From NCBI GenBank assembly GCA_017476545.1, contig JAFUZP010000002.1, positions 1 through 64,000 on the forward strand: a stretch of DNA of 64,000 bases, in the 5' to 3' direction. Of this stretch, positions 1 to 64,000 are shown piece by piece; the stretch's first letter is position 1, and every line of letters begins with the position of its first letter. Source of the DNA: Alloprevotella sp. GTDB taxonomy: Bacteria > Bacteroidota > Bacteroidia > Bacteroidales > Bacteroidaceae. A program made the translations under genes and the position numbers. The notes below the pieces were generated by a model. The model searched no databases, was not told the origin of the DNA, and saw only the letters and a program-made list of their open reading frames with translations.

Positions 1-1
1 A

Positions 2-130
2 CGTCAAATAATCAAGTCAAATGAGTGGATAAACGAACACTTTCGCGAGCCAACGATGCCCTTTGGGGCACTGAAACCAACTGAACTGATTCAGAAGGTA
101 CGGCTTCCACTCACAAATATTAATTTTTAG
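2..130 (+). CDS. possible 3' end of an unidentified gene (partial)
   Basis: The frame is open from base 2 to a TAG at 128-130, giving about 42 residues and ending in KVRLPLTNINF. The start lies outside the window. The stretch is clearly richer in A and T than the genes to its right, so codon use differs from the neighbours. I do not recognise the product, and the open frame could be chance. Between it and ridA lies a small stem (CGGCTAC at 162-168 pairing with GTGGCCG at 177-183) with no T-run after it. Confidence 0.3.
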   Translation, partial: RQIIKSNEWINEHFREPTMPFGALKPTELIQKVRLPLTNINF

Positions 131-197
131 AACTCACCTAAAATAAATAATTATCACCCAGCGGCTACACCCATGCGTGGCCGGTAAATGAAACCTT

Positions 198-578
198 ATG
201 ACGAAGAACATCACAACATCCGCAGCTCCGGTAGCTATCGGGCCTTATAGTCAGGCGATAGAGGCCGGTGGTATGGTATTCCTCAGTGGGCAGTTACCCA
301 TAGATCCTGCAACGGGCGATTTCCCCGTGGGGGGCGGCATCCGTGAACTTACGGAGCAGTCTCTCCGTAATATGGAGGCAATCCTCCGCGAGGCGGGGCT
401 TACAACGGCCAATGTAGTGAAGACGACCGTCTTCCTCGCCGATATGGCGGATTTTGCCGAGATGAATTCCGTTTACGAAGCGCACTTCAGCGCGCCTTAT
501 CCCGCCCGCAGTGCCGTTGCGGTGAAGACTTTGCCGAAGGGGGCGCGTGTGGAGATAGAGTGCATCGCGGTGCGCTGA
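198..578 (+). CDS. ridA: RidA family reactive imine/enamine deaminase
   Basis: 126 residues, the usual RidA (YjgF/YER057c/UK114) length. The N-terminal AIGPYSQAI segment and the C-terminal PKGARVEIECIAV segment, which carries the conserved Arg of the trimer-interface active site, are both present. The family hydrolyses 2-aminoacrylate and related enamines released by PLP enzymes, protecting transaminases and similar enzymes in the cytosol. It starts at ATG 198; the next gene follows after 13 bases and is probably cotranscribed. Confidence 0.93.
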   Translation: MTKNITTSAAPVAIGPYSQAIEAGGMVFLSGQLPIDPATGDFPVGGGIRELTEQSLRNMEAILREAGLTTANVVKTTVFLADMADFAEMNSVYEAHFSAPYPARSAVAVKTLPKGARVEIECIAVR

Positions 579-591
579 CCGCTTTGTCGCT

Positions 592-1137
592 ATGTCCATG
601 CATCGTATCGGCGTTTTCCTCTCCGCTAACGACGGCCTTTCTGAGAGTTTCCGTACTGCTGCCGAGCAGTTGGGGCGTTGGATCGGGCGTACGGGGCGCA
701 CCCTAGTCTTCGGTGGCTCAAGCAAAGGGCTGATGGAAGTGCTCGCCGCTTCTGCTAAGGCGGAGGGTGGGCATGTCGTCGGGGTAGTACCACGCGTGCT
801 TGAGGAGCGCGGATGGGTTAGCGGACATCTGGACGAGTGTATTGCAACGCAGGGGTTGGCGGACCGCAAGCAGGCTCTGATAGACGCGAGCGATGTCCTG
901 GTTTGTCTTCCCGGCGGGGTAGGTACGCTTGACGAGATGTTCACTGCGCTTGGCGATGCGGCGATTGGTATGCAGGCCAAGCCTGTGATACTTTATAACG
1001 TAGATGGCTGTTGGAACAGCCTGCTCCGTTTCTTGTCCGACCTGCACAGCCGTCGTTTGTTGCGTACCACTGTGGAGGATTTTGTCCGTGTCGCCGCTTC
1101 TTTTGAGGAGCTTACGGCCCTACTTGGGGCAGAATGA
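592..1137 (+). CDS. LOG family (TIGR00730) nucleoside-monophosphate phosphoribohydrolase
   Basis: 181 residues of the LOG/lysine-decarboxylase-like Rossmann fold. The signature PGGVGTLDE is present, with FGGSSKGLMEV near the N-terminus. LOG enzymes cleave the N-glycosidic bond of AMP or cytokinin riboside monophosphates, releasing the base and ribose 5-phosphate; the bacterial substrate is often unknown. A second member of the family lies on the minus strand at 4287-4862. The gene follows ridA by 13 bases and ends before a strong bidirectional terminator. The family call is firm; the physiological substrate is not. Confidence 0.88.
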   Translation: MSMHRIGVFLSANDGLSESFRTAAEQLGRWIGRTGRTLVFGGSSKGLMEVLAASAKAEGGHVVGVVPRVLEERGWVSGHLDECIATQGLADRKQALIDASDVLVCLPGGVGTLDEMFTALGDAAIGMQAKPVILYNVDGCWNSLLRFLSDLHSRRLLRTTVEDFVRVAASFEELTALLGAE

Positions 1138-1170
1138 TGTCCCCTTCCCGCCGATAGGCTGAATAAAAGT

Positions 1171-1203
1171 ACTCCCCGCGTCTGCTTCTCTGGCGCGGGG
1201 AGT
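1171..1203. terminator. bidirectional intrinsic terminator between LOG gene and tatD
   Basis: ACTCCCCGCG at 1171-1180 pairs perfectly with CGCGGGGAGT at 1194-1203. The plus strand continues with GTTGTTT, and the minus strand with ACTTTTATT, so it can serve both convergent units. Confidence 0.85.
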
Positions 1204-1219
1204 GTTGTTTCAAGCAGGG

Positions 1220-1759
1220 TTATTGTTCATTGTCCGTCTCCCGATGACGGCGTTGGGGTGGGGTGAGTTCAAAACTCTCGGCGTTGTAATGCCGCCCGAA
1301 ACTGAGGTCAATTCCCGCGTCAAGCAGCTGGCGGGCAAGGCCGGGCTTGCCCCGGAAACCATGAACCGTCCATTGCGTTGTCGGTTGGAGGCGTTTCCGT
1401 GCGGCGAGCAATACGTCAAAAGCGCGCACACAGTGCAGGGTGACAGGCCTTTGGTGCATTTCAGCGATTTCTATGTGTAGGGGAAAAATTTCCTCTTGCA
1501 GGCGCAGGTCGCCCCGGAGGCGGTCGAAGCCGCATTCGCCTATCGCCACAACTTGCGGATGGGCAGCAATGAGGCGTAATCCTTCGATGAAACCGGGAAT
1601 ATTTTCCGCCGTATCCGTCCACCACGGGTGGATACCAGCGGAATAGAGACAGCCGGGGCGGAAGGTGAAGCTGGCAGGGTTCAGGAGGGCTTCGGCGGGA
1701 AGGTTGATGACGGCCTCGCCGGGCGGCGCGTTCAGATTGTGCGTGTGGAAATCGTTCAT
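1220..1759 (-). CDS. TatD family metal-dependent hydrolase, short form
   Basis: 179 residues of the TatD amidohydrolase family (3'-5' DNase or related hydrolase). Metal ligands visible are the HTH pair at residues 5-7, Glu in IGECGFD, His in VTLHCV and His in WTVHGF. The usual late Asp is in RETDNE, after which the protein stops at once. Full-length relatives continue for some 30-40 residues past this motif. A terminator follows within about 20 bases, so this is a stable shortened end rather than a visible frameshift. The start overlaps the yidD stop by four bases (ATGA). It is the last gene of the metK operon. Confidence 0.85.
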
Positions 1760-1974
1760 GGCACGGGATCGTAGCCACTACCACCCCACGGATGGCAGCG
1801 CAGAATACGTTTCAGGGCGAGCCAGCTGCCTTTCAGCGCACCGTGTTTCTGTAGTGCCTCGACTGCATACTGGGAACACGTTGGAGTGAAGCGGCACGAG
1901 GGAGGTGTCAGTGGGGAGATATAACGCTGGTAGAGGCGGATGGGAAATATCAGGAGGTGGGAGAGCAGGGACAT
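1756..1974 (-). CDS. yidD: membrane protein insertion efficiency factor YidD
   Basis: 72 residues from the ATG at 1974, giving [16 protein letters not shown], which matches the family N-terminus; an in-frame start at 1998 would add eight residues. The YidD core [17 protein letters not shown] with its conserved cysteines and the [13 protein letters not shown] end are present. YidD assists YidC-dependent insertion at the inner membrane. It overlaps the rnpA 3' end by 25 bases and the tatD start by four. The rnpA-yidD order is the common bacterial arrangement, but here it sits at the end of a metK operon. Confidence 0.93.
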
Positions 1975-2378
1975 GGCGGGGCGTTTAGGGGGCTGCACGC
2001 GCGTTCGGTGATCAGCTGGAGTAGGCGGACGACGGACTTTCCTACACGCAGGGAGGATTCGGGCTTGTCGGAAAGCCAGATAAAGGCGATGTGGAGGGCT
2101 GTTTCTGCTGGCAGATTGCCCGTCAGGTGGGCTTTGTTACGCCGGTAGGCCTCACGGATTTGGCGCTTAGCGCGGTTACGATTGACAGCGAGGCGCAGAT
2201 GGCGCTTCGCGACGCTCACGAGGATTCGGACTTGCGGGCTATTGTTGTTGTAGGGTATGGCGCGGAAAACCGCGCGGACGGGATAGACCGATACGGAGCA
2301 TGTGCCGGAAGCGAAGAGCGCATCAATGTCGCGGCGGCGACAGAGGCGTTCGGCCTTGGAAAATGTCTGTGCGCGCAT
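1950..2378 (-). CDS. rnpA: ribonuclease P protein component
   Basis: 142 residues from ATG 2378; an upstream in-frame TTG at 2390 is less likely. The RnpA signature [14 protein letters not shown] is present, along with the N-terminal [13 protein letters not shown]. It binds RNase P RNA and helps mature tRNA 5' ends. The C-terminus (about 20 residues after RLLQLITE) is low-complexity and Pro/Cys-rich and overlaps yidD. An 83-base gap separates it from hemD upstream; no -7 box stands out there, so I infer cotranscription. Confidence 0.93.
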
Positions 2379-2473
2379 GGTCTTCTGCAATAGGGGGTGG
2401 TGTTTCGTCCCTGCGGCGTTGCTGGCTGGGGAAGGGGGGCTCCGGTTGGCTTTGGCTGGTAAATTCCGCTCCC

Positions 2474-3400
2474 TTAAGAAGCCTTTGCTTTTGCAGGAGC
2501 TTTGGGGGCGGTCGCCTTCTTCGTGGCGGCAGGCTTTGTCTGTGTCGTGGTCGTCTTTTTCTTCGTGGCGGTCACCTTTTCCTTTGTCGCAGTAGTCGCT
2601 TTAGCCGTCGCGGTTTTCTTCGCAGCAGGCTTCTTCGCCGCCTTCTTGGGTGCGGCTTCCTTGTTCTCTTGCTCTAGGTAAAGATCCAATGCTCCAGTAA
2701 TGGAAAGCGCCTGTCCGGAGTGGGCTTCAAGGTCAAGGCGCAGGCCGGCGTTGCGGATGGCCTGTGCAGTGTTCTGCCCCCAGCAGGCTATTTTCAGCTT
2801 GCCCTGCTTGAAGTTGGGGTAATGCTTCAGTAAGGATTCCACACCGCTGGGCGTGAAGAGAATAAGCATATCGTAGGCGCGTAACGACTTGGGCATCTCG
2901 TCGCTGCTGACGGTGCGGTACATCACGCAGTCCGTGTGTTCCAGTTTCTTCGCATTGAGCATGGCGGCGATGTCGCCGTTGTGGACGTCGCTTAGCGGCA
3001 CAAGGTATTTTTCCGCTTTGTGCTTAGCCATGACTTGTACAAGGTCGGGCCACTTCCCCGTGGTGCCGAAGAAAACTTTCCGTTTTCGGTAGGGGATGTA
3101 TTTCTGAATGTATAGTGAGACGGTCTCGGATATACCGAAGTATTTCATTGTGTCAGGGATTTTCACGCGTAACTGCTGGCAAAGCGTGAAAAAGTGGTCG
3201 ATAGCGTGGCGCGACGTGAACACGATGGCTGTGTGGTCCAGTATCTTAATTTTCTGTGCGCGGAACTCCAGCGGCGATATCCCCTCAACTTTGATGAATG
3301 AATGGAACTCTAAATTCACGCCATGCTTGCGGGAAATATCAAAGTAGGGCGATTTGGGCGATGTCGGCTCGGGCTGTGAGACGAGGATGTGCTTAATCAT
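2474..3400 (-). CDS. hemD: uroporphyrinogen-III synthase with Lys/Ala/Thr-rich C-terminal tail
   Basis: 308 residues from ATG 3400, which overlaps the DUF4271 stop as ATGA; a longer frame to 3511 lacks support. Residues 1-245 show the HemD two-lobed architecture, with VFTSRHAIDHFF in the first lobe and LILFTPSGVESLLKHYP in the second. HemD converts hydroxymethylbilane to uroporphyrinogen III for heme. Residues 247-308 form a tail made almost only of Lys, Ala, Thr and Pro with KKPAAKK-type units, resembling bacterial histone H1-like tails. Such a tail suggests disorder and nucleic-acid or membrane contact; its role is not known to me. Confidence 0.85.
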   Translation of the reverse strand: MIKHILVSQPEPTSPKSPYFDISRKHGVNLEFHSFIKVEGISPLEFRAQKIKILDHTAIVFTSRHAIDHFFTLCQQLRVKIPDTMKYFGISETVSLYIQKYIPYRKRKVFFGTTGKWPDLVQVMAKHKAEKYLVPLSDVHNGDIAAMLNAKKLEHTDCVMYRTVSSDEMPKSLRAYDMLILFTPSGVESLLKHYPNFKQGKLKIACWGQNTAQAIRNAGLRLDLEAHSGQALSITGALDLYLEQENKEAAPKKAAKKPAAKKTATAKATTATKEKVTATKKKTTTTQTKPAATKKATAPKAPAKAKAS

Positions 3401-4278
3401 AACAGAATCTGGGGCGGAAGCCTTAAGTCTAATCCGTAGGTTTGCGTGTAGTTGAGCACGTATGCCGCCGCACTCCACAGAAAGTAGAGGGGTAGCAATT
3501 CGAGCGTGCAAAAGTACAAAATTATATGGAAAACCGTTGCCTCGCTTCGGGAAAAAACGTGGAAACTCTTGAAAAATAGCAGCAACTTAGCCAAAGCGAG
3601 GATGGCAACGATGGATAGGAGAGTGTAGTGCAGGCTCAGGTCGAAATAGACCACGAGCAAGGCTACGGGGAACAGGCACAACCCCGTGGAGAGTATGGAG
3701 AGGAGGTAAAGGTCGTGCCACCGTCCGGCCGTTTCCCGCGTGAAGAAGACGGCATTGACAAAGCGGTAAAGGCCGATTTTCAGAAGGTAGTAGGCGAAGC
3801 AGAGCAGGGTGGCGGCAAGGAGGAGCGCATAGGGAGTGGCGCCTTCCGCAACTCCGGGCGGGAGTATCTCCTGCAGGATGTCGAATGCCAGCACGCCCAT
3901 GACAAAGCAGGTCTGGAATATGAGGAAGGGTACGCCGCGCAGTTCCGTCTCCACCTGTGGGGTAAACATGTTTTCGCATTCCTTCGCGCGGAAGAAGTTC
4001 GTGAGTTTACCGAGCAGGTAGTTGCGTGAACGCGTAAGAACCCATATGATGAAGAAAAAGCTCAGCACGAGGGCGGATGTCACGACATCGTCGTTACGCA
4101 GGCGGTAGGGCAGGGGATCGCCCTCCACGCCCTGCCTACTGGTGGCGTGGCCGGTCAGGAGACTGTCCGGCAGTGCGTAGGCGGCTGCGTCGGTGCTGTC
4201 CGTATCGGGGCGTATCAGCAGCTGTGGCGTGTTCAGGCTGTCGCTCTGCAGGGAGTCTGTGAGGGCGTTTTCGGGCAT
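3397..4278 (-). CDS. DUF4271 integral membrane protein
   Basis: 293 residues from the ATG at 4278, eight bases after the LOG stop; an in-frame start at 4323 would overlap that gene. An N-terminal soluble segment of about 75 residues is followed by several hydrophobic helices (for example SALVLSFFFIIWVL and YALLLAATLLCFAYYLL). Basic YLLGKLTNFFRAKECENMF follows the first helix. DUF4271 proteins are typical of Bacteroidetes and often lie next to hemD, as here. Function is unknown. Confidence 0.8.
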   Translation of the reverse strand: MPENALTDSLQSDSLNTPQLLIRPDTDSTDAAAYALPDSLLTGHATSRQGVEGDPLPYRLRNDDVVTSALVLSFFFIIWVLTRSRNYLLGKLTNFFRAKECENMFTPQVETELRGVPFLIFQTCFVMGVLAFDILQEILPPGVAEGATPYALLLAATLLCFAYYLLKIGLYRFVNAVFFTRETAGRWHDLYLLSILSTGLCLFPVALLVVYFDLSLHYTLLSIVAILALAKLLLFFKSFHVFSRSEATVFHIILYFCTLELLPLYFLWSAAAYVLNYTQTYGLDLRLPPQILL

Positions 4279-4286
4279 AGTTCGTG

Positions 4287-4862
4287 CTATAGTGCGGCGT
4301 ATTTGCGGACGGACTGATCCCAAAGCGGTGTCGTCTCGGCCAGTTGCACCACCTTTGCAGCCTCATCGGCCACCTGCCAGATGCTCTGGTGCTGGGGGCG
4401 CATGAAGCACTCTGCCGTGGCGCGGCTGAGTTGTGCGAGGAGCGGGTCGAAGTACCCCGACACATTATATATTATTATAGGCTTCAGGTAGAGCCCGAGT
4501 TGCTTCCAAGTGATAATTTCTAGTAGCTCTTCGAGTGTTCCCACGCCCCCCGGCAGTGCCACACAGGCATCCGAGAGGGCAGCCATACGCTCCTTGCGTT
4601 CGTGCATGTCATGAGTGACGATGAGTTCGCTCATGCCGTCGTGCTGCCAGCCCTGCTCAATCATGAATCCGGGGATAACGCCGACCGCGCGTCCCCCTGC
4701 GGCGAGGCAGGCGTCCGTGCAGGCTCCCATCAGCCCCGTGCGCCCCGCACCGTTCACAAGGGTGTGCCCCCCGGCAGCGATGGCCTTGCCTAGGTCTCCG
4801 GCGGCGCGGACGTACACGTCCGGTACCTGGCCGCTCGAGGCGGCATAGACGGTGATGGTCAT
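4287..4862 (-). CDS. LOG family (TIGR00730) nucleoside-monophosphate phosphoribohydrolase, second copy
   Basis: 191 residues. The family motif [12 protein letters not shown] is present, with [20 protein letters not shown] and [11 protein letters not shown] before it. The start overlaps the metK stop by four bases, so the two are translationally coupled and the gene shares the metK leader. It is only moderately similar to the LOG protein at 592-1137, so this is not a recent duplication. Coupling to SAM synthesis suggests a link to adenine-nucleotide salvage, but that is inference. Confidence 0.88.
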
Positions 4863-6181
4863 AGCTCTCTGCCCCCGTCAGTTCCACCGGAAAGCCCAAA
4901 GGCTTCGCGGATACGCTCCACGTAGTCCAGCTTCTCCCAGGTGAATAGCTCCACCTCCATGCGCTTCGGTTCTTGTCCCTTGGCCTCAAAGACTTTTACT
5001 TTCTTGCGTGGGTGGTGTCCCATATGGCCGTAGCGCGCCGTTTCCTCATAGATAGGCTGGCGTAGCCCCAACCGCTGCTCAATGGCATAAGGGCGCAGAT
5101 CGAAGATTTCCCCCACCTTGCGGGCTATTTCTCCGTCGCTCATGGCGACGTGTCCCCTGCCGTACGTGTTTACGTAGATACTGATGGGCTCTGCCACACC
5201 GATGGCGTAACTAAGTTGTACGAGCATTTCATCCGCCACACCCGCCGCCACCATGTTCTTGGCAATGTGGCGCGCCGCATAGGCCGCCGAGCGGTCCACC
5301 TTCGACGGGTCTTTGCCAGAGAAGGCACCGCCGCCGTGCGCGCCGCGTCCGCCGTAGGTATCCACGATTATCTTGCGTCCCGTGAGTCCTGTGTCGCCAT
5401 GTGGTCCGCCGATGACGAACTTTCCGGTCGGATTGACCAGGTACTTTGTACCGCCTTTCGCGAAGAGGGCGCGCACGGCCGGTGTCTTCACGCGTTCCTC
5501 AAGCGTGCGCGGGATGAGAATGTTGATGACGTCTTCACGAATTCTCGCGAGCATCAGTTCATCTGCCCGCTCCTGCGAGCCCGCCTCCTCCGCCGTGACG
5601 AATTCGTCGTGCTGCGTGGAGATGACGATGGTGTCGATGCCCGCCGCCTTGCCGTCCTCTCCGTAGGCCACGGTGACCTGGCTTTTCGCGTCCGGGCGCA
5701 GGTAAGTCATCACTTGTCCCTCGCGGCGGATGCGCGAGAGGGTTATCATCAAATCGTGCGCTAGGGATAGGGGAAGCGGCATCAGGTTGTCCGTCTCGTT
5801 GTTGGCGTACCCGAACATCATGCCCTGGTCGCCCGCACCTTGCTCCTCCGGCACTTGGCGGTCCACGCCCCGGTTGATGTCCGCGCTCTGCTCATGGATG
5901 GCGTTGAGGATGCCGCAGCTTTCGGCATCGAACCTGTAGTCCGCCTCCGTGTAGCCTATACGGCGGATGGTGCGGCGCACCACGCTCTGTAAGTCGGCCC
6001 ATGCCTCGGACTTCACCTCGCCCGCCACGATGACCTGTCCTGTCGTTACCAGCGTTTCGCAGGCTACCTTGGACTGCGGGTCAAATGCCAGTAGCTCGTC
6101 GAGCACTGCGTCACTGATCTGGTCAGCCACCTTGTCCGGGTGGCCTTCCGAAACCGATTCGGAAGTAAAAAGATATGCCAT
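4859..6181 (-). CDS. metK: S-adenosylmethionine synthase
   Basis: 440 residues, longer than the E. coli enzyme (384). Key motifs are [18 protein letters not shown] near the N-terminus (ATP and methionine site), [12 protein letters not shown] in the middle and the glycine-rich GGGAFSGKD loop that binds triphosphate. The enzyme makes SAM from methionine and ATP in the cytosol. The gene heads a seven-gene minus-strand operon. Its roughly 170-base leader holds a SAM-riboswitch-like element and an intrinsic terminator, indicating feedback control by SAM. Confidence 0.97.
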
Positions 6182-6230
6182 ATTTTTTCTTGTTGTTTAT
6201 GCGTTCACGTATTCCTGTCCTGGTATGGCG

Positions 6231-6259
6231 CAAAAAATAAGCGCCCCGTTCTGGCGCTT
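6231..6259 (-). terminator. intrinsic terminator inside the metK leader
   Basis: Read on the minus strand, AAGCGCC pairs with GGCGCTT (plus positions 6253-6259 and 6239-6245) and is followed by ATTTTTTG. It lies between the riboswitch-like element and the metK start codon, the position expected for SAM-induced attenuation. Confidence 0.75.
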
Positions 6260-6261
6260 TC

Positions 6262-6360
6262 CTGCGTAGCCTCCGTGCCTTCGTCTTTGCGTGGCCCGTT
6301 TGCGCGGTTTTAGCATTTTTTACCGAGGTTGCAAGCAGCCAAATCTCTCCTCCTGTGCCG
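6262..6360 (-). promoter_or_regulatory. SAM riboswitch-like element (SAM-I superfamily) upstream of metK
   Basis: On the minus strand the leader begins just after the -7 box and carries, in order, GAGAGATTTGG, GCTTGCAACC, CGGT, AAAAAATGCTAAA and ACCG. The GCAACC and TGCTAAA segments match the conserved core of SAM-I-type aptamers as I recall it, and CGGT/ACCG can pair around the A-rich loop. Position upstream of metK and the following terminator agree. The 3' boundary is approximate and I could not run a covariance model. Confidence 0.7.
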
Positions 6361-6391
6361 CAAAAGTAGCACATCCCGGACGAACGGGCAA
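6361..6391 (-). promoter_or_regulatory. metK operon promoter
   Basis: On the minus strand TTG (6391-6389), 20 bases, then TACTTTTG (6368-6361), a good match to the Bacteroidetes TTG/TAnnTTTG promoter. The start site is expected near 6355, giving a leader of about 170 bases. Confidence 0.75.
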
Positions 6392-6475
6392 GCGGCGCGG
6401 CGGAAAAATGCGGGAAGGCGCGCGGCAGGGCGGATTCCCCGCATCAGTTTTTCTCGTAGTAGCGTCGTTATCCCT

Positions 6476-6510
6476 TCTCCCTGCGGGTGTTTTCCCTATC
6501 CCTGGGTAGG
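6476..6510 (+). repeat. two decayed units resembling the 22-bp palindromic array
   Basis: CTCCCTGCGGGT and CCTATCCCTGGGTAGG have centres about 21 bases apart and share the CCCT/GGG core of the arrays found elsewhere in the window. The rest of 6400-6650, between the metK and coaD promoters, is GC-rich then AT-rich and shows nothing else I can name. A weak -7-like TAACTTCG at about 6620-6627 may drive coaD. Confidence 0.35.
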
Positions 6511-6653
6511 ACGAATACGGAAACGAGAATTTTTTATAAAAGTTTCGGAAAAATGGCATTATACGCGACTTCTTTCCCGTTTATTCCCCGGGAATTTTCC
6601 CTCGGTGCGTTATTTTGCGTAACTTCGCGGCGCAAACGCAAAACGGAACCGAT

Positions 6654-7094
6654 ATGAAGACAGCCATATTCCCAGGAACTTTCGATCCGTTCACCGTGGG
6701 GCATGCGAGCATCGTGGCGCGTGCGCTGCCGATGTTCGACCGCATCGTGGTGGGTGTCGGTGTGAACGCGGGGAAGCAGCCCCTTTATACGGCGGAGGAA
6801 CGCGTGCGCCGCATTGCCGAACTCTACCGTGGCGAGCCGCGCGTGAGTGCCGTGGCTTATGACGACCTGACCATTGACCTCTGCCGCCGCGAGGGTGCGG
6901 ATTTCATCCTGCGCGGGCTGCGTAGCGTGAAAGACTTCGAATATGAGCGCGACGTGGCGGCGATGAACCAACGGCTTGGCGGTGTGGAGACAGTGATGCT
7001 CTTCTGCGAGGAGCGTTACGCTTGCGTGTCTTCCAGTGTCGTCCGCGAACTGATTAGTTATGGTAAGGATGTAACGGAATTTCTACCGCGATGA
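6654..7094 (+). CDS. coaD: phosphopantetheine adenylyltransferase
   Basis: 146 residues from ATG 6654, giving MKTAIFPGTFDPFTVGH; an in-frame start at 6615 adds an unlikely N-terminus. The nucleotidyltransferase T/HxGH motif (VGHASIV), ILRGLRSVKDFEYE and the C-terminal SSSVVREL motif are in place. The enzyme transfers AMP to 4'-phosphopantetheine, the penultimate step of CoA synthesis. The stop overlaps the S41 protease start as ATGA. Confidence 0.96.
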   Translation: MKTAIFPGTFDPFTVGHASIVARALPMFDRIVVGVGVNAGKQPLYTAEERVRRIAELYRGEPRVSAVAYDDLTIDLCRREGADFILRGLRSVKDFEYERDVAAMNQRLGGVETVMLFCEERYACVSSSVVRELISYGKDVTEFLPR

Positions 7095-8671
7095 AAAAGC
7101 ATAATATTATATTCTTTCTCATCCTGCTAAGCGCACTGCGTGCCGTGGGGCAGGAGACTGTTGAACTTGACGTAGCGCAGGTGCGGAAGCTCCAGATGGC
7201 ACAGATGGCTGTGACGGGGCTTTACGTTGATTCCGTCAATCAGGAAAAACTCTGCGAGGATGCCATCCGTGGGATGTTGGACAAGCTTGATCCGCATTCC
7301 TCCTACACGAATGCGGAAGAGACCCGTAAATTGAGCGAGCCCTTGGAGGGCAATTTCGACGGGATTGGTGTGCAGTTTAACGTATTGGAAGATACGCTGG
7401 TGGTCATCCAACCTGTGCGTAAAGGGCCGAGCGAGCGCGTGGGAATTCTTGCGGGCGACCGCATTGTGCGTGTGGACGGGCAGCCCATCGCGGGTGTTAA
7501 GATGGATCGTAATGACATGATGAAGCGGTTGCGCGGTCCGAAGGGGACGAAAGTGCTGCTTGATGTGGTACGCCGCAGTGTGAACGATACGCTCCACTTC
7601 CTCGTAGTACGCGACAAAATTCCTGTCAATACGATGGATGCGGCCTATATAATCGCCCCGAAAGTGGGCTATATCCGCCTTGACCGTTTCGGTGCCACGA
7701 GCGGCAAGGAAGTCAGTGATGCCATCAAGATGTTAGAGAAGCAGGGAATGAAGAGCCTCATCCTAGACCTGACGATGAATGGCGGCGGCTATCTGGAAGC
7801 GGCCTTCGACATTGCCGACCAGTTCCTCGGCAAAGGCGACCTCGTGGTCTATACGGAAGGGCGCGCAGTGCCGCGCCAGACGTATGAGGCAAAGGGCAAC
7901 GGCGGCTTCCGCAAGGGGCGTCTCGTCATCCTTGTGGACGAGTACACGGCCAGTGCCGCCGAGATAGTCAGCGGTGCCGTGCAGGATCACGACCGTGGCA
8001 TCATCATAGGGCGTCGTACCTTCGGCAAGGGGCTTGTGCAACGCCCCATCCCGTTGCCTGACGGCTCTATGATACGCCTCACTACCGCCCACTATTACAC
8101 ACCTTCGGGCCGCTGCATACAGAAACCCTACGTGAAGGGGCAGAAGCAGGACTACGACATGGATCTGCTCAACCGCTACAACCATGGCGAGTTAGTGAGC
8201 CTTGACAGCATCCGCCTGGACAGTACGAAGGTTTACCGAACGCTTGGAAAAGGCCGCACGGTGTATGGCGGCGGCGGTATCATGCCGGATATTTTCGTCC
8301 CGCTGGACACTACGACTTACACGAAGTACTACTTAGCATTACGCCGTGGCAACTTTATCACCGAGCAGTCGCTGAAGTACATTGACCTGCACCGTGCGGA
8401 ACTGCGCGCCAAGTATCCGGAAATCGGCGGTTTCATCGCGGATTATGAGGTTCCGCAGGAGCTGGTGGACAGCGTTATTGCTGTCGCTGGGCGTAAGTCT
8501 GTGGCGCCTGCGGACAGTGCGGAGCTGGAGAAGACGCTGCCCGACCTACGCTTTTTGCTGAAGAGCTTGGTCATTTACGACATCTTTGACCGCAATGAGT
8601 ATTTTATGTTCCTGAACCGGCGCAATGATATCGTCCGCCGCGCTTTGAAGGAACTGGAAGCCGATGCGTAA
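7091..8671 (+). CDS. S41 family C-terminal processing protease
   Basis: 526 residues. A signal peptide (MKKHNIIFFLILLSALRAVG) precedes an N-terminal helical region, a PDZ domain at about 85-170 (NFDGIGVQF, GDRIVRVDGQPI) and the S41 catalytic core. The serine lies in YTASAAE (Ser288) and the lysine in TFGKG (Lys313). CtpA-like proteases cleave periplasmic or exported proteins near the C-terminus. A helical extension follows residue 400. Translational coupling to coaD is a common Bacteroidales arrangement and gives no functional link by itself. Confidence 0.93.
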   Translation: MKKHNIIFFLILLSALRAVGQETVELDVAQVRKLQMAQMAVTGLYVDSVNQEKLCEDAIRGMLDKLDPHSSYTNAEETRKLSEPLEGNFDGIGVQFNVLEDTLVVIQPVRKGPSERVGILAGDRIVRVDGQPIAGVKMDRNDMMKRLRGPKGTKVLLDVVRRSVNDTLHFLVVRDKIPVNTMDAAYIIAPKVGYIRLDRFGATSGKEVSDAIKMLEKQGMKSLILDLTMNGGGYLEAAFDIADQFLGKGDLVVYTEGRAVPRQTYEAKGNGGFRKGRLVILVDEYTASAAEIVSGAVQDHDRGIIIGRRTFGKGLVQRPIPLPDGSMIRLTTAHYYTPSGRCIQKPYVKGQKQDYDMDLLNRYNHGELVSLDSIRLDSTKVYRTLGKGRTVYGGGGIMPDIFVPLDTTTYTKYYLALRRGNFITEQSLKYIDLHRAELRAKYPEIGGFIADYEVPQELVDSVIAVAGRKSVAPADSAELEKTLPDLRFLLKSLVIYDIFDRNEYFMFLNRRNDIVRRALKELEADA

Positions 8672-8801
8672 CATCCCCGCTCCCATTCTCTCTTTCCCGA
8701 GGGGGCGTGATGTGCGAAGTCCGGGCGTGAGACGGGGTGTGGACCTGCGGTGGCGGGTGATGCGACCCTGCGCCTGGATTCCTCCGACATCCCCTTTTTC
8801 G

Positions 8802-8882
8802 TGACGCTAGGGTTAGTCTTCCGTAACCCTGCGGTTAGTTGTCCGTAACCCTACGGTCAGTTTTTCTTATCCATAGGGTTAA
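8802..8882. repeat. palindromic 22-bp-period array A (4 units)
   Basis: Four near-palindromic units have left half-sites at about 8802, 8824, 8846 and 8868, an exact 22 bp period. Examples are GTAACCCTGCGGTTAGT and GTAACCCTACGGTCAGT, with pyrimidine-rich 5-base linkers. It lies between the S41 protease and manC, both on +. The rest of 8672-9037 holds no gene; a -7-like TACATTAG is seen near 9005. Confidence 0.8.
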
Positions 8883-9037
8883 TTTCTTGTTGCGTGGGGT
8901 CTTCTTTCACTAACTTCGGGGGGGAGCGGGTGTCGCTGCGCGGGGGATTGGTCATATTCGGGGTTTTTCTCATCCCGTTCTTGCCTATACGGAAATATAC
9001 CCTTACATTAGCCGACACTAACCAACCGTTTACTACC

Positions 9038-10126
9038 ATGCCAAGCAAGACGGATTATTGTATCATACTGGCTGGCGGCCCCGGGAAACGACTGTGGCCG
9101 TGCAGCCGCCGTGAACGTCCGAAGCAGTTCTTGGACTTTTTGGGGACCGGACGTTCGCTCTTGCAGCTCACTTACGGGCGTATAGCCGCATTCATCCCGC
9201 CGGAGAATATTTTCGTTTCCACTTATGCTGACTACCAGCCGCTCGTGGTCGATCAACTTCCCGACCTGCCGGTGGGCAATATCGTGACAGAGCCGGTTCA
9301 GCTCTCCACGGCTCCCGCCGCCGCTTGGGCCTCTTACCACATCGCTCTCCATGCCCCCGATGCGAATATCCTCGTGACGCCCTGCGACCAGCACATCGGT
9401 AGTGAGGCCGACTTCGCTGCTGAGGTGACGGACGGCCTGCGCTTCGTGGAGGATAACGACGCCTTCCTCGCGCTTGGTGTGCCGGCCAAGGAGGCCACTT
9501 CCGCCTATGGCTATATCCAGATCGGGCATCAAGTGCAGCCGCACCTCTACACCGTGCAATCTTTCACCGAAAAACCAGAGGCTACCTACGCGAAGGCTTT
9601 CGTTGAGACGGGAGAATTTCTGTGGAACACAGGGTTGTTCCTGTGGAACGCTCGTGCTGTGCGGGCCTTGTTCCGCGAGGTGGCATCCACGATAGCCGAG
9701 GCAATTGAGCGCGAGGGTGAGGGTATCACCCTTGAGCGCGAGGCGGAAATTGTCCGCCGCTACTATCCGACAAGCCAGCGCCGCTCTATAGACCTCGTTA
9801 TCTTGGAGAAGAGCCGCCGGAACGTCTATGTGCGTGAGTGCAGCTTTGCCTGGGCCGACATCGGGTGTTGGCCGGAACTGTACGCTGTCAGCAGGAAGGA
9901 TGCTGATGGTAACGCGGTGGTGGGACATAGCAAGGCGTTGTTTTCCGCCAGCAGCAACAACTTGGTCTGTATTCCCGACGGGGTGGCTGCCGTGATACAC
10001 GGGTTGGACGGTTATTTGGTCGCTTCGAGCGGAAATGTCGTGGTGGTCTGTCCGAACAGCGACCCGACCCTTGTCCGCAAATTGCTCAATGAGGCGCAAG
10101 TGGCCTTCGGTGAGGATAGCGTATAG
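9038..10126 (+). CDS. manC: mannose-1-phosphate guanylyltransferase
   Basis: 362 residues from ATG 9038, the start that places ILAGGPGKRLWPCSRRERPKQF at the N-terminus; an upstream in-frame start at 8894 would add an unconvincing 48 residues. The nucleotidyltransferase signature GGPGKRLWP, the FTEKP motif and WNTGLFLWNA are present. The enzyme makes GDP-mannose for surface glycans and GDP-fucose. It lacks the C-terminal phosphomannose isomerase half of long ManC proteins, as usual in Bacteroidetes. It stands alone between array A and the U32 operon promoter. Confidence 0.93.
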   Translation: MPSKTDYCIILAGGPGKRLWPCSRRERPKQFLDFLGTGRSLLQLTYGRIAAFIPPENIFVSTYADYQPLVVDQLPDLPVGNIVTEPVQLSTAPAAAWASYHIALHAPDANILVTPCDQHIGSEADFAAEVTDGLRFVEDNDAFLALGVPAKEATSAYGYIQIGHQVQPHLYTVQSFTEKPEATYAKAFVETGEFLWNTGLFLWNARAVRALFREVASTIAEAIEREGEGITLEREAEIVRRYYPTSQRRSIDLVILEKSRRNVYVRECSFAWADIGCWPELYAVSRKDADGNAVVGHSKALFSASSNNLVCIPDGVAAVIHGLDGYLVASSGNVVVVCPNSDPTLVRKLLNEAQVAFGEDSV

Positions 10127-10221
10127 GGGCAGTCAGCTGGTAATTACCCCCAAAGCGGCGCAAGCGGCGGTGCGGCGAAAAGTTTGCACGTCCCTTGCGC
10201 CGTTCCCTGCCCGGTTTTCAT

Positions 10222-10229
10222 TACCTTTG
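10222..10229 (+). promoter_or_regulatory. -7 box of the U32-ribF-CPBP-dusB operon
   Basis: TACCTTTG matches the TAnnTTTG consensus. It ends only seven bases before the ATG at 10237, so transcription would begin at or within about three bases of the start codon (leaderless or nearly so). Confidence 0.7.
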
Positions 10230-10236
10230 CACCGCT

Positions 10237-11478
10237 ATGCAAGAGAATTTTTACGAGATAATGGCACCTGTCGGGAGCCGCGAGAGCCTGTCCGCAGCCT
10301 TGAAGGCGGGGGCGGATTCCGTATATTTCGGCGTTGAGGCCCTCAACATGCGGGCGCACTCGGCCAGCCGTTTCACGCTTTCCGACCTGCGTGACATCGC
10401 AGCGCGGTGTGCCTTGAACGGTACGAAGTCCTATCTCACAGTCAATACTATCATCTACGGCGAGGATCTTCCCCTTATGCAGGAAATCTGCACGGCGGCG
10501 CGCGAGGCCGGCATATCGGCCGTCATCGCTTCCGACCCCGCCGTGCTGCAATTCTGCCGCAGCATCGGGCAGGAAGTACACCTCTCCACACAGCTGAACA
10601 TCTCCAATATTGAGGCCCTCAAATTCTACGCGCAATATGCCGATGTGGCCGTGTTGGCGCGCGAGTTGCGGTTGGAGCAGGTGGCGGAAATCCATCGTCA
10701 GATAGCGGAGCAGCACGTCTGCGGCCCGTCCGGCCAGCCCGTCAGAATTGAGATGTTCTGCCATGGCGCGCTCTGCATGGCTGTCAGCGGAAAATGTTAC
10801 CTTTCGCTGGACAATCTCAACCGCTCGGCCAATCGGGGACAGTGCATGCAGCTCTGTCGCAGGGGCTACACGGTACGGGATCGCGAGACAGGGACGGAGC
10901 TGGACATAGACCGCCAGTACATCATGAGTCCCAAGGACTTAAAGACAATCGGGTTTATAGATAAAATGATGGAGGCGGGCGTGCGCGTGTTCAAGATAGA
11001 GGGACGCGCGCGTAGTGCGGAGTATGTGGATACAGTCGTGCGCTGCTATAAAGAGGCCGTACAGGCCGTGCTCGACGGTACTTATGGCGAGACAAAAGTG
11101 AAAGACTGGGACGCCCGGCTTTCGCGGGTCTTCAACAGGGGCTTCTGGGACGGATACTACCTCGGGCAGACGCTTGGGGAATGGAACGACCGCTACGGGA
11201 GCGTGGCCACGGAGCGCAAGGTCTATATCGGCAAGGGCATCAAGTATTTCGGTCGTCTCGGTGTAGCAGAATTCCGTCTGGAGGCAGGTGGTTTCCAAAA
11301 AGGCGACAAGCTACTCATCACAGGGCCTACGACAGGTGCGGTTTACGTTACGCCTACTGATTTTCGTTACGACCGTAAACCCCTTGAGAAGGCTGAGAAA
11401 GGCCATAATGTGTCCTTCGCCGTGCCGGAGAAGGTGCGCCCCAGTGACAAATTGTTCCGCATAGATCCTGTTTCATGA
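10237..11478 (+). CDS. U32 family peptidase-like protein (TrhP/RlhA type RNA-hydroxylation family)
   Basis: 413 residues from ATG 10237 (MQENFYEIMAPVGSRESL); the family N-terminus normally reads as a strand followed by LLAPAG. GADSVYFGVEALNMR and VHLSTQLNISN are typical U32 segments. The signature EMFCHGALCMAVSGKC and nearby CMQLC supply cysteines that bind an iron-sulfur cluster in relatives. E. coli members hydroxylate tRNA or 23S rRNA rather than act as peptidases. The true target here is unknown. It is followed by ribF with an ATGA overlap, and dusB, another tRNA-modifying gene, ends the operon. Confidence 0.88.
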   Translation: MQENFYEIMAPVGSRESLSAALKAGADSVYFGVEALNMRAHSASRFTLSDLRDIAARCALNGTKSYLTVNTIIYGEDLPLMQEICTAAREAGISAVIASDPAVLQFCRSIGQEVHLSTQLNISNIEALKFYAQYADVAVLARELRLEQVAEIHRQIAEQHVCGPSGQPVRIEMFCHGALCMAVSGKCYLSLDNLNRSANRGQCMQLCRRGYTVRDRETGTELDIDRQYIMSPKDLKTIGFIDKMMEAGVRVFKIEGRARSAEYVDTVVRCYKEAVQAVLDGTYGETKVKDWDARLSRVFNRGFWDGYYLGQTLGEWNDRYGSVATERKVYIGKGIKYFGRLGVAEFRLEAGGFQKGDKLLITGPTTGAVYVTPTDFRYDRKPLEKAEKGHNVSFAVPEKVRPSDKLFRIDPVS

Positions 11479-12365
11479 CTAGCTGCGCTACCATCGGGTT
11501 CTTCGACGGGGTACACCTCGGACACCAGTACCTTTTCCGGCAGTTGCGGGAAGTGGCAGCTGCGCGCGGGCTTAGCCCTGTGGCTGTCACCTTCGCGGAG
11601 CATCCGCGTAAGACCCTGCAGCCCGGCTTCCAGCCCCGATTGCTTACAACACTGGACGAAAAGCGCGGTTTCATCGGGGATTGTGGCATCAGTCGGTGCG
11701 AGATTCTTGCCTTTTCTCCCGACTTGGCACATCTGACGGCACGGGAATTTATGAGGAACCACCTGCTGCCGCTCGGCGTGGGTTGCCTGCTCGTGGGCTA
11801 TGACCATCGTTTCGGGAGCGACCGTTGCGCGTTTGAAGATTGCCTCCCCCTCGGGCAGGAACTTGGTATCGCGATAGTCCAGGCCGAGGCATATCATGGG
11901 GCGGTGGCAACTGTCTCATCGTCCGTTATCCGTTCTCTATTGGATGAGGGCGATGTAACGCGCGCCACGCAGTGCCTCGGGCGTAACTACAGCATATCGG
12001 GTGTCGTCGTGGAGGGCTACAAGGAGGGACGTAAGTTGGGATTTCCCACCGCAAACCTATTGCCGGACTCTTCGGAAAAGATTGTCCCGAAGTGCGGCAG
12101 CTATGCAACTTGGGTAGATTTCGGCGGGCGGAGGTATGCCGCCATGACAAACATCGGGCTGCGGCCGACTTTCGGGAACGGTACGGAAACTTCGATAGAA
12201 TCGCATATTTTTGACTTTGATGGTGACCTCTACGGGCAGTCGGTCACGCTCCGCTTCGTCCGTCGTTTGCGTGACGAACGGAAATACCCTGCGGCTGGCG
12301 ACTTGCAGCGGCAACTTTGCGCGGATGCGGCAACGGCGCGGCAAATCTTATACAAAGAGATATGA
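11475..12365 (+). CDS. ribF: bifunctional riboflavin kinase / FAD synthetase
   Basis: 296 residues. The FAD synthetase half starts at once with ATIGFFDGVHLGHQ (nucleotidyltransferase HxGH), followed by VTFAEHPRKTLQP and SSSVIRSLL. The kinase half has GRKLGFPTANL and GTETSIESHIFDFDGDLYG. It makes FMN and FAD from riboflavin. The start overlaps the U32 stop and its own stop overlaps the CPBP gene start, both as ATGA. FMN supply may serve DusB downstream, but the genes probably just share a transcript. Confidence 0.95.
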   Translation: MTSCATIGFFDGVHLGHQYLFRQLREVAAARGLSPVAVTFAEHPRKTLQPGFQPRLLTTLDEKRGFIGDCGISRCEILAFSPDLAHLTAREFMRNHLLPLGVGCLLVGYDHRFGSDRCAFEDCLPLGQELGIAIVQAEAYHGAVATVSSSVIRSLLDEGDVTRATQCLGRNYSISGVVVEGYKEGRKLGFPTANLLPDSSEKIVPKCGSYATWVDFGGRRYAAMTNIGLRPTFGNGTETSIESHIFDFDGDLYGQSVTLRFVRRLRDERKYPAAGDLQRQLCADAATARQILYKEI

Positions 12366-13183
12366 AAAAATCAGTGCGGGCTGGCGTAAATATCGGGGCG
12401 TTGCTGCTCCTTTTCGTTCTGGCGCAGGTCGTCTCTTCGGCTGTGGCTTTTCTGCTGGCCAATACCGATAGGCTAGCGGCGGGGCAACCTTTAGACCCTG
12501 TCGCCCTTGAGCTCAATCCAAAATGGGCGGGCATTGCTATTTTCTTCGGTGAGTCGTTGTTTGTTGTGTTTCTGTGGGTACTCCGCCTTATCCGGCGGAG
12601 GCCTGTTCCTATGCCCTGCTTTCCTTTGCCCCGTTACTGGGTGCTGGCGGTTTGTGCGATGCTCTGCATTTCGTGTGGCGTCAGTCTGTTGTTAGACCCG
12701 CTCGCGCTGGACGATGCCGGCATGATGGCTATGTTCGACGGGATGAAGGGTAACCTGCTCTGTCTGCTGGCATTGACGGTCGTGGGACCGCTGGCCGAGG
12801 AAGTCTTCTTCCGGGAGGGAATCCAGCGGCAGCTGCGGCTGGCGGGCTGGCCGGCTCCTGCAGCCATTTTCGCAGCCGCCCTGCTCTTCGCCTTGGTGCA
12901 TGGCAATCTGTTGCAGGGCATACCTGCGCTGCTGCTGGGCTGTGTCCTGGGGCTTCTGTACGAGGCGACAGGGGATGTCCGCCTACCGGGCACGGCCCAC
13001 GTTGTCAATAATTCGTTGGCCGTTGGGTTGCTGTATTTCCCCGAGGCGGAGGCTTTCCTTGATAATAGCCCGGCGGCGTTTCCGTTGGTGGTCGGCGCAG
13101 TTGCCGTCCTGTTGGGCGGCGCGTTGCTGTACAGTTGGCATAAGAAGGTTCGGAATGCGAGACAGAAGATTACAACTGCATGA
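12362..13183 (+). CDS. CPBP family intramembrane metalloprotease
   Basis: 273 residues from ATG 12362, overlapping the ribF stop. About seven or eight hydrophobic helices are visible. The CPBP motifs are GPLAEEVFFREGIQ (EExxxR-like motif 1) and FALVHGN (motif 2 His). Family members cleave or chaperone membrane proteins, for example in CAAX-like processing or bacteriocin immunity; the substrate is not predictable. ATGA overlaps on both sides place it inside the U32-ribF-dusB operon. Confidence 0.87.
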   Translation: MKKSVRAGVNIGALLLLFVLAQVVSSAVAFLLANTDRLAAGQPLDPVALELNPKWAGIAIFFGESLFVVFLWVLRLIRRRPVPMPCFPLPRYWVLAVCAMLCISCGVSLLLDPLALDDAGMMAMFDGMKGNLLCLLALTVVGPLAEEVFFREGIQRQLRLAGWPAPAAIFAAALLFALVHGNLLQGIPALLLGCVLGLLYEATGDVRLPGTAHVVNNSLAVGLLYFPEAEAFLDNSPAAFPLVVGAVAVLLGGALLYSWHKKVRNARQKITTA

Positions 13184-14142
13184 AGATAGGAAATATTGAC
13201 TTGGGGGAGCGTCCCCTCCTGCTGGCTCCGATGGAAGATGTGACGGACATCGGCTTCCGCTTGCTCTGCCGGAAGATGGGCGCGGCGATGGTCTATTCTG
13301 AGTTTGTCGCTTCGGATGCTTTGGTGCGTGCCGTGCCCAAGACGTTTGAGAAACTGCGGGTGAGCGATGCGGAGCGTCCTGTCGCGATTCAGATATACGG
13401 GCGTTTCCCCGAGGCGATGCGGGACGCGGCGAAAATTGTGGAGGAGACGGCGCGCCCTGACGTGCTGGACCTCAATTTCGGGTGCCCCGTGAAGCGTATT
13501 GCGGGCAAGGGTGCTGGGGCGGGCCTCTTGCAGAACGTGCCGTTGATGCTGGAGATAACGCGCGAGGTGGTGCGGGCCGTGAGTGTGCCCGTTACGGTCA
13601 AGACACGCCTGGGCTGGGATGTGGGCAGCAGGATTATCGTGGAGTTGGCTGAACGCCTGCAAGACTGCGGCATACAGGCACTCACAATCCACGGCAGGAC
13701 GCGCTCGCAGATGTATCAGGGTGAGGCGGACTGGACGCTCATAGGTGCCGTGAAGCGTAACCCACGGATGCGCATCCCCGTCATCGGCAATGGCGACCTG
13801 CGCACGGCGGAGGACGTGCGCCGCGCGTTCGATGACTACGGCGTGGATGCCTGCATGGTGGGGCGTGCCACGTTCGGCCAGCCTTGGATATTCAGGGAAA
13901 TGCAGGGGATGCCGCCGCTTACGACGGACGAAAAGCTGGGCATATTGAAGGAACAGGTGCGGGAGAGCATAGCGCGAGCGGACGAGTATCGCGGCATCCT
14001 GCACGTCCGTCGCCACTTGGCGGCGACACCGCTTTTTAAGGGTATTCCGAACTTCCGCGACACACGCATCGCCATGCTTCGCGCCGAGACGCAGGAAGAA
14101 CTCTTCCGCATTCTCGATGCGGCGCGTCCGCTTATCCGATGA
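13180..14142 (+). CDS. dusB: tRNA dihydrouridine synthase
   Basis: 320 residues. The FMN-binding TIM barrel begins LLLAPMEDVTDIGFR. The catalytic cysteine is in LNFGCPVKRIAGKGAGAGLL, and TIHGRTRSQMYQGEADW and VIGNGDLRTAEDV follow. The enzyme reduces specific uridines in the tRNA D-loop using FMN and NADPH. I assign DusB by overall resemblance to nifR3-type members. It is the last gene of the operon and faces DUF3109 across a 126-base gap. Confidence 0.93.
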   Translation: MKIGNIDLGERPLLLAPMEDVTDIGFRLLCRKMGAAMVYSEFVASDALVRAVPKTFEKLRVSDAERPVAIQIYGRFPEAMRDAAKIVEETARPDVLDLNFGCPVKRIAGKGAGAGLLQNVPLMLEITREVVRAVSVPVTVKTRLGWDVGSRIIVELAERLQDCGIQALTIHGRTRSQMYQGEADWTLIGAVKRNPRMRIPVIGNGDLRTAEDVRRAFDDYGVDACMVGRATFGQPWIFREMQGMPPLTTDEKLGILKEQVRESIARADEYRGILHVRRHLAATPLFKGIPNFRDTRIAMLRAETQEELFRILDAARPLIR

Positions 14143-14149
14143 GCCGGGC

Positions 14150-14266
14150 CAGTTGCTGGGTGTTGGTTGTGGGTAGTTGGATATGGGTTTATTGGGCGTA
14201 GCCATCTCCCTGCAGGCATCCCCTCCCGACCAACAGCCAAATCCCAGCGCCCCATAACTACCTCCC
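14150..14266. other. G-rich imperfect inverted repeat in a convergent gap
   Basis: Between the dusB and DUF3109 stops the plus strand carries four GGG tracts separated by T/G-rich linkers (about 14159-14198), and the second half carries C-rich counterparts (CCCC, CCTCCC, CCC). The halves pair only imperfectly around CTGCAGG near 14210-14216, and no T-run follows. It may act as a convergent transcription barrier. Confidence 0.35.
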
Positions 14267-14268
14267 CA

Positions 14269-14865
14269 CTAAACCATGCCTTGGCGGCGCAGTTCTGCCG
14301 CGACACTTTCCAGTTCCTCATACCAGGTCTCACCGAAGCGGCGCACGAGTGCGTCGCGCAGGAAGCGATAGACGGGCAGCCCGAGCTCGCGTCCTTTGCG
14401 GCGTGCGGGTGCGCAGATGTCCCAGCGGTGGAGGTTCAGTCCTGTTAAGCCTCCGCTGAAGCGTTTCTCGCGGATGGGGTAGAGGCTGCATGAGAGGGGC
14501 TTGCTCCATGCCGTGCGCCCAGCGCGATAGGCCCGTTCGGAGGCGCAGAGGCAGCAGCCGTCCTCGTGGCGGGCGAAGATGCAGTCGCGCCCGGCTACGA
14601 TACCCGTGACCAGCTCGCCCGTGCGGTCCACATAGGCCACGCCCTGCTGTGCTATGACGGTCCGCGCCTCAGGGGTTAGCTCGTCCTCGATGGCGGGTAG
14701 TACGGCCTCCATCTGCAGTACCTCTTCCGTCAGGAGCGGCGCGCCGGCGTCGCCCTCTACGCAGCATTGGCCGTGGCACTGCGCGAGGTCGCAGCAGAAG
14801 TGCTCTGTAAGAATGTCGGTGGAGACGATGACGTCGCCCACCTGTATGATGGGGATGGTTGGCAT
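14269..14865 (-). CDS. DUF3109 cysteine-rich protein
   Basis: 198 residues of the Bacteroidetes DUF3109 family. Cysteines cluster as CCDLAQCHGQCC near residues 24-35, CIFARHEDGCCLC in the middle, CSLYPIR and WDICAPA. The pattern resembles the CxxxCxxCC metal or Fe-S cluster proteins related to YkgJ. Function is unknown. The start lies 12 bases after the ung stop, so it is probably cotranscribed behind ung. Confidence 0.85.
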   Translation of the reverse strand: MPTIPIIQVGDVIVSTDILTEHFCCDLAQCHGQCCVEGDAGAPLLTEEVLQMEAVLPAIEDELTPEARTVIAQQGVAYVDRTGELVTGIVAGRDCIFARHEDGCCLCASERAYRAGRTAWSKPLSCSLYPIREKRFSGGLTGLNLHRWDICAPARRKGRELGLPVYRFLRDALVRRFGETWYEELESVAAELRRQGMV

Positions 14866-14877
14866 GGCGCGTGTGCG

Positions 14878-15540
14878 TTACCAGTTGATGGGTGTGATGC
14901 CGTGCTGCATGAGGTAGTCGTTGCAGAGGCTGAAGTGGTGGTTGCCGAAGAAGCCCCGGTAGGCCGAGAGGGGTGATGGGTGTGCCGAGCGCAGCACGAG
15001 GTGGCGCGCCGTGTCTATGCTCGCTCCCTTCCGCTGCGCGTAGGAGCCCCAGAGCAGGAAGACGAGGTGCTCGCGCTCCTCGGAGAGGCGGCGCACGACG
15101 GCGTCCGTGAACTGCTCCCAGCCCTGCCCCTGGTGGCTGCCCGCCTGGTGTGCCCTGACGGTCAGTGTCGCGTTGAGCAGCAGCACGCCCTGTTCCGCCC
15201 AGCGCCGCAGGCTCCCGGTAGGCGGCGGTGTGCGTCCCAGGTCGCCCTCTATCTCCTTGAAAATGTTCAGCAGCGAGGGGGGCGGCGCCACGCCGTCCGG
15301 GACGGAGAAGCAGAGTCCCTCTGCCTGCCCCGGCTCGTGGTAGGGGTCTTGCCCGAGGATGACTGCCTTCACCCGCTCGAAGGGGCAGAGGCTGAAGGCG
15401 TTGAAGATGAGGCGGCCCGGCGGGTAGCAGGCCCCCTGCCGGTACTCAGCGCGCACGAAGTCCGCCAGCTGCCGGAAGTAGGGCGCATCGAACTCGGGCT
15501 GCAGCCGCGCGCCCCAGGAGGGTTCAATGTTCACGTTCAT
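14878..15540 (-). CDS. ung: uracil-DNA glycosylase (family 1)
   Basis: 220 residues, the usual length. The water-activating loop GQDPYH (in AVILGQDPYHEPGQAEGLCF), VLLLNATLTV, LLWGSYAQ and the minor-groove loop HPSPLSAYRGFFG are all intact. It removes uracil from DNA to start base excision repair. A TACTTTTG box lies on the minus strand at 15570-15563, about 22 bases upstream of the start codon. Confidence 0.97.
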   Translation of the reverse strand: MNVNIEPSWGARLQPEFDAPYFRQLADFVRAEYRQGACYPPGRLIFNAFSLCPFERVKAVILGQDPYHEPGQAEGLCFSVPDGVAPPPSLLNIFKEIEGDLGRTPPPTGSLRRWAEQGVLLLNATLTVRAHQAGSHQGQGWEQFTDAVVRRLSEEREHLVFLLWGSYAQRKGASIDTARHLVLRSAHPSPLSAYRGFFGNHHFSLCNDYLMQHGITPINW

Positions 15541-15562
15541 GGTGCGTAGGGTATAACTCGTG

Positions 15563-15570
15563 CAAAAGTA
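15563..15570 (-). promoter_or_regulatory. ung -7 box
   Basis: TACTTTTG on the minus strand, 22 bases before the ung ATG. From here to about 15750 the gap is GC-rich without a recognisable gene. Confidence 0.65.
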
Positions 15571-15753
15571 CGCATTATTTATATATGCCGCAAGCCGCCT
15601 CCGCAGGAACCCGCCGACGCGACCCTCCGCTGCTCCCTCCGCAGCCGGGGCTCCGCAGCTGTAATAGCAGATGCGCGCGGCCTGCCCTGGGGGAGCTCCC
15701 GTCGGGGGGCGATATTTCAGGCTTTACTGACCTCGGATAGCGGAAGGATTTGT

Positions 15754-15761
15754 TACCTTTG
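15754..15761 (+). promoter_or_regulatory. -7 box of the DUF5009/NagX-like gene
   Basis: TACCTTTG, 33 bases before the ATG at 15795; a good consensus match, with no clear -33 TTG at the standard spacing. Confidence 0.65.
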
Positions 15762-15794
15762 TAGGCGCAAAACGCCACGATACATTTTTCCGTC

Positions 15795-16907
15795 ATGCAT
15801 AAGATCCAAGACACTTCCACCCGCCTGCTGAGCCTCGATGTGCTGCGTGGCGCGGACCTCTTCCTGCTCGTTGCGCTGCAGCCCGTGCTGCTGGGCGTGC
15901 TCGGGCCGTTCGCCGGTAACGGCGTTGCGGACGCTGTGCTCCGCCAGCTGGACCACGAGGCCTGGGAGGGCTTCCGGCTGTGGGACCTCGTCATGCCCCT
16001 TTTCCTCTTCATGTCCGGCATCGCGCTGCCCTTTTCCATCGGGAAGTATGGCGCGCGGCGCTTTTGGCTGCGGCTCGCGCGGCGCGTCCTGCTGCTGTGG
16101 GTGCTGGGTATGGTGGTGCAGGGCAACCTGCTGGACTTCGACCTGCGGACGCTGCGCCTCTATAGCAATACGCTGCAGGCCATCGCGGCGGGCTACCTCA
16201 TCGCCGCCATCGGCGTACGCTATCTCCCCCGGGGCGGGCAGCTCGCCCTCGCGGCCGCACTCTTGATTATCTATGCGGTGCCGATGACACTCTGCGGGGA
16301 CTGGACGCCCGGGGGCAACTTCGCCGAGGGCGTGGACCGCGCCGTGCTGGGCCGCTGGCGCGACGGGGTGTGGTGGGACGGCGGCGGAGCCTGGCACTTC
16401 GCGGCGGACTATTCCTACACGTGGGTGTGGAGCACGCTGACGTTCGGCTTCAGCGTGCTGAGCGGCGCGCTCGTAGGGGGCGTGGTGCGGCGGCCCGCGT
16501 CGCGCGGCAGGGCCTTGCGCGTACTGCTGGTGGCGGGTGTCGCGATGGTGGCGGCGGGCCTGCTGTGGTCGGTACAGATGCCTGTCGTGAAACGGCTCTG
16601 GACGAGTTCCATGGCACTGTACAGCAGCGGGCTATGCACGCTGCTGTTCGCCCTGACGTACTGGTGGACGGACGTACGGGGGCACAGGCGGGGGCTGCGG
16701 TGGCTCTGCGTCTTCGGGCGCAACTCCATAGCGGCCTACCTGTTGGGCGAATGGCTGAACCTGCGCCCCGTGGCGGCGCAGCTGTGCTATGCGGCGGAGT
16801 CTGTCCTGGGCGAGTGGTACGGGGTGCTGCTCACTGGCGTGCACGCCCTGCTGCTCACCGCACTGCTCGGCCTGCTCTACCGTGCGGGGATGTTCCTGCG
16901 GGTGTAG
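15795..16907 (+). CDS. DUF5009/NagX-like multi-pass membrane acyltransferase-family protein
   Basis: 370 residues with about ten hydrophobic helices. RLLSLDVLRGADLFLLVAL at the N-terminus is the signature of the heparan-alpha-glucosaminide N-acetyltransferase/NagX-type superfamily, and LWDLVMPLFLFMSGIALPFS follows. Bacteroidetes relatives often sit in glycan-use loci and are thought to acetylate or transport amino sugars, but this is not proven. It has its own promoter and stands alone, so context does not refine the role. Confidence 0.8.
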   Translation: MHKIQDTSTRLLSLDVLRGADLFLLVALQPVLLGVLGPFAGNGVADAVLRQLDHEAWEGFRLWDLVMPLFLFMSGIALPFSIGKYGARRFWLRLARRVLLLWVLGMVVQGNLLDFDLRTLRLYSNTLQAIAAGYLIAAIGVRYLPRGGQLALAAALLIIYAVPMTLCGDWTPGGNFAEGVDRAVLGRWRDGVWWDGGGAWHFAADYSYTWVWSTLTFGFSVLSGALVGGVVRRPASRGRALRVLLVAGVAMVAAGLLWSVQMPVVKRLWTSSMALYSSGLCTLLFALTYWWTDVRGHRRGLRWLCVFGRNSIAAYLLGEWLNLRPVAAQLCYAAESVLGEWYGVLLTGVHALLLTALLGLLYRAGMFLRV

Positions 16908-16921
16908 CTGACAGAGCGCTC

Positions 16922-17005
16922 CTTACCCCTAGGGGTAGCCGTTCCTAACCCTAGAGCCAGTGCGCCGTAACCCTATGGTTACTTCTTCCTAACCCTATGG
17001 TCAGT
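16922..17005. repeat. palindromic 22-bp-period array B (4 units)
   Basis: Units begin near 16923, 16946, 16968 and 16990. The first, TTACCCCTAGGGGTAG, is almost a perfect palindrome; CCGTAACCCTATGGTTACT and CTAACCCTATGGTCAGT follow. The array ends 33 bases before the -33 TTG of the next gene's promoter, exactly as array C does. Confidence 0.82.
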
Positions 17006-17037
17006 TTTCCCTGACTGGTTATTTCCCCGCCCCGGGC

Positions 17038-17068
17038 TTGGCCAATTGGAAACGTTTCCCTACCTTTG
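17038..17068 (+). promoter_or_regulatory. promoter of leader-variable gene 1
   Basis: TTG at 17038-17040, 20 bases, TACCTTTG at 17061-17068. The same geometry is kept in the second cassette. The start site is expected near 17075. Confidence 0.8.
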
Positions 17069-17074
17069 CAGCGG

Positions 17075-17321
17075 AAATCAGAAACTTGACGATGCCTTAC
17101 GCGTATATATATAATAACGGTATAGCCGCCTCCGCCGTTGCGGAGGCTGGCTTCGCCCGTATTTACGGGGCGGGAAGTGCCCGAATTACCCCCCCTCACG
17201 CTTTGGTTATCAAGTAGTTACAGGTATACTAATAAGTATTGAACGGTGCATCGCGCCCCTTTCATGGGGATGTGGTGCGCCGTTTTTGTGTGCGTATTAA
17301 CCGATAAAAAGCTATAAACTT
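17075..17321 (+). promoter_or_regulatory. structured 5' UTR of leader-variable gene 1
   Basis: About 247 bases of untranslated leader, nearly identical to 20284-20530. Visible stems are CCTCCGC/GCGGAGG around 17129-17146, CGCCC-GT/AC-GGGCG around 17154-17173, and an 11-bp stem 17242-17252/17274-17284 enclosing CCCC/GGGG. The last stem shows a compensatory A-T to G-C change in the other copy. It is followed by a shared segment ending in GATAAAAAGCTATAAACTT just before the ATG. It matches no riboswitch class that I recognise. Confidence 0.65.
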
Positions 17322-17876
17322 ATGGACGAAAACATGAAACTGAACGCTGCGCTGCCCGCCGATATGCGGGCGGCGGAGACGGGTGCGGACGCCGCGCCGG
17401 AGCGGGAGAAGAAGTACGTGAAGCCCGCGATGCAGGTCTTCCCGCTGGGCTGCCAGATGCTGGCGGCGAGCGGCGTGTCCGAACCGCCCGTAGTGGTTCA
17501 AGTTAATTTTGCAGCCGATGTATATATAGGCATCACCAGTGCTCCATGTATTAGTGCCCTGGCTCGCCTTTCGCTTGACGATTTAGTATCCGCAAACCCT
17601 TTCGCGCGCCTCGGAGATGCAACGTACTACTACTACCCACATGGTTATCGGCCCTGCTTCAGTGGTCACTCTGGTCCCGCCGTAGTTTTCGGCCCAGGAG
17701 GTGAGAGTTGGAGTGAAGGAGATTTCCTTGCCAATGTGCAACTTGATTCTTATGCAAATCGTCCTCTAGATATAGGCGGTTCCGACGTGGAATGCGACGG
17801 GGAGTCTATCTCTGGGACGTATAACGGGCGTTCGGTTTTGGTTTACTATTCTTTATGTATGTATGGTCATGATTGA
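17322..17876 (+). CDS. leader-variable protein 1 (conserved leader, divergent C-terminus)
   Basis: 184 residues, the same length as the paralogue at 20531-21085. Residues 1-53 are almost identical between the two: an Ala/Glu-rich start, then KKYVKPAMQVFPLGC and MLAASGVS. This resembles a YxxP...LAxSG leader motif I recall from short Bacteroidales proteins. After GVS similarity falls sharply, though DFLANV and a YNGRSVLV/YKGHPVIV end are shared. No signal peptide, lipobox or membrane helix is visible. Four cysteines lie in the variable part. Function is unknown; a cleaved secreted peptide or antigen-like product is possible. Confidence 0.75.
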   Translation: MDENMKLNAALPADMRAAETGADAAPEREKKYVKPAMQVFPLGCQMLAASGVSEPPVVVQVNFAADVYIGITSAPCISALARLSLDDLVSANPFARLGDATYYYYPHGYRPCFSGHSGPAVVFGPGGESWSEGDFLANVQLDSYANRPLDIGGSDVECDGESISGTYNGRSVLVYYSLCMYGHD

Positions 17877-17936
17877 TATTTATATGCGCGATGCGCTACA
17901 AATACACTTGTTTCTTAACTATTAAACTTACAGATT

Positions 17937-18015
17937 ATGATCCGTTACATTACGAGAGCGATTAGGAACCCGAGGACGAAGCTGACGCAGTTCTACATGC
18001 AGTCGGCTCCTGATC
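17937..18015 (+). pseudogene. possible remnant of an HU-like DNA-binding gene
   Basis: The frame from ATG 17937 reads MIRYITRAIRNPRTKL then [11 protein letters not shown] before running antisense into the end of parE (stop at 18101). It resembles the first strand-helix of Bacteroidales HU-like proteins (pattern Y-x-V-x-x-R-x-NP...KFYxQ). The rest of the domain is missing, so this would be a truncated relic or chance. Codon and base use is more AT-rich upstream (17880-17936). Confidence 0.35.
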
Positions 18016-19969
18016 AGGCTTCCTCTTCCGCCAAGTCCTCCTCGACGACGAGGTTGTCGATGATGAACTGCTGGCGTTCCATCGTGTTCTTTCCCATGTA
18101 GTACTCCAGGAGTTCTGCCACCTGGTCGCTCTTGTGGAGCGTCACTTGTTCCAGGCGGATGTCGGGACCGATGAAACCGCGGAACTCGTCGGGCGAAATC
18201 TCGCCAAGGCCTTTGAATCGCGTGATTTCCGGGTCGGGATCGAGTTCTTCGATGGCGGCAAGGCGCTCTTCTTCGCTGTAGCAGTAGCGCGTGATGTACT
18301 CACGCTTTTTGTTTTTGTTGCGCACGCGGAAGAGCGGCGTTTGCAGGATATAGACGTGCCCTTTCTTGATGAGGTCGGGGAAGAACTGGAGGAAGAAGGT
18401 TATCATCAGGAGGCGGATGTGCATGCCGTCCACGTCGGCATCGGTGGCTACGATGACCTTGTTGTAGCGCAGCCCGTCGAGTCCGTCCTCGATGTTCAGC
18501 GCGGCTTGCAGGAGGTTGAACTCCTCGTTTTCATAGACGACCTTCTTCGTCAGCCCGTAGCTGTTCAGGGGTTTTCCGCGCAGGGAGAACACGGCCTGCG
18601 TGTTCACGTCGCGGCTCTTCGTGATGCTGCCGCTTGCGGAGTCGCCCTCGGTGATGAAGATGGCGCTGTCCAGGCGCGGGTCGGCATCTTCCTCCTGCCC
18701 CTTCTTGGGTTTCGTGGCGGCATCGTTCAGGTGTATGCGGCAGTCGCGCAGCTTGCGGTTGTGGAGGTTGGCTTTTTTTGCACGCTCGCGCGCCAGTTTC
18801 GTCACGCCGGCAATGGCTTTACGCTCCTTCTCGCTCTCCTGAATCTTCTGTTGTATGACGTCGGCCACGTCGAGATGCTTGTGCAGGTAGTTGTCCACCT
18901 GTTCCTTCACGAAGTCGCCCACGAACTTGTTCACGCTGACGCCCGAGAGCGGGAAGGGCCGTCCGTTCTTGTCCTTTTCCGGTGCCATCGTCAGGGAGCC
19001 GAGCTTAATCTTCGTCTGGCTTTCAAACATCGGTTCTATGACGCGTACGGCGATGGCGGCCACGAGGCCGTTGCGCACGTCCTGCACGTCGAAGTTCTTG
19101 CCGAAGTACTCCTTGATGGCTTTGGCGATGTGCTCCTTGAAGGCGCTCTGGTGCGTACCGCCCTGCGTTGTGTGCTGTCCGTTGACGAAGCTGTAGTACT
19201 CCTCGCCGTACTGCGACGTGTGCGTGAAAGCTATGTCGATGCCTTCGCCCTGCAGGTGGATGATGGGGTAGAGGCCCGGTGCCGTCATGTTGTCGTTCAG
19301 CAGGTCCTCAAGGCCGTTGCGCGAGATGATGCGGCGTCCGTTGTGGAAGATGGCGAGCCCCGTGTTCAGGTAGGTGTAGTTGCGGAGCATGTTCTCCACG
19401 AACTCGTCCTGGAACTTGAAGCCCACGAAGAGCGTGGGGTCGGGCTCGAAGTAGATGTACGTGCCGTTCTCCTCCTCCGTCTTTTCGTAGTGGTCCTCCA
19501 CGAGGCGTCCGCGTTCGAAGCTGGCCTCGTGCATCTGTCCGTCGCGGTAGGCACGTGCCACGAACTTCTGGCTCAGGGCGTTCACGGCTTTCAGACCCAC
19601 GCCGTTCAGACCCACGCTGGCCGTGAAGACTGCCGTGTCGTACTTCGCACCCGTGTTCAGCTTCGACACGGCGTCCACCAGCGAACCCAGAGGGATGCCG
19701 CGGCCGTAGTCGCGGACGGAGGCTGCCCCTTCGGGCGTGATGTCCACCTCTATCTTCTTGCCGAAGCCCTCGTTGAACTCGTCGATGCTGTTGTCGATGC
19801 TTTCCTTCAGGAGCACGTAGATGCCGTCCTCGGCGTGCGATCCGTCGCCCAGTCGCCCGATGTACATGCCCGGGCGCGTGCGGATGTGTTCCGTGTCGTC
19901 AAGGTGGCGTATTTTCGACTCGTCGTAGTCTTCCCTTTGGTGGAGCTGTATCTCTTCTTCTTCTGCCAT
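18014..19969 (-). CDS. parE: DNA topoisomerase IV subunit B
   Basis: 651 residues from ATG 19969 (MAEEEEIQL); the frame extends to 20128 but a promoter lies in between. GHKL ATPase motifs are SIDNSIDEF and [10 protein letters not shown], with [14 protein letters not shown] after them. The Toprim motifs ITEGDSASG and [12 protein letters not shown] and the FKGLGEI segment follow. [18 protein letters not shown] argues for ParE rather than GyrB. It pairs with ParC to decatenate chromosomes. No parC is adjacent. It is bracketed by the two leader-variable cassettes. Confidence 0.92.
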
Positions 19970-20010
19970 AGATGTTTGATGCTGTGCTGTTGCAGGCTTA
20001 TTTTTCCGTG

Positions 20011-20018
20011 CAAAGGTA
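20011..20018 (-). promoter_or_regulatory. parE -7 box
   Basis: TACCTTTG on the minus strand, followed by CA, 41 bases before the ATG at 19969. It lies inside the longer open frame, which supports the shorter start. Confidence 0.75.
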
Positions 20019-20130
20019 CGAAAAAAATCCCGATCCGACGGCAATACCAGCGGGAAGAAAAAACGCCGTGGCGGCGTTTTGGCAGGTGTAGATTCAATAT
20101 GGCGCGCGCCTATCCCTTGAGGCGGCATTT

Positions 20131-20214
20131 CTTAACTCTGGGGATAGCCGTTCCTAACCATAGGGGCAGTGCGCCGTACCCCTATAGTTACTTCTTCCTA
20201 ACCCTAGGGTCAGT
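20131..20214. repeat. palindromic 22-bp-period array C (4 units)
   Basis: Four units, about 22 bp apart, are recognisably the same array as B but with several substitutions, for example CTAACCATAGGGGCAGT and CTAACCCTAGGGTCAGT. It lies between the divergent parE and leader-variable gene 2 and marks the left end of the duplicated segment. The rest of 19970-20530 is the parE upstream region and the second leader. Confidence 0.8.
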
Positions 20215-20246
20215 TTTCCCTGACAGGTTATTTCCCTTCCCAAGGC

Positions 20247-20277
20247 TTGCCCGGATAGATACATTTCCTTACCTTTG
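20247..20277 (+). promoter_or_regulatory. promoter of leader-variable gene 2
   Basis: TTG at 20247-20249, 20 bases, TACCTTTG at 20270-20277, identical in geometry to the first cassette even though the spacer sequence differs. Confidence 0.8.
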
Positions 20278-20283
20278 CAGCGG

Positions 20284-20530
20284 AAATCAGAAACTTGACG
20301 ATGCCTTACGCGTGTATATATAATATCGGTATAGTCGCCTGCGCCGCAGCGGAGGCTGGCTCTGCCCGTATCTGCGGGGCGGGAAGTGCCCGAATTACCC
20401 CCCCTCACATTTTGGTTATCAAGTAGTTACATATATACAACTAAGTATTGAGCGGTGCATCGCCCCCCTTTCATGGGGATGTGGTGCGCCGCTTCTGTGT
20501 GCGCATTAACCGATAAAAAGCTATAAACTT
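20284..20530 (+). promoter_or_regulatory. structured 5' UTR of leader-variable gene 2
   Basis: The counterpart of 17075-17321, same length. The 11-bp stem is at 20451-20461/20483-20493 with one pair changed from A-T to G-C relative to copy 1. The first stem (20338-20355) has one mismatch here. The run of five T after the stem in copy 1 (17283-17287) is absent here, which argues against a terminator function. Confidence 0.65.
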
Positions 20531-21085
20531 ATGGACGAAAACATGAAACTGAACGCTGCGCTGCCCGCCGATATGCGGGCGACGGAGACGGGTGCGGACG
20601 CCGCGCCGGAGCGGGAGAAGAAGTACGTGAAGCCCCGTATGCAGGTATTCCCGCTGGACTGCCAGCTACTGGCGGCGAGCGGCGTGTCCGGAGAGCCCGT
20701 GCGCGCCGGAATTAGTGGTTATATCGATATGTATGCATCCTCCTGTAGGTCTTATATCCCTGCTATCTCCTGCGATGATTTCAGGAATACGGAGTTTATA
20801 AGGGACAAAATCCCGATGAACGCTGGTTTTAATAATGCTTGGTGCTTCAGAGAGACTATATGGTACGATCCTTTCCCAGCCTATGCGGGTGTTTCCTTTA
20901 GTTCTGGTGTGGACTGGGACGTAACAGACTTTCTCGCCAACGTAGAGTTTTTAGATCCTTGTCCAGGTTTTGACGTATCTAACCCTTGGGATAATCCCTC
21001 CCCCCTTGTACTTAATGCCCGCTACAAGGGGCATCCAGTTATTGTTAAGCTATCCATCGGAATGACCTCCTTAAACGACGAATAG
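20531..21085 (+). CDS. leader-variable protein 2 (paralogue of 17322-17876)
   Basis: 184 residues. The first 53 differ from copy 1 at only a few positions (A18T, A36R, G43D, M46L by eye). The remaining part is distantly related: an early SSC-CDDF region, WDVTDFLANV and YKGHPVIVKLSIGM align with copy 1, while the middle does not. Four cysteines lie outside the leader. No signal peptide or membrane helix is seen. Gene, leader, promoter and array were duplicated together, with parE between the copies. Function is unknown. Confidence 0.75.
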   Translation: MDENMKLNAALPADMRATETGADAAPEREKKYVKPRMQVFPLDCQLLAASGVSGEPVRAGISGYIDMYASSCRSYIPAISCDDFRNTEFIRDKIPMNAGFNNAWCFRETIWYDPFPAYAGVSFSSGVDWDVTDFLANVEFLDPCPGFDVSNPWDNPSPLVLNARYKGHPVIVKLSIGMTSLNDE

Positions 21086-21122
21086 TCCAGTCTGCTAGGT
21101 GGGCGGGCGTATCGGCGGGCGT

Positions 21123-22256
21123 TCAGATGTTCTCGCGGTAGCATCGGCGGCGCTTGTGCTGCACTGCATCGAAGTACTGCCACTGCTTTTGAACGTTTTC
21201 GTTGATTTCCAGTTCTGGATTGGACTCGGCATACTTGAATCCGAGCTGTTTGTAGATGGGGATGAGGTCGGCGAAGATGAGGGCGTTGACGCCCTTGCTC
21301 TGGTAGTCGGGGTGTACGGCGATGAGGAGTAGGTCGAGCATCTCGTCGCGCTTCCACTTGAGGGCTTTCAGCAGGTGCCACCATCCGAAGGGGAAAAGCC
21401 TGCCTCGGGCGCGTTGCAGGGCGCGGCTCATGGAGGGCATGGAGATGCCTACGGCGACGATTTCGCCCGCCGCGTCCTCCACGAGGGTGACCATGCGGAG
21501 GTCAAGGATGGGGATGTAGGTTTTCACGTACTGGTCTATCTGCCGCTCTGTCATGCGGGAGTATCCGAAGAGCGGCGCGTAGGCTTCGTTCACGAGGCGG
21601 AAAATGCGGTGGGCGGTGTTGTCGCGGTAGGCGTCTTTGCGGGAACGGAGCTTGCGGACGCGGAGCCCGTATTTTTCGGAGACGACCCGTGCGATGCGCT
21701 GGTGCTTCTCGGGTACACCTTCGGGGATGTAGATTTTGCGTTCCACCCAGTCGCAGGCTTTTTGCAGCCCGAGGCGTTCCATGTGCTGCGGGTAGTAGGG
21801 GTAGTTGTAGGTGGTTGCCATGGTGGAAAGCTCCTCGAAGCCCTCAATGAGCATACCTTCGGCGTCCATGTCCGTGAAGCCCAGGGGGCCTTCCAGCTCG
21901 GTCATGCCGCGCTCCCTGCCCCATGTCTTTACGGTTTCGATGAGTGCGCGGGATATTTCGGGGTCGTCCTCGAAGTCAATCCAGCCGAAGCGCACGGCCT
22001 GCTTCTGCCACGTCTCGTTGGCGCGGCGGTTGATGATGGCTGCTACGCGCCCTACGATGCGCCCGTCGCGGTAGGCCAGGAAGTAGTCGGCCTCGCAGAA
22101 CTCGAAGGCGGGATTCTTCTCGCGCGAGAAGGTGGAGAGCATGTCCTCATAGAGGTCGGGCACGCTGTAGGGGCTGCCTTTGTAGAATTCGTAGTTGTAG
22201 CGTATGAAAGCCTTGAGCTCCTGCCGGGTCTGCACTTTGCGTATCTCGATGTTCAT
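21123..22256 (-). CDS. GNAT-like N-acetyltransferase domain protein
   Basis: 377 residues. The N-terminal part (FIRYNYEFYKGSPYSVPDLYEDM, DYFLAYRDGRIVGRVAAIIN) and the C-terminal part (DLLLIAVHPDYQSKGVNALIFADLI, the CoA-binding R/QxxG-type region) fit a GNAT fold. This size class is common in Bacteroidetes, annotated as N-acetyltransferase without known substrate. A -7-like TAACTTCG lies on the minus strand at 22295-22288, about 30 bases upstream. The stop is 37 bases from leader-variable gene 2, convergent. Confidence 0.8.
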   Translation of the reverse strand: MNIEIRKVQTRQELKAFIRYNYEFYKGSPYSVPDLYEDMLSTFSREKNPAFEFCEADYFLAYRDGRIVGRVAAIINRRANETWQKQAVRFGWIDFEDDPEISRALIETVKTWGRERGMTELEGPLGFTDMDAEGMLIEGFEELSTMATTYNYPYYPQHMERLGLQKACDWVERKIYIPEGVPEKHQRIARVVSEKYGLRVRKLRSRKDAYRDNTAHRIFRLVNEAYAPLFGYSRMTERQIDQYVKTYIPILDLRMVTLVEDAAGEIVAVGISMPSMSRALQRARGRLFPFGWWHLLKALKWKRDEMLDLLLIAVHPDYQSKGVNALIFADLIPIYKQLGFKYAESNPELEINENVQKQWQYFDAVQHKRRRCYRENI

Positions 22257-22387
22257 GGGCGGTATGTCGTTGCTATGTTTCAGTGTGCGAAGTTAGCATA
22301 AACGGCGGAGAATGCCAAGCCGCCCCGCGCACTAATTGCGCGCATCCCCGCCGGGGGCTGGGCGGTCGGCACGTCCCCATGCGGGGT

Positions 22388-25183
22388 TCAGTGCGCCTCA
22401 AGCCAGTTGCTGCCTTCCCCGCAGTCAGCCAGCAGGGGTACGCTCATGGTCCATGCGCGCTCCATCTCCTCTATGACGAGGCTGCGCAGTGCGGGGAGTT
22501 CGTCGGGCAGCGCGCTGAAGTTGAGCTCGTCGTGCACTTGCAGTATCATTTTCGATTGCAGCCCCTCGCGGCGCATCCGTTCGTCTATGCGTACCATGGC
22601 TATCTTGATGATGTCGGCCGCCGTACCCTGTATGGGGGCGTTCACTGCGTTGCGTTCGGCGTAGCCGCGCACGACGGCGTTGCGGGAGTTGATGTCCGGC
22701 AGGTAACGCCTGCGCCCGAAGCCCGTCTCGATGTACCCCCGCTCGCGTGCCGCGTTGATGCTCTCGGCGATGAAGTCCTTCACGCGGGGATAGGTTTTGA
22801 AGTAGCTGTCGATGAGTTCGCGCGCCTCGCCGCGCGGTACGCCCATGCGCTCTGCCAGCCCGAATGCGCTGATGCCGTATATGATGCCGAAGTTTGCCGT
22901 CTTAGCCTTGCGCCGCTCGTCGCGCGTTACGTCGGCGATGTCCTTCTTATATATGCGCGCGGCCGTGGCGGCGTGGATGTCGTCCCCCTCGCGGAAGGCG
23001 GCGATCATGCCCGGGTCACGGCTCAGGTGGGCCATGATGCGCAGCTCTATCTGGCTGTAGTCGGCGGAGAAAAACACGCAGCCCGGCTCGGGGATGAAAG
23101 CCTTGCGTATCTCGCGGCCGTCCTCGCCCCGCACGGGGATGTTCTGCAGGTTAGGGTTGGAGGAGGAGAGGCGGCCCGTAGCGGTGACGGCCTGGTTGTA
23201 GGACGTGTGTATGTGCCCCGTAGCGGGGTTCACCAGCTTGGGGAGTGCCTCGACGTAGGTGCTGAGCAGCTTCTTCAGCCCCCGGTAGTCGAGTATCTTC
23301 TGCACGATGGGGTGCTTCGTCCTCAGGCTCTGCAACACCTCCTCCGACGTGCTGTATTGTCCGCTCTTCGTCTTCTTCACTTTGTCCGACAACTTGAGCT
23401 CGCCGAAGAGCACCTCGCCCACTTGCCGGGGCGAGGTGATGAGGAACTCGTAGCCCGCCATCTCGTAAATATCCTCCTCTATTTCCAGCAGGCGCTCCGT
23501 GAAGAGGCGTTCCGTCTCCCGCAGCGCGGCGGTGTCGAGGCACACGCCGTTGCGTTCCATCCGCGAGAGCACGGGCACGAGGGGCATCTCTATTTCGCGG
23601 AACACGCGCTCCACCTCGGGCACCTCCGCCAGTTGTTTCCGCAGGGGGGCCATGAGGCGGAGCGTCACGTCGGCGTCCTCGCAGGCGTACCTGTACACCT
23701 CCTCGGGCGGCAGGTCGGCCATGTTCCCTTGCGGCTTCCCCGTTGTTCCGCGCTTACCGATGAGCTCGTCAATGTGGACGGTGCGGTAGTGCAGGTATAT
23801 CTCGGCCAAGTAGTCCATGTTGTGCCGCAACTCGGGCTGGAGCACGTAGTGGGCGAGCATCGTGTCGAACATCGGCCCGCGTACCTCCACGCCGTAGTTG
23901 GCCAGCACTGTCAGGTCGTACTTCAGGTTCTGCCCCACCTTGAGGATGCGCTCGTCCTCGAGGAGCGGGCGGAACACCTCCAGCAGTGCCCGTGTCTGGG
24001 TCTCGTCGTCGGGAAAGGCGGGTACGTACCACGCCTCCAGCTCCTCCGTCGCGAAACTCATCCCCACGAGGCGTGCGGCAACGGCGTCCGTCCCCGTTGT
24101 CTCCGTGTCCAGGCTGAGCGTGTCGGCCTTTAGCAACCGTGCGCAGAGTTCGCGCGCCGCCGCCTCGCCTTCCACGAGGTGGTACTTCGCTCCCGTGTCC
24201 TCCAGTGTCCGCAGCGTGACGGGCTGCGCCTCCCTTTCCTCCTCGGGGAGGTCGTCGAAGAGGGAACGCATCTGTGGCTTCGCCGGCTTGGGCGCGGCAT
24301 CCGCCGCCTCTTCGCCGAGCAGACGGCTGGCGAGGGCGCGGAACTCCAGTTCCTCAAACAGGCGGCGCAGGGCGGGCTTGTCCGCCTCCTGCACGCGCAG
24401 CCCCTTGATGGTGAAACCAGCGGGCATGGGTACGTCTGTCTTGATACGCGTCAGGAATTTGGAAAAGCGTATCTTCTCGGCGTTCTCCTCCACCCGCTGC
24501 CGCTGCGCGCCCTTCAGTTCGGCCGTTCGCTCGAGCAGTGCCTCCACGCTTCCGAAGCGTTGGATGAGCGTGGCAGCCGTCTTCTCCCCCACACCCGGGC
24601 ATCCGGGAATGTTGTCCGCCGCATCGCCCATGAGGGCGAGGTAGTCCACCATCTGTGCCGGCTCGCTGAAGCCATACTTCTCACAGACTTCGGCGGGTCC
24701 CATGACCTCCCATGGGGCCGCGCCCCTGCCAGGTCGCTGTATCAGGAGGGCGGGTTCCACGAGCTGCGCGTAGTCCTTGTCCGATGTGACCATGCGCACC
24801 TCCAGTCCCTCGCGTGCGGCCTGTTTCGCCACGGTGCCGATGACGTCGTCGGCCTCGTAGCCTGGCACTTCAAGCAGGGGGATGTTGTAGGCGCGGATGA
24901 TGTCCTTGATGATAGGCACGCTCGTCCTGATGTCCTCCGGCGTGGCCTCGCGGTGTGCTTTGTAGTCGGGGAACGCTTCGTGGCGGAAGGTTGGTCCGGC
25001 GGGGTCGAAGGCAATGGCGATGTAGTCCGGCCTTTCTTTTCGGAGTACCTCCTCAAGCGTGTTTACGAAGCCGTAGATGGCGGAGGTGTTGAGTCCTTTG
25101 GAGTTGATGCGCGGGGCTCGGATGAGGGCGTAGTAGGCGCGGTAGATGAGGGCGTAGGCGTCCAGTAGGTAGAGTTTCTGCAT
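22388..25183 (-). CDS. polA: DNA polymerase I
   Basis: 931 residues with all three domains. The 5'-3' exonuclease occupies about 1-290 (KLYLLDAYALIYRAYYA, EVPGYEADDVIG, DKDYAQLV). The 3'-5' exonuclease begins near 330 with an intact SLDTETTGTDAVAARLVG. The polymerase has motif A DYSQIELRIMAHLS, the O-helix RRKAKTANFGIIYGISAFGL, and motif C QVHDELNFSA. It fills gaps in repair and removes Okazaki primers. The TATCTTTG promoter box lies at 25238-25231. The 130 bases downstream, toward the acetyltransferase, are GC-rich with no gene. Confidence 0.97.
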   Translation of the reverse strand: MQKLYLLDAYALIYRAYYALIRAPRINSKGLNTSAIYGFVNTLEEVLRKERPDYIAIAFDPAGPTFRHEAFPDYKAHREATPEDIRTSVPIIKDIIRAYNIPLLEVPGYEADDVIGTVAKQAAREGLEVRMVTSDKDYAQLVEPALLIQRPGRGAAPWEVMGPAEVCEKYGFSEPAQMVDYLALMGDAADNIPGCPGVGEKTAATLIQRFGSVEALLERTAELKGAQRQRVEENAEKIRFSKFLTRIKTDVPMPAGFTIKGLRVQEADKPALRRLFEELEFRALASRLLGEEAADAAPKPAKPQMRSLFDDLPEEEREAQPVTLRTLEDTGAKYHLVEGEAAARELCARLLKADTLSLDTETTGTDAVAARLVGMSFATEELEAWYVPAFPDDETQTRALLEVFRPLLEDERILKVGQNLKYDLTVLANYGVEVRGPMFDTMLAHYVLQPELRHNMDYLAEIYLHYRTVHIDELIGKRGTTGKPQGNMADLPPEEVYRYACEDADVTLRLMAPLRKQLAEVPEVERVFREIEMPLVPVLSRMERNGVCLDTAALRETERLFTERLLEIEEDIYEMAGYEFLITSPRQVGEVLFGELKLSDKVKKTKSGQYSTSEEVLQSLRTKHPIVQKILDYRGLKKLLSTYVEALPKLVNPATGHIHTSYNQAVTATGRLSSSNPNLQNIPVRGEDGREIRKAFIPEPGCVFFSADYSQIELRIMAHLSRDPGMIAAFREGDDIHAATAARIYKKDIADVTRDERRKAKTANFGIIYGISAFGLAERMGVPRGEARELIDSYFKTYPRVKDFIAESINAARERGYIETGFGRRRYLPDINSRNAVVRGYAERNAVNAPIQGTAADIIKIAMVRIDERMRREGLQSKMILQVHDELNFSALPDELPALRSLVIEEMERAWTMSVPLLADCGEGSNWLEAH

Positions 25184-25230
25184 AGGGCAGGGTTTGGTTG
25201 TGCCGTTTCAGGGCGTTGGTTTCATGTGGG

Positions 25231-25238
25231 CAAAGATA
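25231..25238 (-). promoter_or_regulatory. polA -7 box
   Basis: TATCTTTG on the minus strand, 47 bases before the polA ATG. Confidence 0.65.
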
Positions 25239-25326
25239 GTGTTTTCTGCGGACAACGGCGCGTCTGGCAGCGGCTAATGCGGTGTGTGCGGCGTGGCGCG
25301 GCGGGTATGGCGCGGACGGTGCGCTC

Positions 25327-25410
25327 TTTACCCCCAGGGTTGGCTGTTCCTACCCCTATGGTTACGGAGCCGTTACCCTAGGGATAGTTCTTCCTAACCC
25401 TAGGCTTGGG
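25327..25410. repeat. palindromic 22-bp-period array D (4 units)
   Basis: Units begin near 25328, 25351, 25373 and 25395, including CTACCCCTATGGTTACG and GTTACCCTAGGGATAGT. It lies upstream of the polA promoter and downstream of the lipoprotein gene. Nothing else is seen in 25184-25521 except that promoter and a terminator. Confidence 0.8.
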
Positions 25411-25463
25411 AATTCTGCGGACGGTCTGTGGACAATCCGCCCCGGGCGGGCGGGAAAGAAGAC

Positions 25464-25491
25464 GGGCGGCGCGGAAAATTCCGCACCGCCC
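25464..25491 (-). terminator. terminator of the floA-sialidase-lipoprotein unit
   Basis: GGGCGGCGCGGAA at 25464-25476 pairs with TTCCGCACCGCCC at 25479-25491 (one internal mismatch). The minus strand continues T-rich (GTCTTCTTTC), 31 bases after the lipoprotein stop. Confidence 0.7.
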
Positions 25492-25521
25492 GTCGCTGCT
25501 ATGTTGCCGCTCGGGCACGGC

Positions 25522-26271
25522 TCAGAGGCCGAGCTTCTTGAGGCCCTTGCTGGCTGCTTCGTTCACTTTTTCGTTGGCCTTGTCGGCAGCCTTGTTCACG
25601 GCATCGGCGGCTTTCTGCTTGCCTTCGTCCACCTTGTTGGCTACGGCTTCCTCCGCTTTAGCCTTGGCGTCGTTCGCGGCCTGGGTGGCAGCGTCCTTTA
25701 CGGCTTCGGGTGCGTTCTCCACAGCCGTCTTGGCTGCTTCGGCGGCCTCGGTGGCAGCTTCGCCTACGCCGGCGGCCTCGGCTGCTGCCTTGACTGCGGT
25801 CTCGGTGAGCGCGCTGGTACCGGCCTTCTTCGTAGCCTCAAGGAAGCTGGCGGCTGTTGCGCCCTTTTCCGTGGCTGCGCCTACGACGGAGTTGAAGGCG
25901 TCAAGCAGAGAGCCCTTGGCGCCTCCGGCTGCGTCAGCGAAGGAGTTCTTCACGTTTTGGAGGGCTTCCTTAACGGTGGTGTCACCGCTGATGAGGTCCT
26001 GCAGTATCTTCGTGTACTGGTTCACGCTGGCCGTATCGCCCGCAGAGAGGAACTCCTGGATTTTTGCCTGGGCGGTGCCGACGGCGAGTTGGAGCTTGGC
26101 GGGGTCGCTGACGGAGTTCTTGATTTGGTCGAAGAGGGACTGTGCGGCCACGTTGGCTGCGGTAGTCTCTGCGACGGTGTCGGTTGTCTCTACGGGCTCG
26201 GCGGTCTTGTTGCCGCACGAGGCCAGGCTGATGGCTGCTACGGCCATAGCGAAGAAGAGGATTTTCTTCAT
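25522..26271 (-). CDS. Ala-rich helical lipoprotein
   Basis: 249 residues. A lipoprotein signal MKKILFFAMAVAAISLASC has the lipobox Cys at 19, followed by a Thr/Glu linker. From about residue 150 the sequence is an almost unbroken Ala/Lys/Glu helix (KTAVENAPEAVKDAATQAAN, KADKANEKVNEAA style) resembling LEA or apolipoprotein-like 11-mer repeats. I do not recognise a family. It probably sits on the outer membrane facing the periplasm or surface, as a coiled coil or membrane-binding amphipathic helix. It lies 35 bases after the sialidase stop and is likely cotranscribed. Confidence 0.78.
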   Translation of the reverse strand: MKKILFFAMAVAAISLASCGNKTAEPVETTDTVAETTAANVAAQSLFDQIKNSVSDPAKLQLAVGTAQAKIQEFLSAGDTASVNQYTKILQDLISGDTTVKEALQNVKNSFADAAGGAKGSLLDAFNSVVGAATEKGATAASFLEATKKAGTSALTETAVKAAAEAAGVGEAATEAAEAAKTAVENAPEAVKDAATQAANDAKAKAEEAVANKVDEGKQKAADAVNKAADKANEKVNEAASKGLKKLGL

Positions 26272-26306
26272 GTTTTTTGGTTTTAGTTAAGTGAATAATG
26301 TGTTAT

Positions 26307-29279
26307 TTACTGGGTGAGTATTTTTCGTCCCTTGCTGATGCGGATGCTGCCCCGGGTTGCTGCCGCAGCCCGGCGGCCCAGCAGGTCGAAGGCGGGCGTG
26401 TCGGCTGGTACCGGGGTGAGGGTGGTGGGTAGGATACCCACGATGTCGAGCGTTTCGACGGGCAGGCTCTCCGCTGTGGTCAGGCTCTCGGGCAGCACGA
26501 GGTAGGCCTCGTTGTGCACCGGGGCGGTAGCCTGGTGTACGAAGGCGGGCTCTGCGGACTCCCTGTCGAGCACGTAAATGCGCCCTTCTGTTCCGTCGCG
26601 CACGGTTATCTGCGAGAGTTTGCCGGCTGCGAGGCCGTTGCTTTCTCCTTCCTCGGTGGGGGTGTCGCCTTCGCTGATGTGTAGGGTGACGCTTGTTCCG
26701 GGCGTTCCGAGCACGAAGACGGGCGTATTGGCGGGCAGCACTTCCAGGGGCGCGCCTGTGTCGTAGGCCAGGCGTGCAGCCTGCGTGCCGTCGGTCTGCT
26801 CAACGACCTCTACCTCGGGGACAAAGATAGGGTTGCCCGTCTCAGCAGGTGCGGCGGATGCTTCCGCAGGCTGCGGTGCCTCCGCCGTGAGGGCGAAAGG
26901 GAAGAAGGCTGTGCCCAGGCCGCCTGCGCCGATCGCTACGGTCACGTCCGTGACGGGTACGATATAAAATTTCGTGGCGGCTGCGGCGGTCTGGCCGGAC
27001 TGTACGCGTCCGCTCTCGTCGAGCATCAGGGAGGGGTAGGCGGTGTTCGAGGGATTGCTGCATACGAGCTGGCATGTTCCGTCGGGACTGACGCTCACGT
27101 CGTACTTTCCCGCTGCCGTCTCCCGGCTTTGCAGCTGCACGGAGGTGCCGCTGTTCCCCGTGCGGCCTACGTAGCGCGACGTGTTGGCGTTCGTGATGAG
27201 GTACTTGCCGTCCGCGTTCTGCGCGAACAGCCAAATCTGGTCGGCGAAGCAGGGATTAAAAGCCTCCGCCTTCATCGCCGTTCCGTTGGGGCCTACGTTC
27301 AGTTCCCCCTCCGCATTGGCGCTCTGTACGCGAAACCAACCTTCGCGCATGGGCTGCAGGCCGGTGAAGAGGGACTGGTTGTATGCGGCGGCGTTCGTAG
27401 CGGTAGGCTCCTGTGTGAACTGGGTCAGTGCGCCTTCAATGTACTCCCGGCCTTCCGTGCTGAGCGTTCCGACCGCACCCACGGGGGCGGCGGCGTTCTC
27501 GCTGAGCAGGTGGTCGTACTTCTGGTGGGCGTATTCGGCAATCCACGCCTCGCGGCTGAAGCCTTCTAAATCCATCTCATACGCACCGTCAGTGATGCCC
27601 TCAAGCGTGAGGCGCAGGTACGTCATGTTGTAGCGGTACGTGTTGCCGGACGTATTTTCCTCAAAGAAGAAGCCGATAGTGCCGTCCTGCTGGAGGAGCA
27701 TCTCGGAGTAAGCGGAGCTGGACTGGCTGATCTGTTTGCGGCCCTCCCAGTTCCATGCGATGCTGTCGGCGGAGTAGATGCCGTTGAAGTCCTCGATGGC
27801 TTTGTAGAAGATGCCGACATTCGATCGGTTAGGCCCAAAGGGTAAGGACTGCAGGAGCACGTACACGGACTTCCCGTCGCTCGTGCGCCTGGCCGGTATG
27901 AGCAGGTTTGCGCCGTTGCAGTTGCCGCTGCTCCCGCTGGTGAGTATGCCGTTAGTGGCCGCGCTGGAGGTAACGGCGCCGGTCCAGTAGCCCTTGGCGT
28001 TCTCCACATCCGTATAGTTGAAAATGTTGAACACGCGTCCGCCGGAGTTGCGGCTGGTCAGCAGGACGCTGCCGTCCGGTAACTCTACGCACTTCGGCTC
28101 ATCGCCTGCCAGTGCGGGGGCGTCGGATGCGTCGCCCAGCACCGCCCAGGTCTCGCCGAGGTCGTCGGAGTAGATGACGCGGTTACCGTTCGGTCGTGCG
28201 GCCATGGGAGCATAGATGCGGCGGTATTTCCCTACCTTGATATGTTCGCTCTGCCACAGTTTGCCGCTACCGATGAACGCGCCGGACAATGCGCCGAGGC
28301 TATTGTTGTCGAAGAGACTGAAGATGTCCTCCGTCATGTCCTTGGGCTTGCTCCACGTCACGCCGCCGTCATGGCTGACGAGGCGGGCGATGCGGCCGGG
28401 GTTGCTGCGGGTTGCGCTGGTATAGACTACGTTTCCGCAGACACACATCAGCAGGACATCGTCGCTTTCCGCATCGGCTACGCACGCGGCATCGCCGAAG
28501 CCGCAGTCCCAGGACCCGCTGGTGCCGGTTCCCTCCACGATGGTGAATTCTTCGCCCCACGTCAGTCCGTTATCCTTGGAGATGCGGGCGTGCAGGTCCA
28601 CGCGTCCGAAGCCGATGTCGTTACCGCAGATACGGTAGTCCGTCACGGCGATAAGGTTGCCGTTCTTGGCCTGTACAAGGGCGGGGATACGGTAGGGGTA
28701 AGGGTCGTTGTCGCGGGTCTCAAAGAGAATGACGCTGCCCAGGTCGGGCGCAGGCTCGGCGGGGACGAGCGTAACGGTCCAGTCCGAAACTTCCAGGACG
28801 GAGTTCGCCTGGTCCTCCACCACGAAGTAGGCCGTCCCGCTCAGGCCTGTAGCGCTGACGGATGTGGCGGTGGAGTTCGTTGCGGTGACGCTCTTGCCGT
28901 CCGAAGTCCTGATGGTGACGCTGGCGGATGCCGTGCGGCTCTTGAATGTGAAGGAGAAAGCCTTCACGGCCCACCCGTTGGAGGGCGTGTAAGTGTAGGT
29001 GGAAGTCTTGGCCTGCCCCGAGGCGATGACGAGGCCATCGCCGTTCTTGGCCATGTTGTTCACGCCGCAGTCGATTTCAAGCTGCGGGTTGGTGAGTGCG
29101 GACTTCCAGTGGCTGAACCATGAGGTAGAGCCGCTGTAGGACGACAGCTCGCCGGTCGTCAGGTCCACGTTGATGGTGACGGCCTCGGTCTCCGTTTGTG
29201 CGTTGGCCGCTGCTCCGACGAGGAAACACATCCCTGCCGCAATGGCGCGCAGGGTGTTGGTGAAGTTTTTTTTATTCAT
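26307..29279 (-). CDS. secreted multidomain sialidase (GH33 type)
   Basis: 990 residues. Signal peptide to about residue 27, then a beta-sandwich module (about 30-172), then the six-bladed sialidase propeller (about 180-590). The Arg motif YRIP is at 196-199, and Asp boxes are SKDNGLTW (234-241), SHDGGVTW (302-309) and SDDLGETW (371-378). A trefoil-like region (about 655-790) and a C-terminal extension ending FDLLGRRAAAATRG...SKGRKILTQ follow. That end resembles Bacteroidetes sorting tails. It would release terminal sialic acid from host glycans. It starts nine bases after the floA stop. Confidence 0.9.
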   Translation of the reverse strand: MNKKNFTNTLRAIAAGMCFLVGAAANAQTETEAVTINVDLTTGELSSYSGSTSWFSHWKSALTNPQLEIDCGVNNMAKNGDGLVIASGQAKTSTYTYTPSNGWAVKAFSFTFKSRTASASVTIRTSDGKSVTATNSTATSVSATGLSGTAYFVVEDQANSVLEVSDWTVTLVPAEPAPDLGSVILFETRDNDPYPYRIPALVQAKNGNLIAVTDYRICGNDIGFGRVDLHARISKDNGLTWGEEFTIVEGTGTSGSWDCGFGDAACVADAESDDVLLMCVCGNVVYTSATRSNPGRIARLVSHDGGVTWSKPKDMTEDIFSLFDNNSLGALSGAFIGSGKLWQSEHIKVGKYRRIYAPMAARPNGNRVIYSDDLGETWAVLGDASDAPALAGDEPKCVELPDGSVLLTSRNSGGRVFNIFNYTDVENAKGYWTGAVTSSAATNGILTSGSSGNCNGANLLIPARRTSDGKSVYVLLQSLPFGPNRSNVGIFYKAIEDFNGIYSADSIAWNWEGRKQISQSSSAYSEMLLQQDGTIGFFFEENTSGNTYRYNMTYLRLTLEGITDGAYEMDLEGFSREAWIAEYAHQKYDHLLSENAAAPVGAVGTLSTEGREYIEGALTQFTQEPTATNAAAYNQSLFTGLQPMREGWFRVQSANAEGELNVGPNGTAMKAEAFNPCFADQIWLFAQNADGKYLITNANTSRYVGRTGNSGTSVQLQSRETAAGKYDVSVSPDGTCQLVCSNPSNTAYPSLMLDESGRVQSGQTAAAATKFYIVPVTDVTVAIGAGGLGTAFFPFALTAEAPQPAEASAAPAETGNPIFVPEVEVVEQTDGTQAARLAYDTGAPLEVLPANTPVFVLGTPGTSVTLHISEGDTPTEEGESNGLAAGKLSQITVRDGTEGRIYVLDRESAEPAFVHQATAPVHNEAYLVLPESLTTAESLPVETLDIVGILPTTLTPVPADTPAFDLLGRRAAAATRGSIRISKGRKILTQ

Positions 29280-29288
29280 CGTTTAGTA

Positions 29289-30275
29289 TCAGTTTATTGC
29301 GTTTTTGATGTCGCCTTTGGTGAGCTTCCCGATGTTCTCGCGCATAGCGGTATCGCCCAGTAGGTTCTGGAGTTTGTAGTAGTCAAAGGCACCCATATTA
29401 CCGTTGCGCATGGCTTGTGCGAGTGCCTTGGGTACTTCGGCCTCGGCCATGATTACCTCGGCACGCGCTTCCTGCGCCTTCGCTTTCATTTCCTGCTCGG
29501 TGGCCACGGCCATGGCACGGCGTTCTTCCGCTTTGGCCTGGGCGATGTTCTTGTCGGCGTTGGCCTGGTCTATTTGCAGCGTTGCGCCGATGTTTTTCCC
29601 GACATCGATGTCGGCGATGTCAATGGAGAGGATCTCAAATGCCGTACCTGCATCGAGGCCTTTCTTCAGTACGAGTTTGGAGATGCTGTCAGGGTTCTCG
29701 AGCACTTGCTCGTGACTTTCGGCCGAACCGATGCTGCTGACAATTCCTTCTCCGACGCGGGCCAGGATGGTTTCTTCGCCCGCACCGCCCACGAGCTGGT
29801 GGATATTGGCACGCACAGTGACGCGGGCTTTGGCGATTAACTGGATGCCGTTTTTCGCTACGGCAGCAACGGGCGGCGTGTTGATGACCTTGGGGTTTAC
29901 GCTTGTCTGCACAGCCTCGAACACATCGCGGCCTGCGAGGTCTATGGCGGTGGCTTTCTCGAACGTAAGGTCGATGTTCGCCTTGTTAGCCGAAACGAGG
30001 GCATGAACTACCCGCTGGACGTGTCCGCCTGTCATGTAGTGCGCTTCAAGATTGTCGCGGGTGATATTGTTCAGTCCCGCCTTCCGGGCTTCGATAAGGC
30101 TCGGCACGATGACGCCTGGCGGTACGTTACGGATGCGCATGAGGAAGAGTTGTATCAGCGAGATGTGTACGCCGGATACGGCTGCGCTGAGCCAGAGAAA
30201 GAACGGCACGAAGTAGAAAAAAATACTGAGCGCGACGATAACGCCCACTGCGATGAGAAGTGTTGCGAATGGCAT
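29289..30275 (-). CDS. floA: flotillin-like protein FloA
   Basis: 328 residues, matching the FloA/YqfA length. An N-terminal membrane hairpin ([24 protein letters not shown]) is followed by the family segment [20 protein letters not shown], an SPFH-like domain ([22 protein letters not shown]) and an Ala/Glu-rich coiled coil ([20 protein letters not shown]). Flotillins organise membrane microdomains and affect secretion and wall synthesis. The gene is first in a unit with the sialidase and an Ala-rich lipoprotein; the promoter box is at 30327-30320. Confidence 0.95.
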
Positions 30276-30319
30276 GGTGTGTTGCTGATTTTAAGTGAGG
30301 GTTTTGTGTATGTTGCGGC

Positions 30320-30327
30320 CAAAGATA
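30320..30327 (-). promoter_or_regulatory. floA -7 box
   Basis: TATCTTTG on the minus strand, 44 bases before the floA ATG. Confidence 0.7.
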
Positions 30328-30441
30328 GGAACTTTTTCCCGTCCGTGCAAAAAAAAAGAGGCCTTTCACCCAAACACCGCCCCGGGCGTTCCCTACACGT
30401 TGTCCCGGCCTGTTTTCTTTCTGTTCGTGGCGGCATGTTTC

Positions 30442-30525
30442 CTTAACCCTACGGTTACGGACGACTACCCCTACGCTTACAACGCGCTAACCCTACGGTT
30501 ACGGCTGGCTAGCCCTATGGGTGGT
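30442..30525. repeat. palindromic 22-bp-period array E (4 units)
   Basis: Half-sites at 30444, 30466, 30488 and 30510, exactly 22 bases apart. Two units read CTAACCCTACGGTTACG or differ by one base. It sits between the divergent floA and beta-galactosidase promoters (30276-30620); I see nothing else in that gap. Confidence 0.85.
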
Positions 30526-30590
30526 TTTTCCTGCCCCTCCCGCTGTATGTAAAAAGCGGCTTGTTCCGTGCGCATTATGCCAGAAAGTAT

Positions 30591-30598
30591 TATCTTTG
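30591..30598 (+). promoter_or_regulatory. beta-galactosidase -7 box
   Basis: TATCTTTG followed by CG, 22 bases before the ATG at 30621. This favours that start over the in-frame start at 30561. Confidence 0.7.
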
Positions 30599-30620
30599 CG
30601 GCAGGAAAAATAATGACACA

Positions 30621-33600
30621 ATGGAAACAAAACATTTTCTGGCAGCACTCGCACTGACGCTGCCCGCTCTGGTCGGCGCGCAGCCGCTGGCAGGATATTT
30701 TTATGGAAACGACGCCGCTCCGACGGGTTGGGAGTGGCAAAGTCCCGATTCGCTGGGCTACAACAAGCTGCAACCGCACGCCTACTTCTTCAACTTTGCT
30801 GACCGCGAAACGGCGCAGCGCGTGCTGCCCGAGCATTCGGCCTACGTGCTGAACCTCGTGGACAAGCAGCGCTGGCGTTTCCATTGGGCCAAGCAGCCCT
30901 CCGAGCGTCCGCAGGACTTTTACCGCACGGACTTCGACGATTCCGGTTGGGCGGAGGAATGGCTCCCGATGTCCTGGAACGTTGCGGGCCGCCAGTCGGA
31001 CGGCACGTGGAAGTACGGGCGCCCCATCTACTCCAACCAGCGCGTCATCTTCCAGCACAAAGTAGCTGTGGACGACTGGCGCGGCGGCGTCATGCGTCCT
31101 GCGCCGCAGGACTGGCTCGTCAGCGAGTTCCCCAACGAGGTGGGTTCCTACCGCCGCACGTTCACCGTGCCCGCCGGGTGGGCCGGGCGTGAGGTGTACA
31201 TCAACTTCGACGGTGTGGACTCCTTCTTCTACCTTTGGATAAACGGCAAGTATGTGGGCTTCGCCAAGAACTCCCGCAACCTCGCCGAGTTCGACATCAC
31301 GTCCTTCCTGAACAAGAAGGGCGAGAACGTCGTGGCCGTGGAGGTGTACCGCAACTCCGACGGCAGCTTCCTGGAGAGCCAGGACATGTTCCGCCTGCCG
31401 GGCATCTTCCGCAGCGTCTATCTGACGGCGAAGCCCAAGGTGCAGGTCAGCGACGTGGTGGCCATCCCCTCCTTTGAGGACGCCGAATGCACGCACGCCG
31501 TGCTCGGCATCACGGCCACCGTACAGAACCTCACGAAGCGCGCCGCCGATGTCCGCGTGGACTACGCCCTCTACGAAGTGGCCCTCTATGGTGACATGAC
31601 TACGCCCACTGATCTTGCCGTGCAGACCGGCACGGGGCGCGTGGACGCAAACGGCACGCTTGTCCTGAAAGCCGAGCTCCATGCCGGCGAGGCCGTGAAG
31701 CCCTGGAGCGCCGAGCGTCCGCAGCGTTATGTCCTCGTGGGCGAACTGAAGGACGCCAAGGGCAATGTGCTTGAAACCTTCTCCACCTATACAGGCTTCC
31801 GCCAGGGAGGCATCTGCAACGTCGCTGCCAAGGACGACGAGTTCGGCAAGGCCGGACGCTACTATCTGCTCAACGGCAAGCCCATCAAGATGAAGGGCGT
31901 GAACCGCCACGAGACAAGCCGCTCGCGCGGACACGCCATCGACCGCTACCAGATGCAGAACGAAGTGATGATCATGAAGCGCGGAAACATCAACCACGTC
32001 CGCAACAGCCACTACCCCGACGACCCTTATTGGTACTACCTCTGCGACAAGTACGGCATCATGCTCGAGGACGAAGCCAACATCGAGAGTCACGAGTACT
32101 ACTACTGGGCCGAGAGCCTCAGTCATGTGAAGGAGTTCCGCAACATGCACGTCGCGCGTAATATGGAAATGGTACGTGCGCACGTGAACCACCCCTCTAT
32201 CCTCATCTGGAGCCTCGGCAACGAAGCCGGCCCCGGCGAGAACTTCCAGTACGCCTACGATGCCATCAAGGCTTTCGACACCTCGCGCCCCGTACAGTAC
32301 GAACGCGACACGGAGTCCAAGATTGTCGATATGTACTCCAACCAGTACCCCTCCGTGGAGTGGGTGCGCCAGGCCTGCACGGGGAGCCTCAGCATCAAGT
32401 ACCCCTTCCACATCAGCGAGTATGCCCACTCCATGGGTAACGCGCTGGGCAACCTCGTGGACTACTGGAAAGCCATCGAGAGCAGCGACTACTGCATGGG
32501 CGGTGCCATCTGGGACTGGGTGGACCAGGCCATCCTGGCCTACGACCCCGCCACGAAGAAGAGCTACAACGGCTACGGCGGCGACTTCCGCGACAAGCCC
32601 AACGACGGCATGTTCTGCATGAACGGCATCCTGCGCCCCGACCATTCCGCAAAGCCGCAGTACTACGAAGTGAAGAAAGTCTATCAGAACGTGGACGTCA
32701 CGATGGTAGATCCCGCTACGGCCACCATCGAAATCTTCAACAAGAACTACTTCACCGACCTCTCCGCCTACAACATCTATTGGAACCTTTGGGAAAACGG
32801 CAAAGTCGTCGTCGGAGGCGTCGCCTGCAACGACATAGACGAGAGCCTGGGCAGTTACACCCAAGGCAAGTACTATCGCGAGCAGCTGGGCGTGTCCGCC
32901 GGCGGACGCCTCATGCTCATGCAGCAGCTCCTGCCCGTAGAAGGCGCCCAGTCCGTGGACCCGCGTGAGCGCCGCCAGTTCCGCCTCCCCATCGACCCCG
33001 CCAGCCTCGACCCCGCGGCAGAGTACTTCGTGGAAGTGCAGTTCTGCCAGAAGGAAGCCACAGCATGGGCACCCGAGGGCTACGTGCAGATGGAAGAGCA
33101 GCTACCCCTGCAGCCCCTCCGCGCCGCCAGCCTTGAGGAGGCAGCCCCCGTGACGGGCACAGCCCCCCAGCTTTCCACCGCCGACGGCCGGCTCGTCCTC
33201 AAGGGCGAGAGTTTCGAAGTCGCCTTCGACCAGCAGACCGGAGCCCTCGTCGGCCTGCGCTACGGCGACAGGGACTACGTCGCAGGCAGCGAAGGCCTGC
33301 GCCTCGACGCCTTCCGCGCACCCACCGACAACGACAACTGGGCAGCCGATGCCTGGGTGCAGAACGGCCTCGACCGCCTGCAGCACCACGCAACGGACTT
33401 CGAGACCGCCAGCCTCCAGGACGGCCGCACCCTCGTGCGCTTCACCGTGGAGAGCCAGGCCGCCCACCCCGCACGCCTCGTCTATAGCAACCGCGACCGC
33501 AACCCTCAGGACGTCTATACCATCGTGGAGGACAAGAGCCGCACGTGCGACTTCAAGTTCACCTCCCACCTCGTCTATACCGTCTATCCCGACGGAGCCG

Positions 33601-34856
33601 TCGAGCTGCAGTCCGCCATCACCTCCAACAACCCCACCCTCGACCTGCCGCGCATCGGCTACACCATGACCATGCCGACAGAGACCGACCGCTACGTGTA
33701 CTACGGTCGCGGACCCGAGAACAACTACGCCGACCGCAAGACCGGCCAGTTCGTCGAGCAGCACTACCGCCGCACCCGCCAGGACCTCCCCCTCGCGAAG
33801 CCCCAAGCCATGGGCAACCGCGAGGACGTGCGCTGGTGCCAGCTGACAGACAGTCAGGGACGCGGACTCCGCTTCACGCCCACAGCCAACAGCGCGAACC
33901 CCCACGGGGAAGTAGCCACCATGAGCTGCTCCGCACTCCCCTACACCCAGCAGGAACTCATGCGCGCCGCCCACCCCTTCCAGCTCCCCCAGAGCCAAGG
34001 CACCGTGCTGCATCTTGACGCCAAAGTCACCGGCCTCGGCGGCAACAGCTGCGGACAGGGCGGACCCCTCAACCCCGACCGCGTGAAGGCCAACGGCTAC
34101 CTCTTCGGCCTCCTCATCACGCCCGTGGACGACGGCGAGACCGAGCGCGACATCGAAGCCGCAGCCCAGCGACAGGGCGGCCGCAACTTCGTGCCCGCAC
34201 ACGCCGCCGCACACCCCGTCCTCGCCACGCAGGACCGCCTCGGCAACGTCACGCTCACCACCGCCGCAGGCGGACAAGTCGTGTACACCCTCGACGGCCG
34301 TGCGCCGCAAGCCTACACCGCCCCCATCCCCCTCCGTCAGGGCGGCACCCTGAAAGCGTGGATAGCAGCCGAGGGCAGCATCCGCCCCCAGGCCGACCAA
34401 CCCTTCGCCTACACCTATACATTCAAGAAGATCGACGACCTCGTACCCCTCGAAGTCATCTATACCAGTAGCTTCGAGCCCGGCGAAGGCGACGCCGCAC
34501 ACCTCACCGACGGCAATCCCCGCACCATCTGGCACACACAGTACGGCGTCACCCTCGCCAAGTACCCTCACTGGGTGGACTTCGACGCCGCGCAGCAGCA
34601 GACCATGGCCGGCTTCATCTACACGCCCCGCACCGACAGCCCCAACGGCCGCGTGAAGGACTACGAGATATACCTCTCCACCGACAACAAGCAGTGGACG
34701 AAAGCGCACAGCGGCACCTTCCCGGACGAAGCCCGTCCGCAGCGCGTACTCTTCAAAGCCCCACAGCGCGCCCGCTACATCCGCTTCTACGCCCTCAGCG
34801 AGCAGCGGGGAGCCGAATACGCCAGCGGAGCCGAGTTCAGTGTCATCGCCGAGTGA
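30621..34856 (+). CDS. secreted GH2 beta-galactosidase with C-terminal CBM32-like domain
   Basis: 1411 residues. Signal peptide METKHFLAALALTLPALVGA, GH2 sugar-binding and immunoglobulin-like domains, then the TIM barrel. The acid/base Glu is at 535 (SLGNEAGPG) and the nucleophile Glu at 600 (HISEYAHSMGN). A LacZ-type beta-sandwich domain follows, then a chitobiase-like segment (VVYTLDGRAPQAYTAP) and an F5/8-type domain over the last ~130 residues (HLTDGNPRTIWHTQY, GRVKDYEIYLSTDNKQW). It would remove galactose from host or dietary glycans outside the inner membrane. Codons are very strongly C-ending, more so than in neighbours, which creates long antisense frames. Confidence 0.93.
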   Translation: METKHFLAALALTLPALVGAQPLAGYFYGNDAAPTGWEWQSPDSLGYNKLQPHAYFFNFADRETAQRVLPEHSAYVLNLVDKQRWRFHWAKQPSERPQDFYRTDFDDSGWAEEWLPMSWNVAGRQSDGTWKYGRPIYSNQRVIFQHKVAVDDWRGGVMRPAPQDWLVSEFPNEVGSYRRTFTVPAGWAGREVYINFDGVDSFFYLWINGKYVGFAKNSRNLAEFDITSFLNKKGENVVAVEVYRNSDGSFLESQDMFRLPGIFRSVYLTAKPKVQVSDVVAIPSFEDAECTHAVLGITATVQNLTKRAADVRVDYALYEVALYGDMTTPTDLAVQTGTGRVDANGTLVLKAELHAGEAVKPWSAERPQRYVLVGELKDAKGNVLETFSTYTGFRQGGICNVAAKDDEFGKAGRYYLLNGKPIKMKGVNRHETSRSRGHAIDRYQMQNEVMIMKRGNINHVRNSHYPDDPYWYYLCDKYGIMLEDEANIESHEYYYWAESLSHVKEFRNMHVARNMEMVRAHVNHPSILIWSLGNEAGPGENFQYAYDAIKAFDTSRPVQYERDTESKIVDMYSNQYPSVEWVRQACTGSLSIKYPFHISEYAHSMGNALGNLVDYWKAIESSDYCMGGAIWDWVDQAILAYDPATKKSYNGYGGDFRDKPNDGMFCMNGILRPDHSAKPQYYEVKKVYQNVDVTMVDPATATIEIFNKNYFTDLSAYNIYWNLWENGKVVVGGVACNDIDESLGSYTQGKYYREQLGVSAGGRLMLMQQLLPVEGAQSVDPRERRQFRLPIDPASLDPAAEYFVEVQFCQKEATAWAPEGYVQMEEQLPLQPLRAASLEEAAPVTGTAPQLSTADGRLVLKGESFEVAFDQQTGALVGLRYGDRDYVAGSEGLRLDAFRAPTDNDNWAADAWVQNGLDRLQHHATDFETASLQDGRTLVRFTVESQAAHPARLVYSNRDRNPQDVYTIVEDKSRTCDFKFTSHLVYTVYPDGAVELQSAITSNNPTLDLPRIGYTMTMPTETDRYVYYGRGPENNYADRKTGQFVEQHYRRTRQDLPLAKPQAMGNREDVRWCQLTDSQGRGLRFTPTANSANPHGEVATMSCSALPYTQQELMRAAHPFQLPQSQGTVLHLDAKVTGLGGNSCGQGGPLNPDRVKANGYLFGLLITPVDDGETERDIEAAAQRQGGRNFVPAHAAAHPVLATQDRLGNVTLTTAAGGQVVYTLDGRAPQAYTAPIPLRQGGTLKAWIAAEGSIRPQADQPFAYTYTFKKIDDLVPLEVIYTSSFEPGEGDAAHLTDGNPRTIWHTQYGVTLAKYPHWVDFDAAQQQTMAGFIYTPRTDSPNGRVKDYEIYLSTDNKQWTKAHSGTFPDEARPQRVLFKAPQRARYIRFYALSEQRGAEYASGAEFSVIAE

Positions 34857-34862
34857 GATGGA

Positions 34863-34904
34863 GGTGTCGGCACGCAGCAAATCATACCGCCGCGTGCCGA
34901 CACC
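34863..34904 (+). terminator. terminator after the beta-galactosidase gene
   Basis: GGTGTCGGCACG at 34863-34874 pairs perfectly with CGTGCCGACACC at 34893-34904; TTCCTGTT follows. The stem is strong, the T-tract weak. Confidence 0.65.
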
Positions 34905-35023
34905 TTCCTGTTGCCGCGTTGCGTCTTCGTCAGCTTCGCTCTAAAATCTTATGTGGTACTCCTTTGTATTCCCCGCTCTGCGTAAAAATGCGTTAAAAGG
35001 GTGGCTTTCCGAAAGAGAATGGT

Positions 35024-35031
35024 TATATTCG
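35024..35031 (+). promoter_or_regulatory. -7 box of the M16 protease gene
   Basis: TATATTCG (TAnnTTYG), 48 bases before ATG 35080, in an AT-rich gap downstream of the terminator. Confidence 0.5.
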
Positions 35032-35079
35032 CGCCACAAACTAAGAATGAATAAAATTTAATCCAAACAACAAAAGACA

Positions 35080-37932
35080 ATGAAACAGCGACTGCTAAAA
35101 ATGCTCTGGCTGTTGGCAGCTTCTCTTACACTGCCCGCCGCCGCACAGCAGATGATGCCGGAACTCCCCATCGACCCGGCAGTGAAAGTGGGTGTCCTGC
35201 CCAACGGTCTTACCTACTACATCCGTCACAATGCCCTGCCCGAGAAGCAGGCCTTCTTCTACATCGCACAGAAGGTGGGCTCCGTGCAGGAGGAGGAAAG
35301 CCAGCGCGGCTTGGCGCACTTCCTTGAGCACATGGCGTTCAACGGCTCGCAGAACTTCAAGGGAAACAGCCTCATCAGTTACTGCGAGCGCATCGGCGTG
35401 AAGTTCGGACAGAACCTCAACGCTTACACCTCTACGGATGAAACTGTCTATAACATCGACAACGTGCCCGTCACGGAGAGCAACATTGATTCTTGTCTGC
35501 TCATCCTGCACGACTGGTCCGGCTATCTGGATCTTGAGGCCGACGAGATAGACAAGGAGCGCGGTGTCATCCATGAGGAGTGGCGTCTGCGTAGCAGTGC
35601 CATGCAGCGTATGCTAAACCGCAATCTCGAGGCACTCTATCCTGGTAGCCGCTACGGTAAGCGTATGCCCATCGGTCTGATGAGCGTTGTGGACAACTTC
35701 TCCCCGGAGGAGTTACGCGCGTATTATAAGAAATGGTATCGTCCCAATCTGCAAGCTATCGTCGTTGTAGGCGACATTGACGTGGAGCAGGTGGAGACCA
35801 AGGTGAAGGCGATTTTCTCCGACATCCCCAATCCTGAGAATGAGGCTCCCTACGAGTTTTATCCCGTGCCCTCCACGCCGGAACCTATCTATATCGTAGA
35901 TAAAGACAAGGAGCAGACGAACAACATTATTCTCGCGATGTACAAGACGGAGCCTATGCCACGTGAGTTGAAAGGCTCTATGGCCCTGCTCGTGCAGAAC
36001 TACATTATGGCGCTGATGGACCATTGCCTTAATGCCCGTCTGAACGAGTTGAGCATGAAGCCCGACTGCCCCTTCGTGGGTGCCAGTGCTTCCTATGATA
36101 GCTATCTACTCTCCAAGACAATGGATGCTTACCAGTTGGGTATTATGCCGAAACCCGGCCAGGACAAGGAAGCGCTCCAGTCCGTAATGCAGGAGGTGGT
36201 ACGCGCCATGAAGTTCGGTTTTACCGAGACGGAACTCCTGCGCGCCGACGAGGAATACCTTTCCGGGTTGGAACGCATCTATGACAACCGCGAGAAGCAG
36301 CGCTCCAGTTTCTTTATTCCGCAATACTACCGCCACTTCCTTGAGGGTGACGCTATACCCAGCATCGAGGATGAGTACAATACGGTGAAGATGCTATCGC
36401 AGCAGTTCCGCATGGCCAAGATGTTGCCGCAACTGGTGAACGAGGCATTCAAGGAACTCACGGCGCAGGCGGATTCAAACTTCGTGGTCTTGGCACTCTA
36501 TCCAGAGAAGGACGAAGTGGTAATTCCCGCTACCGACCAGCTGAAAGCCGCTGTGCAGGCCGCCTATGCGGCAGAGCTTGAGGCTTACGTGGACGCTGTG
36601 AAGAACGAACCCCTTGTTCCTGTCCTCCCCAAACGCGGCAAGGTAGCTAAGGAAGAGGCTGCAGACTTCGGCTATACGAAGTGGACGCTTTCCAATGGAA
36701 CACAGGTTTATTTCAAGAAAACGGACTTTAACGAGAGCCAGGTACTCATGGCCGCTGAAAGTTGGGGCGGTACAAACGAACTTAATCTGGCGGATGCAGC
36801 TACTCGCATCAACGCCCGGCTCGCCGACCAAGTGCGCAACACCACAGGTCTGGGTAACTTTAGTTCCACAGAACTTGAGAAAGCGCTGGCAGGGAAGCAG
36901 GCCAGTGTGAGCGTTTATATCAGCCACGCATCCGAAGGTCTCAGCGGTAACGCAACACCGAAGGACCTCCGCACGCTCTTTGAGCTGACCCACCTCCACT
37001 TTACTGCTCCCGGCAACGATGTTGAGGCCTATGACAATCTCATCACGATGCTCCGCACGCAACTCGAGAATGTAGAAAAAGTGCCCGAGGTGGCATTTTC
37101 CGACTCAGTTCAGGCCACGCTCTACAATCATGATATCCGTGTAAAGCGTATTAAGAAGGCCGACCTTGACCTGGCTGACTACGCCACGGCGAAGAAGATT
37201 GCAGCCGAGCGTTTCCAATCTCCCAGTGACTTCACCTTCTACTTCACGGGTAATTTTGATGCGGACTCCCTCCGCGAATACGTAGAGGTATATCTGGCTT
37301 CCTTGCCCAAGGGCAAAGTGGAAAAGCGTCGCGACCCGAAGCTCGACTTCGTGGACGGCGTCGTGACGAACCGCTTCGTACGCGAGATGGAAACGCCGAA
37401 GGGCAACATCATCCAGGTATGGCACGGCCCCGTAGCCTTCACTGCCAAGAACGCCGAAGTGGCCAACGCCTTCGGTGAAATCCTCAGCCAGCGCCTGCTG
37501 AAGAGCATCCGCGAGGAAGCCAGCATCGCCTACAGCTGCGGAGCCAGCGCCGGTGCCTCCTACGGCTTCAAGGACGAGTACACGCTCCAGATCTACTGCC
37601 CCGTGCAGCCCGCCAAGGCCGACAGCGCCCTCCTGCTGATGCGCCAGGGTATTGAGGATATTGCTAAAAATGGTGTCACGGAAGAAGAGCTCGGCAAGGT
37701 GAAGGAGTTTGAACTGAAGGAGTATGCTGACAACCAGAAGCAGAACAACTACTGGCAGGGTCTCATCTCAAATAAAGTGGACTGGAACGTGGATCGCCGT
37801 ACTGGTCGGGAGGATGCCATCAAGAGCGTCACAGCCGCCGATGTACAGGCCTTCTGCCGCGACCTCCTGCTCCGTCAGAACAACTGCGCCACGATTGTCA
37901 TGCTCCCCGCAAACCTTGAGGAGCACGACTAA
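35080..37932 (+). CDS. M16 family zinc metalloprotease, two-lobed, exported
   Basis: 950 residues. Signal peptide (MKQRLLKMLWLLAASLTLPAAAQ), then two pitrilysin-like halves. The inverted zinc motif HFLEH is at 80-84 with the downstream Glu in KERGVIHEEWR. The second half (from about 525) lacks HxxEH, as usual. Such periplasmic or surface M16 proteases digest peptides. The gene stands alone between a terminator at 34863-34904 and one at 37970-37998. Confidence 0.93.
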   Translation: MKQRLLKMLWLLAASLTLPAAAQQMMPELPIDPAVKVGVLPNGLTYYIRHNALPEKQAFFYIAQKVGSVQEEESQRGLAHFLEHMAFNGSQNFKGNSLISYCERIGVKFGQNLNAYTSTDETVYNIDNVPVTESNIDSCLLILHDWSGYLDLEADEIDKERGVIHEEWRLRSSAMQRMLNRNLEALYPGSRYGKRMPIGLMSVVDNFSPEELRAYYKKWYRPNLQAIVVVGDIDVEQVETKVKAIFSDIPNPENEAPYEFYPVPSTPEPIYIVDKDKEQTNNIILAMYKTEPMPRELKGSMALLVQNYIMALMDHCLNARLNELSMKPDCPFVGASASYDSYLLSKTMDAYQLGIMPKPGQDKEALQSVMQEVVRAMKFGFTETELLRADEEYLSGLERIYDNREKQRSSFFIPQYYRHFLEGDAIPSIEDEYNTVKMLSQQFRMAKMLPQLVNEAFKELTAQADSNFVVLALYPEKDEVVIPATDQLKAAVQAAYAAELEAYVDAVKNEPLVPVLPKRGKVAKEEAADFGYTKWTLSNGTQVYFKKTDFNESQVLMAAESWGGTNELNLADAATRINARLADQVRNTTGLGNFSSTELEKALAGKQASVSVYISHASEGLSGNATPKDLRTLFELTHLHFTAPGNDVEAYDNLITMLRTQLENVEKVPEVAFSDSVQATLYNHDIRVKRIKKADLDLADYATAKKIAAERFQSPSDFTFYFTGNFDADSLREYVEVYLASLPKGKVEKRRDPKLDFVDGVVTNRFVREMETPKGNIIQVWHGPVAFTAKNAEVANAFGEILSQRLLKSIREEASIAYSCGASAGASYGFKDEYTLQIYCPVQPAKADSALLLMRQGIEDIAKNGVTEEELGKVKEFELKEYADNQKQNNYWQGLISNKVDWNVDRRTGREDAIKSVTAADVQAFCRDLLLRQNNCATIVMLPANLEEHD

Positions 37933-37969
37933 CGCCGCTTCCGTTGCGCTAGTAGGCGGAACCTTTTTT

Positions 37970-37998
37970 CCCCGCACCGAGTAACTACCGGTGCGGGG
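37970..37998 (+). terminator. terminator after the M16 protease gene
   Basis: CCCCGCACCG at 37970-37979 pairs with CGGTGCGGGG at 37989-37998, followed by AATTTCTG. The upstream CCTTTTTTC gives a T-tract-like context on the plus strand before the stem. Confidence 0.7.
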
Positions 37999-38098
37999 AA
38001 TTTCTGTATTTGGAGTTGCGGGTAGCGTTACATGATACGGTCGCTTGGATAGGTGGAAAAACCGTCAGGCCAAGTTTTCCCGTGCGGGAGGAAAGCGT

Positions 38099-38106
38099 TA
38101 CTTTTG
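38099..38106 (+). promoter_or_regulatory. -7 box of the TonB-dependent receptor gene
   Basis: TACTTTTG with TTTT 20 bases upstream. It ends seven bases before the ATG at 38114, so the transcript is leaderless or nearly so. Confidence 0.7.
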
Positions 38107-38113
38107 TCCCGAC

Positions 38114-40300
38114 ATGGAAATCGCGATACCACATACCGTCCTCCTGCGCTGGACGCTGCCGTTCTTGTTTGCTGCCGTTGGGCTGTGCGCTGAGGCACAA
38201 GAGGAGCACGAGCAGTCCCTCGGTGCTGTCGCTGTGGAGGGGCGCATGAAGGGTGTTATCTTCGCTGATGGTATTCCCGCTAGCGAGACAATAACGCGTA
38301 CGGGGCTGACGAAGATGGCTTGTTGCACCGTGGCGGAGAGCTTTGAGAACTCTGCGAGCGTCACGGTGGGCTACGCCGATGCCGTGAGTGGTACGCGCCA
38401 GCTCCGTCTGTTGGGGTTGGGTGGGGCCTATACGCAGGTGCTGGACGAGAGTCGTCCTGTCCTGCGCGGCCTAGGTGCACCCTATGCGCTCAGCCTGACA
38501 CCGGGAGTTTGGCTTAGCTCCTTGCAAATATCAAAAGGGACGAGTTCCGTGGCCGCTGGCCACGATGCCATTACGGGGCAAATCAACCTTGAGCACCGCA
38601 AACCCACCGATGCGGAACGACTTTTTGTAAACTTTTATCTGGACGACATGCTGCGTCCGGAGCTCAACCTCACCACTGCTTTCCCGCTGACCCGGGATAA
38701 GCGTCTCTCTACCGTCTTGTTGCTGCATGGCGCGGCGGACACGGAATGGCGTGAGATGGGGGCGATGGACTTGAACGGCGACCATTTCCGCGATCTGCCG
38801 CATAACCGAGAGATGGGCTTCGCCAACAAATGGCTTTGGGCCGACCCAGTTACGGGGCAGCAAGTGCGCTGGGGCGGTAAATACTCCCGCGATGCACGTC
38901 TCGGCGGAATGGCGCATTTTTCTTCCGCCTCCGCCGCCCGCCGCGAGATGACGCGGGCTTGGACGGACTACACTGCGGGCGGGATGACAGGCACCGCACC
39001 ATATCCGCAGCACTATGCCTCCAATATAGATAACGAGAGTGCCAATGCCTACTTGAAGGCCGCTCTGCCATATGGGCCGGAGCGGGTGGATAGTACGGGC
39101 CGGGAGGTAGTGCGCTCCAGCGTGGCCCTCGTGGCGGACTTTGACCACTGGGGGGAAGCGGCCTTTTTCGGCCTGAACGATTACGGCGGGAATGAGAACT
39201 CTGTATTTCTCAACCTGATGGTAAGCCACTACTTTCGTAGCGACCGTTCTCTGGCCTGTGGCGTACAGGGGCATTTCTCCCATATACGCGAAAGCCTTCT
39301 CAACCCCCAACCGTGGATTGGGCGGGAGGGGCGTTTCATTGGAGCGTGGCAGGAAAATGAATTAGGAGCGTATGCGGAGTACACCTTCTCGGTCGGCCGG
39401 ACATTTTCCGCCGTGGCAGGGTTGCGCGGGGATTATAACTGGCTGTATCGCCGCGCCTACCTCACACCGCGTTTCCACCTGAAGTGGCAGGTCGCTCCGC
39501 AGACAACGCTGCGTGCTTCGGCAGGGTTGGGTTACCGTACGCCACACGTCCTGACGGAAAACATCGGGATATTGGCAACGGGGCGCACTGTGTATATCAG
39601 TCCAGATGCACTGGTAAAGCCCGAGCGTGCGCTGACAACAGGGGCAAGTCTCACGCAGAAGTTCTACCTGTTCGGGCATTTAGCCACGTTTAGCGCAGAC
39701 TACTTTTATACGCGCTTCGGCCGGAATATCGTCGTAGATCAGGAACTGGATGCGCATACTGTGGCCATATACGCCAGTGACCGCCACGCCTATACCCATA
39801 CCGTGCAGACGGATTTCAGTTTCACACCGTTTTCGGGACTCGACCTCTATGCCGCTTTCCGCCTGAACGCCACGAGGCAGTATCGCCGTGCTGGCCTGGG
39901 GGACGATGCTGTGGGTGTAGTGTGGACCCGGTCCGAGCGTCCGCTGACCGATCGTTATAAGGCACTTTTCAATGCGCAGTACTATACGCATTTCCGTCGC
40001 TGGGTCTTTGATGCCACGGTACAGCTCAACGGCCCGTCTCGCGTGCCGGGCGACCCTTACGCTCAGCCCGCTACACGCTCGTGGCACAGCCCTGCTTACT
40101 TCCAACTGTTCGCACAAATTTCCCATAAGATAGGTCGCTTCGAGTTCTACCTTGGCTGCGAGAATATCTTGGACTACCGCCAGTCTGACCCTATCCTCCA
40201 TGCAGACCAACCTTTCACGGAGGCATTCAATTCCCTCAACGTGTGGGGACCGCTTATGGGGCGGAAGATTTATGCGGGACTGCGTTTTAATCTTTATTGA
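38114..40300 (+). CDS. TonB-dependent outer-membrane receptor, probably for a metal or metal complex
   Basis: 728 residues from ATG 38114 (signal peptide HTVLLRWTLPFLFAAVGLCAEAQ); an in-frame start at 38045 precedes the promoter. A plug domain (TGLTKMACCTVAESFENSASV, LRLLGLGGAYTQVLDESRPVL, ISKGTSSVAAGHDAITGQI) is followed by a beta-barrel ending with an aromatic residue (GLRFNLY). No carboxypeptidase-like N-terminal domain is present, unlike SusC. A Cys-rich HMA protein 51 bases downstream suggests copper or another soft metal as the ligand; this is inference from context. Confidence 0.88.
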   Translation: MEIAIPHTVLLRWTLPFLFAAVGLCAEAQEEHEQSLGAVAVEGRMKGVIFADGIPASETITRTGLTKMACCTVAESFENSASVTVGYADAVSGTRQLRLLGLGGAYTQVLDESRPVLRGLGAPYALSLTPGVWLSSLQISKGTSSVAAGHDAITGQINLEHRKPTDAERLFVNFYLDDMLRPELNLTTAFPLTRDKRLSTVLLLHGAADTEWREMGAMDLNGDHFRDLPHNREMGFANKWLWADPVTGQQVRWGGKYSRDARLGGMAHFSSASAARREMTRAWTDYTAGGMTGTAPYPQHYASNIDNESANAYLKAALPYGPERVDSTGREVVRSSVALVADFDHWGEAAFFGLNDYGGNENSVFLNLMVSHYFRSDRSLACGVQGHFSHIRESLLNPQPWIGREGRFIGAWQENELGAYAEYTFSVGRTFSAVAGLRGDYNWLYRRAYLTPRFHLKWQVAPQTTLRASAGLGYRTPHVLTENIGILATGRTVYISPDALVKPERALTTGASLTQKFYLFGHLATFSADYFYTRFGRNIVVDQELDAHTVAIYASDRHAYTHTVQTDFSFTPFSGLDLYAAFRLNATRQYRRAGLGDDAVGVVWTRSERPLTDRYKALFNAQYYTHFRRWVFDATVQLNGPSRVPGDPYAQPATRSWHSPAYFQLFAQISHKIGRFEFYLGCENILDYRQSDPILHADQPFTEAFNSLNVWGPLMGRKIYAGLRFNLY

Positions 40301-40351
40301 GTGAGCGATGTCAAAGAAATAACCACTATAATTAATATAAAATAAATGTGT

Positions 40352-40870
40352 ATGAAGAAAATTCTAACGATCTGCCTGATGCTTACGCTCTGCATCGGTA
40401 GCGCTTCGGCCAAGGGTCCGAAGAAAAAAACACTGGCAACGCAGGTGTTCACAACAGACATCGTATGCCACAACTGCGAGCAGAAAATCATGAATAACGT
40501 AGCCGTGCTCGGAAAGGGTGTGGAGGACGTGAAAGTTGATGTCGCTACGAAAGAAGTGACTGTCACGTACAACACGCAGAAGAACAGCGTGGAGAATCTC
40601 GTGAAAGGGTTCGCGAAGATTTCTGTTAAGGCTAATCCGAAACAGACGGGTTGTGCCCGGACGAAAGCCTGTTGCGGTGGATGCAAGCAAGGGCAGGCTG
40701 CTGGACAGAAGCAAGGCTGTTGCCAGAAAAAGGACAAGCCCTGTGAAGACAAGAAGCCTGGGTGCTGTAAGAAAGAACAGAAAGCCTGTCCTGCACAGAG
40801 CGGGTGTCCCAAGCAGAATGTTCCCGCTGATGGTGGGAAGAACTGTGGCGGCTGTAAAGACGCGAAGTGA
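40352..40870 (+). CDS. exported heavy-metal-associated domain protein with Cys-rich tail
   Basis: 172 residues from ATG 40352; a start six bases earlier is also possible. The signal peptide (to about SASA at 20) is followed by an HMA ferredoxin-like fold (about 28-95) with the metal motif CHNC at 39-42 in place of CxxC's usual MxCxxC. Residues 98-172 carry 13 cysteines in CC, CGGC and GCC groups separated by Lys and Gln, like a metallothionein. It probably binds copper, zinc or cadmium in the periplasm and works with the TonB receptor. A strong terminator follows. Confidence 0.85.
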   Translation: MKKILTICLMLTLCIGSASAKGPKKKTLATQVFTTDIVCHNCEQKIMNNVAVLGKGVEDVKVDVATKEVTVTYNTQKNSVENLVKGFAKISVKANPKQTGCARTKACCGGCKQGQAAGQKQGCCQKKDKPCEDKKPGCCKKEQKACPAQSGCPKQNVPADGGKNCGGCKDAK

Positions 40871-40903
40871 GCCTGTGCGGCCAGCCCCTTGGTTGGTCGG
40901 GAA

Positions 40904-40947
40904 AGAGAGAAAGCGCGGTCGGTTTCACCCGACTGCGCTTTCTCTCT
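40904..40947 (+). terminator. terminator after the HMA protein gene
   Basis: AGAGAGAAAGCGC at 40904-40916 pairs with GCGCTTTCTCTCT at 40935-40947, extended inward by TCGG/CCGA. Confidence 0.75.
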
Positions 40948-40990
40948 GCCTGTCGGCCACTACGGTCGGGGTGTTTCCATGGATTTTTGC

Positions 40991-40998
40991 TATCTTTG
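40991..40998 (+). promoter_or_regulatory. fprA -7 box
   Basis: TATCTTTG, 24 bases before the ATG at 41023. Confidence 0.7.
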
Positions 40999-41022
40999 TC
41001 CCCGCAATAAAAAACAACCGCA

Positions 41023-42225
41023 ATGAATATTTCAAACCACATCCGCTACGTTGGTGTACAAGACCGTACTAAGCACCGTTTTGAGGGGCAGTGGCTTCTT
41101 CCCCATGGTATTTCTTATAATGCTTACCTCGTGGACGGAGGAACAGAGATTGCCCTCATAGATACTGTAGAAGCCGACTTCTTTGATGTTTTCCTGGAGA
41201 AAGTGCGTGCCGAACTGGGCGACCGCAAGATAGACTACCTTGTTATCAATCACATGGAGCCCGACCACAGCGGTTCTATAGCCTTGGTGCGAAAATATTT
41301 CCCCGGCATCCGTTTTGTCGGCAACAAGAAGACGTTCCAAATGGTTGAAGGGTTCTACGGCGTTTCCACTGCGGACGATGTGGAAGTGAAGGAGGGTGAC
41401 GAACTCCGGGTGGGCGATATAACCTTGCGTTTCCACTTAGTTCCGATGCTCCACTGGCCCGAGACGATGGTCACTTACCTTGTGGATGAGGAGGCGCTTT
41501 TCTCTGGCGACGCTTTCGGCTGTTTCGGTGCGTTGAACGGCGCCGTAGTGGATACGCAGATGGATGTTGAACCTTATTTCCCCGAAATGGAGCGTTACTA
41601 TGCCGCCATCCTCGGTAAGTATGCCAGTCCCGTGCAGCAGGCTTTGAAGAAGTTGGCTGCACAGCCCATGAAGGCTATCTGCAGCACGCATGGTCCCGTA
41701 TGGACGGCGAATATTCCCCGCGTCATTGAAACCTACCGACGGCTTTCCGCAGGAGAGACGGAGGAAGGTGTAGTCGTATGCTACGGCTCAATGTACGGCA
41801 ACTCCCAGCGTGTGGCCGAGGCAGTGGCGGAGGGAGTCGCCGAGGCGGGTGTGCGGAAAATAATTGTCCATAACCTGAGTGTTTCACAACCCTCGTTCGT
41901 GTTGCGCGATGTGTTCCGCTATCGTGGTCTTGCCGTAGGTGGTCCAACCTATAATGGCGGACTGTTCCCCGTTGTAGATGACCTGCTGAAGCGTCTTGCT
42001 GGGCGCGAAGTGTCAAAGCATAAGCTCGCCATTTTCGGCGGATACACGTGGGGCGGGCAAGCGGTGAAGCTCATACGCCAGTATAATGAAGCGATGAAGA
42101 TGGATGAGGTCGCCTTCGGAGCAGACAACCTGTCCGCTTTGGAGTGGAAGCAGGGCGCATGTGCCGATGTTCTGGCGCAAGCGCGGGAGCTTGGCCGGGC
42201 ACTCGGGCAAGCGGTAAAGGGCTGA
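41023..42225 (+). CDS. fprA: flavodiiron protein (A-type flavoprotein)
   Basis: 400 residues. The N-terminal metallo-beta-lactamase-like domain has diiron ligands in NHMEPDHSG (His77, Glu79, Asp81, His82), HWPETMVTY, SGDAFGCFG and STHGPVW. The C-terminal flavodoxin domain starts at about 253 with CYGSMYGNSQRVAEAV. Such enzymes reduce O2 to water or NO to N2O in anaerobes. No rubredoxin domain is fused. The gene faces cydB across a shared terminator, so two O2-reducing systems meet here. Confidence 0.95.
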   Translation: MNISNHIRYVGVQDRTKHRFEGQWLLPHGISYNAYLVDGGTEIALIDTVEADFFDVFLEKVRAELGDRKIDYLVINHMEPDHSGSIALVRKYFPGIRFVGNKKTFQMVEGFYGVSTADDVEVKEGDELRVGDITLRFHLVPMLHWPETMVTYLVDEEALFSGDAFGCFGALNGAVVDTQMDVEPYFPEMERYYAAILGKYASPVQQALKKLAAQPMKAICSTHGPVWTANIPRVIETYRRLSAGETEEGVVVCYGSMYGNSQRVAEAVAEGVAEAGVRKIIVHNLSVSQPSFVLRDVFRYRGLAVGGPTYNGGLFPVVDDLLKRLAGREVSKHKLAIFGGYTWGGQAVKLIRQYNEAMKMDEVAFGADNLSALEWKQGACADVLAQARELGRALGQAVKG

Positions 42226-42247
42226 GGAAGTTCGGAACATTCGGATA

Positions 42248-42295
42248 AAAACGCCGGAGAGGAAGGGGGCGCTCCCTTTTTCTCTCCGGCGTTTT
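42248..42295. terminator. bidirectional terminator between fprA and cydB
   Basis: AAAACGCCGGAGAG at 42248-42261 pairs with CTCTCCGGCGTTTT at 42282-42295. Both flanks supply T-tracts (TTTT on each strand). Confidence 0.85.
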
Positions 42296-42320
42296 GTTGA
42301 TAACTTTGTGTGCGTTCCGC

Positions 42321-43493
42321 TTAGTACTTGTGGTCGTCCGTCGTTAGTTCCTCCTTCGTCAGTTTCTTCTTGTCGATGGCGCGCCATGCGAAGAAGATGT
42401 AGGCAAGGACGAAGGGGATGATAAGCGACACCCACGCCATCGTACGCAGTGTGAACTCGCTGGAGCAGCTGTTCTGGAGCGTCAGCGAGCTCTGCAAATC
42501 CGCCGTGGAGGGGTAATAGGCTGTGCCATTCCATGCGGCGAGCAGTAGCAATGCGGTCACGGTCAGCACCGTTCCGATGCCTGCCGGCCAGATGCCACCC
42601 ACGTATGTTTTGGAGATAATTGTCCGTATGATGCCGTAAAGTACAAGTACAACGCCGAGCACGAACGCTGCGGCGACGTACCACATGTCGAGCAGGTTAT
42701 GCAAGTACTTGTAGGGCTCCATGCTGACGGTTCCGTCAGCAGCGACTGCGAAACCTTCCTTTGTGAGCACGTGGAAAAGGAAGGCCAGAAAGAACAGCAC
42801 GAACAGCCCGGCCGTGCCGATAAGACGGACACTGCCGCGCGAGCGCAGGTTATCCTCTTCCACGTTATTCATCACATACAATATGCCGAGGGTACGGGCG
42901 AGGAAGAATACGGCGAAACCCAGCACCCAGTTCCACGGGTTGGCCAAAGCGTCAAGGCCGTGCCAGGCATTTGCCCAGCGGCTGATGACAAGCCCTCCTC
43001 CCGCGTCACCAAGGCTTGCAGCTTCCACGCCGCCGATGGCACCTTTGGAAACAAGGAATGCAGCGCCCGTGTAGAACGTGGCGACGGCGGCTCCCACGAG
43101 GAACGGCCCGAAGAAGCCGTTAATGACGAGGAACCAGCGGTACGTGTCGCGTCCGAGCGTGTTGCCGGGCTTAGACTGGTATTCATAGGCCACGGCCTGT
43201 AGTACGAAGGATGCCAGGATGAGCATCCATACCCAGTAGGCTCCGCCGAAACTGGTGCTGTAAAAGAGCGGGAACGAGGCGAAGAACGCGCCGCCGAAAG
43301 TGACGAGCGTGGTGAACGTATATTCCCACTTACGTCCGGTGGAGTTGATGATGAGTTGCCGTTCGTCCTCGGTGCGGCCGAGGCTGAATATTAGGGAGTT
43401 CGCGCCTTGTACGAACATAAGGAACACGAGCAGGCCTGCCAGCAGGCAGACAAGGAAGCACCAATAGTGCTGGAGGAAGGTGTAGGTTATCAT
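42321..43493 (-). CDS. cydB: cytochrome bd ubiquinol oxidase subunit II
   Basis: 390 residues with eight or nine membrane helices. The N-terminal helix HYWCFLVCLLAGLLVFLMFVQGAN and the following RTEDERQLIINSTGRKWEYTFTTLV match CydB of the Bacteroidetes type. It forms the quinol oxidase with CydA in the inner membrane, giving high-affinity O2 consumption. The start overlaps the cydA stop (ATGA). Confidence 0.93.
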   Translation of the reverse strand: MITYTFLQHYWCFLVCLLAGLLVFLMFVQGANSLIFSLGRTEDERQLIINSTGRKWEYTFTTLVTFGGAFFASFPLFYSTSFGGAYWVWMLILASFVLQAVAYEYQSKPGNTLGRDTYRWFLVINGFFGPFLVGAAVATFYTGAAFLVSKGAIGGVEAASLGDAGGGLVISRWANAWHGLDALANPWNWVLGFAVFFLARTLGILYVMNNVEEDNLRSRGSVRLIGTAGLFVLFFLAFLFHVLTKEGFAVAADGTVSMEPYKYLHNLLDMWYVAAAFVLGVVLVLYGIIRTIISKTYVGGIWPAGIGTVLTVTALLLLAAWNGTAYYPSTADLQSSLTLQNSCSSEFTLRTMAWVSLIIPFVLAYIFFAWRAIDKKKLTKEELTTDDHKY

Positions 43494-44938
43494 AAGGCTT
43501 CGTGGTTCTTAATGGCTTTGCACATAATTTTGATTTCCGCGATGAGGAGCGCGGTAAAGATGAGGAGGAAAAGGAAGAATGTGACGATGACATTCGAGGA
43601 TGGCAGTTCGGATATGGCCGCATTGACGGGCATGAGGTCCTGGATAATCCATGGTTGGCGGCCCACCTCGGCTACTGCCCAACCAGCCTGTCCGGCGATA
43701 TAGACGAGAGGGATGCTCCACAAGCCTGCGTGCAGCAGCCACTTGGGGAATTCTTCCTTCCGTTTCCATTCGAACCAAAGGAAGAGAAGCAGCACGAGAA
43801 GCAGTAGTCCGCCGGCTCCTACCATCACGCGGAACGCCCAGAACACGATGGGTACGGGCGGCACGAGCTGGTCGGCGTTTTCAATATGGCCGTAGCCGAA
43901 AAATTCTACGTTCTCTGCAAGTTTCTGCGCGTGTACGGCTGCGGCAGCGGAGTCCGTGTCCATCGTCTCGCGGAAGAGGCGGAAATCTTCCAGGGCCTGC
44001 CGCCCGCGCGCCATTTTCGCCTCGCCCTCGCGTTTTAGGTCATTGATGCCGGGTACGTAGCCGTTGAGGTCGTGCGTAGCCAGTATGGAGAGCACGCCCG
44101 GCACCTCTATGCCCGGAACGATGCTGAACGGGGCCTGCGTACCGCCGTCCATGAGCCCCTCGGCGGCGGCCAGCTTCATGGGTTGGTGTTTCGCAATCTC
44201 AACGCCCGAGCGGTCGCCCGTTCCCATGACGATGAAGGTGCTGGCAATGCCTACGATGACGGCGATGCGGAGCGAGCGGCGTGCCATTTCCTCATTACGC
44301 TTCCGTAGCAAGTACCAGCAGCATACGCCGACCACGAACACCGCCCCTGTCATCCAGGCGCTGGAGACGGTATGGAGGAACTTCGTGACCGCCATGCCCT
44401 GTAAGGCAACATCAGCGAAAGATACCATTTCGTTACGCACCGTGACGGGGTTGAAGGCCATCCCGACGGGGTGTTGCATCCATGCGTTGGCCACGAGTAT
44501 CCACCAAGCGGATATGGTCGCGCCGAGCCCGCCGAGCCATGTGGCCGCCAAGTGCCACTTCGGCGAGAGTTTCTTCCACCCGAAGAACATGAGCGGAAGG
44601 AATGTCGCCTCAAGGAAGAAAGCTACGATACCCTCTATGGCGAGCGGAGCGCCGAAGATGTCACCGACGAACCAAGAGTAATTGCTCCAGTTCGTACCGA
44701 ATTCGAACTCGAGAATGAGGCCTGTGGCAACACCGATGGCAAAGTTAATGCCGAATAGTTTCTGCCAGAATTTCGCCGTACCGCGCCAGAAGTCGTCCTT
44801 CTTCGTGACGTAGAGCGTCTCCATGATGCCCATAATGAGCGCGAGGCCCAGTGTGAGCGGTACGAAGAGCCAGTGGTAGGCGGCCGTCAAGGCGAACTGC
44901 GCCCGCGACCAGCCGATGAGGGATTCTAAGAGTACCAT
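43490..44938 (-). CDS. cydA: cytochrome bd ubiquinol oxidase subunit I
   Basis: 482 residues. SRAQFALTAAYHWLFVPLTLGL contains the heme ligand His22 (His19 in E. coli numbering). FEFGTNWSNYSWFVGDIFGAPLAIEG, EATFLPLMFFGW and the later His/Met segment TKFLHTVSSAWMTGAVFVV are in place. The Q-loop region follows GDRSGVEIAKHQPMKLAAAEG. Cytochrome bd oxidises quinol and reduces O2 at low tension. It lies 14 bases after the DUF4492 gene and overlaps cydB. Confidence 0.95.
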   Translation of the reverse strand: MVLLESLIGWSRAQFALTAAYHWLFVPLTLGLALIMGIMETLYVTKKDDFWRGTAKFWQKLFGINFAIGVATGLILEFEFGTNWSNYSWFVGDIFGAPLAIEGIVAFFLEATFLPLMFFGWKKLSPKWHLAATWLGGLGATISAWWILVANAWMQHPVGMAFNPVTVRNEMVSFADVALQGMAVTKFLHTVSSAWMTGAVFVVGVCCWYLLRKRNEEMARRSLRIAVIVGIASTFIVMGTGDRSGVEIAKHQPMKLAAAEGLMDGGTQAPFSIVPGIEVPGVLSILATHDLNGYVPGINDLKREGEAKMARGRQALEDFRLFRETMDTDSAAAAVHAQKLAENVEFFGYGHIENADQLVPPVPIVFWAFRVMVGAGGLLLLVLLLFLWFEWKRKEEFPKWLLHAGLWSIPLVYIAGQAGWAVAEVGRQPWIIQDLMPVNAAISELPSSNVIVTFFLFLLIFTALLIAEIKIMCKAIKNHEAL

Positions 44939-44952
44939 AGTTGAAAGGTTTT

Positions 44953-45150
44953 TTATTCGTTTCGGAAAATGTTTTCGCTCACGGTATTAGCTTTTTCCTC
45001 CGCGCTCATTCCGCCCATCGCGGGCTTGAAAAAGAAAACGCGCAGGATGGCAAACATGACGAAGAGCTTCAGGCAGACGATGGCTACCAGCCAGCTCCCC
45101 GTGGGGCGTTGGCGGAAAAACGCTCGGACGTGTCGGAAGAATGTTGCCAT
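44953..45150 (-). CDS. DUF4492 small membrane protein
   Basis: 65 residues from ATG 45150 (MATFFRHVRAFFRQRPTGSW); a start nine bases upstream lies too close to the -7 box. One membrane helix (LVAIVCLKLFVMFAILRVFFF) is followed by a short acidic tail. DUF4492 genes sit directly before cydAB in Bacteroidetes and probably encode an accessory subunit of the bd oxidase, comparable to CydX. That role is inferred from position. Confidence 0.85.
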   Translation of the reverse strand: MATFFRHVRAFFRQRPTGSWLVAIVCLKLFVMFAILRVFFFKPAMGGMSAEEKANTVSENIFRNE

Positions 45151-45156
45151 ACGGGG

Positions 45157-45164
45157 CAAATATA
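45157..45164 (-). promoter_or_regulatory. -7 box of the DUF4492-cydAB operon
   Basis: TATATTTG on the minus strand. It ends six bases before the ATG at 45150, so the cyd mRNA would be leaderless or nearly so. Confidence 0.65.
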
Positions 45165-45277
45165 AAGAAATGGCGGCGAAAATGGTGCGAAGATGGGCGT
45201 AAAAAGTTCCTTTCCTGGGTTATCTCGTTTGTTCCCAGCGACAAGCACGCCTTTCCAGACGGGAATTTCAGGAGGGC

Positions 45278-45378
45278 TTTAACCCTGAAAGGGAATTACC
45301 CCTAGGGTTGCGCGGAACTAACGCTATGGTTACGGTAAACTAACCCTGTGGTTACGGCGAACTAACCCTAGGGTTGCG
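45278..45378. repeat. palindromic 22-bp-period array F (4-5 units)
   Basis: Clear units begin near 45296, 45319, 45341 and 45363, for example CTAACCCTGTGGTTACG and CTAACCCTAGGGTTGCG, with purine-rich linkers (GGCGAA, GGTAAA). A decayed unit precedes them at 45280. The array is between the divergent cyd and mur-fts units. In the rest of 45165-45522 I see only a small GC stem (GCCGCCCTTTAGGGCGG, about 45402-45420). Confidence 0.82.
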
Positions 45379-45522
45379 ATGCCTCGGCAGGAGGAGGGAA
45401 ATGCCGCCCTTTAGGGCGGTTCGGAAGAAAAAGTGTATTAAATTTTCAAAATGCCTTCGGTACTCGCAAAAAAAGCCCTAATTTTGACCTCTCAAACGAC
45501 AGATAGCAAAAATAGAGTTCCG

Positions 45523-46647
45523 ATGAGCGACGAATTACGAGTGATTATCAGCGGCGGCGGTACGGGGGGGCATATCTTTCCCGCCGTGTCCATCGCCAAT
45601 GCGTTGCGGGAGTTGCGCCCTGATGCCCGGATACTGTTCGTGGGCGCAGAGGGGCGGATGGAGATGCAGCGCGTTCCGGCCGCCGGCTACGAGATAAAAG
45701 GGCTTCCCATCGCGGGGTTTGACCGCAAGCGCATCTGGCGTAATGCCGCCGTGATGCTGAAGATATGGAAAAGTACGCGGCTGGCGAAAGACATTATCCA
45801 CGAATTCCGGCCGCAAGTGGCTGTGGGCGTAGGCGGCTATGCGAGCGGTCCGACGCTGAAAGCCTGCCAGCAGCTGGGCATCCCGACGTTGTTGCAGGAA
45901 CAGAACTCCTATGCCGGCGTGACAAATAAGCTTCTGGCGAAGCGCGCGGCTAGCATTTGCGTGGCTTATGACGGTATGGAGCGCTTCTTTCCCGCCGACC
46001 GCATCCGCCTGACGGGGAATCCCATCCGGCAGAACCTGCTTGATCAGACGCTCTCGCGCGTGGCGAGTGTCCAAAAGTTCGGTCTGGAGCTGGGCAAGCG
46101 TACCGTGCTGATTGTGGGAGGCTCGCTCGGTGCGAAAACCATTAACGACACCATGCTCGGCAACCTTCCCCTCCTGCGGCAACAGAAGGACATCCAGTTC
46201 ATCTGGCAGACAGGTAAATACTACAGCAGTCAGATTCAGGAGGAACTTGGGCGGCGTCAGTGTCCCGATAACCTCAAGGTGTTCGACTTTATCGCTAACA
46301 TGAACGAAGCTTACGCGGCTGCCGACCTCGTTATCAGCCGTGCCGGTGCGGGCAGCATTTCGGAATTTTGTCTTTTGGGCAAGCCCGTGATCCTCGTACC
46401 ATCGCCCAACGTGGCCGAGGACCATCAGACGAAGAACGCCCTCGCCTTGGTGGAGAAAGACGCCGCGCTTTGTGTGAAGGACGCGGATGCCCGACGGACG
46501 CTTCTTCCCCTGGCCATCAACACCGTGGGCGATAAGGAACGCCTCCGGAAGCTCGGGGAGAACATCCGGAAATTGGCGCGGCCGAACGCGGCGCGCGACA
46601 TAGCGGAAGAGGTAATCAGACTGGCAGAAAACGGTACACGGCAATGA
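45523..46647 (+). CDS. murG: UDP-N-acetylglucosamine-lipid II transferase MurG
   Basis: 374 residues from ATG 45523 (MSDELRVIISGGGTGGHIFPA), the family start; the frame extends to 45451 without support. Motifs are GGGTGGHIFPA, VGVGGYASGP, EQNSYAGVTNKLLAK and the donor-site loop ISRAGAGSISEFCLLGKPVILVPSP. It adds GlcNAc to lipid I on the inner face of the membrane. The stop overlaps murC by four bases. It is the first gene of this division cluster in the window. Confidence 0.96.
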   Translation: MSDELRVIISGGGTGGHIFPAVSIANALRELRPDARILFVGAEGRMEMQRVPAAGYEIKGLPIAGFDRKRIWRNAAVMLKIWKSTRLAKDIIHEFRPQVAVGVGGYASGPTLKACQQLGIPTLLQEQNSYAGVTNKLLAKRAASICVAYDGMERFFPADRIRLTGNPIRQNLLDQTLSRVASVQKFGLELGKRTVLIVGGSLGAKTINDTMLGNLPLLRQQKDIQFIWQTGKYYSSQIQEELGRRQCPDNLKVFDFIANMNEAYAAADLVISRAGAGSISEFCLLGKPVILVPSPNVAEDHQTKNALALVEKDAALCVKDADARRTLLPLAINTVGDKERLRKLGENIRKLARPNAARDIAEEVIRLAENGTRQ

Positions 46648-48029
46648 AAGACATCCGTTCGGCATACTTCATCGGCGCAGGCGGCATCGGAATGAGCGCG
46701 CTTGAGCGTTATTTTCTCTCCCGGGGCGTGGTCGTGGGCGGTTACGACCGGGTTCCTTGCGAACTGACGGAGCGTCTTCGTGCCGAGGGCGCGCTTATCC
46801 ACTACGATGAGGCTGTGGAACTTATCCCGGAGGCTTTCAAAAATCCTGCGCACACACTCGTTGTCTATACGCCAGCCGTACCAGCGGACCACAAAGAGCT
46901 GGTTTGGTTCCGCGAACAAGGCTTCGAGGTGCAGAAACGTGCAGAGGTACTCGGTACGCTGACACGCCAGATGAAAGGGCTCTGCGTGGCCGGTACGCAC
47001 GGAAAGACGACTACGACCGCCATGACCGCCCACCTGCTGCACGAGAGTCGTGTGGGATGCAATGCCTTCCTCGGCGGTATTTCCAAGAATTACGGGACGA
47101 ACTACCTCGTGGATGCGGAGAGCCCTTACGTGGTCATAGAGGCGGACGAGTTCGACCGCTCCTTCCACCACCTGCGGCCCTATGCCTCCGTGGTGACGTC
47201 CGCCGACGCGGACCATCTTGATATTTATGGCACGGAAGCGGCTTACCTCGCGAGTTTCCGCCATTACACGAGTCTCGTCCAACCCGGCGGCGCACTCATC
47301 GTTCATAAGGGGCTGCGCTTCGAGCCGGACCTTCAGCCGGGAGTCCGTATCTATGACTACGCGCGGACGGAAGGGGACTTCCACGCGGAGAATCTCCGCA
47401 TCGGTGGCGGCCGTATCACCTTCGACTTCGTATCGCCCCTGGGTAACATCAGCGGCATTGAGCTGGGCGTTCCCGTCAGCATCAACGTGGACAACAGCAT
47501 CGCGGCGATGGCGTTGGCACAGATCGCCGGGGTGGGAATTGATGAGATACGGGCTGCGATGGCCTCCTTCGGCGGTGTGGACCGCCGCTTCGACTTCAAA
47601 CTGAAGACGGACCGCACCGTATTCCTTTCGGACTATGCACACCATCCCGAGGAACTCCGCCAAAGCATACTCTCAGTCCGCGAAGTGTTCAACGGACGGC
47701 GGCTGACAGGCATCTTCCAGCCGCACCTTTACACCCGGACGCGGGATTTCTACCGCGAATTTGCCGACAGTCTCTCGCTACTTGACGAGGTACTGCTCAC
47801 GGACATATATCCCGCCCGCGAGGAACCCCTGCCCGGCGTGACCAGCCGCCTCATCCTTGACAACCTGAGGGCAGGCATGCCGAAGCGTCTGGTGCGCATG
47901 GAGGACCTGCCGGGCATCGTGCACGATGAAGACTTCGACGTGCTGATGGTTCTCGGCGCGGGCGACCTTGACAACTATGTACCCGAACTGACCGACATCC
48001 TGCGGGCTAAATTGGAACCAAACCTATGA
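46644..48029 (+). CDS. murC: UDP-N-acetylmuramate-L-alanine ligase
   Basis: 461 residues. The Mur ligase N-domain begins FIGAGGIGMSALERYF. The ATP loop GTHGKTTTTAM, the EADEFDRSFHHLRP segment with metal-binding His/Glu, and DYAHHPEELRQSI in the C-terminal domain are intact. It joins L-Ala to UDP-MurNAc in the cytosol. The gene is coupled to murG and ftsQ by ATGA overlaps. Confidence 0.97.
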   Translation: MKDIRSAYFIGAGGIGMSALERYFLSRGVVVGGYDRVPCELTERLRAEGALIHYDEAVELIPEAFKNPAHTLVVYTPAVPADHKELVWFREQGFEVQKRAEVLGTLTRQMKGLCVAGTHGKTTTTAMTAHLLHESRVGCNAFLGGISKNYGTNYLVDAESPYVVIEADEFDRSFHHLRPYASVVTSADADHLDIYGTEAAYLASFRHYTSLVQPGGALIVHKGLRFEPDLQPGVRIYDYARTEGDFHAENLRIGGGRITFDFVSPLGNISGIELGVPVSINVDNSIAAMALAQIAGVGIDEIRAAMASFGGVDRRFDFKLKTDRTVFLSDYAHHPEELRQSILSVREVFNGRRLTGIFQPHLYTRTRDFYREFADSLSLLDEVLLTDIYPAREEPLPGVTSRLILDNLRAGMPKRLVRMEDLPGIVHDEDFDVLMVLGAGDLDNYVPELTDILRAKLEPNL

Positions 48030-48766
48030 GAGCGCTCCTGAAACTCCTGCTTTTGGCGGGCATCATCGTTTACTTGGCATTCGCTTTCACCCGCTTTACG
48101 CGAACGGGAGATAACTCCCAGTGCAGTGGGGTGGATATAGTAGTGTCTGACAGTTCCCACGCTGGCTTCATCACTTCCGCCGAGGCGGACAGAATTCTCC
48201 GTAGCACCGGTATCTACCCGACGGGGAAGGCAATGAAGGATATCAGTAGCCAGGAGATCGAGCAAGTGCTGAGGAAGAATCCTTTCATACAAGAGGCGGT
48301 CTGCTACAAAACGGCGGATAACCGTCTTAATGTGCTTATCTCGCAGCGTCTTCCCCTGTTGCGGGTGATGGCTGAGAGCGGGGAGGATTACTACATTGAC
48401 GAGCGCGGGTTCGCCATGGAGCCTATGGGCTATGTCGCTGACCTCGCCGTTGCGACGGGGCATATCAGTAAGAATTTTGCCAAGACGCGGCTTGCGCAGC
48501 TCGGCAGGTATCTGCGGGACAACTCTTTCTGGAACGACCAGGTGGAGCAAATCAGCGTAACGAAGGATCAGAACGTGGATATTGTTCCGCGAGTCGGTGA
48601 CCAGATCATCCACCTCGGTACTCCGGACAGCATACCGAAGAAGTTCCGAAATCTGATGGCCTTCTACCAGAAAGTCATGCCCGAGGTGGGGTGGAACAAG
48701 TATTCGGAGATAGATGTCCGACACGTCAATCAGATTGTCTGCACGAAGCGCAGCAAAAAATCCTGA
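48026..48766 (+). CDS. ftsQ: cell division protein FtsQ
   Basis: 246 residues. A short cytosolic start and one membrane helix (LLKLLLLAGIIVYLAFAF) are followed by a periplasmic part with a degenerate POTRA region (ITSAEADRILRSTGIYPTGKAMKDISSQEIEQ... in function) and the beta domain. Sequence conservation is low, as usual for FtsQ, and the call rests partly on position between murC and ftsA. It links the early and late divisome. Confidence 0.88.
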   Translation: MRALLKLLLLAGIIVYLAFAFTRFTRTGDNSQCSGVDIVVSDSSHAGFITSAEADRILRSTGIYPTGKAMKDISSQEIEQVLRKNPFIQEAVCYKTADNRLNVLISQRLPLLRVMAESGEDYYIDERGFAMEPMGYVADLAVATGHISKNFAKTRLAQLGRYLRDNSFWNDQVEQISVTKDQNVDIVPRVGDQIIHLGTPDSIPKKFRNLMAFYQKVMPEVGWNKYSEIDVRHVNQIVCTKRSKKS

Positions 48767-48818
48767 CGCGAGCCGGATTGTACTATATGGTATGAGAATT
48801 AAAACAAACACGACAGAT

Positions 48819-50273
48819 ATGGCAACAGAAGACAACTTTATTGTGGCGATAGAGTTAGGGTCATCAAAAGTGACCGGTATCGCCGGACGAAAGCAGCCCG
48901 ACGGTGCGCTCCAGATCCTTGCACTTGTTCAGGAGCCATCCTCCGCTTTCATCCGAAAAGGGCGTATCAACAACATTGTTAAGATGCGCTCCTGCATCGG
49001 CTCGGTGAAGGAGAAATTAGAAAAGAGCCTTAAGAAAAGAATTGATAAAGCCTATGTGGGCATCGGCGGAATGGGGATGCACACCGTCGCACACACGGTA
49101 CTGAAGAAATTTACCGAAAAGACGGTTGTTTCCAAGGAGATAGTTGAGGAAATCCAAAGCGACAACTACGCTTCCCAACCCGCAGACAAGGACATCCTTG
49201 AGGCGATAACGCAGGAGTACAAGCTCGGGGCTCAGACGCAGCTTGACCCGGTGGGTATTCCGGCGGAGAGCATCGAAGGGTATTTCCTGAACGTAGTGAC
49301 AAAGCGCGAGGTCCGCGAGAATATCAACAACTGCGTGGCCGAGGCCGATTTGGAAATCGCGGGAATGCCCATCACCTTCCTTGCACTAGCGGACGAGATG
49401 GTGCCCGAGCCCGAACGGCACAGCGGATGCGTTTTCGTGGATATGGGTGCGGAGACCACTTCGGTAGCCGTCTTCAAGAATAACATCCTGCGCCATCTCG
49501 CCGTCATCCCTCTCGGTGGCAGGAATATTACCCGCGATATCACTTCGCTGTCCATAGAGGAGGGCGAAGCCGAGCGCCTGAAACTGGCCCATGGCAGTGC
49601 CTTCTATGATGTCCCGGACGACAAGCGGTTCGCTTCCGAACCCCTGAAGACGGAGCGCGGGCACAGCATCCCTTACGAGGAATTCTGCAACCTCGTGGAA
49701 GCGAGGCAGGAGGAAATCATCAAGAACGTTAAGCGGCAGATTGAGCTCTCTAAGTATGATAAGAACCAGCTGGTGGGTGGAATAATCGTTACCGGCGGTG
49801 CGGCGAACATGCCCAACATGGAAGCGGCGCTTAGGCTCTACTTGGGCTTTGACAAAATACAGTTCGTGAAATCCGTAACCACCGCCATACGCCCCAGCAA
49901 CGGTGTGCAGAATTTCAACCGTGACGGCAGCTGCAACGCCGCAATCGCCTTGCTCGAGTCCGGAACCGTGAACTGCTGCGGCGGCGACCTCGGGACGGCG
50001 GAAGGTGACATCTTCACCAGTCGCGAGGAAATCCGCAGGAAGAAAGAGCAGGAGGAGGCTGAACGCAAGGCGAAGGCCGAGGCCGACAGGATTGCCCAGG
50101 AGGAAGAGGCGCGTCAGGCACAGGAAGAAGCAGAGCGGCAGGCCGCCGAGGAGGAGGCACGCATCCGTAAGGAAGAGCGGAGTCGTGTCAGGAAAGAGAA
50201 AGCGGGCCGTCTTTTCGGTCGCATCAGGCGGTGGGCGGAATCTATCGTCAGCGATGATCCGGAGAACGACTGA
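48819..50273 (+). CDS. ftsA: cell division protein FtsA with charged C-terminal linker
   Basis: 484 residues from ATG 48819 (MATEDNFIVAIELGSSKVTG); in-frame starts at 48714 and 48792 are less likely. The actin-like fold shows phosphate loops VAIELGSSKV and FVDMGAETTSVAVF, with GGIIVTGGAANMPNM. From about residue 405 a highly charged Glu/Lys/Arg coiled coil precedes an amphipathic membrane helix (AGRLFGRIRRWAESIV). It tethers FtsZ to the membrane. The long linker before the membrane helix is seen in other Bacteroidales FtsA proteins as far as I recall. Confidence 0.94.
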   Translation: MATEDNFIVAIELGSSKVTGIAGRKQPDGALQILALVQEPSSAFIRKGRINNIVKMRSCIGSVKEKLEKSLKKRIDKAYVGIGGMGMHTVAHTVLKKFTEKTVVSKEIVEEIQSDNYASQPADKDILEAITQEYKLGAQTQLDPVGIPAESIEGYFLNVVTKREVRENINNCVAEADLEIAGMPITFLALADEMVPEPERHSGCVFVDMGAETTSVAVFKNNILRHLAVIPLGGRNITRDITSLSIEEGEAERLKLAHGSAFYDVPDDKRFASEPLKTERGHSIPYEEFCNLVEARQEEIIKNVKRQIELSKYDKNQLVGGIIVTGGAANMPNMEAALRLYLGFDKIQFVKSVTTAIRPSNGVQNFNRDGSCNAAIALLESGTVNCCGGDLGTAEGDIFTSREEIRRKKEQEEAERKAKAEADRIAQEEEARQAQEEAERQAAEEEARIRKEERSRVRKEKAGRLFGRIRRWAESIVSDDPEND

Positions 50274-50321
50274 ATCAGTAAAGAATAAGTACCGAAACAT
50301 AACAGACTAAATACTGCACCT

Positions 50322-51623
50322 ATGGACGAAGAAAAGGATTTATTGATAGATATGGGTACACCTACCAGCACGCCTTCCATCATCAAGGTGATCGGCGTAG
50401 GCGGGGGAGGCGGAAATGCCGTGAACCATATGTTCCGCGAAGGTATCCATGACGTGAATTTTGTGCTGTGTAATACCGACAGCAAGGCGCTTGAGGATTC
50501 CCCTGTCCCCAACTGCATACAACTGGGGAAGGAGGGGCTCGGAGCAGGCAATAAGCCCGAGCGTGCCCGTGAGGCTGCTGAGGAGAGCATAGAGCAGATA
50601 CGCAAGATGCTCGACGACGGCACCAAGATGGTCTTCATCACCGCCGGAATGGGTGGCGGCACCGGCACCGGAGCAGCCCCCGTCATCGCCCGCGAAGCCA
50701 AGAATATGGGCATACTGACCGTCGGCATCGTCACCATTCCCTTCCGCTTCGAGGGGAACAAGAAGATAGACCAGGCACTTGACGGCGTTGAGGCCATGGA
50801 AAAACTCGTGGACGCCCTGCTCGTCATCAACAACGAGCGGCTCCGCGAAATCTACCCCGACCTCAATGTGCTCTCCGCCTTCGAGAAAGCCGACAATACC
50901 CTCTCCGTAGCCGCGCGCAGCATTGCCGAAATCATCACCATGCACGGTGTAATCAATCTTGACTTCCGCGATGTGTGCACCGTTCTCAAGGATGGCGGAG
51001 TCGCCATCATGTCCACCGGTTACGGCGAAGGTGAGGGACGCGTCCGGCGGGCCATTGACGACGCGCTCAACTCCCCCCTGCTCAACAATTCCGACATCTT
51101 CAAGTCCAAGCGCGTCCTGCTCTCCATCTCCTTCTGCAAGGACCAGGAGCACGAGAGCCTGATGATGGAGGAAATGAACGAGGTCCACGACTTCATGACC
51201 CGCTTCAGCGACGGCGTGGAGACCAAGTGGGGGCTCGCCACCGACGAGTCGCTCGGCAAGAAAGTCAAGATAACCATTCTCGCCACAGGATTCAGCATCC
51301 GCGAAGTGGCCGGCATGGACGAGCGTCTCGAGGCCGAGGCCCGCCTCGAGGCCGAGCAGGAAGAAGAGAAGAAGGACCGGCGCGGCATTTATTACCACGA
51401 TGACGACACGCGAGCCGGACACAGGCGCACGCCGAAGGTGTATCTCTACACGCTGGATGACCTGGACAATGACGAGATTATCTCCATGGTGGAGCTCACC
51501 CCCACCCATAAGCGCACAAAGGAGACCCTCAAAGAGATAAAGGACAAGGCCTCCTCCTCCATGGTCATGGACATAGAGCTGCCCAGAGCCGATGCGGCGG
51601 ATAACATCATATCTTTTAGTTAA
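50322..51623 (+). CDS. ftsZ: cell division protein FtsZ
   Basis: 433 residues. The tubulin-like GTPase has IKVIGVGGGGGNAVNHM at the N-terminus, the signature GMGGGTGTGAAPVIA and the T7 loop region NLDFRDVCTVL. The linker after about residue 330 is charged and variable, and the protein ends with an acidic-hydrophobic stretch (DNIISFS) in place of the classical C-terminal peptide. It polymerises into the Z-ring. It follows ftsA by 48 bases. Confidence 0.97.
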   Translation: MDEEKDLLIDMGTPTSTPSIIKVIGVGGGGGNAVNHMFREGIHDVNFVLCNTDSKALEDSPVPNCIQLGKEGLGAGNKPERAREAAEESIEQIRKMLDDGTKMVFITAGMGGGTGTGAAPVIAREAKNMGILTVGIVTIPFRFEGNKKIDQALDGVEAMEKLVDALLVINNERLREIYPDLNVLSAFEKADNTLSVAARSIAEIITMHGVINLDFRDVCTVLKDGGVAIMSTGYGEGEGRVRRAIDDALNSPLLNNSDIFKSKRVLLSISFCKDQEHESLMMEEMNEVHDFMTRFSDGVETKWGLATDESLGKKVKITILATGFSIREVAGMDERLEAEARLEAEQEEEKKDRRGIYYHDDDTRAGHRRTPKVYLYTLDDLDNDEIISMVELTPTHKRTKETLKEIKDKASSSMVMDIELPRADAADNIISFS

Positions 51624-51640
51624 ACAAAACGCAGACAGTT

Positions 51641-52090
51641 ATGCTTTTCGACCAAGTGAGCCGCGACATCATCGCTGCGATGAAAGCTAAGGACAAAGCC
51701 CGGCTTGAGGCTTTGCGCAATGTCAAGAAATACTTTCTTGAGGCTAAGACAGCCCCCGGCGCGGGCGATGAGTTGGGGGACGATGCGGCACTGAAAATTC
51801 TCGCCAAGTTGGCCAAGCAGGGACGCGATACCGCCGCGCTCTACCGGGAGCAGAACCGTCCCGATCTCGCCGAGGCGGAGGAGGCGCAGGTAGCTGTCAT
51901 TGAGGAATACCTGCCCCGCGCGCTGACACCGGAGGAACTGGAAGCGGAAGTGCGCGCGCTCATCACTGAGACGGGTGCCGCCGGTCCGGCTGATATGGGA
52001 CGCGTCATGGGGCTTGCCACCAAGCGGTTGGCAGGTCGTGCGGACGGGAAGGCACTCGCCTCCCTAGTCCGTCAGTTGCTCCCCGCCTGA
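51641..52090 (+). CDS. GatB/YqeY domain protein
   Basis: 149 residues, full length for the YqeY family (MLFDQVSRDIIAAMKAKDKARLEALRNVK, EEYLPRALTPEELEAEV, MGRVMGLATKRLAGRADGKALASLV). The domain is shared with the tail of GatB and binds tRNA there; the stand-alone protein has no firm function. It starts 17 bases after ftsZ, a frequent Bacteroidales arrangement. Confidence 0.9.
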   Translation: MLFDQVSRDIIAAMKAKDKARLEALRNVKKYFLEAKTAPGAGDELGDDAALKILAKLAKQGRDTAALYREQNRPDLAEAEEAQVAVIEEYLPRALTPEELEAEVRALITETGAAGPADMGRVMGLATKRLAGRADGKALASLVRQLLPA

Positions 52091-52146
52091 CGGGTGGCAG
52101 GCATCCCGCCGCACGCTGCAAGCGGGTGTGGCCGGATGGAAAAAAC

Positions 52147-52273
52147 CTAACCGCAGCGTCAGTTTTTACTGACCCTGCGGTTACTGAAAACCAACCATAG
52201 GGTTATGCGCGACCAACCCTGCGGGTACGGCGGACTAACCCTACGGGTACGGAAAGCTATCCCTGCGGTTGGT
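52147..52273. repeat. palindromic 22-bp-period array G (6 units, longest)
   Basis: Half-sites at 52148, 52170, 52192, 52214, 52236 and 52258, an exact 22 bp period over six units. Units vary as TGACCCTGCGGTTACT, CAACCATAGGGTTATG and CTAACCCTACGGGTACG. It lies in the convergent gap between yqeY and dprA, so a promoter role is unlikely here. The rest of 52091-52361 contains no gene. Confidence 0.87.
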
Positions 52274-52361
52274 CTTTTTCGTTATTGGGGGTGTGCGGCT
52301 CTTAGTGCGGGGGGGTCGGTGGTTCCGCCTGTTTCCGTTTATGGCAGGCGGTCAGTCCGGC

Positions 52362-53456
52362 TTATTTCAGCAACCTGTAGAGCCCGCCGGGCAGCCCTTT
52401 AAGGATGCCTTTCAGCTCCAGGCCAAGCAATAGCGCATTGGTTCGGTTGAACGGGAGACCCGCTTCAGTCACCAGTTGCGAGATTGTTTTTTTATCTGCC
52501 TCATGCAGGATGTCCACCAGACGGCGTTCCTCATCAGACAATTCGGGGAAGAACTCGCGTTGCACGGGAGCCCCCTTGGCGTCCTCCCGTTCCGTGATCC
52601 AGCCTTGAGCCAGCGCAAAGTCCTCGGCGGAGGTGATGAGGCCCGCTCCGTTAGTGCGTATCAGGGCGTTGCATCCGGCGGAGTAGGGGTCCGAGGTCCG
52701 GCCAGGGAAGGCATAGACGTCTCGGTTGTAGTCCAGTGCAAGGCTGGCCGTGATAAGCGCTCCTCCCTTCGCTGCGCTTTCCACGATGACGGTGGCCTCT
52801 GAAAGCCCAGCTATGATGCGGTTGCGGCGCACGAAGTTGCCCTTATCGGGAACGGTGCGGATGGGGTACTCTGTCAGTAGGCCGCCCTGGTGCGTCATCT
52901 GCGCTGCCGTTTCCCGGTGGTGTGCGGGATAGATGCGGTCGAAGCCGTGTGCCAGTACGCCGATGGTCTCCAGCCCCTGCTGGAGCGCGCCCCGGTGGGC
53001 GTGGATATCTACGCCGTAGGCCAGGCCGCTGACGATGATTGCGTCCGGCAGCAGGTGTGCTATGTCTTCCGTGAAATGGCGGCAGAGGTCGCGTCCGTAT
53101 TCCGTGATATGACGTGTACCGACCACACTTACGAGGTGGTGCGCGTTCAGGTCGGCTGTGCCCCGGTAGAACAGGACGAGCGGGGCATCGGCACACTGGC
53201 GCAGGCGTTCGGGATAGTCCGGGTCGTTCATGCAGAGTACGCGGATTCGGTTCTCTTCGCAGAACGCCATTTCCTCCTCGGCCCAGCGGAGGGCCTCGGC
53301 GTGGTACGGGAGAGCGTCACGCAGCCGCTGCTCCGACGGGTTGCGGTCGGCGAAGACGGCTTCGGCACTGCCGTAATGTTCGTAACACCTCTGCGCATTG
53401 GCTTGGCTGAGGCCGTGCAGTCGCGTTAAGGCTAGGGCATAAACGGTTTCTTTCAT
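52362..53456 (-). CDS. dprA: DNA processing protein DprA
   Basis: 364 residues. N-terminal SAM-like helix-hairpin region (LTRLHGLSQANAQRCYEHYGSAEAVF), a Rossmann-like core with VVGTRHITEYGRDLCRHF, ISGLAYGVDIHAHRGAL and RNRIIAGLSEATVIVESAAKGGALITA, and a C-terminal winged helix (about 305-364). DprA loads RecA onto incoming single-stranded DNA. No other competence gene is visible here. It is first-read last in a minus-strand run DUF2851-thioesterase-dprA. Confidence 0.95.
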   Translation of the reverse strand: MKETVYALALTRLHGLSQANAQRCYEHYGSAEAVFADRNPSEQRLRDALPYHAEALRWAEEEMAFCEENRIRVLCMNDPDYPERLRQCADAPLVLFYRGTADLNAHHLVSVVGTRHITEYGRDLCRHFTEDIAHLLPDAIIVSGLAYGVDIHAHRGALQQGLETIGVLAHGFDRIYPAHHRETAAQMTHQGGLLTEYPIRTVPDKGNFVRRNRIIAGLSEATVIVESAAKGGALITASLALDYNRDVYAFPGRTSDPYSAGCNALIRTNGAGLITSAEDFALAQGWITEREDAKGAPVQREFFPELSDEERRLVDILHEADKKTISQLVTEAGLPFNRTNALLLGLELKGILKGLPGGLYRLLK

Positions 53457-53468
53457 GGAGTCGGATCA

Positions 53469-53855
53469 TTATAGGAGTACGTCCAGTTCCTTGCATTCGC
53501 CCAACCGCCCATTCACGAGGCAGACGACGGTGGTCTGCGCTCGGACGCAGAGTTTCTCGTCAGGCTGGCGTACGATAATCTGGTCGAAGATGTACTTTAG
53601 CCCTTCCTTGCGGACGGCCAGTCGGCAGACGAAACGGTCGCCGGGATGCAGCGGGGCTTTGAACTGCATTTCAAGCCGTGCCACGACGGTATCTATGCCG
53701 CGCTGGTGAAATTCGTCTATGCCTCCGAGGCGTGAGCGCAGGAATTCGTTACGCGTATGCTCGGTGTAATGTTGGTATACCGCGTTGTTCACGATGCCTT
53801 GCAGGTCGCATTCGTAGTCGCGCACCTTCATTGGGAGTTCGAAAGAGTAGTCCAT
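53469..53855 (-). CDS. acyl-CoA thioesterase, 4-hydroxybenzoyl-CoA thioesterase fold
   Basis: 128 residues from ATG 53855 (MDYSFELPMKVRDYECDLQGIVNNAVYQHYTE), the family start; the frame reaches 53948 without support. The catalytic Asp region RDYECDLQGIVNN matches YbgC/FcbC hotdog thioesterases. Substrate is unknown, probably a short acyl-CoA or acyl-ACP. It lies 12 bases before dprA and 32 bases after the DUF2851 gene, so all three are likely cotranscribed. Confidence 0.88.
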   Translation of the reverse strand: MDYSFELPMKVRDYECDLQGIVNNAVYQHYTEHTRNEFLRSRLGGIDEFHQRGIDTVVARLEMQFKAPLHPGDRFVCRLAVRKEGLKYIFDQIIVRQPDEKLCVRAQTTVVCLVNGRLGECKELDVLL

Positions 53856-53887
53856 TAGTCGTACTTGTGTGTCGGGTCGTTTTTTTA

Positions 53888-55180
53888 TCAGTGCTTTTTG
53901 AGGTATTCCGCACCGAAGCGGCAGCGCAGGCAGTCTTTGCGGTCGCAATAATTTTTCTTGAGGTGGATGAGTGCCTGGGAGTCGGCTGCGTTTTCAGCTT
54001 TTATACCGGCACTCGTCCATGAGCGTGTGATGAAATTGCGCTCTGCCCGCGTAGATTCCAGCAGCCCGAAGGCTCGTTCGCAGAGTCCCTCCTCCATCCG
54101 CTCGCGACCGTAGGCGAAGAGAACGGGGGCGACGGTGTTGATGAGGAGTAGGTCGAGGCTGCCCTCCTGCAACGTCTTGGGTGTGGCAGTGGCGAGCCTG
54201 CCGAAAGTGTAGTGCTCCTGCCAGTAAGGCGTGGCTGTAGCGCGCAGGAGTTCACGCAGTTGCTTGGGGCCTTCGGCCTCGATGATGCGGGAGAGGTTTA
54301 CGCGCCCTTCGTGGTAGAGGTTTGCCAGCTGGGATAGGCGGACGTAGGGGAAGTTCTGTGGGCGGAGACGCAGGAAGCGCCAGCGTTTGGCGTTCAGTGG
54401 CTGGAGGTTGAACTTGTGCTGGAGGAAGCGGTACTCGCGTTGCAAGCGGCGGAAGTAGTCGTCCTGCAAGTCCGTGTCGGTAGCGTTGTCCTCCAGCAGT
54501 CCGGCCTGTCCGATAAAGAAGGCCTCTATCTGGAAAAGGTCATCGCGGTGTTTCCCGATGTCGGAGGGGCGGATGGTGAACGCCCACTCCTCGAAGGCGT
54601 CGGAATTTACGCTGAAGCCGAAGTTGCGAGCCAGTGCGATAAAGAAGGCCCACTCCCAGTCTCCGTCTGTCCGCCCAAGGTACTGCGTGATGCGCCCTGT
54701 CTTCTCTTCCAGCCTTTCGGCCGTCAGCGCGCTCATCCAGGCGTGCTGGGTCAGCAGGGACAGGGCGGGTATGATGCGGTAGCACGGCGGGTAGTTCTCC
54801 TCGGCCAGCAGTTCCTCGTAATTCTCCCGGATGCTGTCCGGTACGGCCACCTGCAACTGTGGGACAACCTCCCCGTGGAGCGTCCGTACCTCGGCATCAA
54901 TGGTGGAGGCAACGTGCAGGATGGTGTTGTTGTAGGCCGCATCGCGTTCGTGTCCGTGACGGTACCAGTCTGAGGAACGCTCGTGGATTTCCACGTTGCC
55001 CGCCCAGAGCTTTCCGCCGATGCGTACTTTGGCGTTGAAGAAGTCCGGGCCTGCGTCCCGGTTGTGCAGGCCTGCGTCAATGACTTCTACCGTTTCTCCG
55101 CTGTCGGCCACGAGGGGGGTGGCGGGATAGAGGCGGTGTTTCCAGACGTAGTGGAGCAGTTGTTCCATAATAGTGCTCAT
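53888..55180 (-). CDS. DUF2851 family protein
   Basis: 430 residues from ATG 55180; MEQLLHYVWKHRLYP four codons later (55168) is an equally good start, and a GTG at 55243 is unlikely. Conserved segments are VEVIDAGLHNRDAGPDFFNAKVRIGGKLWAGNVEIH near the N-terminus and a C-terminal Cys cluster CDRKDCLRCRFG. The N-terminal part has a nuclease-like look (D...E.H pattern), but function is unknown. A -7-like TACCTTCG lies at 55202-55195, 14 bases upstream. Confidence 0.83.
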   Translation of the reverse strand: MSTIMEQLLHYVWKHRLYPATPLVADSGETVEVIDAGLHNRDAGPDFFNAKVRIGGKLWAGNVEIHERSSDWYRHGHERDAAYNNTILHVASTIDAEVRTLHGEVVPQLQVAVPDSIRENYEELLAEENYPPCYRIIPALSLLTQHAWMSALTAERLEEKTGRITQYLGRTDGDWEWAFFIALARNFGFSVNSDAFEEWAFTIRPSDIGKHRDDLFQIEAFFIGQAGLLEDNATDTDLQDDYFRRLQREYRFLQHKFNLQPLNAKRWRFLRLRPQNFPYVRLSQLANLYHEGRVNLSRIIEAEGPKQLRELLRATATPYWQEHYTFGRLATATPKTLQEGSLDLLLINTVAPVLFAYGRERMEEGLCERAFGLLESTRAERNFITRSWTSAGIKAENAADSQALIHLKKNYCDRKDCLRCRFGAEYLKKH

Positions 55181-55316
55181 GTCGGTTAAACGGGCGAAGG
55201 TAGGGATTTTTTTCCTAACCGGCAAGTGTTCCGTATTCTTCACCGCTTTTTTCTCCCGTTTCCGGCTCCCGGTGCTGCGGCACGGGCGGCTCTCTCTTGG
55301 GTATGTATGCGCTGAA

Positions 55317-55352
55317 CGGGTCCGGACTTCCTGTGAATGGACTCCGGACCCG
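55317..55352 (-). terminator. putative terminator of the Omp28-like gene
   Basis: CGGGTCCGGA at 55317-55326 pairs perfectly with TCCGGACCCG at 55343-55352, about 30 bases past the stop. No T-run follows on the minus strand, so it may instead be a processing stem. Confidence 0.5.
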
Positions 55353-55383
55353 CTCCTGCGGGTGCTGCGGTACGGCGGGGCGC

Positions 55384-58300
55384 TTACCGTATGATGACTT
55401 TGCGCACTTCTCCGCCAGGCAGCCGGAGGATGTTGATGCCGGGTACGGGTGCGGCGAGGCGGCGCCCGTCGAGGCTGTAGCGGGCGGGGGGAGCGGGTGT
55501 GTGGCCCTGTATGCTGCCGATTCCCGTCAGCGGCTTCACTTCGGCCTCCTCTGCGTTGACCACTTCGCCCGTCTCGGTATTGAACAGCAGGGCGATGACT
55601 TTCAGCTTGCCGGGGTCCTGGCAGAGCGCGTTGCCGCCTACGCTGAACTGGTGGGTATAGGACTGGCGCTGGCCGGCCTGTATGGGGGCGGCGATGCTGC
55701 CCGCGATGCCGGCCGTTACCCCGGCACCGGCTATGGGGACATGGTTGAACGGGTCGCGCATATACTCGGGTTGCCGTATGATTGTCTGCAGGTCCGCGTC
55801 GTTCTGGTAGGCGGCGGTGCCTTGGTAGGCGGAGTAGTAGTTGTGCTGGAGCCAGCCGGTGCCTGTCCCGGTCAGGCCGTCGGCTACGAGGAGGAAGCCG
55901 AGGGCGTAGGGCGCGGCGGTGGCGTTGAACTGGAATATGGCGGTGGCGGTGGCGGTTACGCTCCTGTCCGTGCTGTCATAGAGCGGCGTTTCCAGCGTGA
56001 TGCCCGCTTCGGTCAGCTTGGCGGACTCGGCTTCGATGATTTCTCCCAGTCCGTAGCCGGAGGACTTGTTGCCCATGTACGGGTCGATGGTGTAGGAGCG
56101 GTTGATGCTGGAGCTGGGGTAGCCCGAAACTCCGCTGAGGATGGAGGAAAATTCGCCTATCTCCATCGGGTCATTGCGGTGGACGGCGGTGAGTACGGCC
56201 TTGCCGGGATGCCGCTCCTCGGCAAGCCGCAGCCCGAGTGTGCCGCGCGGGCAGAAGCCGCACCACGTCCCGGTGTACTCTTCCACGTAGGTCTTGTGCA
56301 GCGGGGCTTCGGCCAGTGCGCGCAGCAGGCCGCTTGCGGTCTTCAGTCCGGGGGCTTCGTTGTCGTAACCGTTCACTTTTTCAATAGTGAGGCTTGTCGC
56401 GTAGTCCTTGACCGTGGCGGGAACCCGGACAGGCACGCCCACGGTGCGCTTGTTGCCGAAGGACAGTGCGGGCGACACCTCCACGTGGGCAGTGGCGGCG
56501 GGCAGGTCGTCCATCTGTACCGTGATGTCGAGCGCGCTGATGTCCTGCTTACCGTAATTTTCCACGACGATGGGGATTTCCGCCTGCTGCCCCGCCAGTG
56601 CAAGGAGTTTGGAGAAGTCGGCTGCGGTAGCCGATGTGCCCACAAATTCATCGGACACATTTACGGGTTGCTTTGCGGCGTTCACGATTTCGCCCGTCTC
56701 CGTGTTGAACAGCAGGGCGACAATGCTGAGTCGGTACAGGTTCTGCGCAAGTTTGTTGAAGCCCAGTTCCATTTCGTGGCTGTAGTTCTGCGTCTCGCCC
56801 ATCCTGATAGGTGCTTTTATCGTGCCCGCAATGCCCTTTTCCACGCCTTCGGCGGCGATTGCCACGTTGTTATATTCAACGTTGCTTAGGACGGTGCCCT
56901 GTTTCGCCCAGTAATACAGGTCCGGGTCGTTGGTGTCGAAGATGGTAGTGCCCGTCCAGTTCGGGTAGGAGTTGGCCTGGTTCCACTCTGTGGCGTCCGA
57001 CTTCAGCCCGTCGGCCAGCAGGACGAAGCCCAGTGCATAGGGCGCGTCGTCCCGGTCGTAGTGGAAGAGCACGTCGGTGCTGAATCGGATGTGCCCGTTC
57101 TTGTCCATCTGAGGTGCTGATAGGCTGATAGCGGCTTCGCTCACGGCCTTCTGGTCGGCTTCCACGTCCTTGTCGAGCCCGAAACCGTTGCGTGGCAGCT
57201 GCGAACCGTAATAGGGATCGGCGCGCAGGGTACGGTTCATAAGGCCCGAGGGGGCGAGGCCGATGCGGTTGAATACGCCTTGGTAGTCCGCGACGGCCAT
57301 CGGGTCGGAGCCGCAGTGTACCGAAATCCAGATAGCGTCCTCCGGGTAGGCCGTGGCGAGCTTTTGCTGCCCCGTGAAGCCGCGCGGGCTGCCGCCGGAC
57401 CATGTGGCCGTGAACTCTTCATATACGCTGCGGTGCGGTGCACTGGACTCCAGTGTGATGAGCGTGCCGCTGGCCACGTTGCGGCCAGCCGTGATAGTGT
57501 TACTTTCCCCGTTCACCTTTGTGACGGTAATCGTCTTCTGCTGACGTCCGTTCGTAGGGTCGGCGATGAAGGTCAGCAGGGTCTGTGCCGAGCAGGCGTA
57601 CCCCTGTAGCGGCTTGTCCAGCGTGATGTGGCGCGTGAACTCGGCGGAGCCGTTCGTGCTTATCGTGTAGTCAAAGTCTGTAACGGCCTTTGTGCCGTAG
57701 TTGGTCAGGGTTACGGGCACCTGCACGGAGTCATTGGCGAGGGTGATGCCGTCGCCGAAGTCCGCTACGGCCAGGGAATGTGTCGGATAGTCGCCGTCCA
57801 CAAGCACCTGGATGGCCATCCGGCCGTATCCCAGCCCCCCGAAGGTGGACCATGAGGGGAAGTTGCGGTTCGACTTCATGTAGAGCGAGCCCGTCACGTC
57901 GTCCTCGTGGTCCGTCGTCAGGATAGGGAAACCCTGTTCCATGGTGCCGATGTAGGTCTGTGTCAGGGTGTAGCCTACGTAAACCCCCTCAGCGCCTACC
58001 GTGTAAGGCTCGGGCAGGAGCACTTCCGTCGGCTTGCCGTCTTGCAGGTCGCCCGTGGCGACAGCGATACTGCACACGTTGGCGTCATCGGGCGTGTCGG
58101 GCAGTGCCGTCGATAGCCAGACTTTCACGTTCTGCATCGTTGATACACCACGCACCACGAAGCGCACGGCACGGATTTTGTGCCCGGTCAGTTGCGCGTT
58201 GTTGCGGCCCGTGTGGATGGCACAGTCGTAGCGCTCCACTTCGCCCGAACCGAAACCGAGCAGATTGTCCGTGTCATGGTAATAGCCCCACCAAATCTCG

Positions 58301-58398
58301 TTGTCGGCGGGCACTATCTGCGCCGCCGTGCGTGCGGGCGCGCCCCAGAGCCATGCCAGCAGCACGGCGGGGAGAAGCAGGTGTAGTTTCTGTTTCAT
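55384..58398 (-). CDS. Omp28-like exported protein with a duplicated thioredoxin-like domain
   Basis: 1004 residues from ATG 58398 (signal peptide MKQKLHLLLPAVLLAWLWGAPARTAA). An N-terminal beta-rich module is followed by two copies of an Omp28-type domain, starting near 322 and 700. Copy 2 has an intact CxxC active-site motif (TWCGFCP, 711-717). In copy 1 the same place reads TWSGGSP, so both cysteines are lost. Both copies contain APYALGF, GIAGTI/GIAGSI and VIALLFNTETGE segments. The C-terminus (YSLDGRRLAAPVPGINILR) resembles a sorting tail. Possibly an outer-membrane or surface protein with a redox role. Confidence 0.87.
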   Translation of the reverse strand: MKQKLHLLLPAVLLAWLWGAPARTAAQIVPADNEIWWGYYHDTDNLLGFGSGEVERYDCAIHTGRNNAQLTGHKIRAVRFVVRGVSTMQNVKVWLSTALPDTPDDANVCSIAVATGDLQDGKPTEVLLPEPYTVGAEGVYVGYTLTQTYIGTMEQGFPILTTDHEDDVTGSLYMKSNRNFPSWSTFGGLGYGRMAIQVLVDGDYPTHSLAVADFGDGITLANDSVQVPVTLTNYGTKAVTDFDYTISTNGSAEFTRHITLDKPLQGYACSAQTLLTFIADPTNGRQQKTITVTKVNGESNTITAGRNVASGTLITLESSAPHRSVYEEFTATWSGGSPRGFTGQQKLATAYPEDAIWISVHCGSDPMAVADYQGVFNRIGLAPSGLMNRTLRADPYYGSQLPRNGFGLDKDVEADQKAVSEAAISLSAPQMDKNGHIRFSTDVLFHYDRDDAPYALGFVLLADGLKSDATEWNQANSYPNWTGTTIFDTNDPDLYYWAKQGTVLSNVEYNNVAIAAEGVEKGIAGTIKAPIRMGETQNYSHEMELGFNKLAQNLYRLSIVALLFNTETGEIVNAAKQPVNVSDEFVGTSATAADFSKLLALAGQQAEIPIVVENYGKQDISALDITVQMDDLPAATAHVEVSPALSFGNKRTVGVPVRVPATVKDYATSLTIEKVNGYDNEAPGLKTASGLLRALAEAPLHKTYVEEYTGTWCGFCPRGTLGLRLAEERHPGKAVLTAVHRNDPMEIGEFSSILSGVSGYPSSSINRSYTIDPYMGNKSSGYGLGEIIEAESAKLTEAGITLETPLYDSTDRSVTATATAIFQFNATAAPYALGFLLVADGLTGTGTGWLQHNYYSAYQGTAAYQNDADLQTIIRQPEYMRDPFNHVPIAGAGVTAGIAGSIAAPIQAGQRQSYTHQFSVGGNALCQDPGKLKVIALLFNTETGEVVNAEEAEVKPLTGIGSIQGHTPAPPARYSLDGRRLAAPVPGINILRLPGGEVRKVIIR

Positions 58399-58427
58399 AT
58401 TGTATAATAGTTTTATATATGCTGTGT

Positions 58428-58464
58428 CACGAGGGCTTTGGGTGGCCTCTCGTGGGCAAAGGTA
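58428..58464 (-). promoter_or_regulatory. Omp28-like gene promoter with overlapping inverted repeat
   Basis: TACCTTTG on the minus strand at 58464-58457. Directly downstream, CACGAGGGC (58428-58436) pairs with GCC-T-CTCGTG (58445-58454), nine pairs and one bulge. The stem spans the expected start site near 58450, so it may be an operator as much as an RNA hairpin. Confidence 0.55.
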
Positions 58465-58628
58465 TGCAATTTGTTCCAATCGGAAGTGCCTCGCGCGCGT
58501 ATTTCTTATTATATATAGTTGTCCGGGAGTTCGTGCGGACGGCTGTGGCGGGACGGAAAAACGGGCCGGGCGCCCCGGTGGCTGTGCCGCACGGCCGCAT
58601 CCGTTTTCCTATCAACGGGGATGCTTTT

Positions 58629-58713
58629 TCTTAACCCTGGGGTTCGCTTTTCTTACCCATAGGGTTACGGCGCACTAAGCCTAGGGGTAGTTCCGCTTAA
58701 CCGTAGGGTTAGT
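58629..58713. repeat. palindromic 22-bp-period array H (4 units)
   Basis: Half-sites near 58632, 58653, 58676 and 58698, period 21-23 bases. Units include CTTACCCATAGGGTTACG and CTTAACCGTAGGGTTAGT, the reverse-handed version of the CCCTAxGG core. It lies between the uvrA stop and the Omp28-like promoter; the rest of 58465-58791 shows nothing I can name. Confidence 0.82.
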
Positions 58714-58791
58714 ACACAATGTCGTAGGGATTGCTTCTTGTTCGCTTTGTATCAGCGTGTTATCTGGCAGTTCCCACTGCCGCTTGTCCGT

Positions 58792-61611
58792 TCATAATTT
58801 CTCTTTCAGATAGGCTGCCGTATAGCCTTTTCCTGCGGCGGCGATTTCCTCCGGCGTACCTTCAGCCACGATGCAGCCTCCGCCCCGCCCGCCTTCCGGG
58901 CCGAGGTCGATGATGTGGTCGGCGCACTTTATGACTTCCAGGTTGTGCTCAATGATGAGTACCGTGTGGCCCCGTTCGATGAGGGCGTTGAGGCTCTTGA
59001 GCAGGCGGCTGATGTCGTGGAAATGGAGGCCCGTGGTAGGCTCGTCAAAGATGAAGAGTGTGGGTTCGGATTGCTCCTGCGCGAGGTAGTAAGCCAGTTT
59101 CACGCGCTGGTTTTCCCCGCCGGAGAGCGTGCTGCTGCTCTGTCCGAGCTTAATATAGCCCAGTCCGACGTCCTGTAGCGGGCGGAGACGCTTCACTATC
59201 TTGTCCTGCCTCGTTTCTGAGAAGAACTCAATGGCTTGGTTCACGGTCATATTGAGGATGTCATGTACGTTCTGTCCGTGGAATCTCACCTGTAGGGTGT
59301 CCGCCTTGAAGCGTTTCCCGTGACAGGCCTCGCATTCCAGAACCAGGTCGGCCATGAACTGCATCTCTACCTTTACGGTCCCTTCGCCCTTACACTCCTC
59401 GCAGCGGCCGCCATCCGCATTGAAACTGAAGAATGCAGGCGTGAAGTCCATCTGTTTGGCAAGGGGCTGTTCTGCCATCAGGCGGCGTATCTCATCGTAA
59501 GCCTTGACGTAAGTGACAGGGTTGCTCCGCGTGGACTTGCCTATGGGGTTCTGGTCGATGAACTCCACCGCCTTCACTGCGTCAAGACTGCCGGACAGTT
59601 CCGTGAATTCCCCGGGGCGGTCGGCCACTTGGTCCATACGCCGTTTGAGCGCGTTGTACAGGATGTCGCGCACGAGGGTACTCTTGCCCGATCCGCTCAC
59701 ACCCGTGACGACCGTCATCACGTTGAGCGGAAAACGCACATCAATACCTTTCAGGTTGTTGGCGCGTGCGCCGCGCACCTCTATGTAGTTATTCCATTGC
59801 CGTCGCCTCGTGGGAACAGCTATCCGCTCCTTCCCGGTGAGGTAGTCCAGCGTATGGGACGGGCGTTCCGTCTTCTTGGGCAGCCGTTTCGGGGGTACGC
59901 CGGAAAACATCACTTCGCCGCCAAGGCGTCCGGCCTCTGGGCCGATGTCGATGATATAGTCTGCAGCCCGCATGATTTCTTCGTCATGCTCAACGATGAT
60001 GACCGTATTGCCCAAGTCGCGTAGTTCCTTAAGTACCTTGATGAGGCGTGCCGTGTCGCGGCTGTGCAAGCCGATACTGGGCTCGTCCAAAATGTAGAGT
60101 GAGCCGACAAGGCTGCTGCCGAGACTGGTCGCTAGGTTTATACGTTGGCTTTCGCCACCCGACAGGGAGTTGGACAGCCGGTCCAGGGTAAGGTAGCCTA
60201 ACCCCACGTCCGTCAGGAATTGTAGCCGGTTGCGTATTTCCGTAATCAGGCGTCTGCCCACTTTCGCGTCCGCTTCGGGCAGTTCCAGCGCGTCAAAGAA
60301 GCGTTGGAGTTCCGCCACAGGCATCCGCACAACCTCGGAGATGCTCCGTCCGCCGACGCGCACATAGTCGGCCTGGGGCTTGAGGCGTGAGCCGTGGCAG
60401 GTGGGGCAGACGGTTTTGCCCCGGTAGCGGGCAAGCATGACGCGGTATTGTATTTTGTACTGGTTCTCGCGCAGCATTTCGAAGAAGGCGTCGATGCTGA
60501 CGCGTTCGTGGGGAGGGCGCGCCATCTCCTCCGCGTCTCCGTGCCACAGGACGTCCTTCTCTTCCTGCGTCAGCTCGTAGTAAGGCTTGAAAATGGGGAA
60601 GTTTTTTGGACTTTGCCGGCGGATGAACTCCTCCTTCCACAGCCCCATCTTCTCGCCGCGCCAGCACATGACGGCACCATCGTAGAGCGAGAGTGAAGAA
60701 TCCGGCACGACAAGTCGTTCGTCAATACCGATGATGCGACCGAAGCCCTCGCATTCGGGACACGCGCCCATCGGGGAATTGAACGAGAACATCTGCTCCG
60801 ATGGCTCTTCAAACGTGAGTCCGTCGGCTTCGAAGCGCGTGGAGAAGCGGTGCAGTGCGCGGCTGGGATAGAAACGCAGCAGGCATTCGCCGCCCCCCTC
60901 GTAGAAGGCGGTTTCAATGGAGTCCCGGAAGCGGTTGAGCGAGTCCTTGGCTGTGCTGACGGCCAGGCGGTCAATCAGGAGGAACACCCGCCCCGCGTGC
61001 CACTCCTCTTCCAGTGCGGGAAGCGTATCGCCTTTTTCGAGCGCGTCATCTATCCGTTCCATGTTCCCGTCCACGTCAAGGCGTGAGATGCCTTGCTTCA
61101 GTAACATTTCCAGTTGCTCGCGGAAAGCTCTGCCGTCTGGACAGCGGAGAGGCGCCAACAGGGTGAAGCGTGTCCCTTCCGCATAGGTCTGTGACTGCCG
61201 CACGACATCCTCCACCGTGTGCTTGCACACTTCCTGCCCCGTGACGGGTGAGTACGTGTGTCCGGCGCGTGCGAAGAGCAGGCGCAGGTAGTCGTATATT
61301 TCCGTTGAAGTGCCCACCGTCGAGCGCGGGTTACGGGCGGAGACTTTCTGCTCTATCGCGATGGCGGGCGGAAGTCCGTGGATGTAGTCGCAGTCAGGCT
61401 TGTGCATACGGCCGAGGAACTGCCGCGCATAGGCCGACAGGCTCTCCACATAGCGGCGTTGTCCCTCGGCATATAGCGTGTCGAAGGCCAGGGATGATTT
61501 TCCGCTGCCAGATAGCCCCGTCACAACTACCAGCTTGCCCAGTGGTATTTCCAGGTCGATATTCTTCAGGTTATTGACCCGGGCACCTTTGATTAGGATA
61601 TGTTCTTGCAT
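58792..61611 (-). CDS. uvrA: UvrABC system protein A
   Basis: 939 residues from ATG 61611 ([23 protein letters not shown]); the frame runs to 61917 but crosses both promoters. Two ABC ATPase halves have Walker [13 protein letters not shown] and [11 protein letters not shown] and signatures LSGGESQRI and LSGGENQRV. Zinc-binding cysteines are in [16 protein letters not shown] and CEECKGEG...CEACHGKRF. UvrA detects bulky DNA damage with UvrB. It is divergent from sbcD with closely set promoters. Confidence 0.97.
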
Positions 61612-61631
61612 AAAATAATCGGATTGTCGCG

Positions 61632-61639
61632 CAAAATTA
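61632..61639 (-). promoter_or_regulatory. uvrA -7 box
   Basis: TAATTTTG on the minus strand, 20 bases before the uvrA ATG. Only 13 bases separate it from the opposing sbcD -7 box. Confidence 0.65.
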
Positions 61640-61652
61640 ACGCTTTTCTCCG

Positions 61653-61660
61653 TAATTTTG
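61653..61660 (+). promoter_or_regulatory. sbcDC -7 box
   Basis: TAATTTTG on the plus strand, 63 bases before the sbcD ATG. Its -33 region would fall inside the uvrA transcribed leader. Confidence 0.65.
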
Positions 61661-61723
61661 CACCTCGTTGTGAGCCGAACTGCGGCGGAGCGCAAAAAAC
61701 AGGACACTAAGCAAGAAAGAAAT

Positions 61724-62953
61724 ATGAAGTTACTACATACTGCCGACTGGCATCTTGGCAATACGTTCCACGGATATAGCCGCGAGGAGGAGCACGCCCA
61801 TTTCCTTGGATGGCTGCTTGGGGAACTGGTGCAACGGCAGCCGGACGTGCTGTTCGTGGCGGGCGATATTTTTGATTCGCCGAACCCCTCCGCCACGGCC
61901 GAGGGTATGTTCTTCAACTTCCTGCATGATGCGACGCAGGCAGTAGCGGGGTTGCAAATCGTTATCGTGGCGGGTAATCATGATTCCGGCGGCAGATTAG
62001 AGGCGCCGGAAGCACTGCTGAAAGCGCACAACGTGTACGTGAGGGGGACCGTCCGGCGGACCGAGACGGATGAACCGGACTATGATTACTATATACTCCC
62101 CCTTAGCCGCCGCGACACCACGGAGGCGGAAATCGTGACGTTTGCCGTGCCTTATCTCCGTTCGGGGGATTATCCGGCGGGAATGTCACAGGAAGAGGGA
62201 CTTAAGCATTTTTTCGCACAACTATATAAGCGGCTGAAGAAAAGTGACTTTGCCGGGCTGCCCGTTTTTGTCTGCGCCCACTACTATGCTGACGGCGCGC
62301 AAATCAACACTGCGGAGCACAGTGAGCGGCTCGTAGTGGGCGGGCAGGACCGGGTGGATGACGCATCGTGGCGGAAGGGGGCGTCCTATGTTGCCCTCGG
62401 ACATATCCACAAGGCGCAGCAGAGTGCCGCGAACGCGTATTATGCCGGAAGCGCCCTGCCGCTTTCCTTCTCGGAGAAGTCCTATAAGCATGGCGTTCGC
62501 TGGATAGAAACAGACGAGTCGGGGGCGATTACCTCCACATTCGTTGAATATACACCCTTGCGCGGCCTTATCTCCATCCCGGACAAGGGGGCTGCGCGTC
62601 CGGCGGATGTGCTCGGCGAGCTCAGCGATTTGCCTGAGCGGAAGCGGGATGACGACGGCCGCACGTGGCCCTATTTGGAAATCCGGGTGCGGGAGGAGCA
62701 GCCTGAACCGGAGTTGCTGCATGATGTGACAGCAGTTTTGCAGTCGCGGGCAGCGCATTTCTGCCGGATGGTGCGCGAGACGGACGAGAAAAACGGGCAG
62801 CAGGGAGTGACGGAAGCGGTGGAGACGCTCAACACTTTATCCCCGCAGGAAATGGCGGAGCGGGTGTTCCGCCAGCGTTTCGGTGAGAATATGCCCGATG
62901 AACTCAAGGGTAGGTTTGAACAGGCCGTAGAGGCTGTGATGAAGGACGCATGA
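61724..62953 (+). CDS. sbcD: exonuclease subunit SbcD
   Basis: 409 residues from ATG 61724 (MKLLHTADWHLGNTF); the frame extends to 61658 without support. Mre11-type phosphodiesterase motifs are HTADWHLG, VAGDIFDSPNPS, IVAGNHDSGGRL and, later, ALGHIHKAQ. It forms a complex with SbcC that cuts hairpins and processes DNA ends, with Mn-dependent nuclease activity. The stop overlaps sbcC by four bases. Confidence 0.95.
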   Translation: MKLLHTADWHLGNTFHGYSREEEHAHFLGWLLGELVQRQPDVLFVAGDIFDSPNPSATAEGMFFNFLHDATQAVAGLQIVIVAGNHDSGGRLEAPEALLKAHNVYVRGTVRRTETDEPDYDYYILPLSRRDTTEAEIVTFAVPYLRSGDYPAGMSQEEGLKHFFAQLYKRLKKSDFAGLPVFVCAHYYADGAQINTAEHSERLVVGGQDRVDDASWRKGASYVALGHIHKAQQSAANAYYAGSALPLSFSEKSYKHGVRWIETDESGAITSTFVEYTPLRGLISIPDKGAARPADVLGELSDLPERKRDDDGRTWPYLEIRVREEQPEPELLHDVTAVLQSRAAHFCRMVRETDEKNGQQGVTEAVETLNTLSPQEMAERVFRQRFGENMPDELKGRFEQAVEAVMKDA

Positions 62954-64000
62954 AAATAGAAAAGATAACGCTGTGTAATCTTGCCTCTTTTGAGGGGGAA
63001 CACGTCATTGATTTCGGCGTGGAGCCGCTCCGCTCGGCGGGCCTTTTTGCCATAACCGGTGATACGGGGGCGGGTAAGTCCACGTTGTTGGATGCCATCT
63101 GTCTGGCACTTTATAACCGGACGCCGCGTTTGGACGATGCGGAAAAGCTTGAGCGGAATGAACTGGATAATTCGGAGCGGAAGAAGCAGGCGATACAGGC
63201 TTCCGACCCGCGCAATATGATGCGCCGGGGGCAGAAAACAGCGTATAGCCGCGTAGAGTTCACGCTTTCCGATGGCTCACGCTACGAAGCTGGATGGCTG
63301 TGCCGGGTGAAGCGGACAGGCACTTATGATACAGTGAGTCGATCGTTGCGCCAGATTTCTCCCCGGAAGAAGGATATCGCCTCCGGTACGGACAAGGAAG
63401 TGCAGCCGCTGATAGACGAGATTGTAGGCTTGGATTATATGCAGTTCTCCCGTACCGTGATGCTCGCGCAGGGCAGTTTCGCCACCTTCTTGCAGGCGAA
63501 AAAACGTGATAAGTCCGCCTTGCTCGAAAAACTCACGGGGACGGAAATATACGGCCTCATATCTATGAAAATCTATGAGTTGTCCGGTCAAGCTGAGGCG
63601 AAGGCAAAGGAAATCGCTAGTCGGATAGAAGGAATCCTGCACCATCGCCTTACACCCGAACAACTAGACAGTATCCAAAGCGACATTCACCAGAAAACAA
63701 CGCTTAGGGATAGCCTGCAGCAAGAATTGGAGGATGTGAAAAAGTCTCTCCGCTGGCTGGATGAATACGAGGTGGCCGCGAAGGATACAGCTCGGTTGGA
63801 GGCGGAGAATGTTGCTGCACGGAAAGCCCTTTCCGCAATGCGGGCGGAACAACTCCTACTGGAGCGTTACGACAGCGTGCAGCCCATGCAATCGCTTTTT
63901 GAAACGATACAAGTGCACCAGCAGGACATCGGAACGCTGAAGGGGCAGGTAGCGGTCATCTCAACGGCACTTACAGATGGTGAGAAACAACTGACGGAGG
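62950..64000 (+). CDS. sbcC: exonuclease subunit SbcC (5' part, cut by window edge)
   Basis: The frame is open from ATG 62950 to the end of the window, about 350 codons, with no stop. The N-terminus MKIEKITLCNLASFEGEHV and Walker A ITGDTGAGKSTLLDAICLALYNRTPR are typical SbcC/Rad50. MLAQGSFATFLQAKKRDKSALLEKLTGTEIY matches the region before the first coiled coil, which starts near residue 235. The rest lies outside. It is the SMC-like ATPase partner of SbcD. Confidence 0.95.
   Translation, partial: MKIEKITLCNLASFEGEHVIDFGVEPLRSAGLFAITGDTGAGKSTLLDAICLALYNRTPRLDDAEKLERNELDNSERKKQAIQASDPRNMMRRGQKTAYSRVEFTLSDGSRYEAGWLCRVKRTGTYDTVSRSLRQISPRKKDIASGTDKEVQPLIDEIVGLDYMQFSRTVMLAQGSFATFLQAKKRDKSALLEKLTGTEIYGLISMKIYELSGQAEAKAKEIASRIEGILHHRLTPEQLDSIQSDIHQKTTLRDSLQQELEDVKKSLRWLDEYEVAAKDTARLEAENVAARKALSAMRAEQLLLERYDSVQPMQSLFETIQVHQQDIGTLKGQVAVISTALTDGEKQLTE

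Follow-up and report, generated by a model that had tools for sequence, protein, structure and literature searches.

Eight arrays of tandem palindromes lie in the window, by which we mean the whole 64-kb stretch of the Alloprevotella sp. genome (G000) that was analyzed. Within each array the units are exactly 22 bp apart, and in order along the window the arrays hold 4, 4, 5, 4, 4, 4, 6 and 5 units. The array at 8802..8881 (+; four units) separates an S41 peptidase gene (+) from a nucleotidyltransferase gene (+), and the one at 16924..17003 (+; four units) separates an acyltransferase-like gene (+), for which the match is under the Pfam curated cut-off, from a 184-aa gene (+). Divergent gaps hold the arrays at 20111..20212 (+; four units from 20133 and a weak one at 20111), between a gyrB/parE-like gene (-) and a 184-aa gene (+), at 30444..30523 (-; four units), between floA (-) and a beta-galactosidase-like gene (+), and at 45297..45376 (-; four units), between cydA (-) and a murG-like gene (+). 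The six units at 52148..52271 (-) occupy the convergent gap between yqeY (+) and dprA (-), and the other arrays are upstream of polA (-) (25329..25408, +, four units) and of a uvrA-like gene (-) (58610..58711, +, four units from 58632 and a weak one at 58610). Neighbors were assigned by Pfam, and they are unrelated to one another and mostly housekeeping genes. The preliminary description of this DNA had claimed eight arrays of four to six units, outside genes and in divergent, tandem and convergent contexts, and on each of these points the analysis agrees with it: all eight are intergenic by the gene caller, with a caveat for the weak unit at 20111 and the gyrB-like start. With the first ATG (20128) as its start codon, that gene would overlap the unit by 18 bases.

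A two-unit pattern with at most three mismatches gave 20 matches in the window at 16 distinct places, some of which match on both strands, and these fall in seven of the eight arrays; 100 dinucleotide-preserving shuffles of the window gave none. The array at 52148 was missed by this pattern and recovered by a profile, which found all eight arrays and nothing in the reversed sequence.

Unit structure, number and spacing of the arrays

The refined unit consensus is TAACCCTAnGGTTA. In the G000 profile the half-site positions are 65–96% conserved (seven of them 88–96%), compared with only 39–52% for spacer positions 17–20. Each unit keeps at least one intact half. Unit positions 6 and 9 are never both changed (0 observed versus 23.9 expected), which is contrary to hairpin pairing and suggests that a unit requires one complete half-site; positions 3 and 12 are mildly paired (109/184 versus 92 expected). 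Hairpin-type covariation is absent at the most variable positions, which favors recognition as double-stranded DNA over a hairpin, and a hairpin or RNA reading was rejected on covariation. Conservation ends where the four units end, and inspection of the array ends for a flank or target-site duplication gave no conserved flank. In the samples tested for period, lag 22 exceeds the other lags not divisible by three.

The arrays are not confined to the window, and the first refuting outcome named in the preliminary description, arrays found there alone, does not hold. Over the 1.98 Mb of the G000 assembly searched (80% complete), the motif pattern gave 190 forward and 160 reverse matches, with 0 in the control; such pattern counts, here and for the other genomes and families, cover both strands, and a symmetric place may count twice. 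In 455 kb we found 46 arrays, 30 of them with exactly four units, which corresponds to roughly 200 per genome and agrees with the earlier expectation of hundreds. Gene calls from a simple codon-score caller, which underlie all intergenic, spacing and gene-neighbor counts, place none of the 46 wholly within a gene; a single array extends over a gene end. Tandem, divergent and convergent gaps hold 25, 11 and 7 arrays, with 96, 28 and 29 such gaps available, so that gap types are occupied about as available and G000 shows many chromosomal sites with no preference for gene orientation. The arrays are ~10 kb apart and spaced far more evenly than expected: the coefficient of variation (CV) is 0.49, against 0.89 ± 0.12 when arrays are placed at random in intergenic gaps of at least 100 bp, and none of 5,000 placements was as even. 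A search for weak extra arrays in the long array-free gaps of G000 gave one partial site only.

Related arrays in other Prevotellaceae

The preliminary description had suggested scanning relatives with the same motif. The motif sequence itself occurs in only one of the 61 genomes searched, G000, with no match in the 60 relatives, but the architecture is widespread: 22-bp-period arrays of other palindromes are found in many Prevotellaceae samples, and some single genomes carry several families. In 20 stretches from other Bacteroidales families (262 kb, several of them short) there was no excess of lag 22 over other lags. Generic motif discovery was run on G086, G082, G083 and G080; it returned a low-complexity profile for G086 (98 hits, control 92) and register-shifted duplicates for G083, and both genomes were redone with family-seeded profiles. 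Arrays are intergenic in 33 of 33 cases in G086 and in 25 of 26 in G083. Even spacing recurs in G083 (CV 0.56 versus 0.88 ± 0.11; 0 of 3,000 random placements as even, in a null with only 50 intergenic slots of at least 100 bp) and more weakly in G086, where three pooled families give a CV of 0.70 versus 0.94 ± 0.15 (P = 0.03) and no gaps under 3 kb, with 6.8 expected. Arrays of differing families may sit close together in G083 (185 bp, 1.1 kb), and exclusion between families under 3 kb is not significant there (6 versus 8.4).

Close species have array position and motif in common at 95.8–98.7% identity, and one array (locus L109) is missing from the corresponding gap of L110. Some arrays consist of near-identical units (for example, L248 at 9690 and L247 at 2173), and one (L158) combines two families. 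The accessible portions of the literature searched hold no description of such arrays, and the term ‘22-bp’ is absent from the main text of PMC5771137, to the extent that this text was available.

HU-HIG genes beside the arrays

Some arrays lie directly upstream of genes for HU-HIG proteins (PF18291), a clade reportedly named in a 2017 paper by Burroughs and others. All ten of the proteins tested, encoded beside or near arrays, match PF18291 above the cut-off, and the HU-HIG profile, compared with HU and IHF structures, identifies the family as a distant relative of both (best E value 2.4e-11). An array lies within about 550 bp of 18 of 28 HU-HIG genes, largely from loci picked for holding such genes, against 105 of 407 other genes, which are the rest of the same loci with neighbors of HU-HIG arrays retained (Fisher P = 4e-5). 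About a quarter of the other genes have an array, and for dense families an individual HU-HIG adjacency can be chance. In G000, five of the seven HU-HIG genes are flanked by arrays outside the main family, with only 20 such arrays found across 534 kb; none of the seven directly adjoins a main-motif array, and the window contains no HU-HIG match.

A further association comes from three sister species, in which one HU-HIG gene and its motif, in one family, are present or absent together. Family Y has 162, 18 and 0 matches in G090, G099 and G091, and the HU-HIG protein whose gene has Y upstream is found at 100% identity in G090, at 95% in G099, where a Y array is directly upstream of its gene, and is absent from G091, in which the closest other relative has 44% identity. 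A G091 HU-HIG paralog instead has an array of family Z upstream, and family Z, at up to three mismatches, was found in G091 only. A prediction that family X would be found at the G099 paralog on contig C30 failed; the array there is a 22-bp array related to Z.

Full-length searches of 24 Prevotella-type genomes found HU-HIG in 22. It also occurs in genomes with no array in their 20–23 kb sample (G094–G098, G014, G016 and G061) or with only a weak one (G074 and G081), so that HU-HIG genes are more common than dense arrays and their presence is no predictor of dense, dispersed ones. Conversely, G031 shows a weak window at lag 22 and no full-length HU-HIG match over the cut-off. ORF6N proteins were considered as binders and rejected, given that 11 of 15 array-bearing genomes, G000 included, have no match.

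A proposed function and its rivals

We consider HU-HIG proteins the likely binders of the arrays. In our preferred reading, to which we give a probability of roughly 55%, the arrays are cooperative HU-HIG binding platforms that act both as operators of the protein's own gene and as dispersed nucleoid anchors, with fast turnover of specificity. Each 22-bp unit, two helical turns long, would be one palindrome occupied by one HU-HIG dimer, and about four dimers would align on one DNA face and bind cooperatively. An array beside its own HU-HIG gene would serve as an operator for autoregulation. The dispersed copies, one per about 5–12 kb in intergenic gaps, may be regularly spaced anchor or boundary points that would delimit supercoil or loop domains. 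Specificity would shift quickly and jointly in protein and sites, and several protein–array families may coexist in one genome. We infer that the main G000 family (TAACCCTAGGGTTA) is also served by an HU-HIG protein, for which the candidate is, by elimination, the one at G000:C10:10284-10715, or else a protein encoded in the fifth of the genome that the assembly lacks. The preliminary description had proposed a dimeric protein on several phased sites, which the two-turn period, the typical four units and the absence of hairpin-type covariation support. Its preference for a chromosome-organizing element over an operator gains support from the orientation independence and the over-even spacing, which would suit such a role.

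An ordinary regulon, in which a transcription factor has very many operators controlling adjacent genes, is the least unlikely of the rivals. It suits intergenic arrays, some directly upstream of HU-HIG genes, so that some are probable operators, but the use of gap types about as available and the unrelated, mostly housekeeping neighbors in the window speak against it, and it gives no reason for even spacing. Slightly less likely are REP/BIME-like non-autonomous repeats that a REP-associated Y1 transposase (RAYT) mobilizes; with a different transposase in every genome, they would be species-specific. The arrays do resemble REP elements as species-specific intergenic palindromes present by the hundred, the L109 array missing from L110 would suit mobility, and 8 of 15 array-bearing genomes have Y1_Tnp matches of at least 45 bits, versus 0 of 5 genomes without an array in the sample. 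However, 6 of the 15, several of them incomplete, have no Y1_Tnp match, so that a Y1-type transposase does not accompany the arrays throughout, and G000 has only a partial one (24.2 bits, cut-off 23; profile positions 40–90; a 332-aa frame). Unlike REP/BIME elements, the arrays keep to a period of 22 bp, typically contain four units and are spaced more evenly than at random; half-sites are conserved and the mid-spacer is not, compensatory hairpin changes are lacking where units vary most, and no flank is conserved.

A self-recognition mark that flags DNA as the cell's own, to be taken up, recombined or protected, as DNA uptake sequences or Chi do, seems to us as improbable as mobile repeats. 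Uptake sequences are regularly spaced, and even spacing with turnover between close species suits mate or self recognition, but known marks are far smaller than an array of ~80 bp. Rather than a short oriented motif found also within genes, we see arrays that are almost only intergenic, and those adjoining HU-HIG genes point to a DNA-binding protein with a regulatory role. Neutral or selfish tandem repeats, arising by slippage and concerted evolution with a period set by the mutational mechanism, could explain the near-identical units of some arrays and the mixing of two families in L158. This reading is very improbable, given the contrast between half-sites and spacer in G000, the predominance of four-unit arrays (30 of 46), the even spacing and the maintenance of position and motif between close species.

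The binding platforms proposed here differ from the known systems closest to them. To our knowledge, no cognate DNA site is known for the HU-HIG family, and none was found in the accessible parts of the literature searched; the proteins from genes beside or near arrays belong to this family by profile, and in the present data individual members are linked to specific arrays of 21–23-bp period. The sites of Noc, ParB and MatP are likewise palindromes across a chromosome with a dedicated protein and a chromosome-level function, which in our case are the proposed protein and role, but those sites are single, conserved and bound by other folds, whereas the arrays are tandem, phased and rapidly replaced in sequence. 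Plasmid iterons are also direct repeats of about 22 bp, two helical turns apart, and IHF and HU are HU-fold proteins; iterons, however, are few and at origins, and IHF sites occur singly rather than as palindromic arrays. As a fast-turnover pair, the proposed HU-HIG–array partnership would be a bacterial counterpart of PRDM9 and its motifs.

If the arrays are bound in this way, a function and target sites would be available for HU-HIG, a domain family carried by most of the Prevotella-type genomes searched at full length, and possible physical domain boundaries of bacterial chromosomes would be readable from sequence alone. What sets the size of bacterial supercoil domains would also become a testable question, since the anchor positions, a candidate protein and close relatives whose motif has changed are already available. 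The proteins would also form a natural series of HU-fold members, each with its own DNA motif, in which the evolution of specificity within a fold could be studied directly. More tentatively, and at somewhat less than even odds, Prevotellaceae may carry rapidly co-evolving partners, HU-HIG proteins of private, changeable specificity and hundreds of evenly spaced cognate arrays, that partition the chromosome into ~5–12-kb units, with several systems overlaid in some genomes and one common spacing in G086. If HU-HIG binding holds, the arrays would represent a fast-changing mode of bacterial chromosome organization.

Arrays in the window and the source genome

The eight arrays of tandem palindrome units named in the preliminary description are all present in the window (G000:C9:1-64000), with exact 22-bp unit spacing. 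A two-unit pattern allowing ≤3 mismatches gives 20 matches at 16 places, representing seven of the eight arrays, and none in 100 dinucleotide-preserving shuffles of the window. The expectation that arrays continue beyond the window was borne out: across the source draft genome (G000; 1.98 Mb, 46 contigs, 80% complete) a similar pattern yields 190 forward and 160 reverse matches, some places being counted on both strands, against 0 in the control. By PolA, the nearest named relatives are Alloprevotella, Prevotellaceae and Prevotellamassilia records at 70–65% identity.

With a profile, 46 arrays were found in 455 kb (five contigs) and none in the same sequence reversed. Most hold four units (30 arrays), the rest five (7), six (4), three (2), two (2) or eight (1); conservation drops sharply beyond four units, and none was seen in the flanks. 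The unit comprises TAACCCTAnGGTTA and a spacer of 8 bp, the middle of which is almost unconstrained. Positions 6 and 9 are both altered in 0 of 184 units (23.9 expected), so one intact half-site, TAACCCTA, seems to be required per unit. This pattern runs counter to what base-pair covariation would produce and favours protein recognition of double-stranded DNA; positions 3 and 12 show a mild surplus of complementary bases (109/184, 92 expected).

As described earlier for the window, arrays avoid genes: none of the 46 lies wholly inside a called gene, and one overlaps a gene end by 25 bp. Array-holding gaps are tandem (25), divergent (11) or convergent (7), with three at contig ends unclassed, compared with 96, 28 and 29 available gaps of ≥80 bp in the same sequence; gene orientation therefore does not matter much for placement. 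Genes next to arrays in the window include polA, floA, cydA, dprA, murG-like and uvrA-like genes. Inter-array distances (n = 41, mean 10.3 kb) have a CV of 0.49, against 0.89 ± 0.12 under random intergenic placement (0/5000 as low), and none is <3 kb (8.6 expected). Since a relaxed scan of G000 added just one partial main-family site, the long gaps conceal no main-family arrays. A further dispersed family with a 23-bp period and a GAGGTAAGCGCACACCTC-like core occurs at G000:C10:56496, G000:C10:124124, L234:15440 and L235:3106 (L handles denote fetched loci), and minor-family arrays lie <200 bp from main-family arrays at G000:C11:34827, L232:8857 and L235:1899.

Common architecture and motif turnover

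The main pattern (≤3 mismatches) was matched in 1 of 61 genomes, with 0/36 in the same genus and 0/24 elsewhere in the order. The periodicity is far more widespread. A lag analysis of 80 named PolA loci (1.46 Mb) assigns 76 windows to lag 22 and 57 to lag 44, against 1–10 for each remaining lag that is not a multiple of 3, except lag 14 (30 windows), which probably reflects a CAATTGACAATTG-type repeat. Runs of a CAATTGACAATTGACAATGG-like repeat, the probable lag-14 source, were seen in L018 and L019, upstream of polA, and in L046. Scanned for periodic palindromes without a preset motif (score >1.1), the 80 loci gave 71 arrays at period 22 and ≤2 at each of periods 19, 20, 23, 25 and 26; lowering the threshold to 1.08 gave 75 arrays in 41 of the 80 loci. 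In G000 the scan (score >1.1) returned 47 at period 22, four at 23 and none at 17, 19, 20, 25, 26 or 28. Period 22 was not enriched over other periods in 20 genomes of other Bacteroidales families (262 kb). The palindromes vary between species and, judged from sequence, the arrays combine a species-specific motif with a common architecture.

Locus pairs at 95.8–98.7% identity keep the motif in the matching gap where both arrays were detected (similarity 0.61–0.78; mean 0.39 for unrelated pairs), and one array of L175 is sub-threshold in L176, with related sequence still visible. At 91% (L161/L163), the arrays of one gap are related (0.56), and a second gap has an array in L163 alone. In the 88% pair (L158/L164), the L158 array consists of five family X units followed by two of family Y, the family of L164. 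At 81% (L109/L110), both species have an array in each of two gaps, with unrelated motifs (0.34 and 0.42), and a third L109 array has no counterpart in L110. In more distantly related pairs, many of the matching gaps lack an array; because arrays account for a sizeable share of the larger gaps, a gap shared between distant species is by itself no proof of retention. Adjoining a gap with an array in L109 and none in L110 is a TGTTTCACGTGGAACA palindrome (L109:3963-3978, L110:5382-5397), which we take to resemble the ParB site parS. Repeated terminator-like hairpins of GGCGGCCACAAGGGCCGCCC type surround arrays downstream of polA (L158 ~12835-13075, L164 ~12995-13085).

Three sister species, G090, G099 and G091, contain the loci L164, L158 and L173, whose aligned DNA is 85–88% identical. 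Family Y has 162, 18 and 0 matches in the three genomes, respectively, and family Z (≤3 mismatches) 0, 0 and 9. Family X has 139 in G099 and none in the others, as predicted beforehand (frequent in G099, absent from G091). A G090 protein of the HU-HIG family (see below) with an upstream Y array (L247) has a 95% identical copy in G099, again with a Y array directly upstream; G091 lacks it, its closest protein being 44% identical, and a G091 paralog has a 22-bp family Z array upstream in place of Y. The prediction of family X beside the remaining G099 paralog, at C30, failed, the upstream 22-bp array being Z-related, and the short sequence available for the G090 gene at C55 shows no array.

Several families can share a genome: in the 400 kb read of Prevotella sp. 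oral taxon 376 (G086) there are three, with 12, 13 and 8 arrays, every one of the 33 intergenic. No pair of arrays, whatever the family, lies within 3 kb (6.8 expected, 0/3000), nor does any pair from different families (4.6 expected, P 0.002), and the spacing CV is 0.70 against 0.94 ± 0.15 (P 0.03). G083 (163 kb) has three families of 18, 5 and 3 arrays, 25/26 intergenic, with a CV of 0.56 against 0.88 ± 0.11 (0/3000); here arrays of different families can be near each other, and the depletion of short gaps is not significant (6 versus 8.4, P 0.11). One family was found in G082 (10 arrays in 103 kb).

HU-HIG proteins as putative binders

HU-HIG proteins (PF18291), which are small and HU-like, are the likely array binders on sequence evidence. 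Matches of ≥65 bits occur in 15/15 array-bearing genomes examined; nine genomes of other families give HU-like matches only (≤42.5 bits). All ten HU-HIG proteins tested exceed the Pfam cut-off; compared with known structures, the family profile hits HU/IHF (best E 2.4e-11). Many of the HU-HIG genes in 20 fetched loci have a directly adjoining array, often with a private motif. Among 28 HU-HIG-like genes found by profile in fetched sequence, 18 have an array of 21-, 22- or 23-bp period within ~550 bp, against 105/407 other genes in the same loci (Fisher P 4e-5), and 15/28 against 74/407 have one within 250 bp; two more cases come from L234 (by eye) and L091 (family profile). In 534 kb of G000, partly picked for holding HU-HIG genes, 54 arrays of the main family were found alongside 20 further periodic ones, the latter including some coding noise. 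Six of these 20 flank five of the seven HU-HIG genes, two of which have one palindrome in common and the others each their own. By elimination, the HU-HIG gene at G000:C10:10284-10715, which has no adjoining array, may encode the partner of the main family.

The correspondence is not complete: HU-HIG genes are present, yet 20–23 kb samples lack an array in G094–G098, G014, G016 and G061 and show only a weak one in G074 and G081. G004 and G031 have no full-length HU-HIG match over the cut-off, despite which G031 has one weak lag-22 window.

HU-HIG proteins of ~200 aa (L091:5126-5749, L097:9467-10060, L049:17218-17823, L247:1436-2032) carry a C-terminal extension that, by eye and from the Pfam description, may be a winged helix. 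Two 184-aa paralogs in the window (17322-17876 and 20531-21085), each behind a very similar array, have nearly identical first 50 residues, unrelated remainders and no Pfam match; by eye, HU-HIG genes elsewhere in G000 seem to have similar coding sequence directly upstream.

Possible role of the arrays

An ordinary regulon is less favoured than a role in chromosome architecture, mainly because spacing is even and placement indifferent to gene orientation. Mobile repeats linked to a Y1 transposase are a rival: as that explanation expects, strong Y1 matches occur in 8/15 array-bearing genomes and in 0/5 whose sample showed no array. The strongest rival on function is a self-recognition mark, which fits both the regular spacing and the species-specificity. 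In the architectural reading, an HU-HIG dimer would bind one palindrome per two helical turns and about four dimers would form a cooperative complex. Complexes beside the proteins' own genes would serve autoregulation, and those dispersed at 5–12 kb would be anchors or boundaries of chromosome domains.
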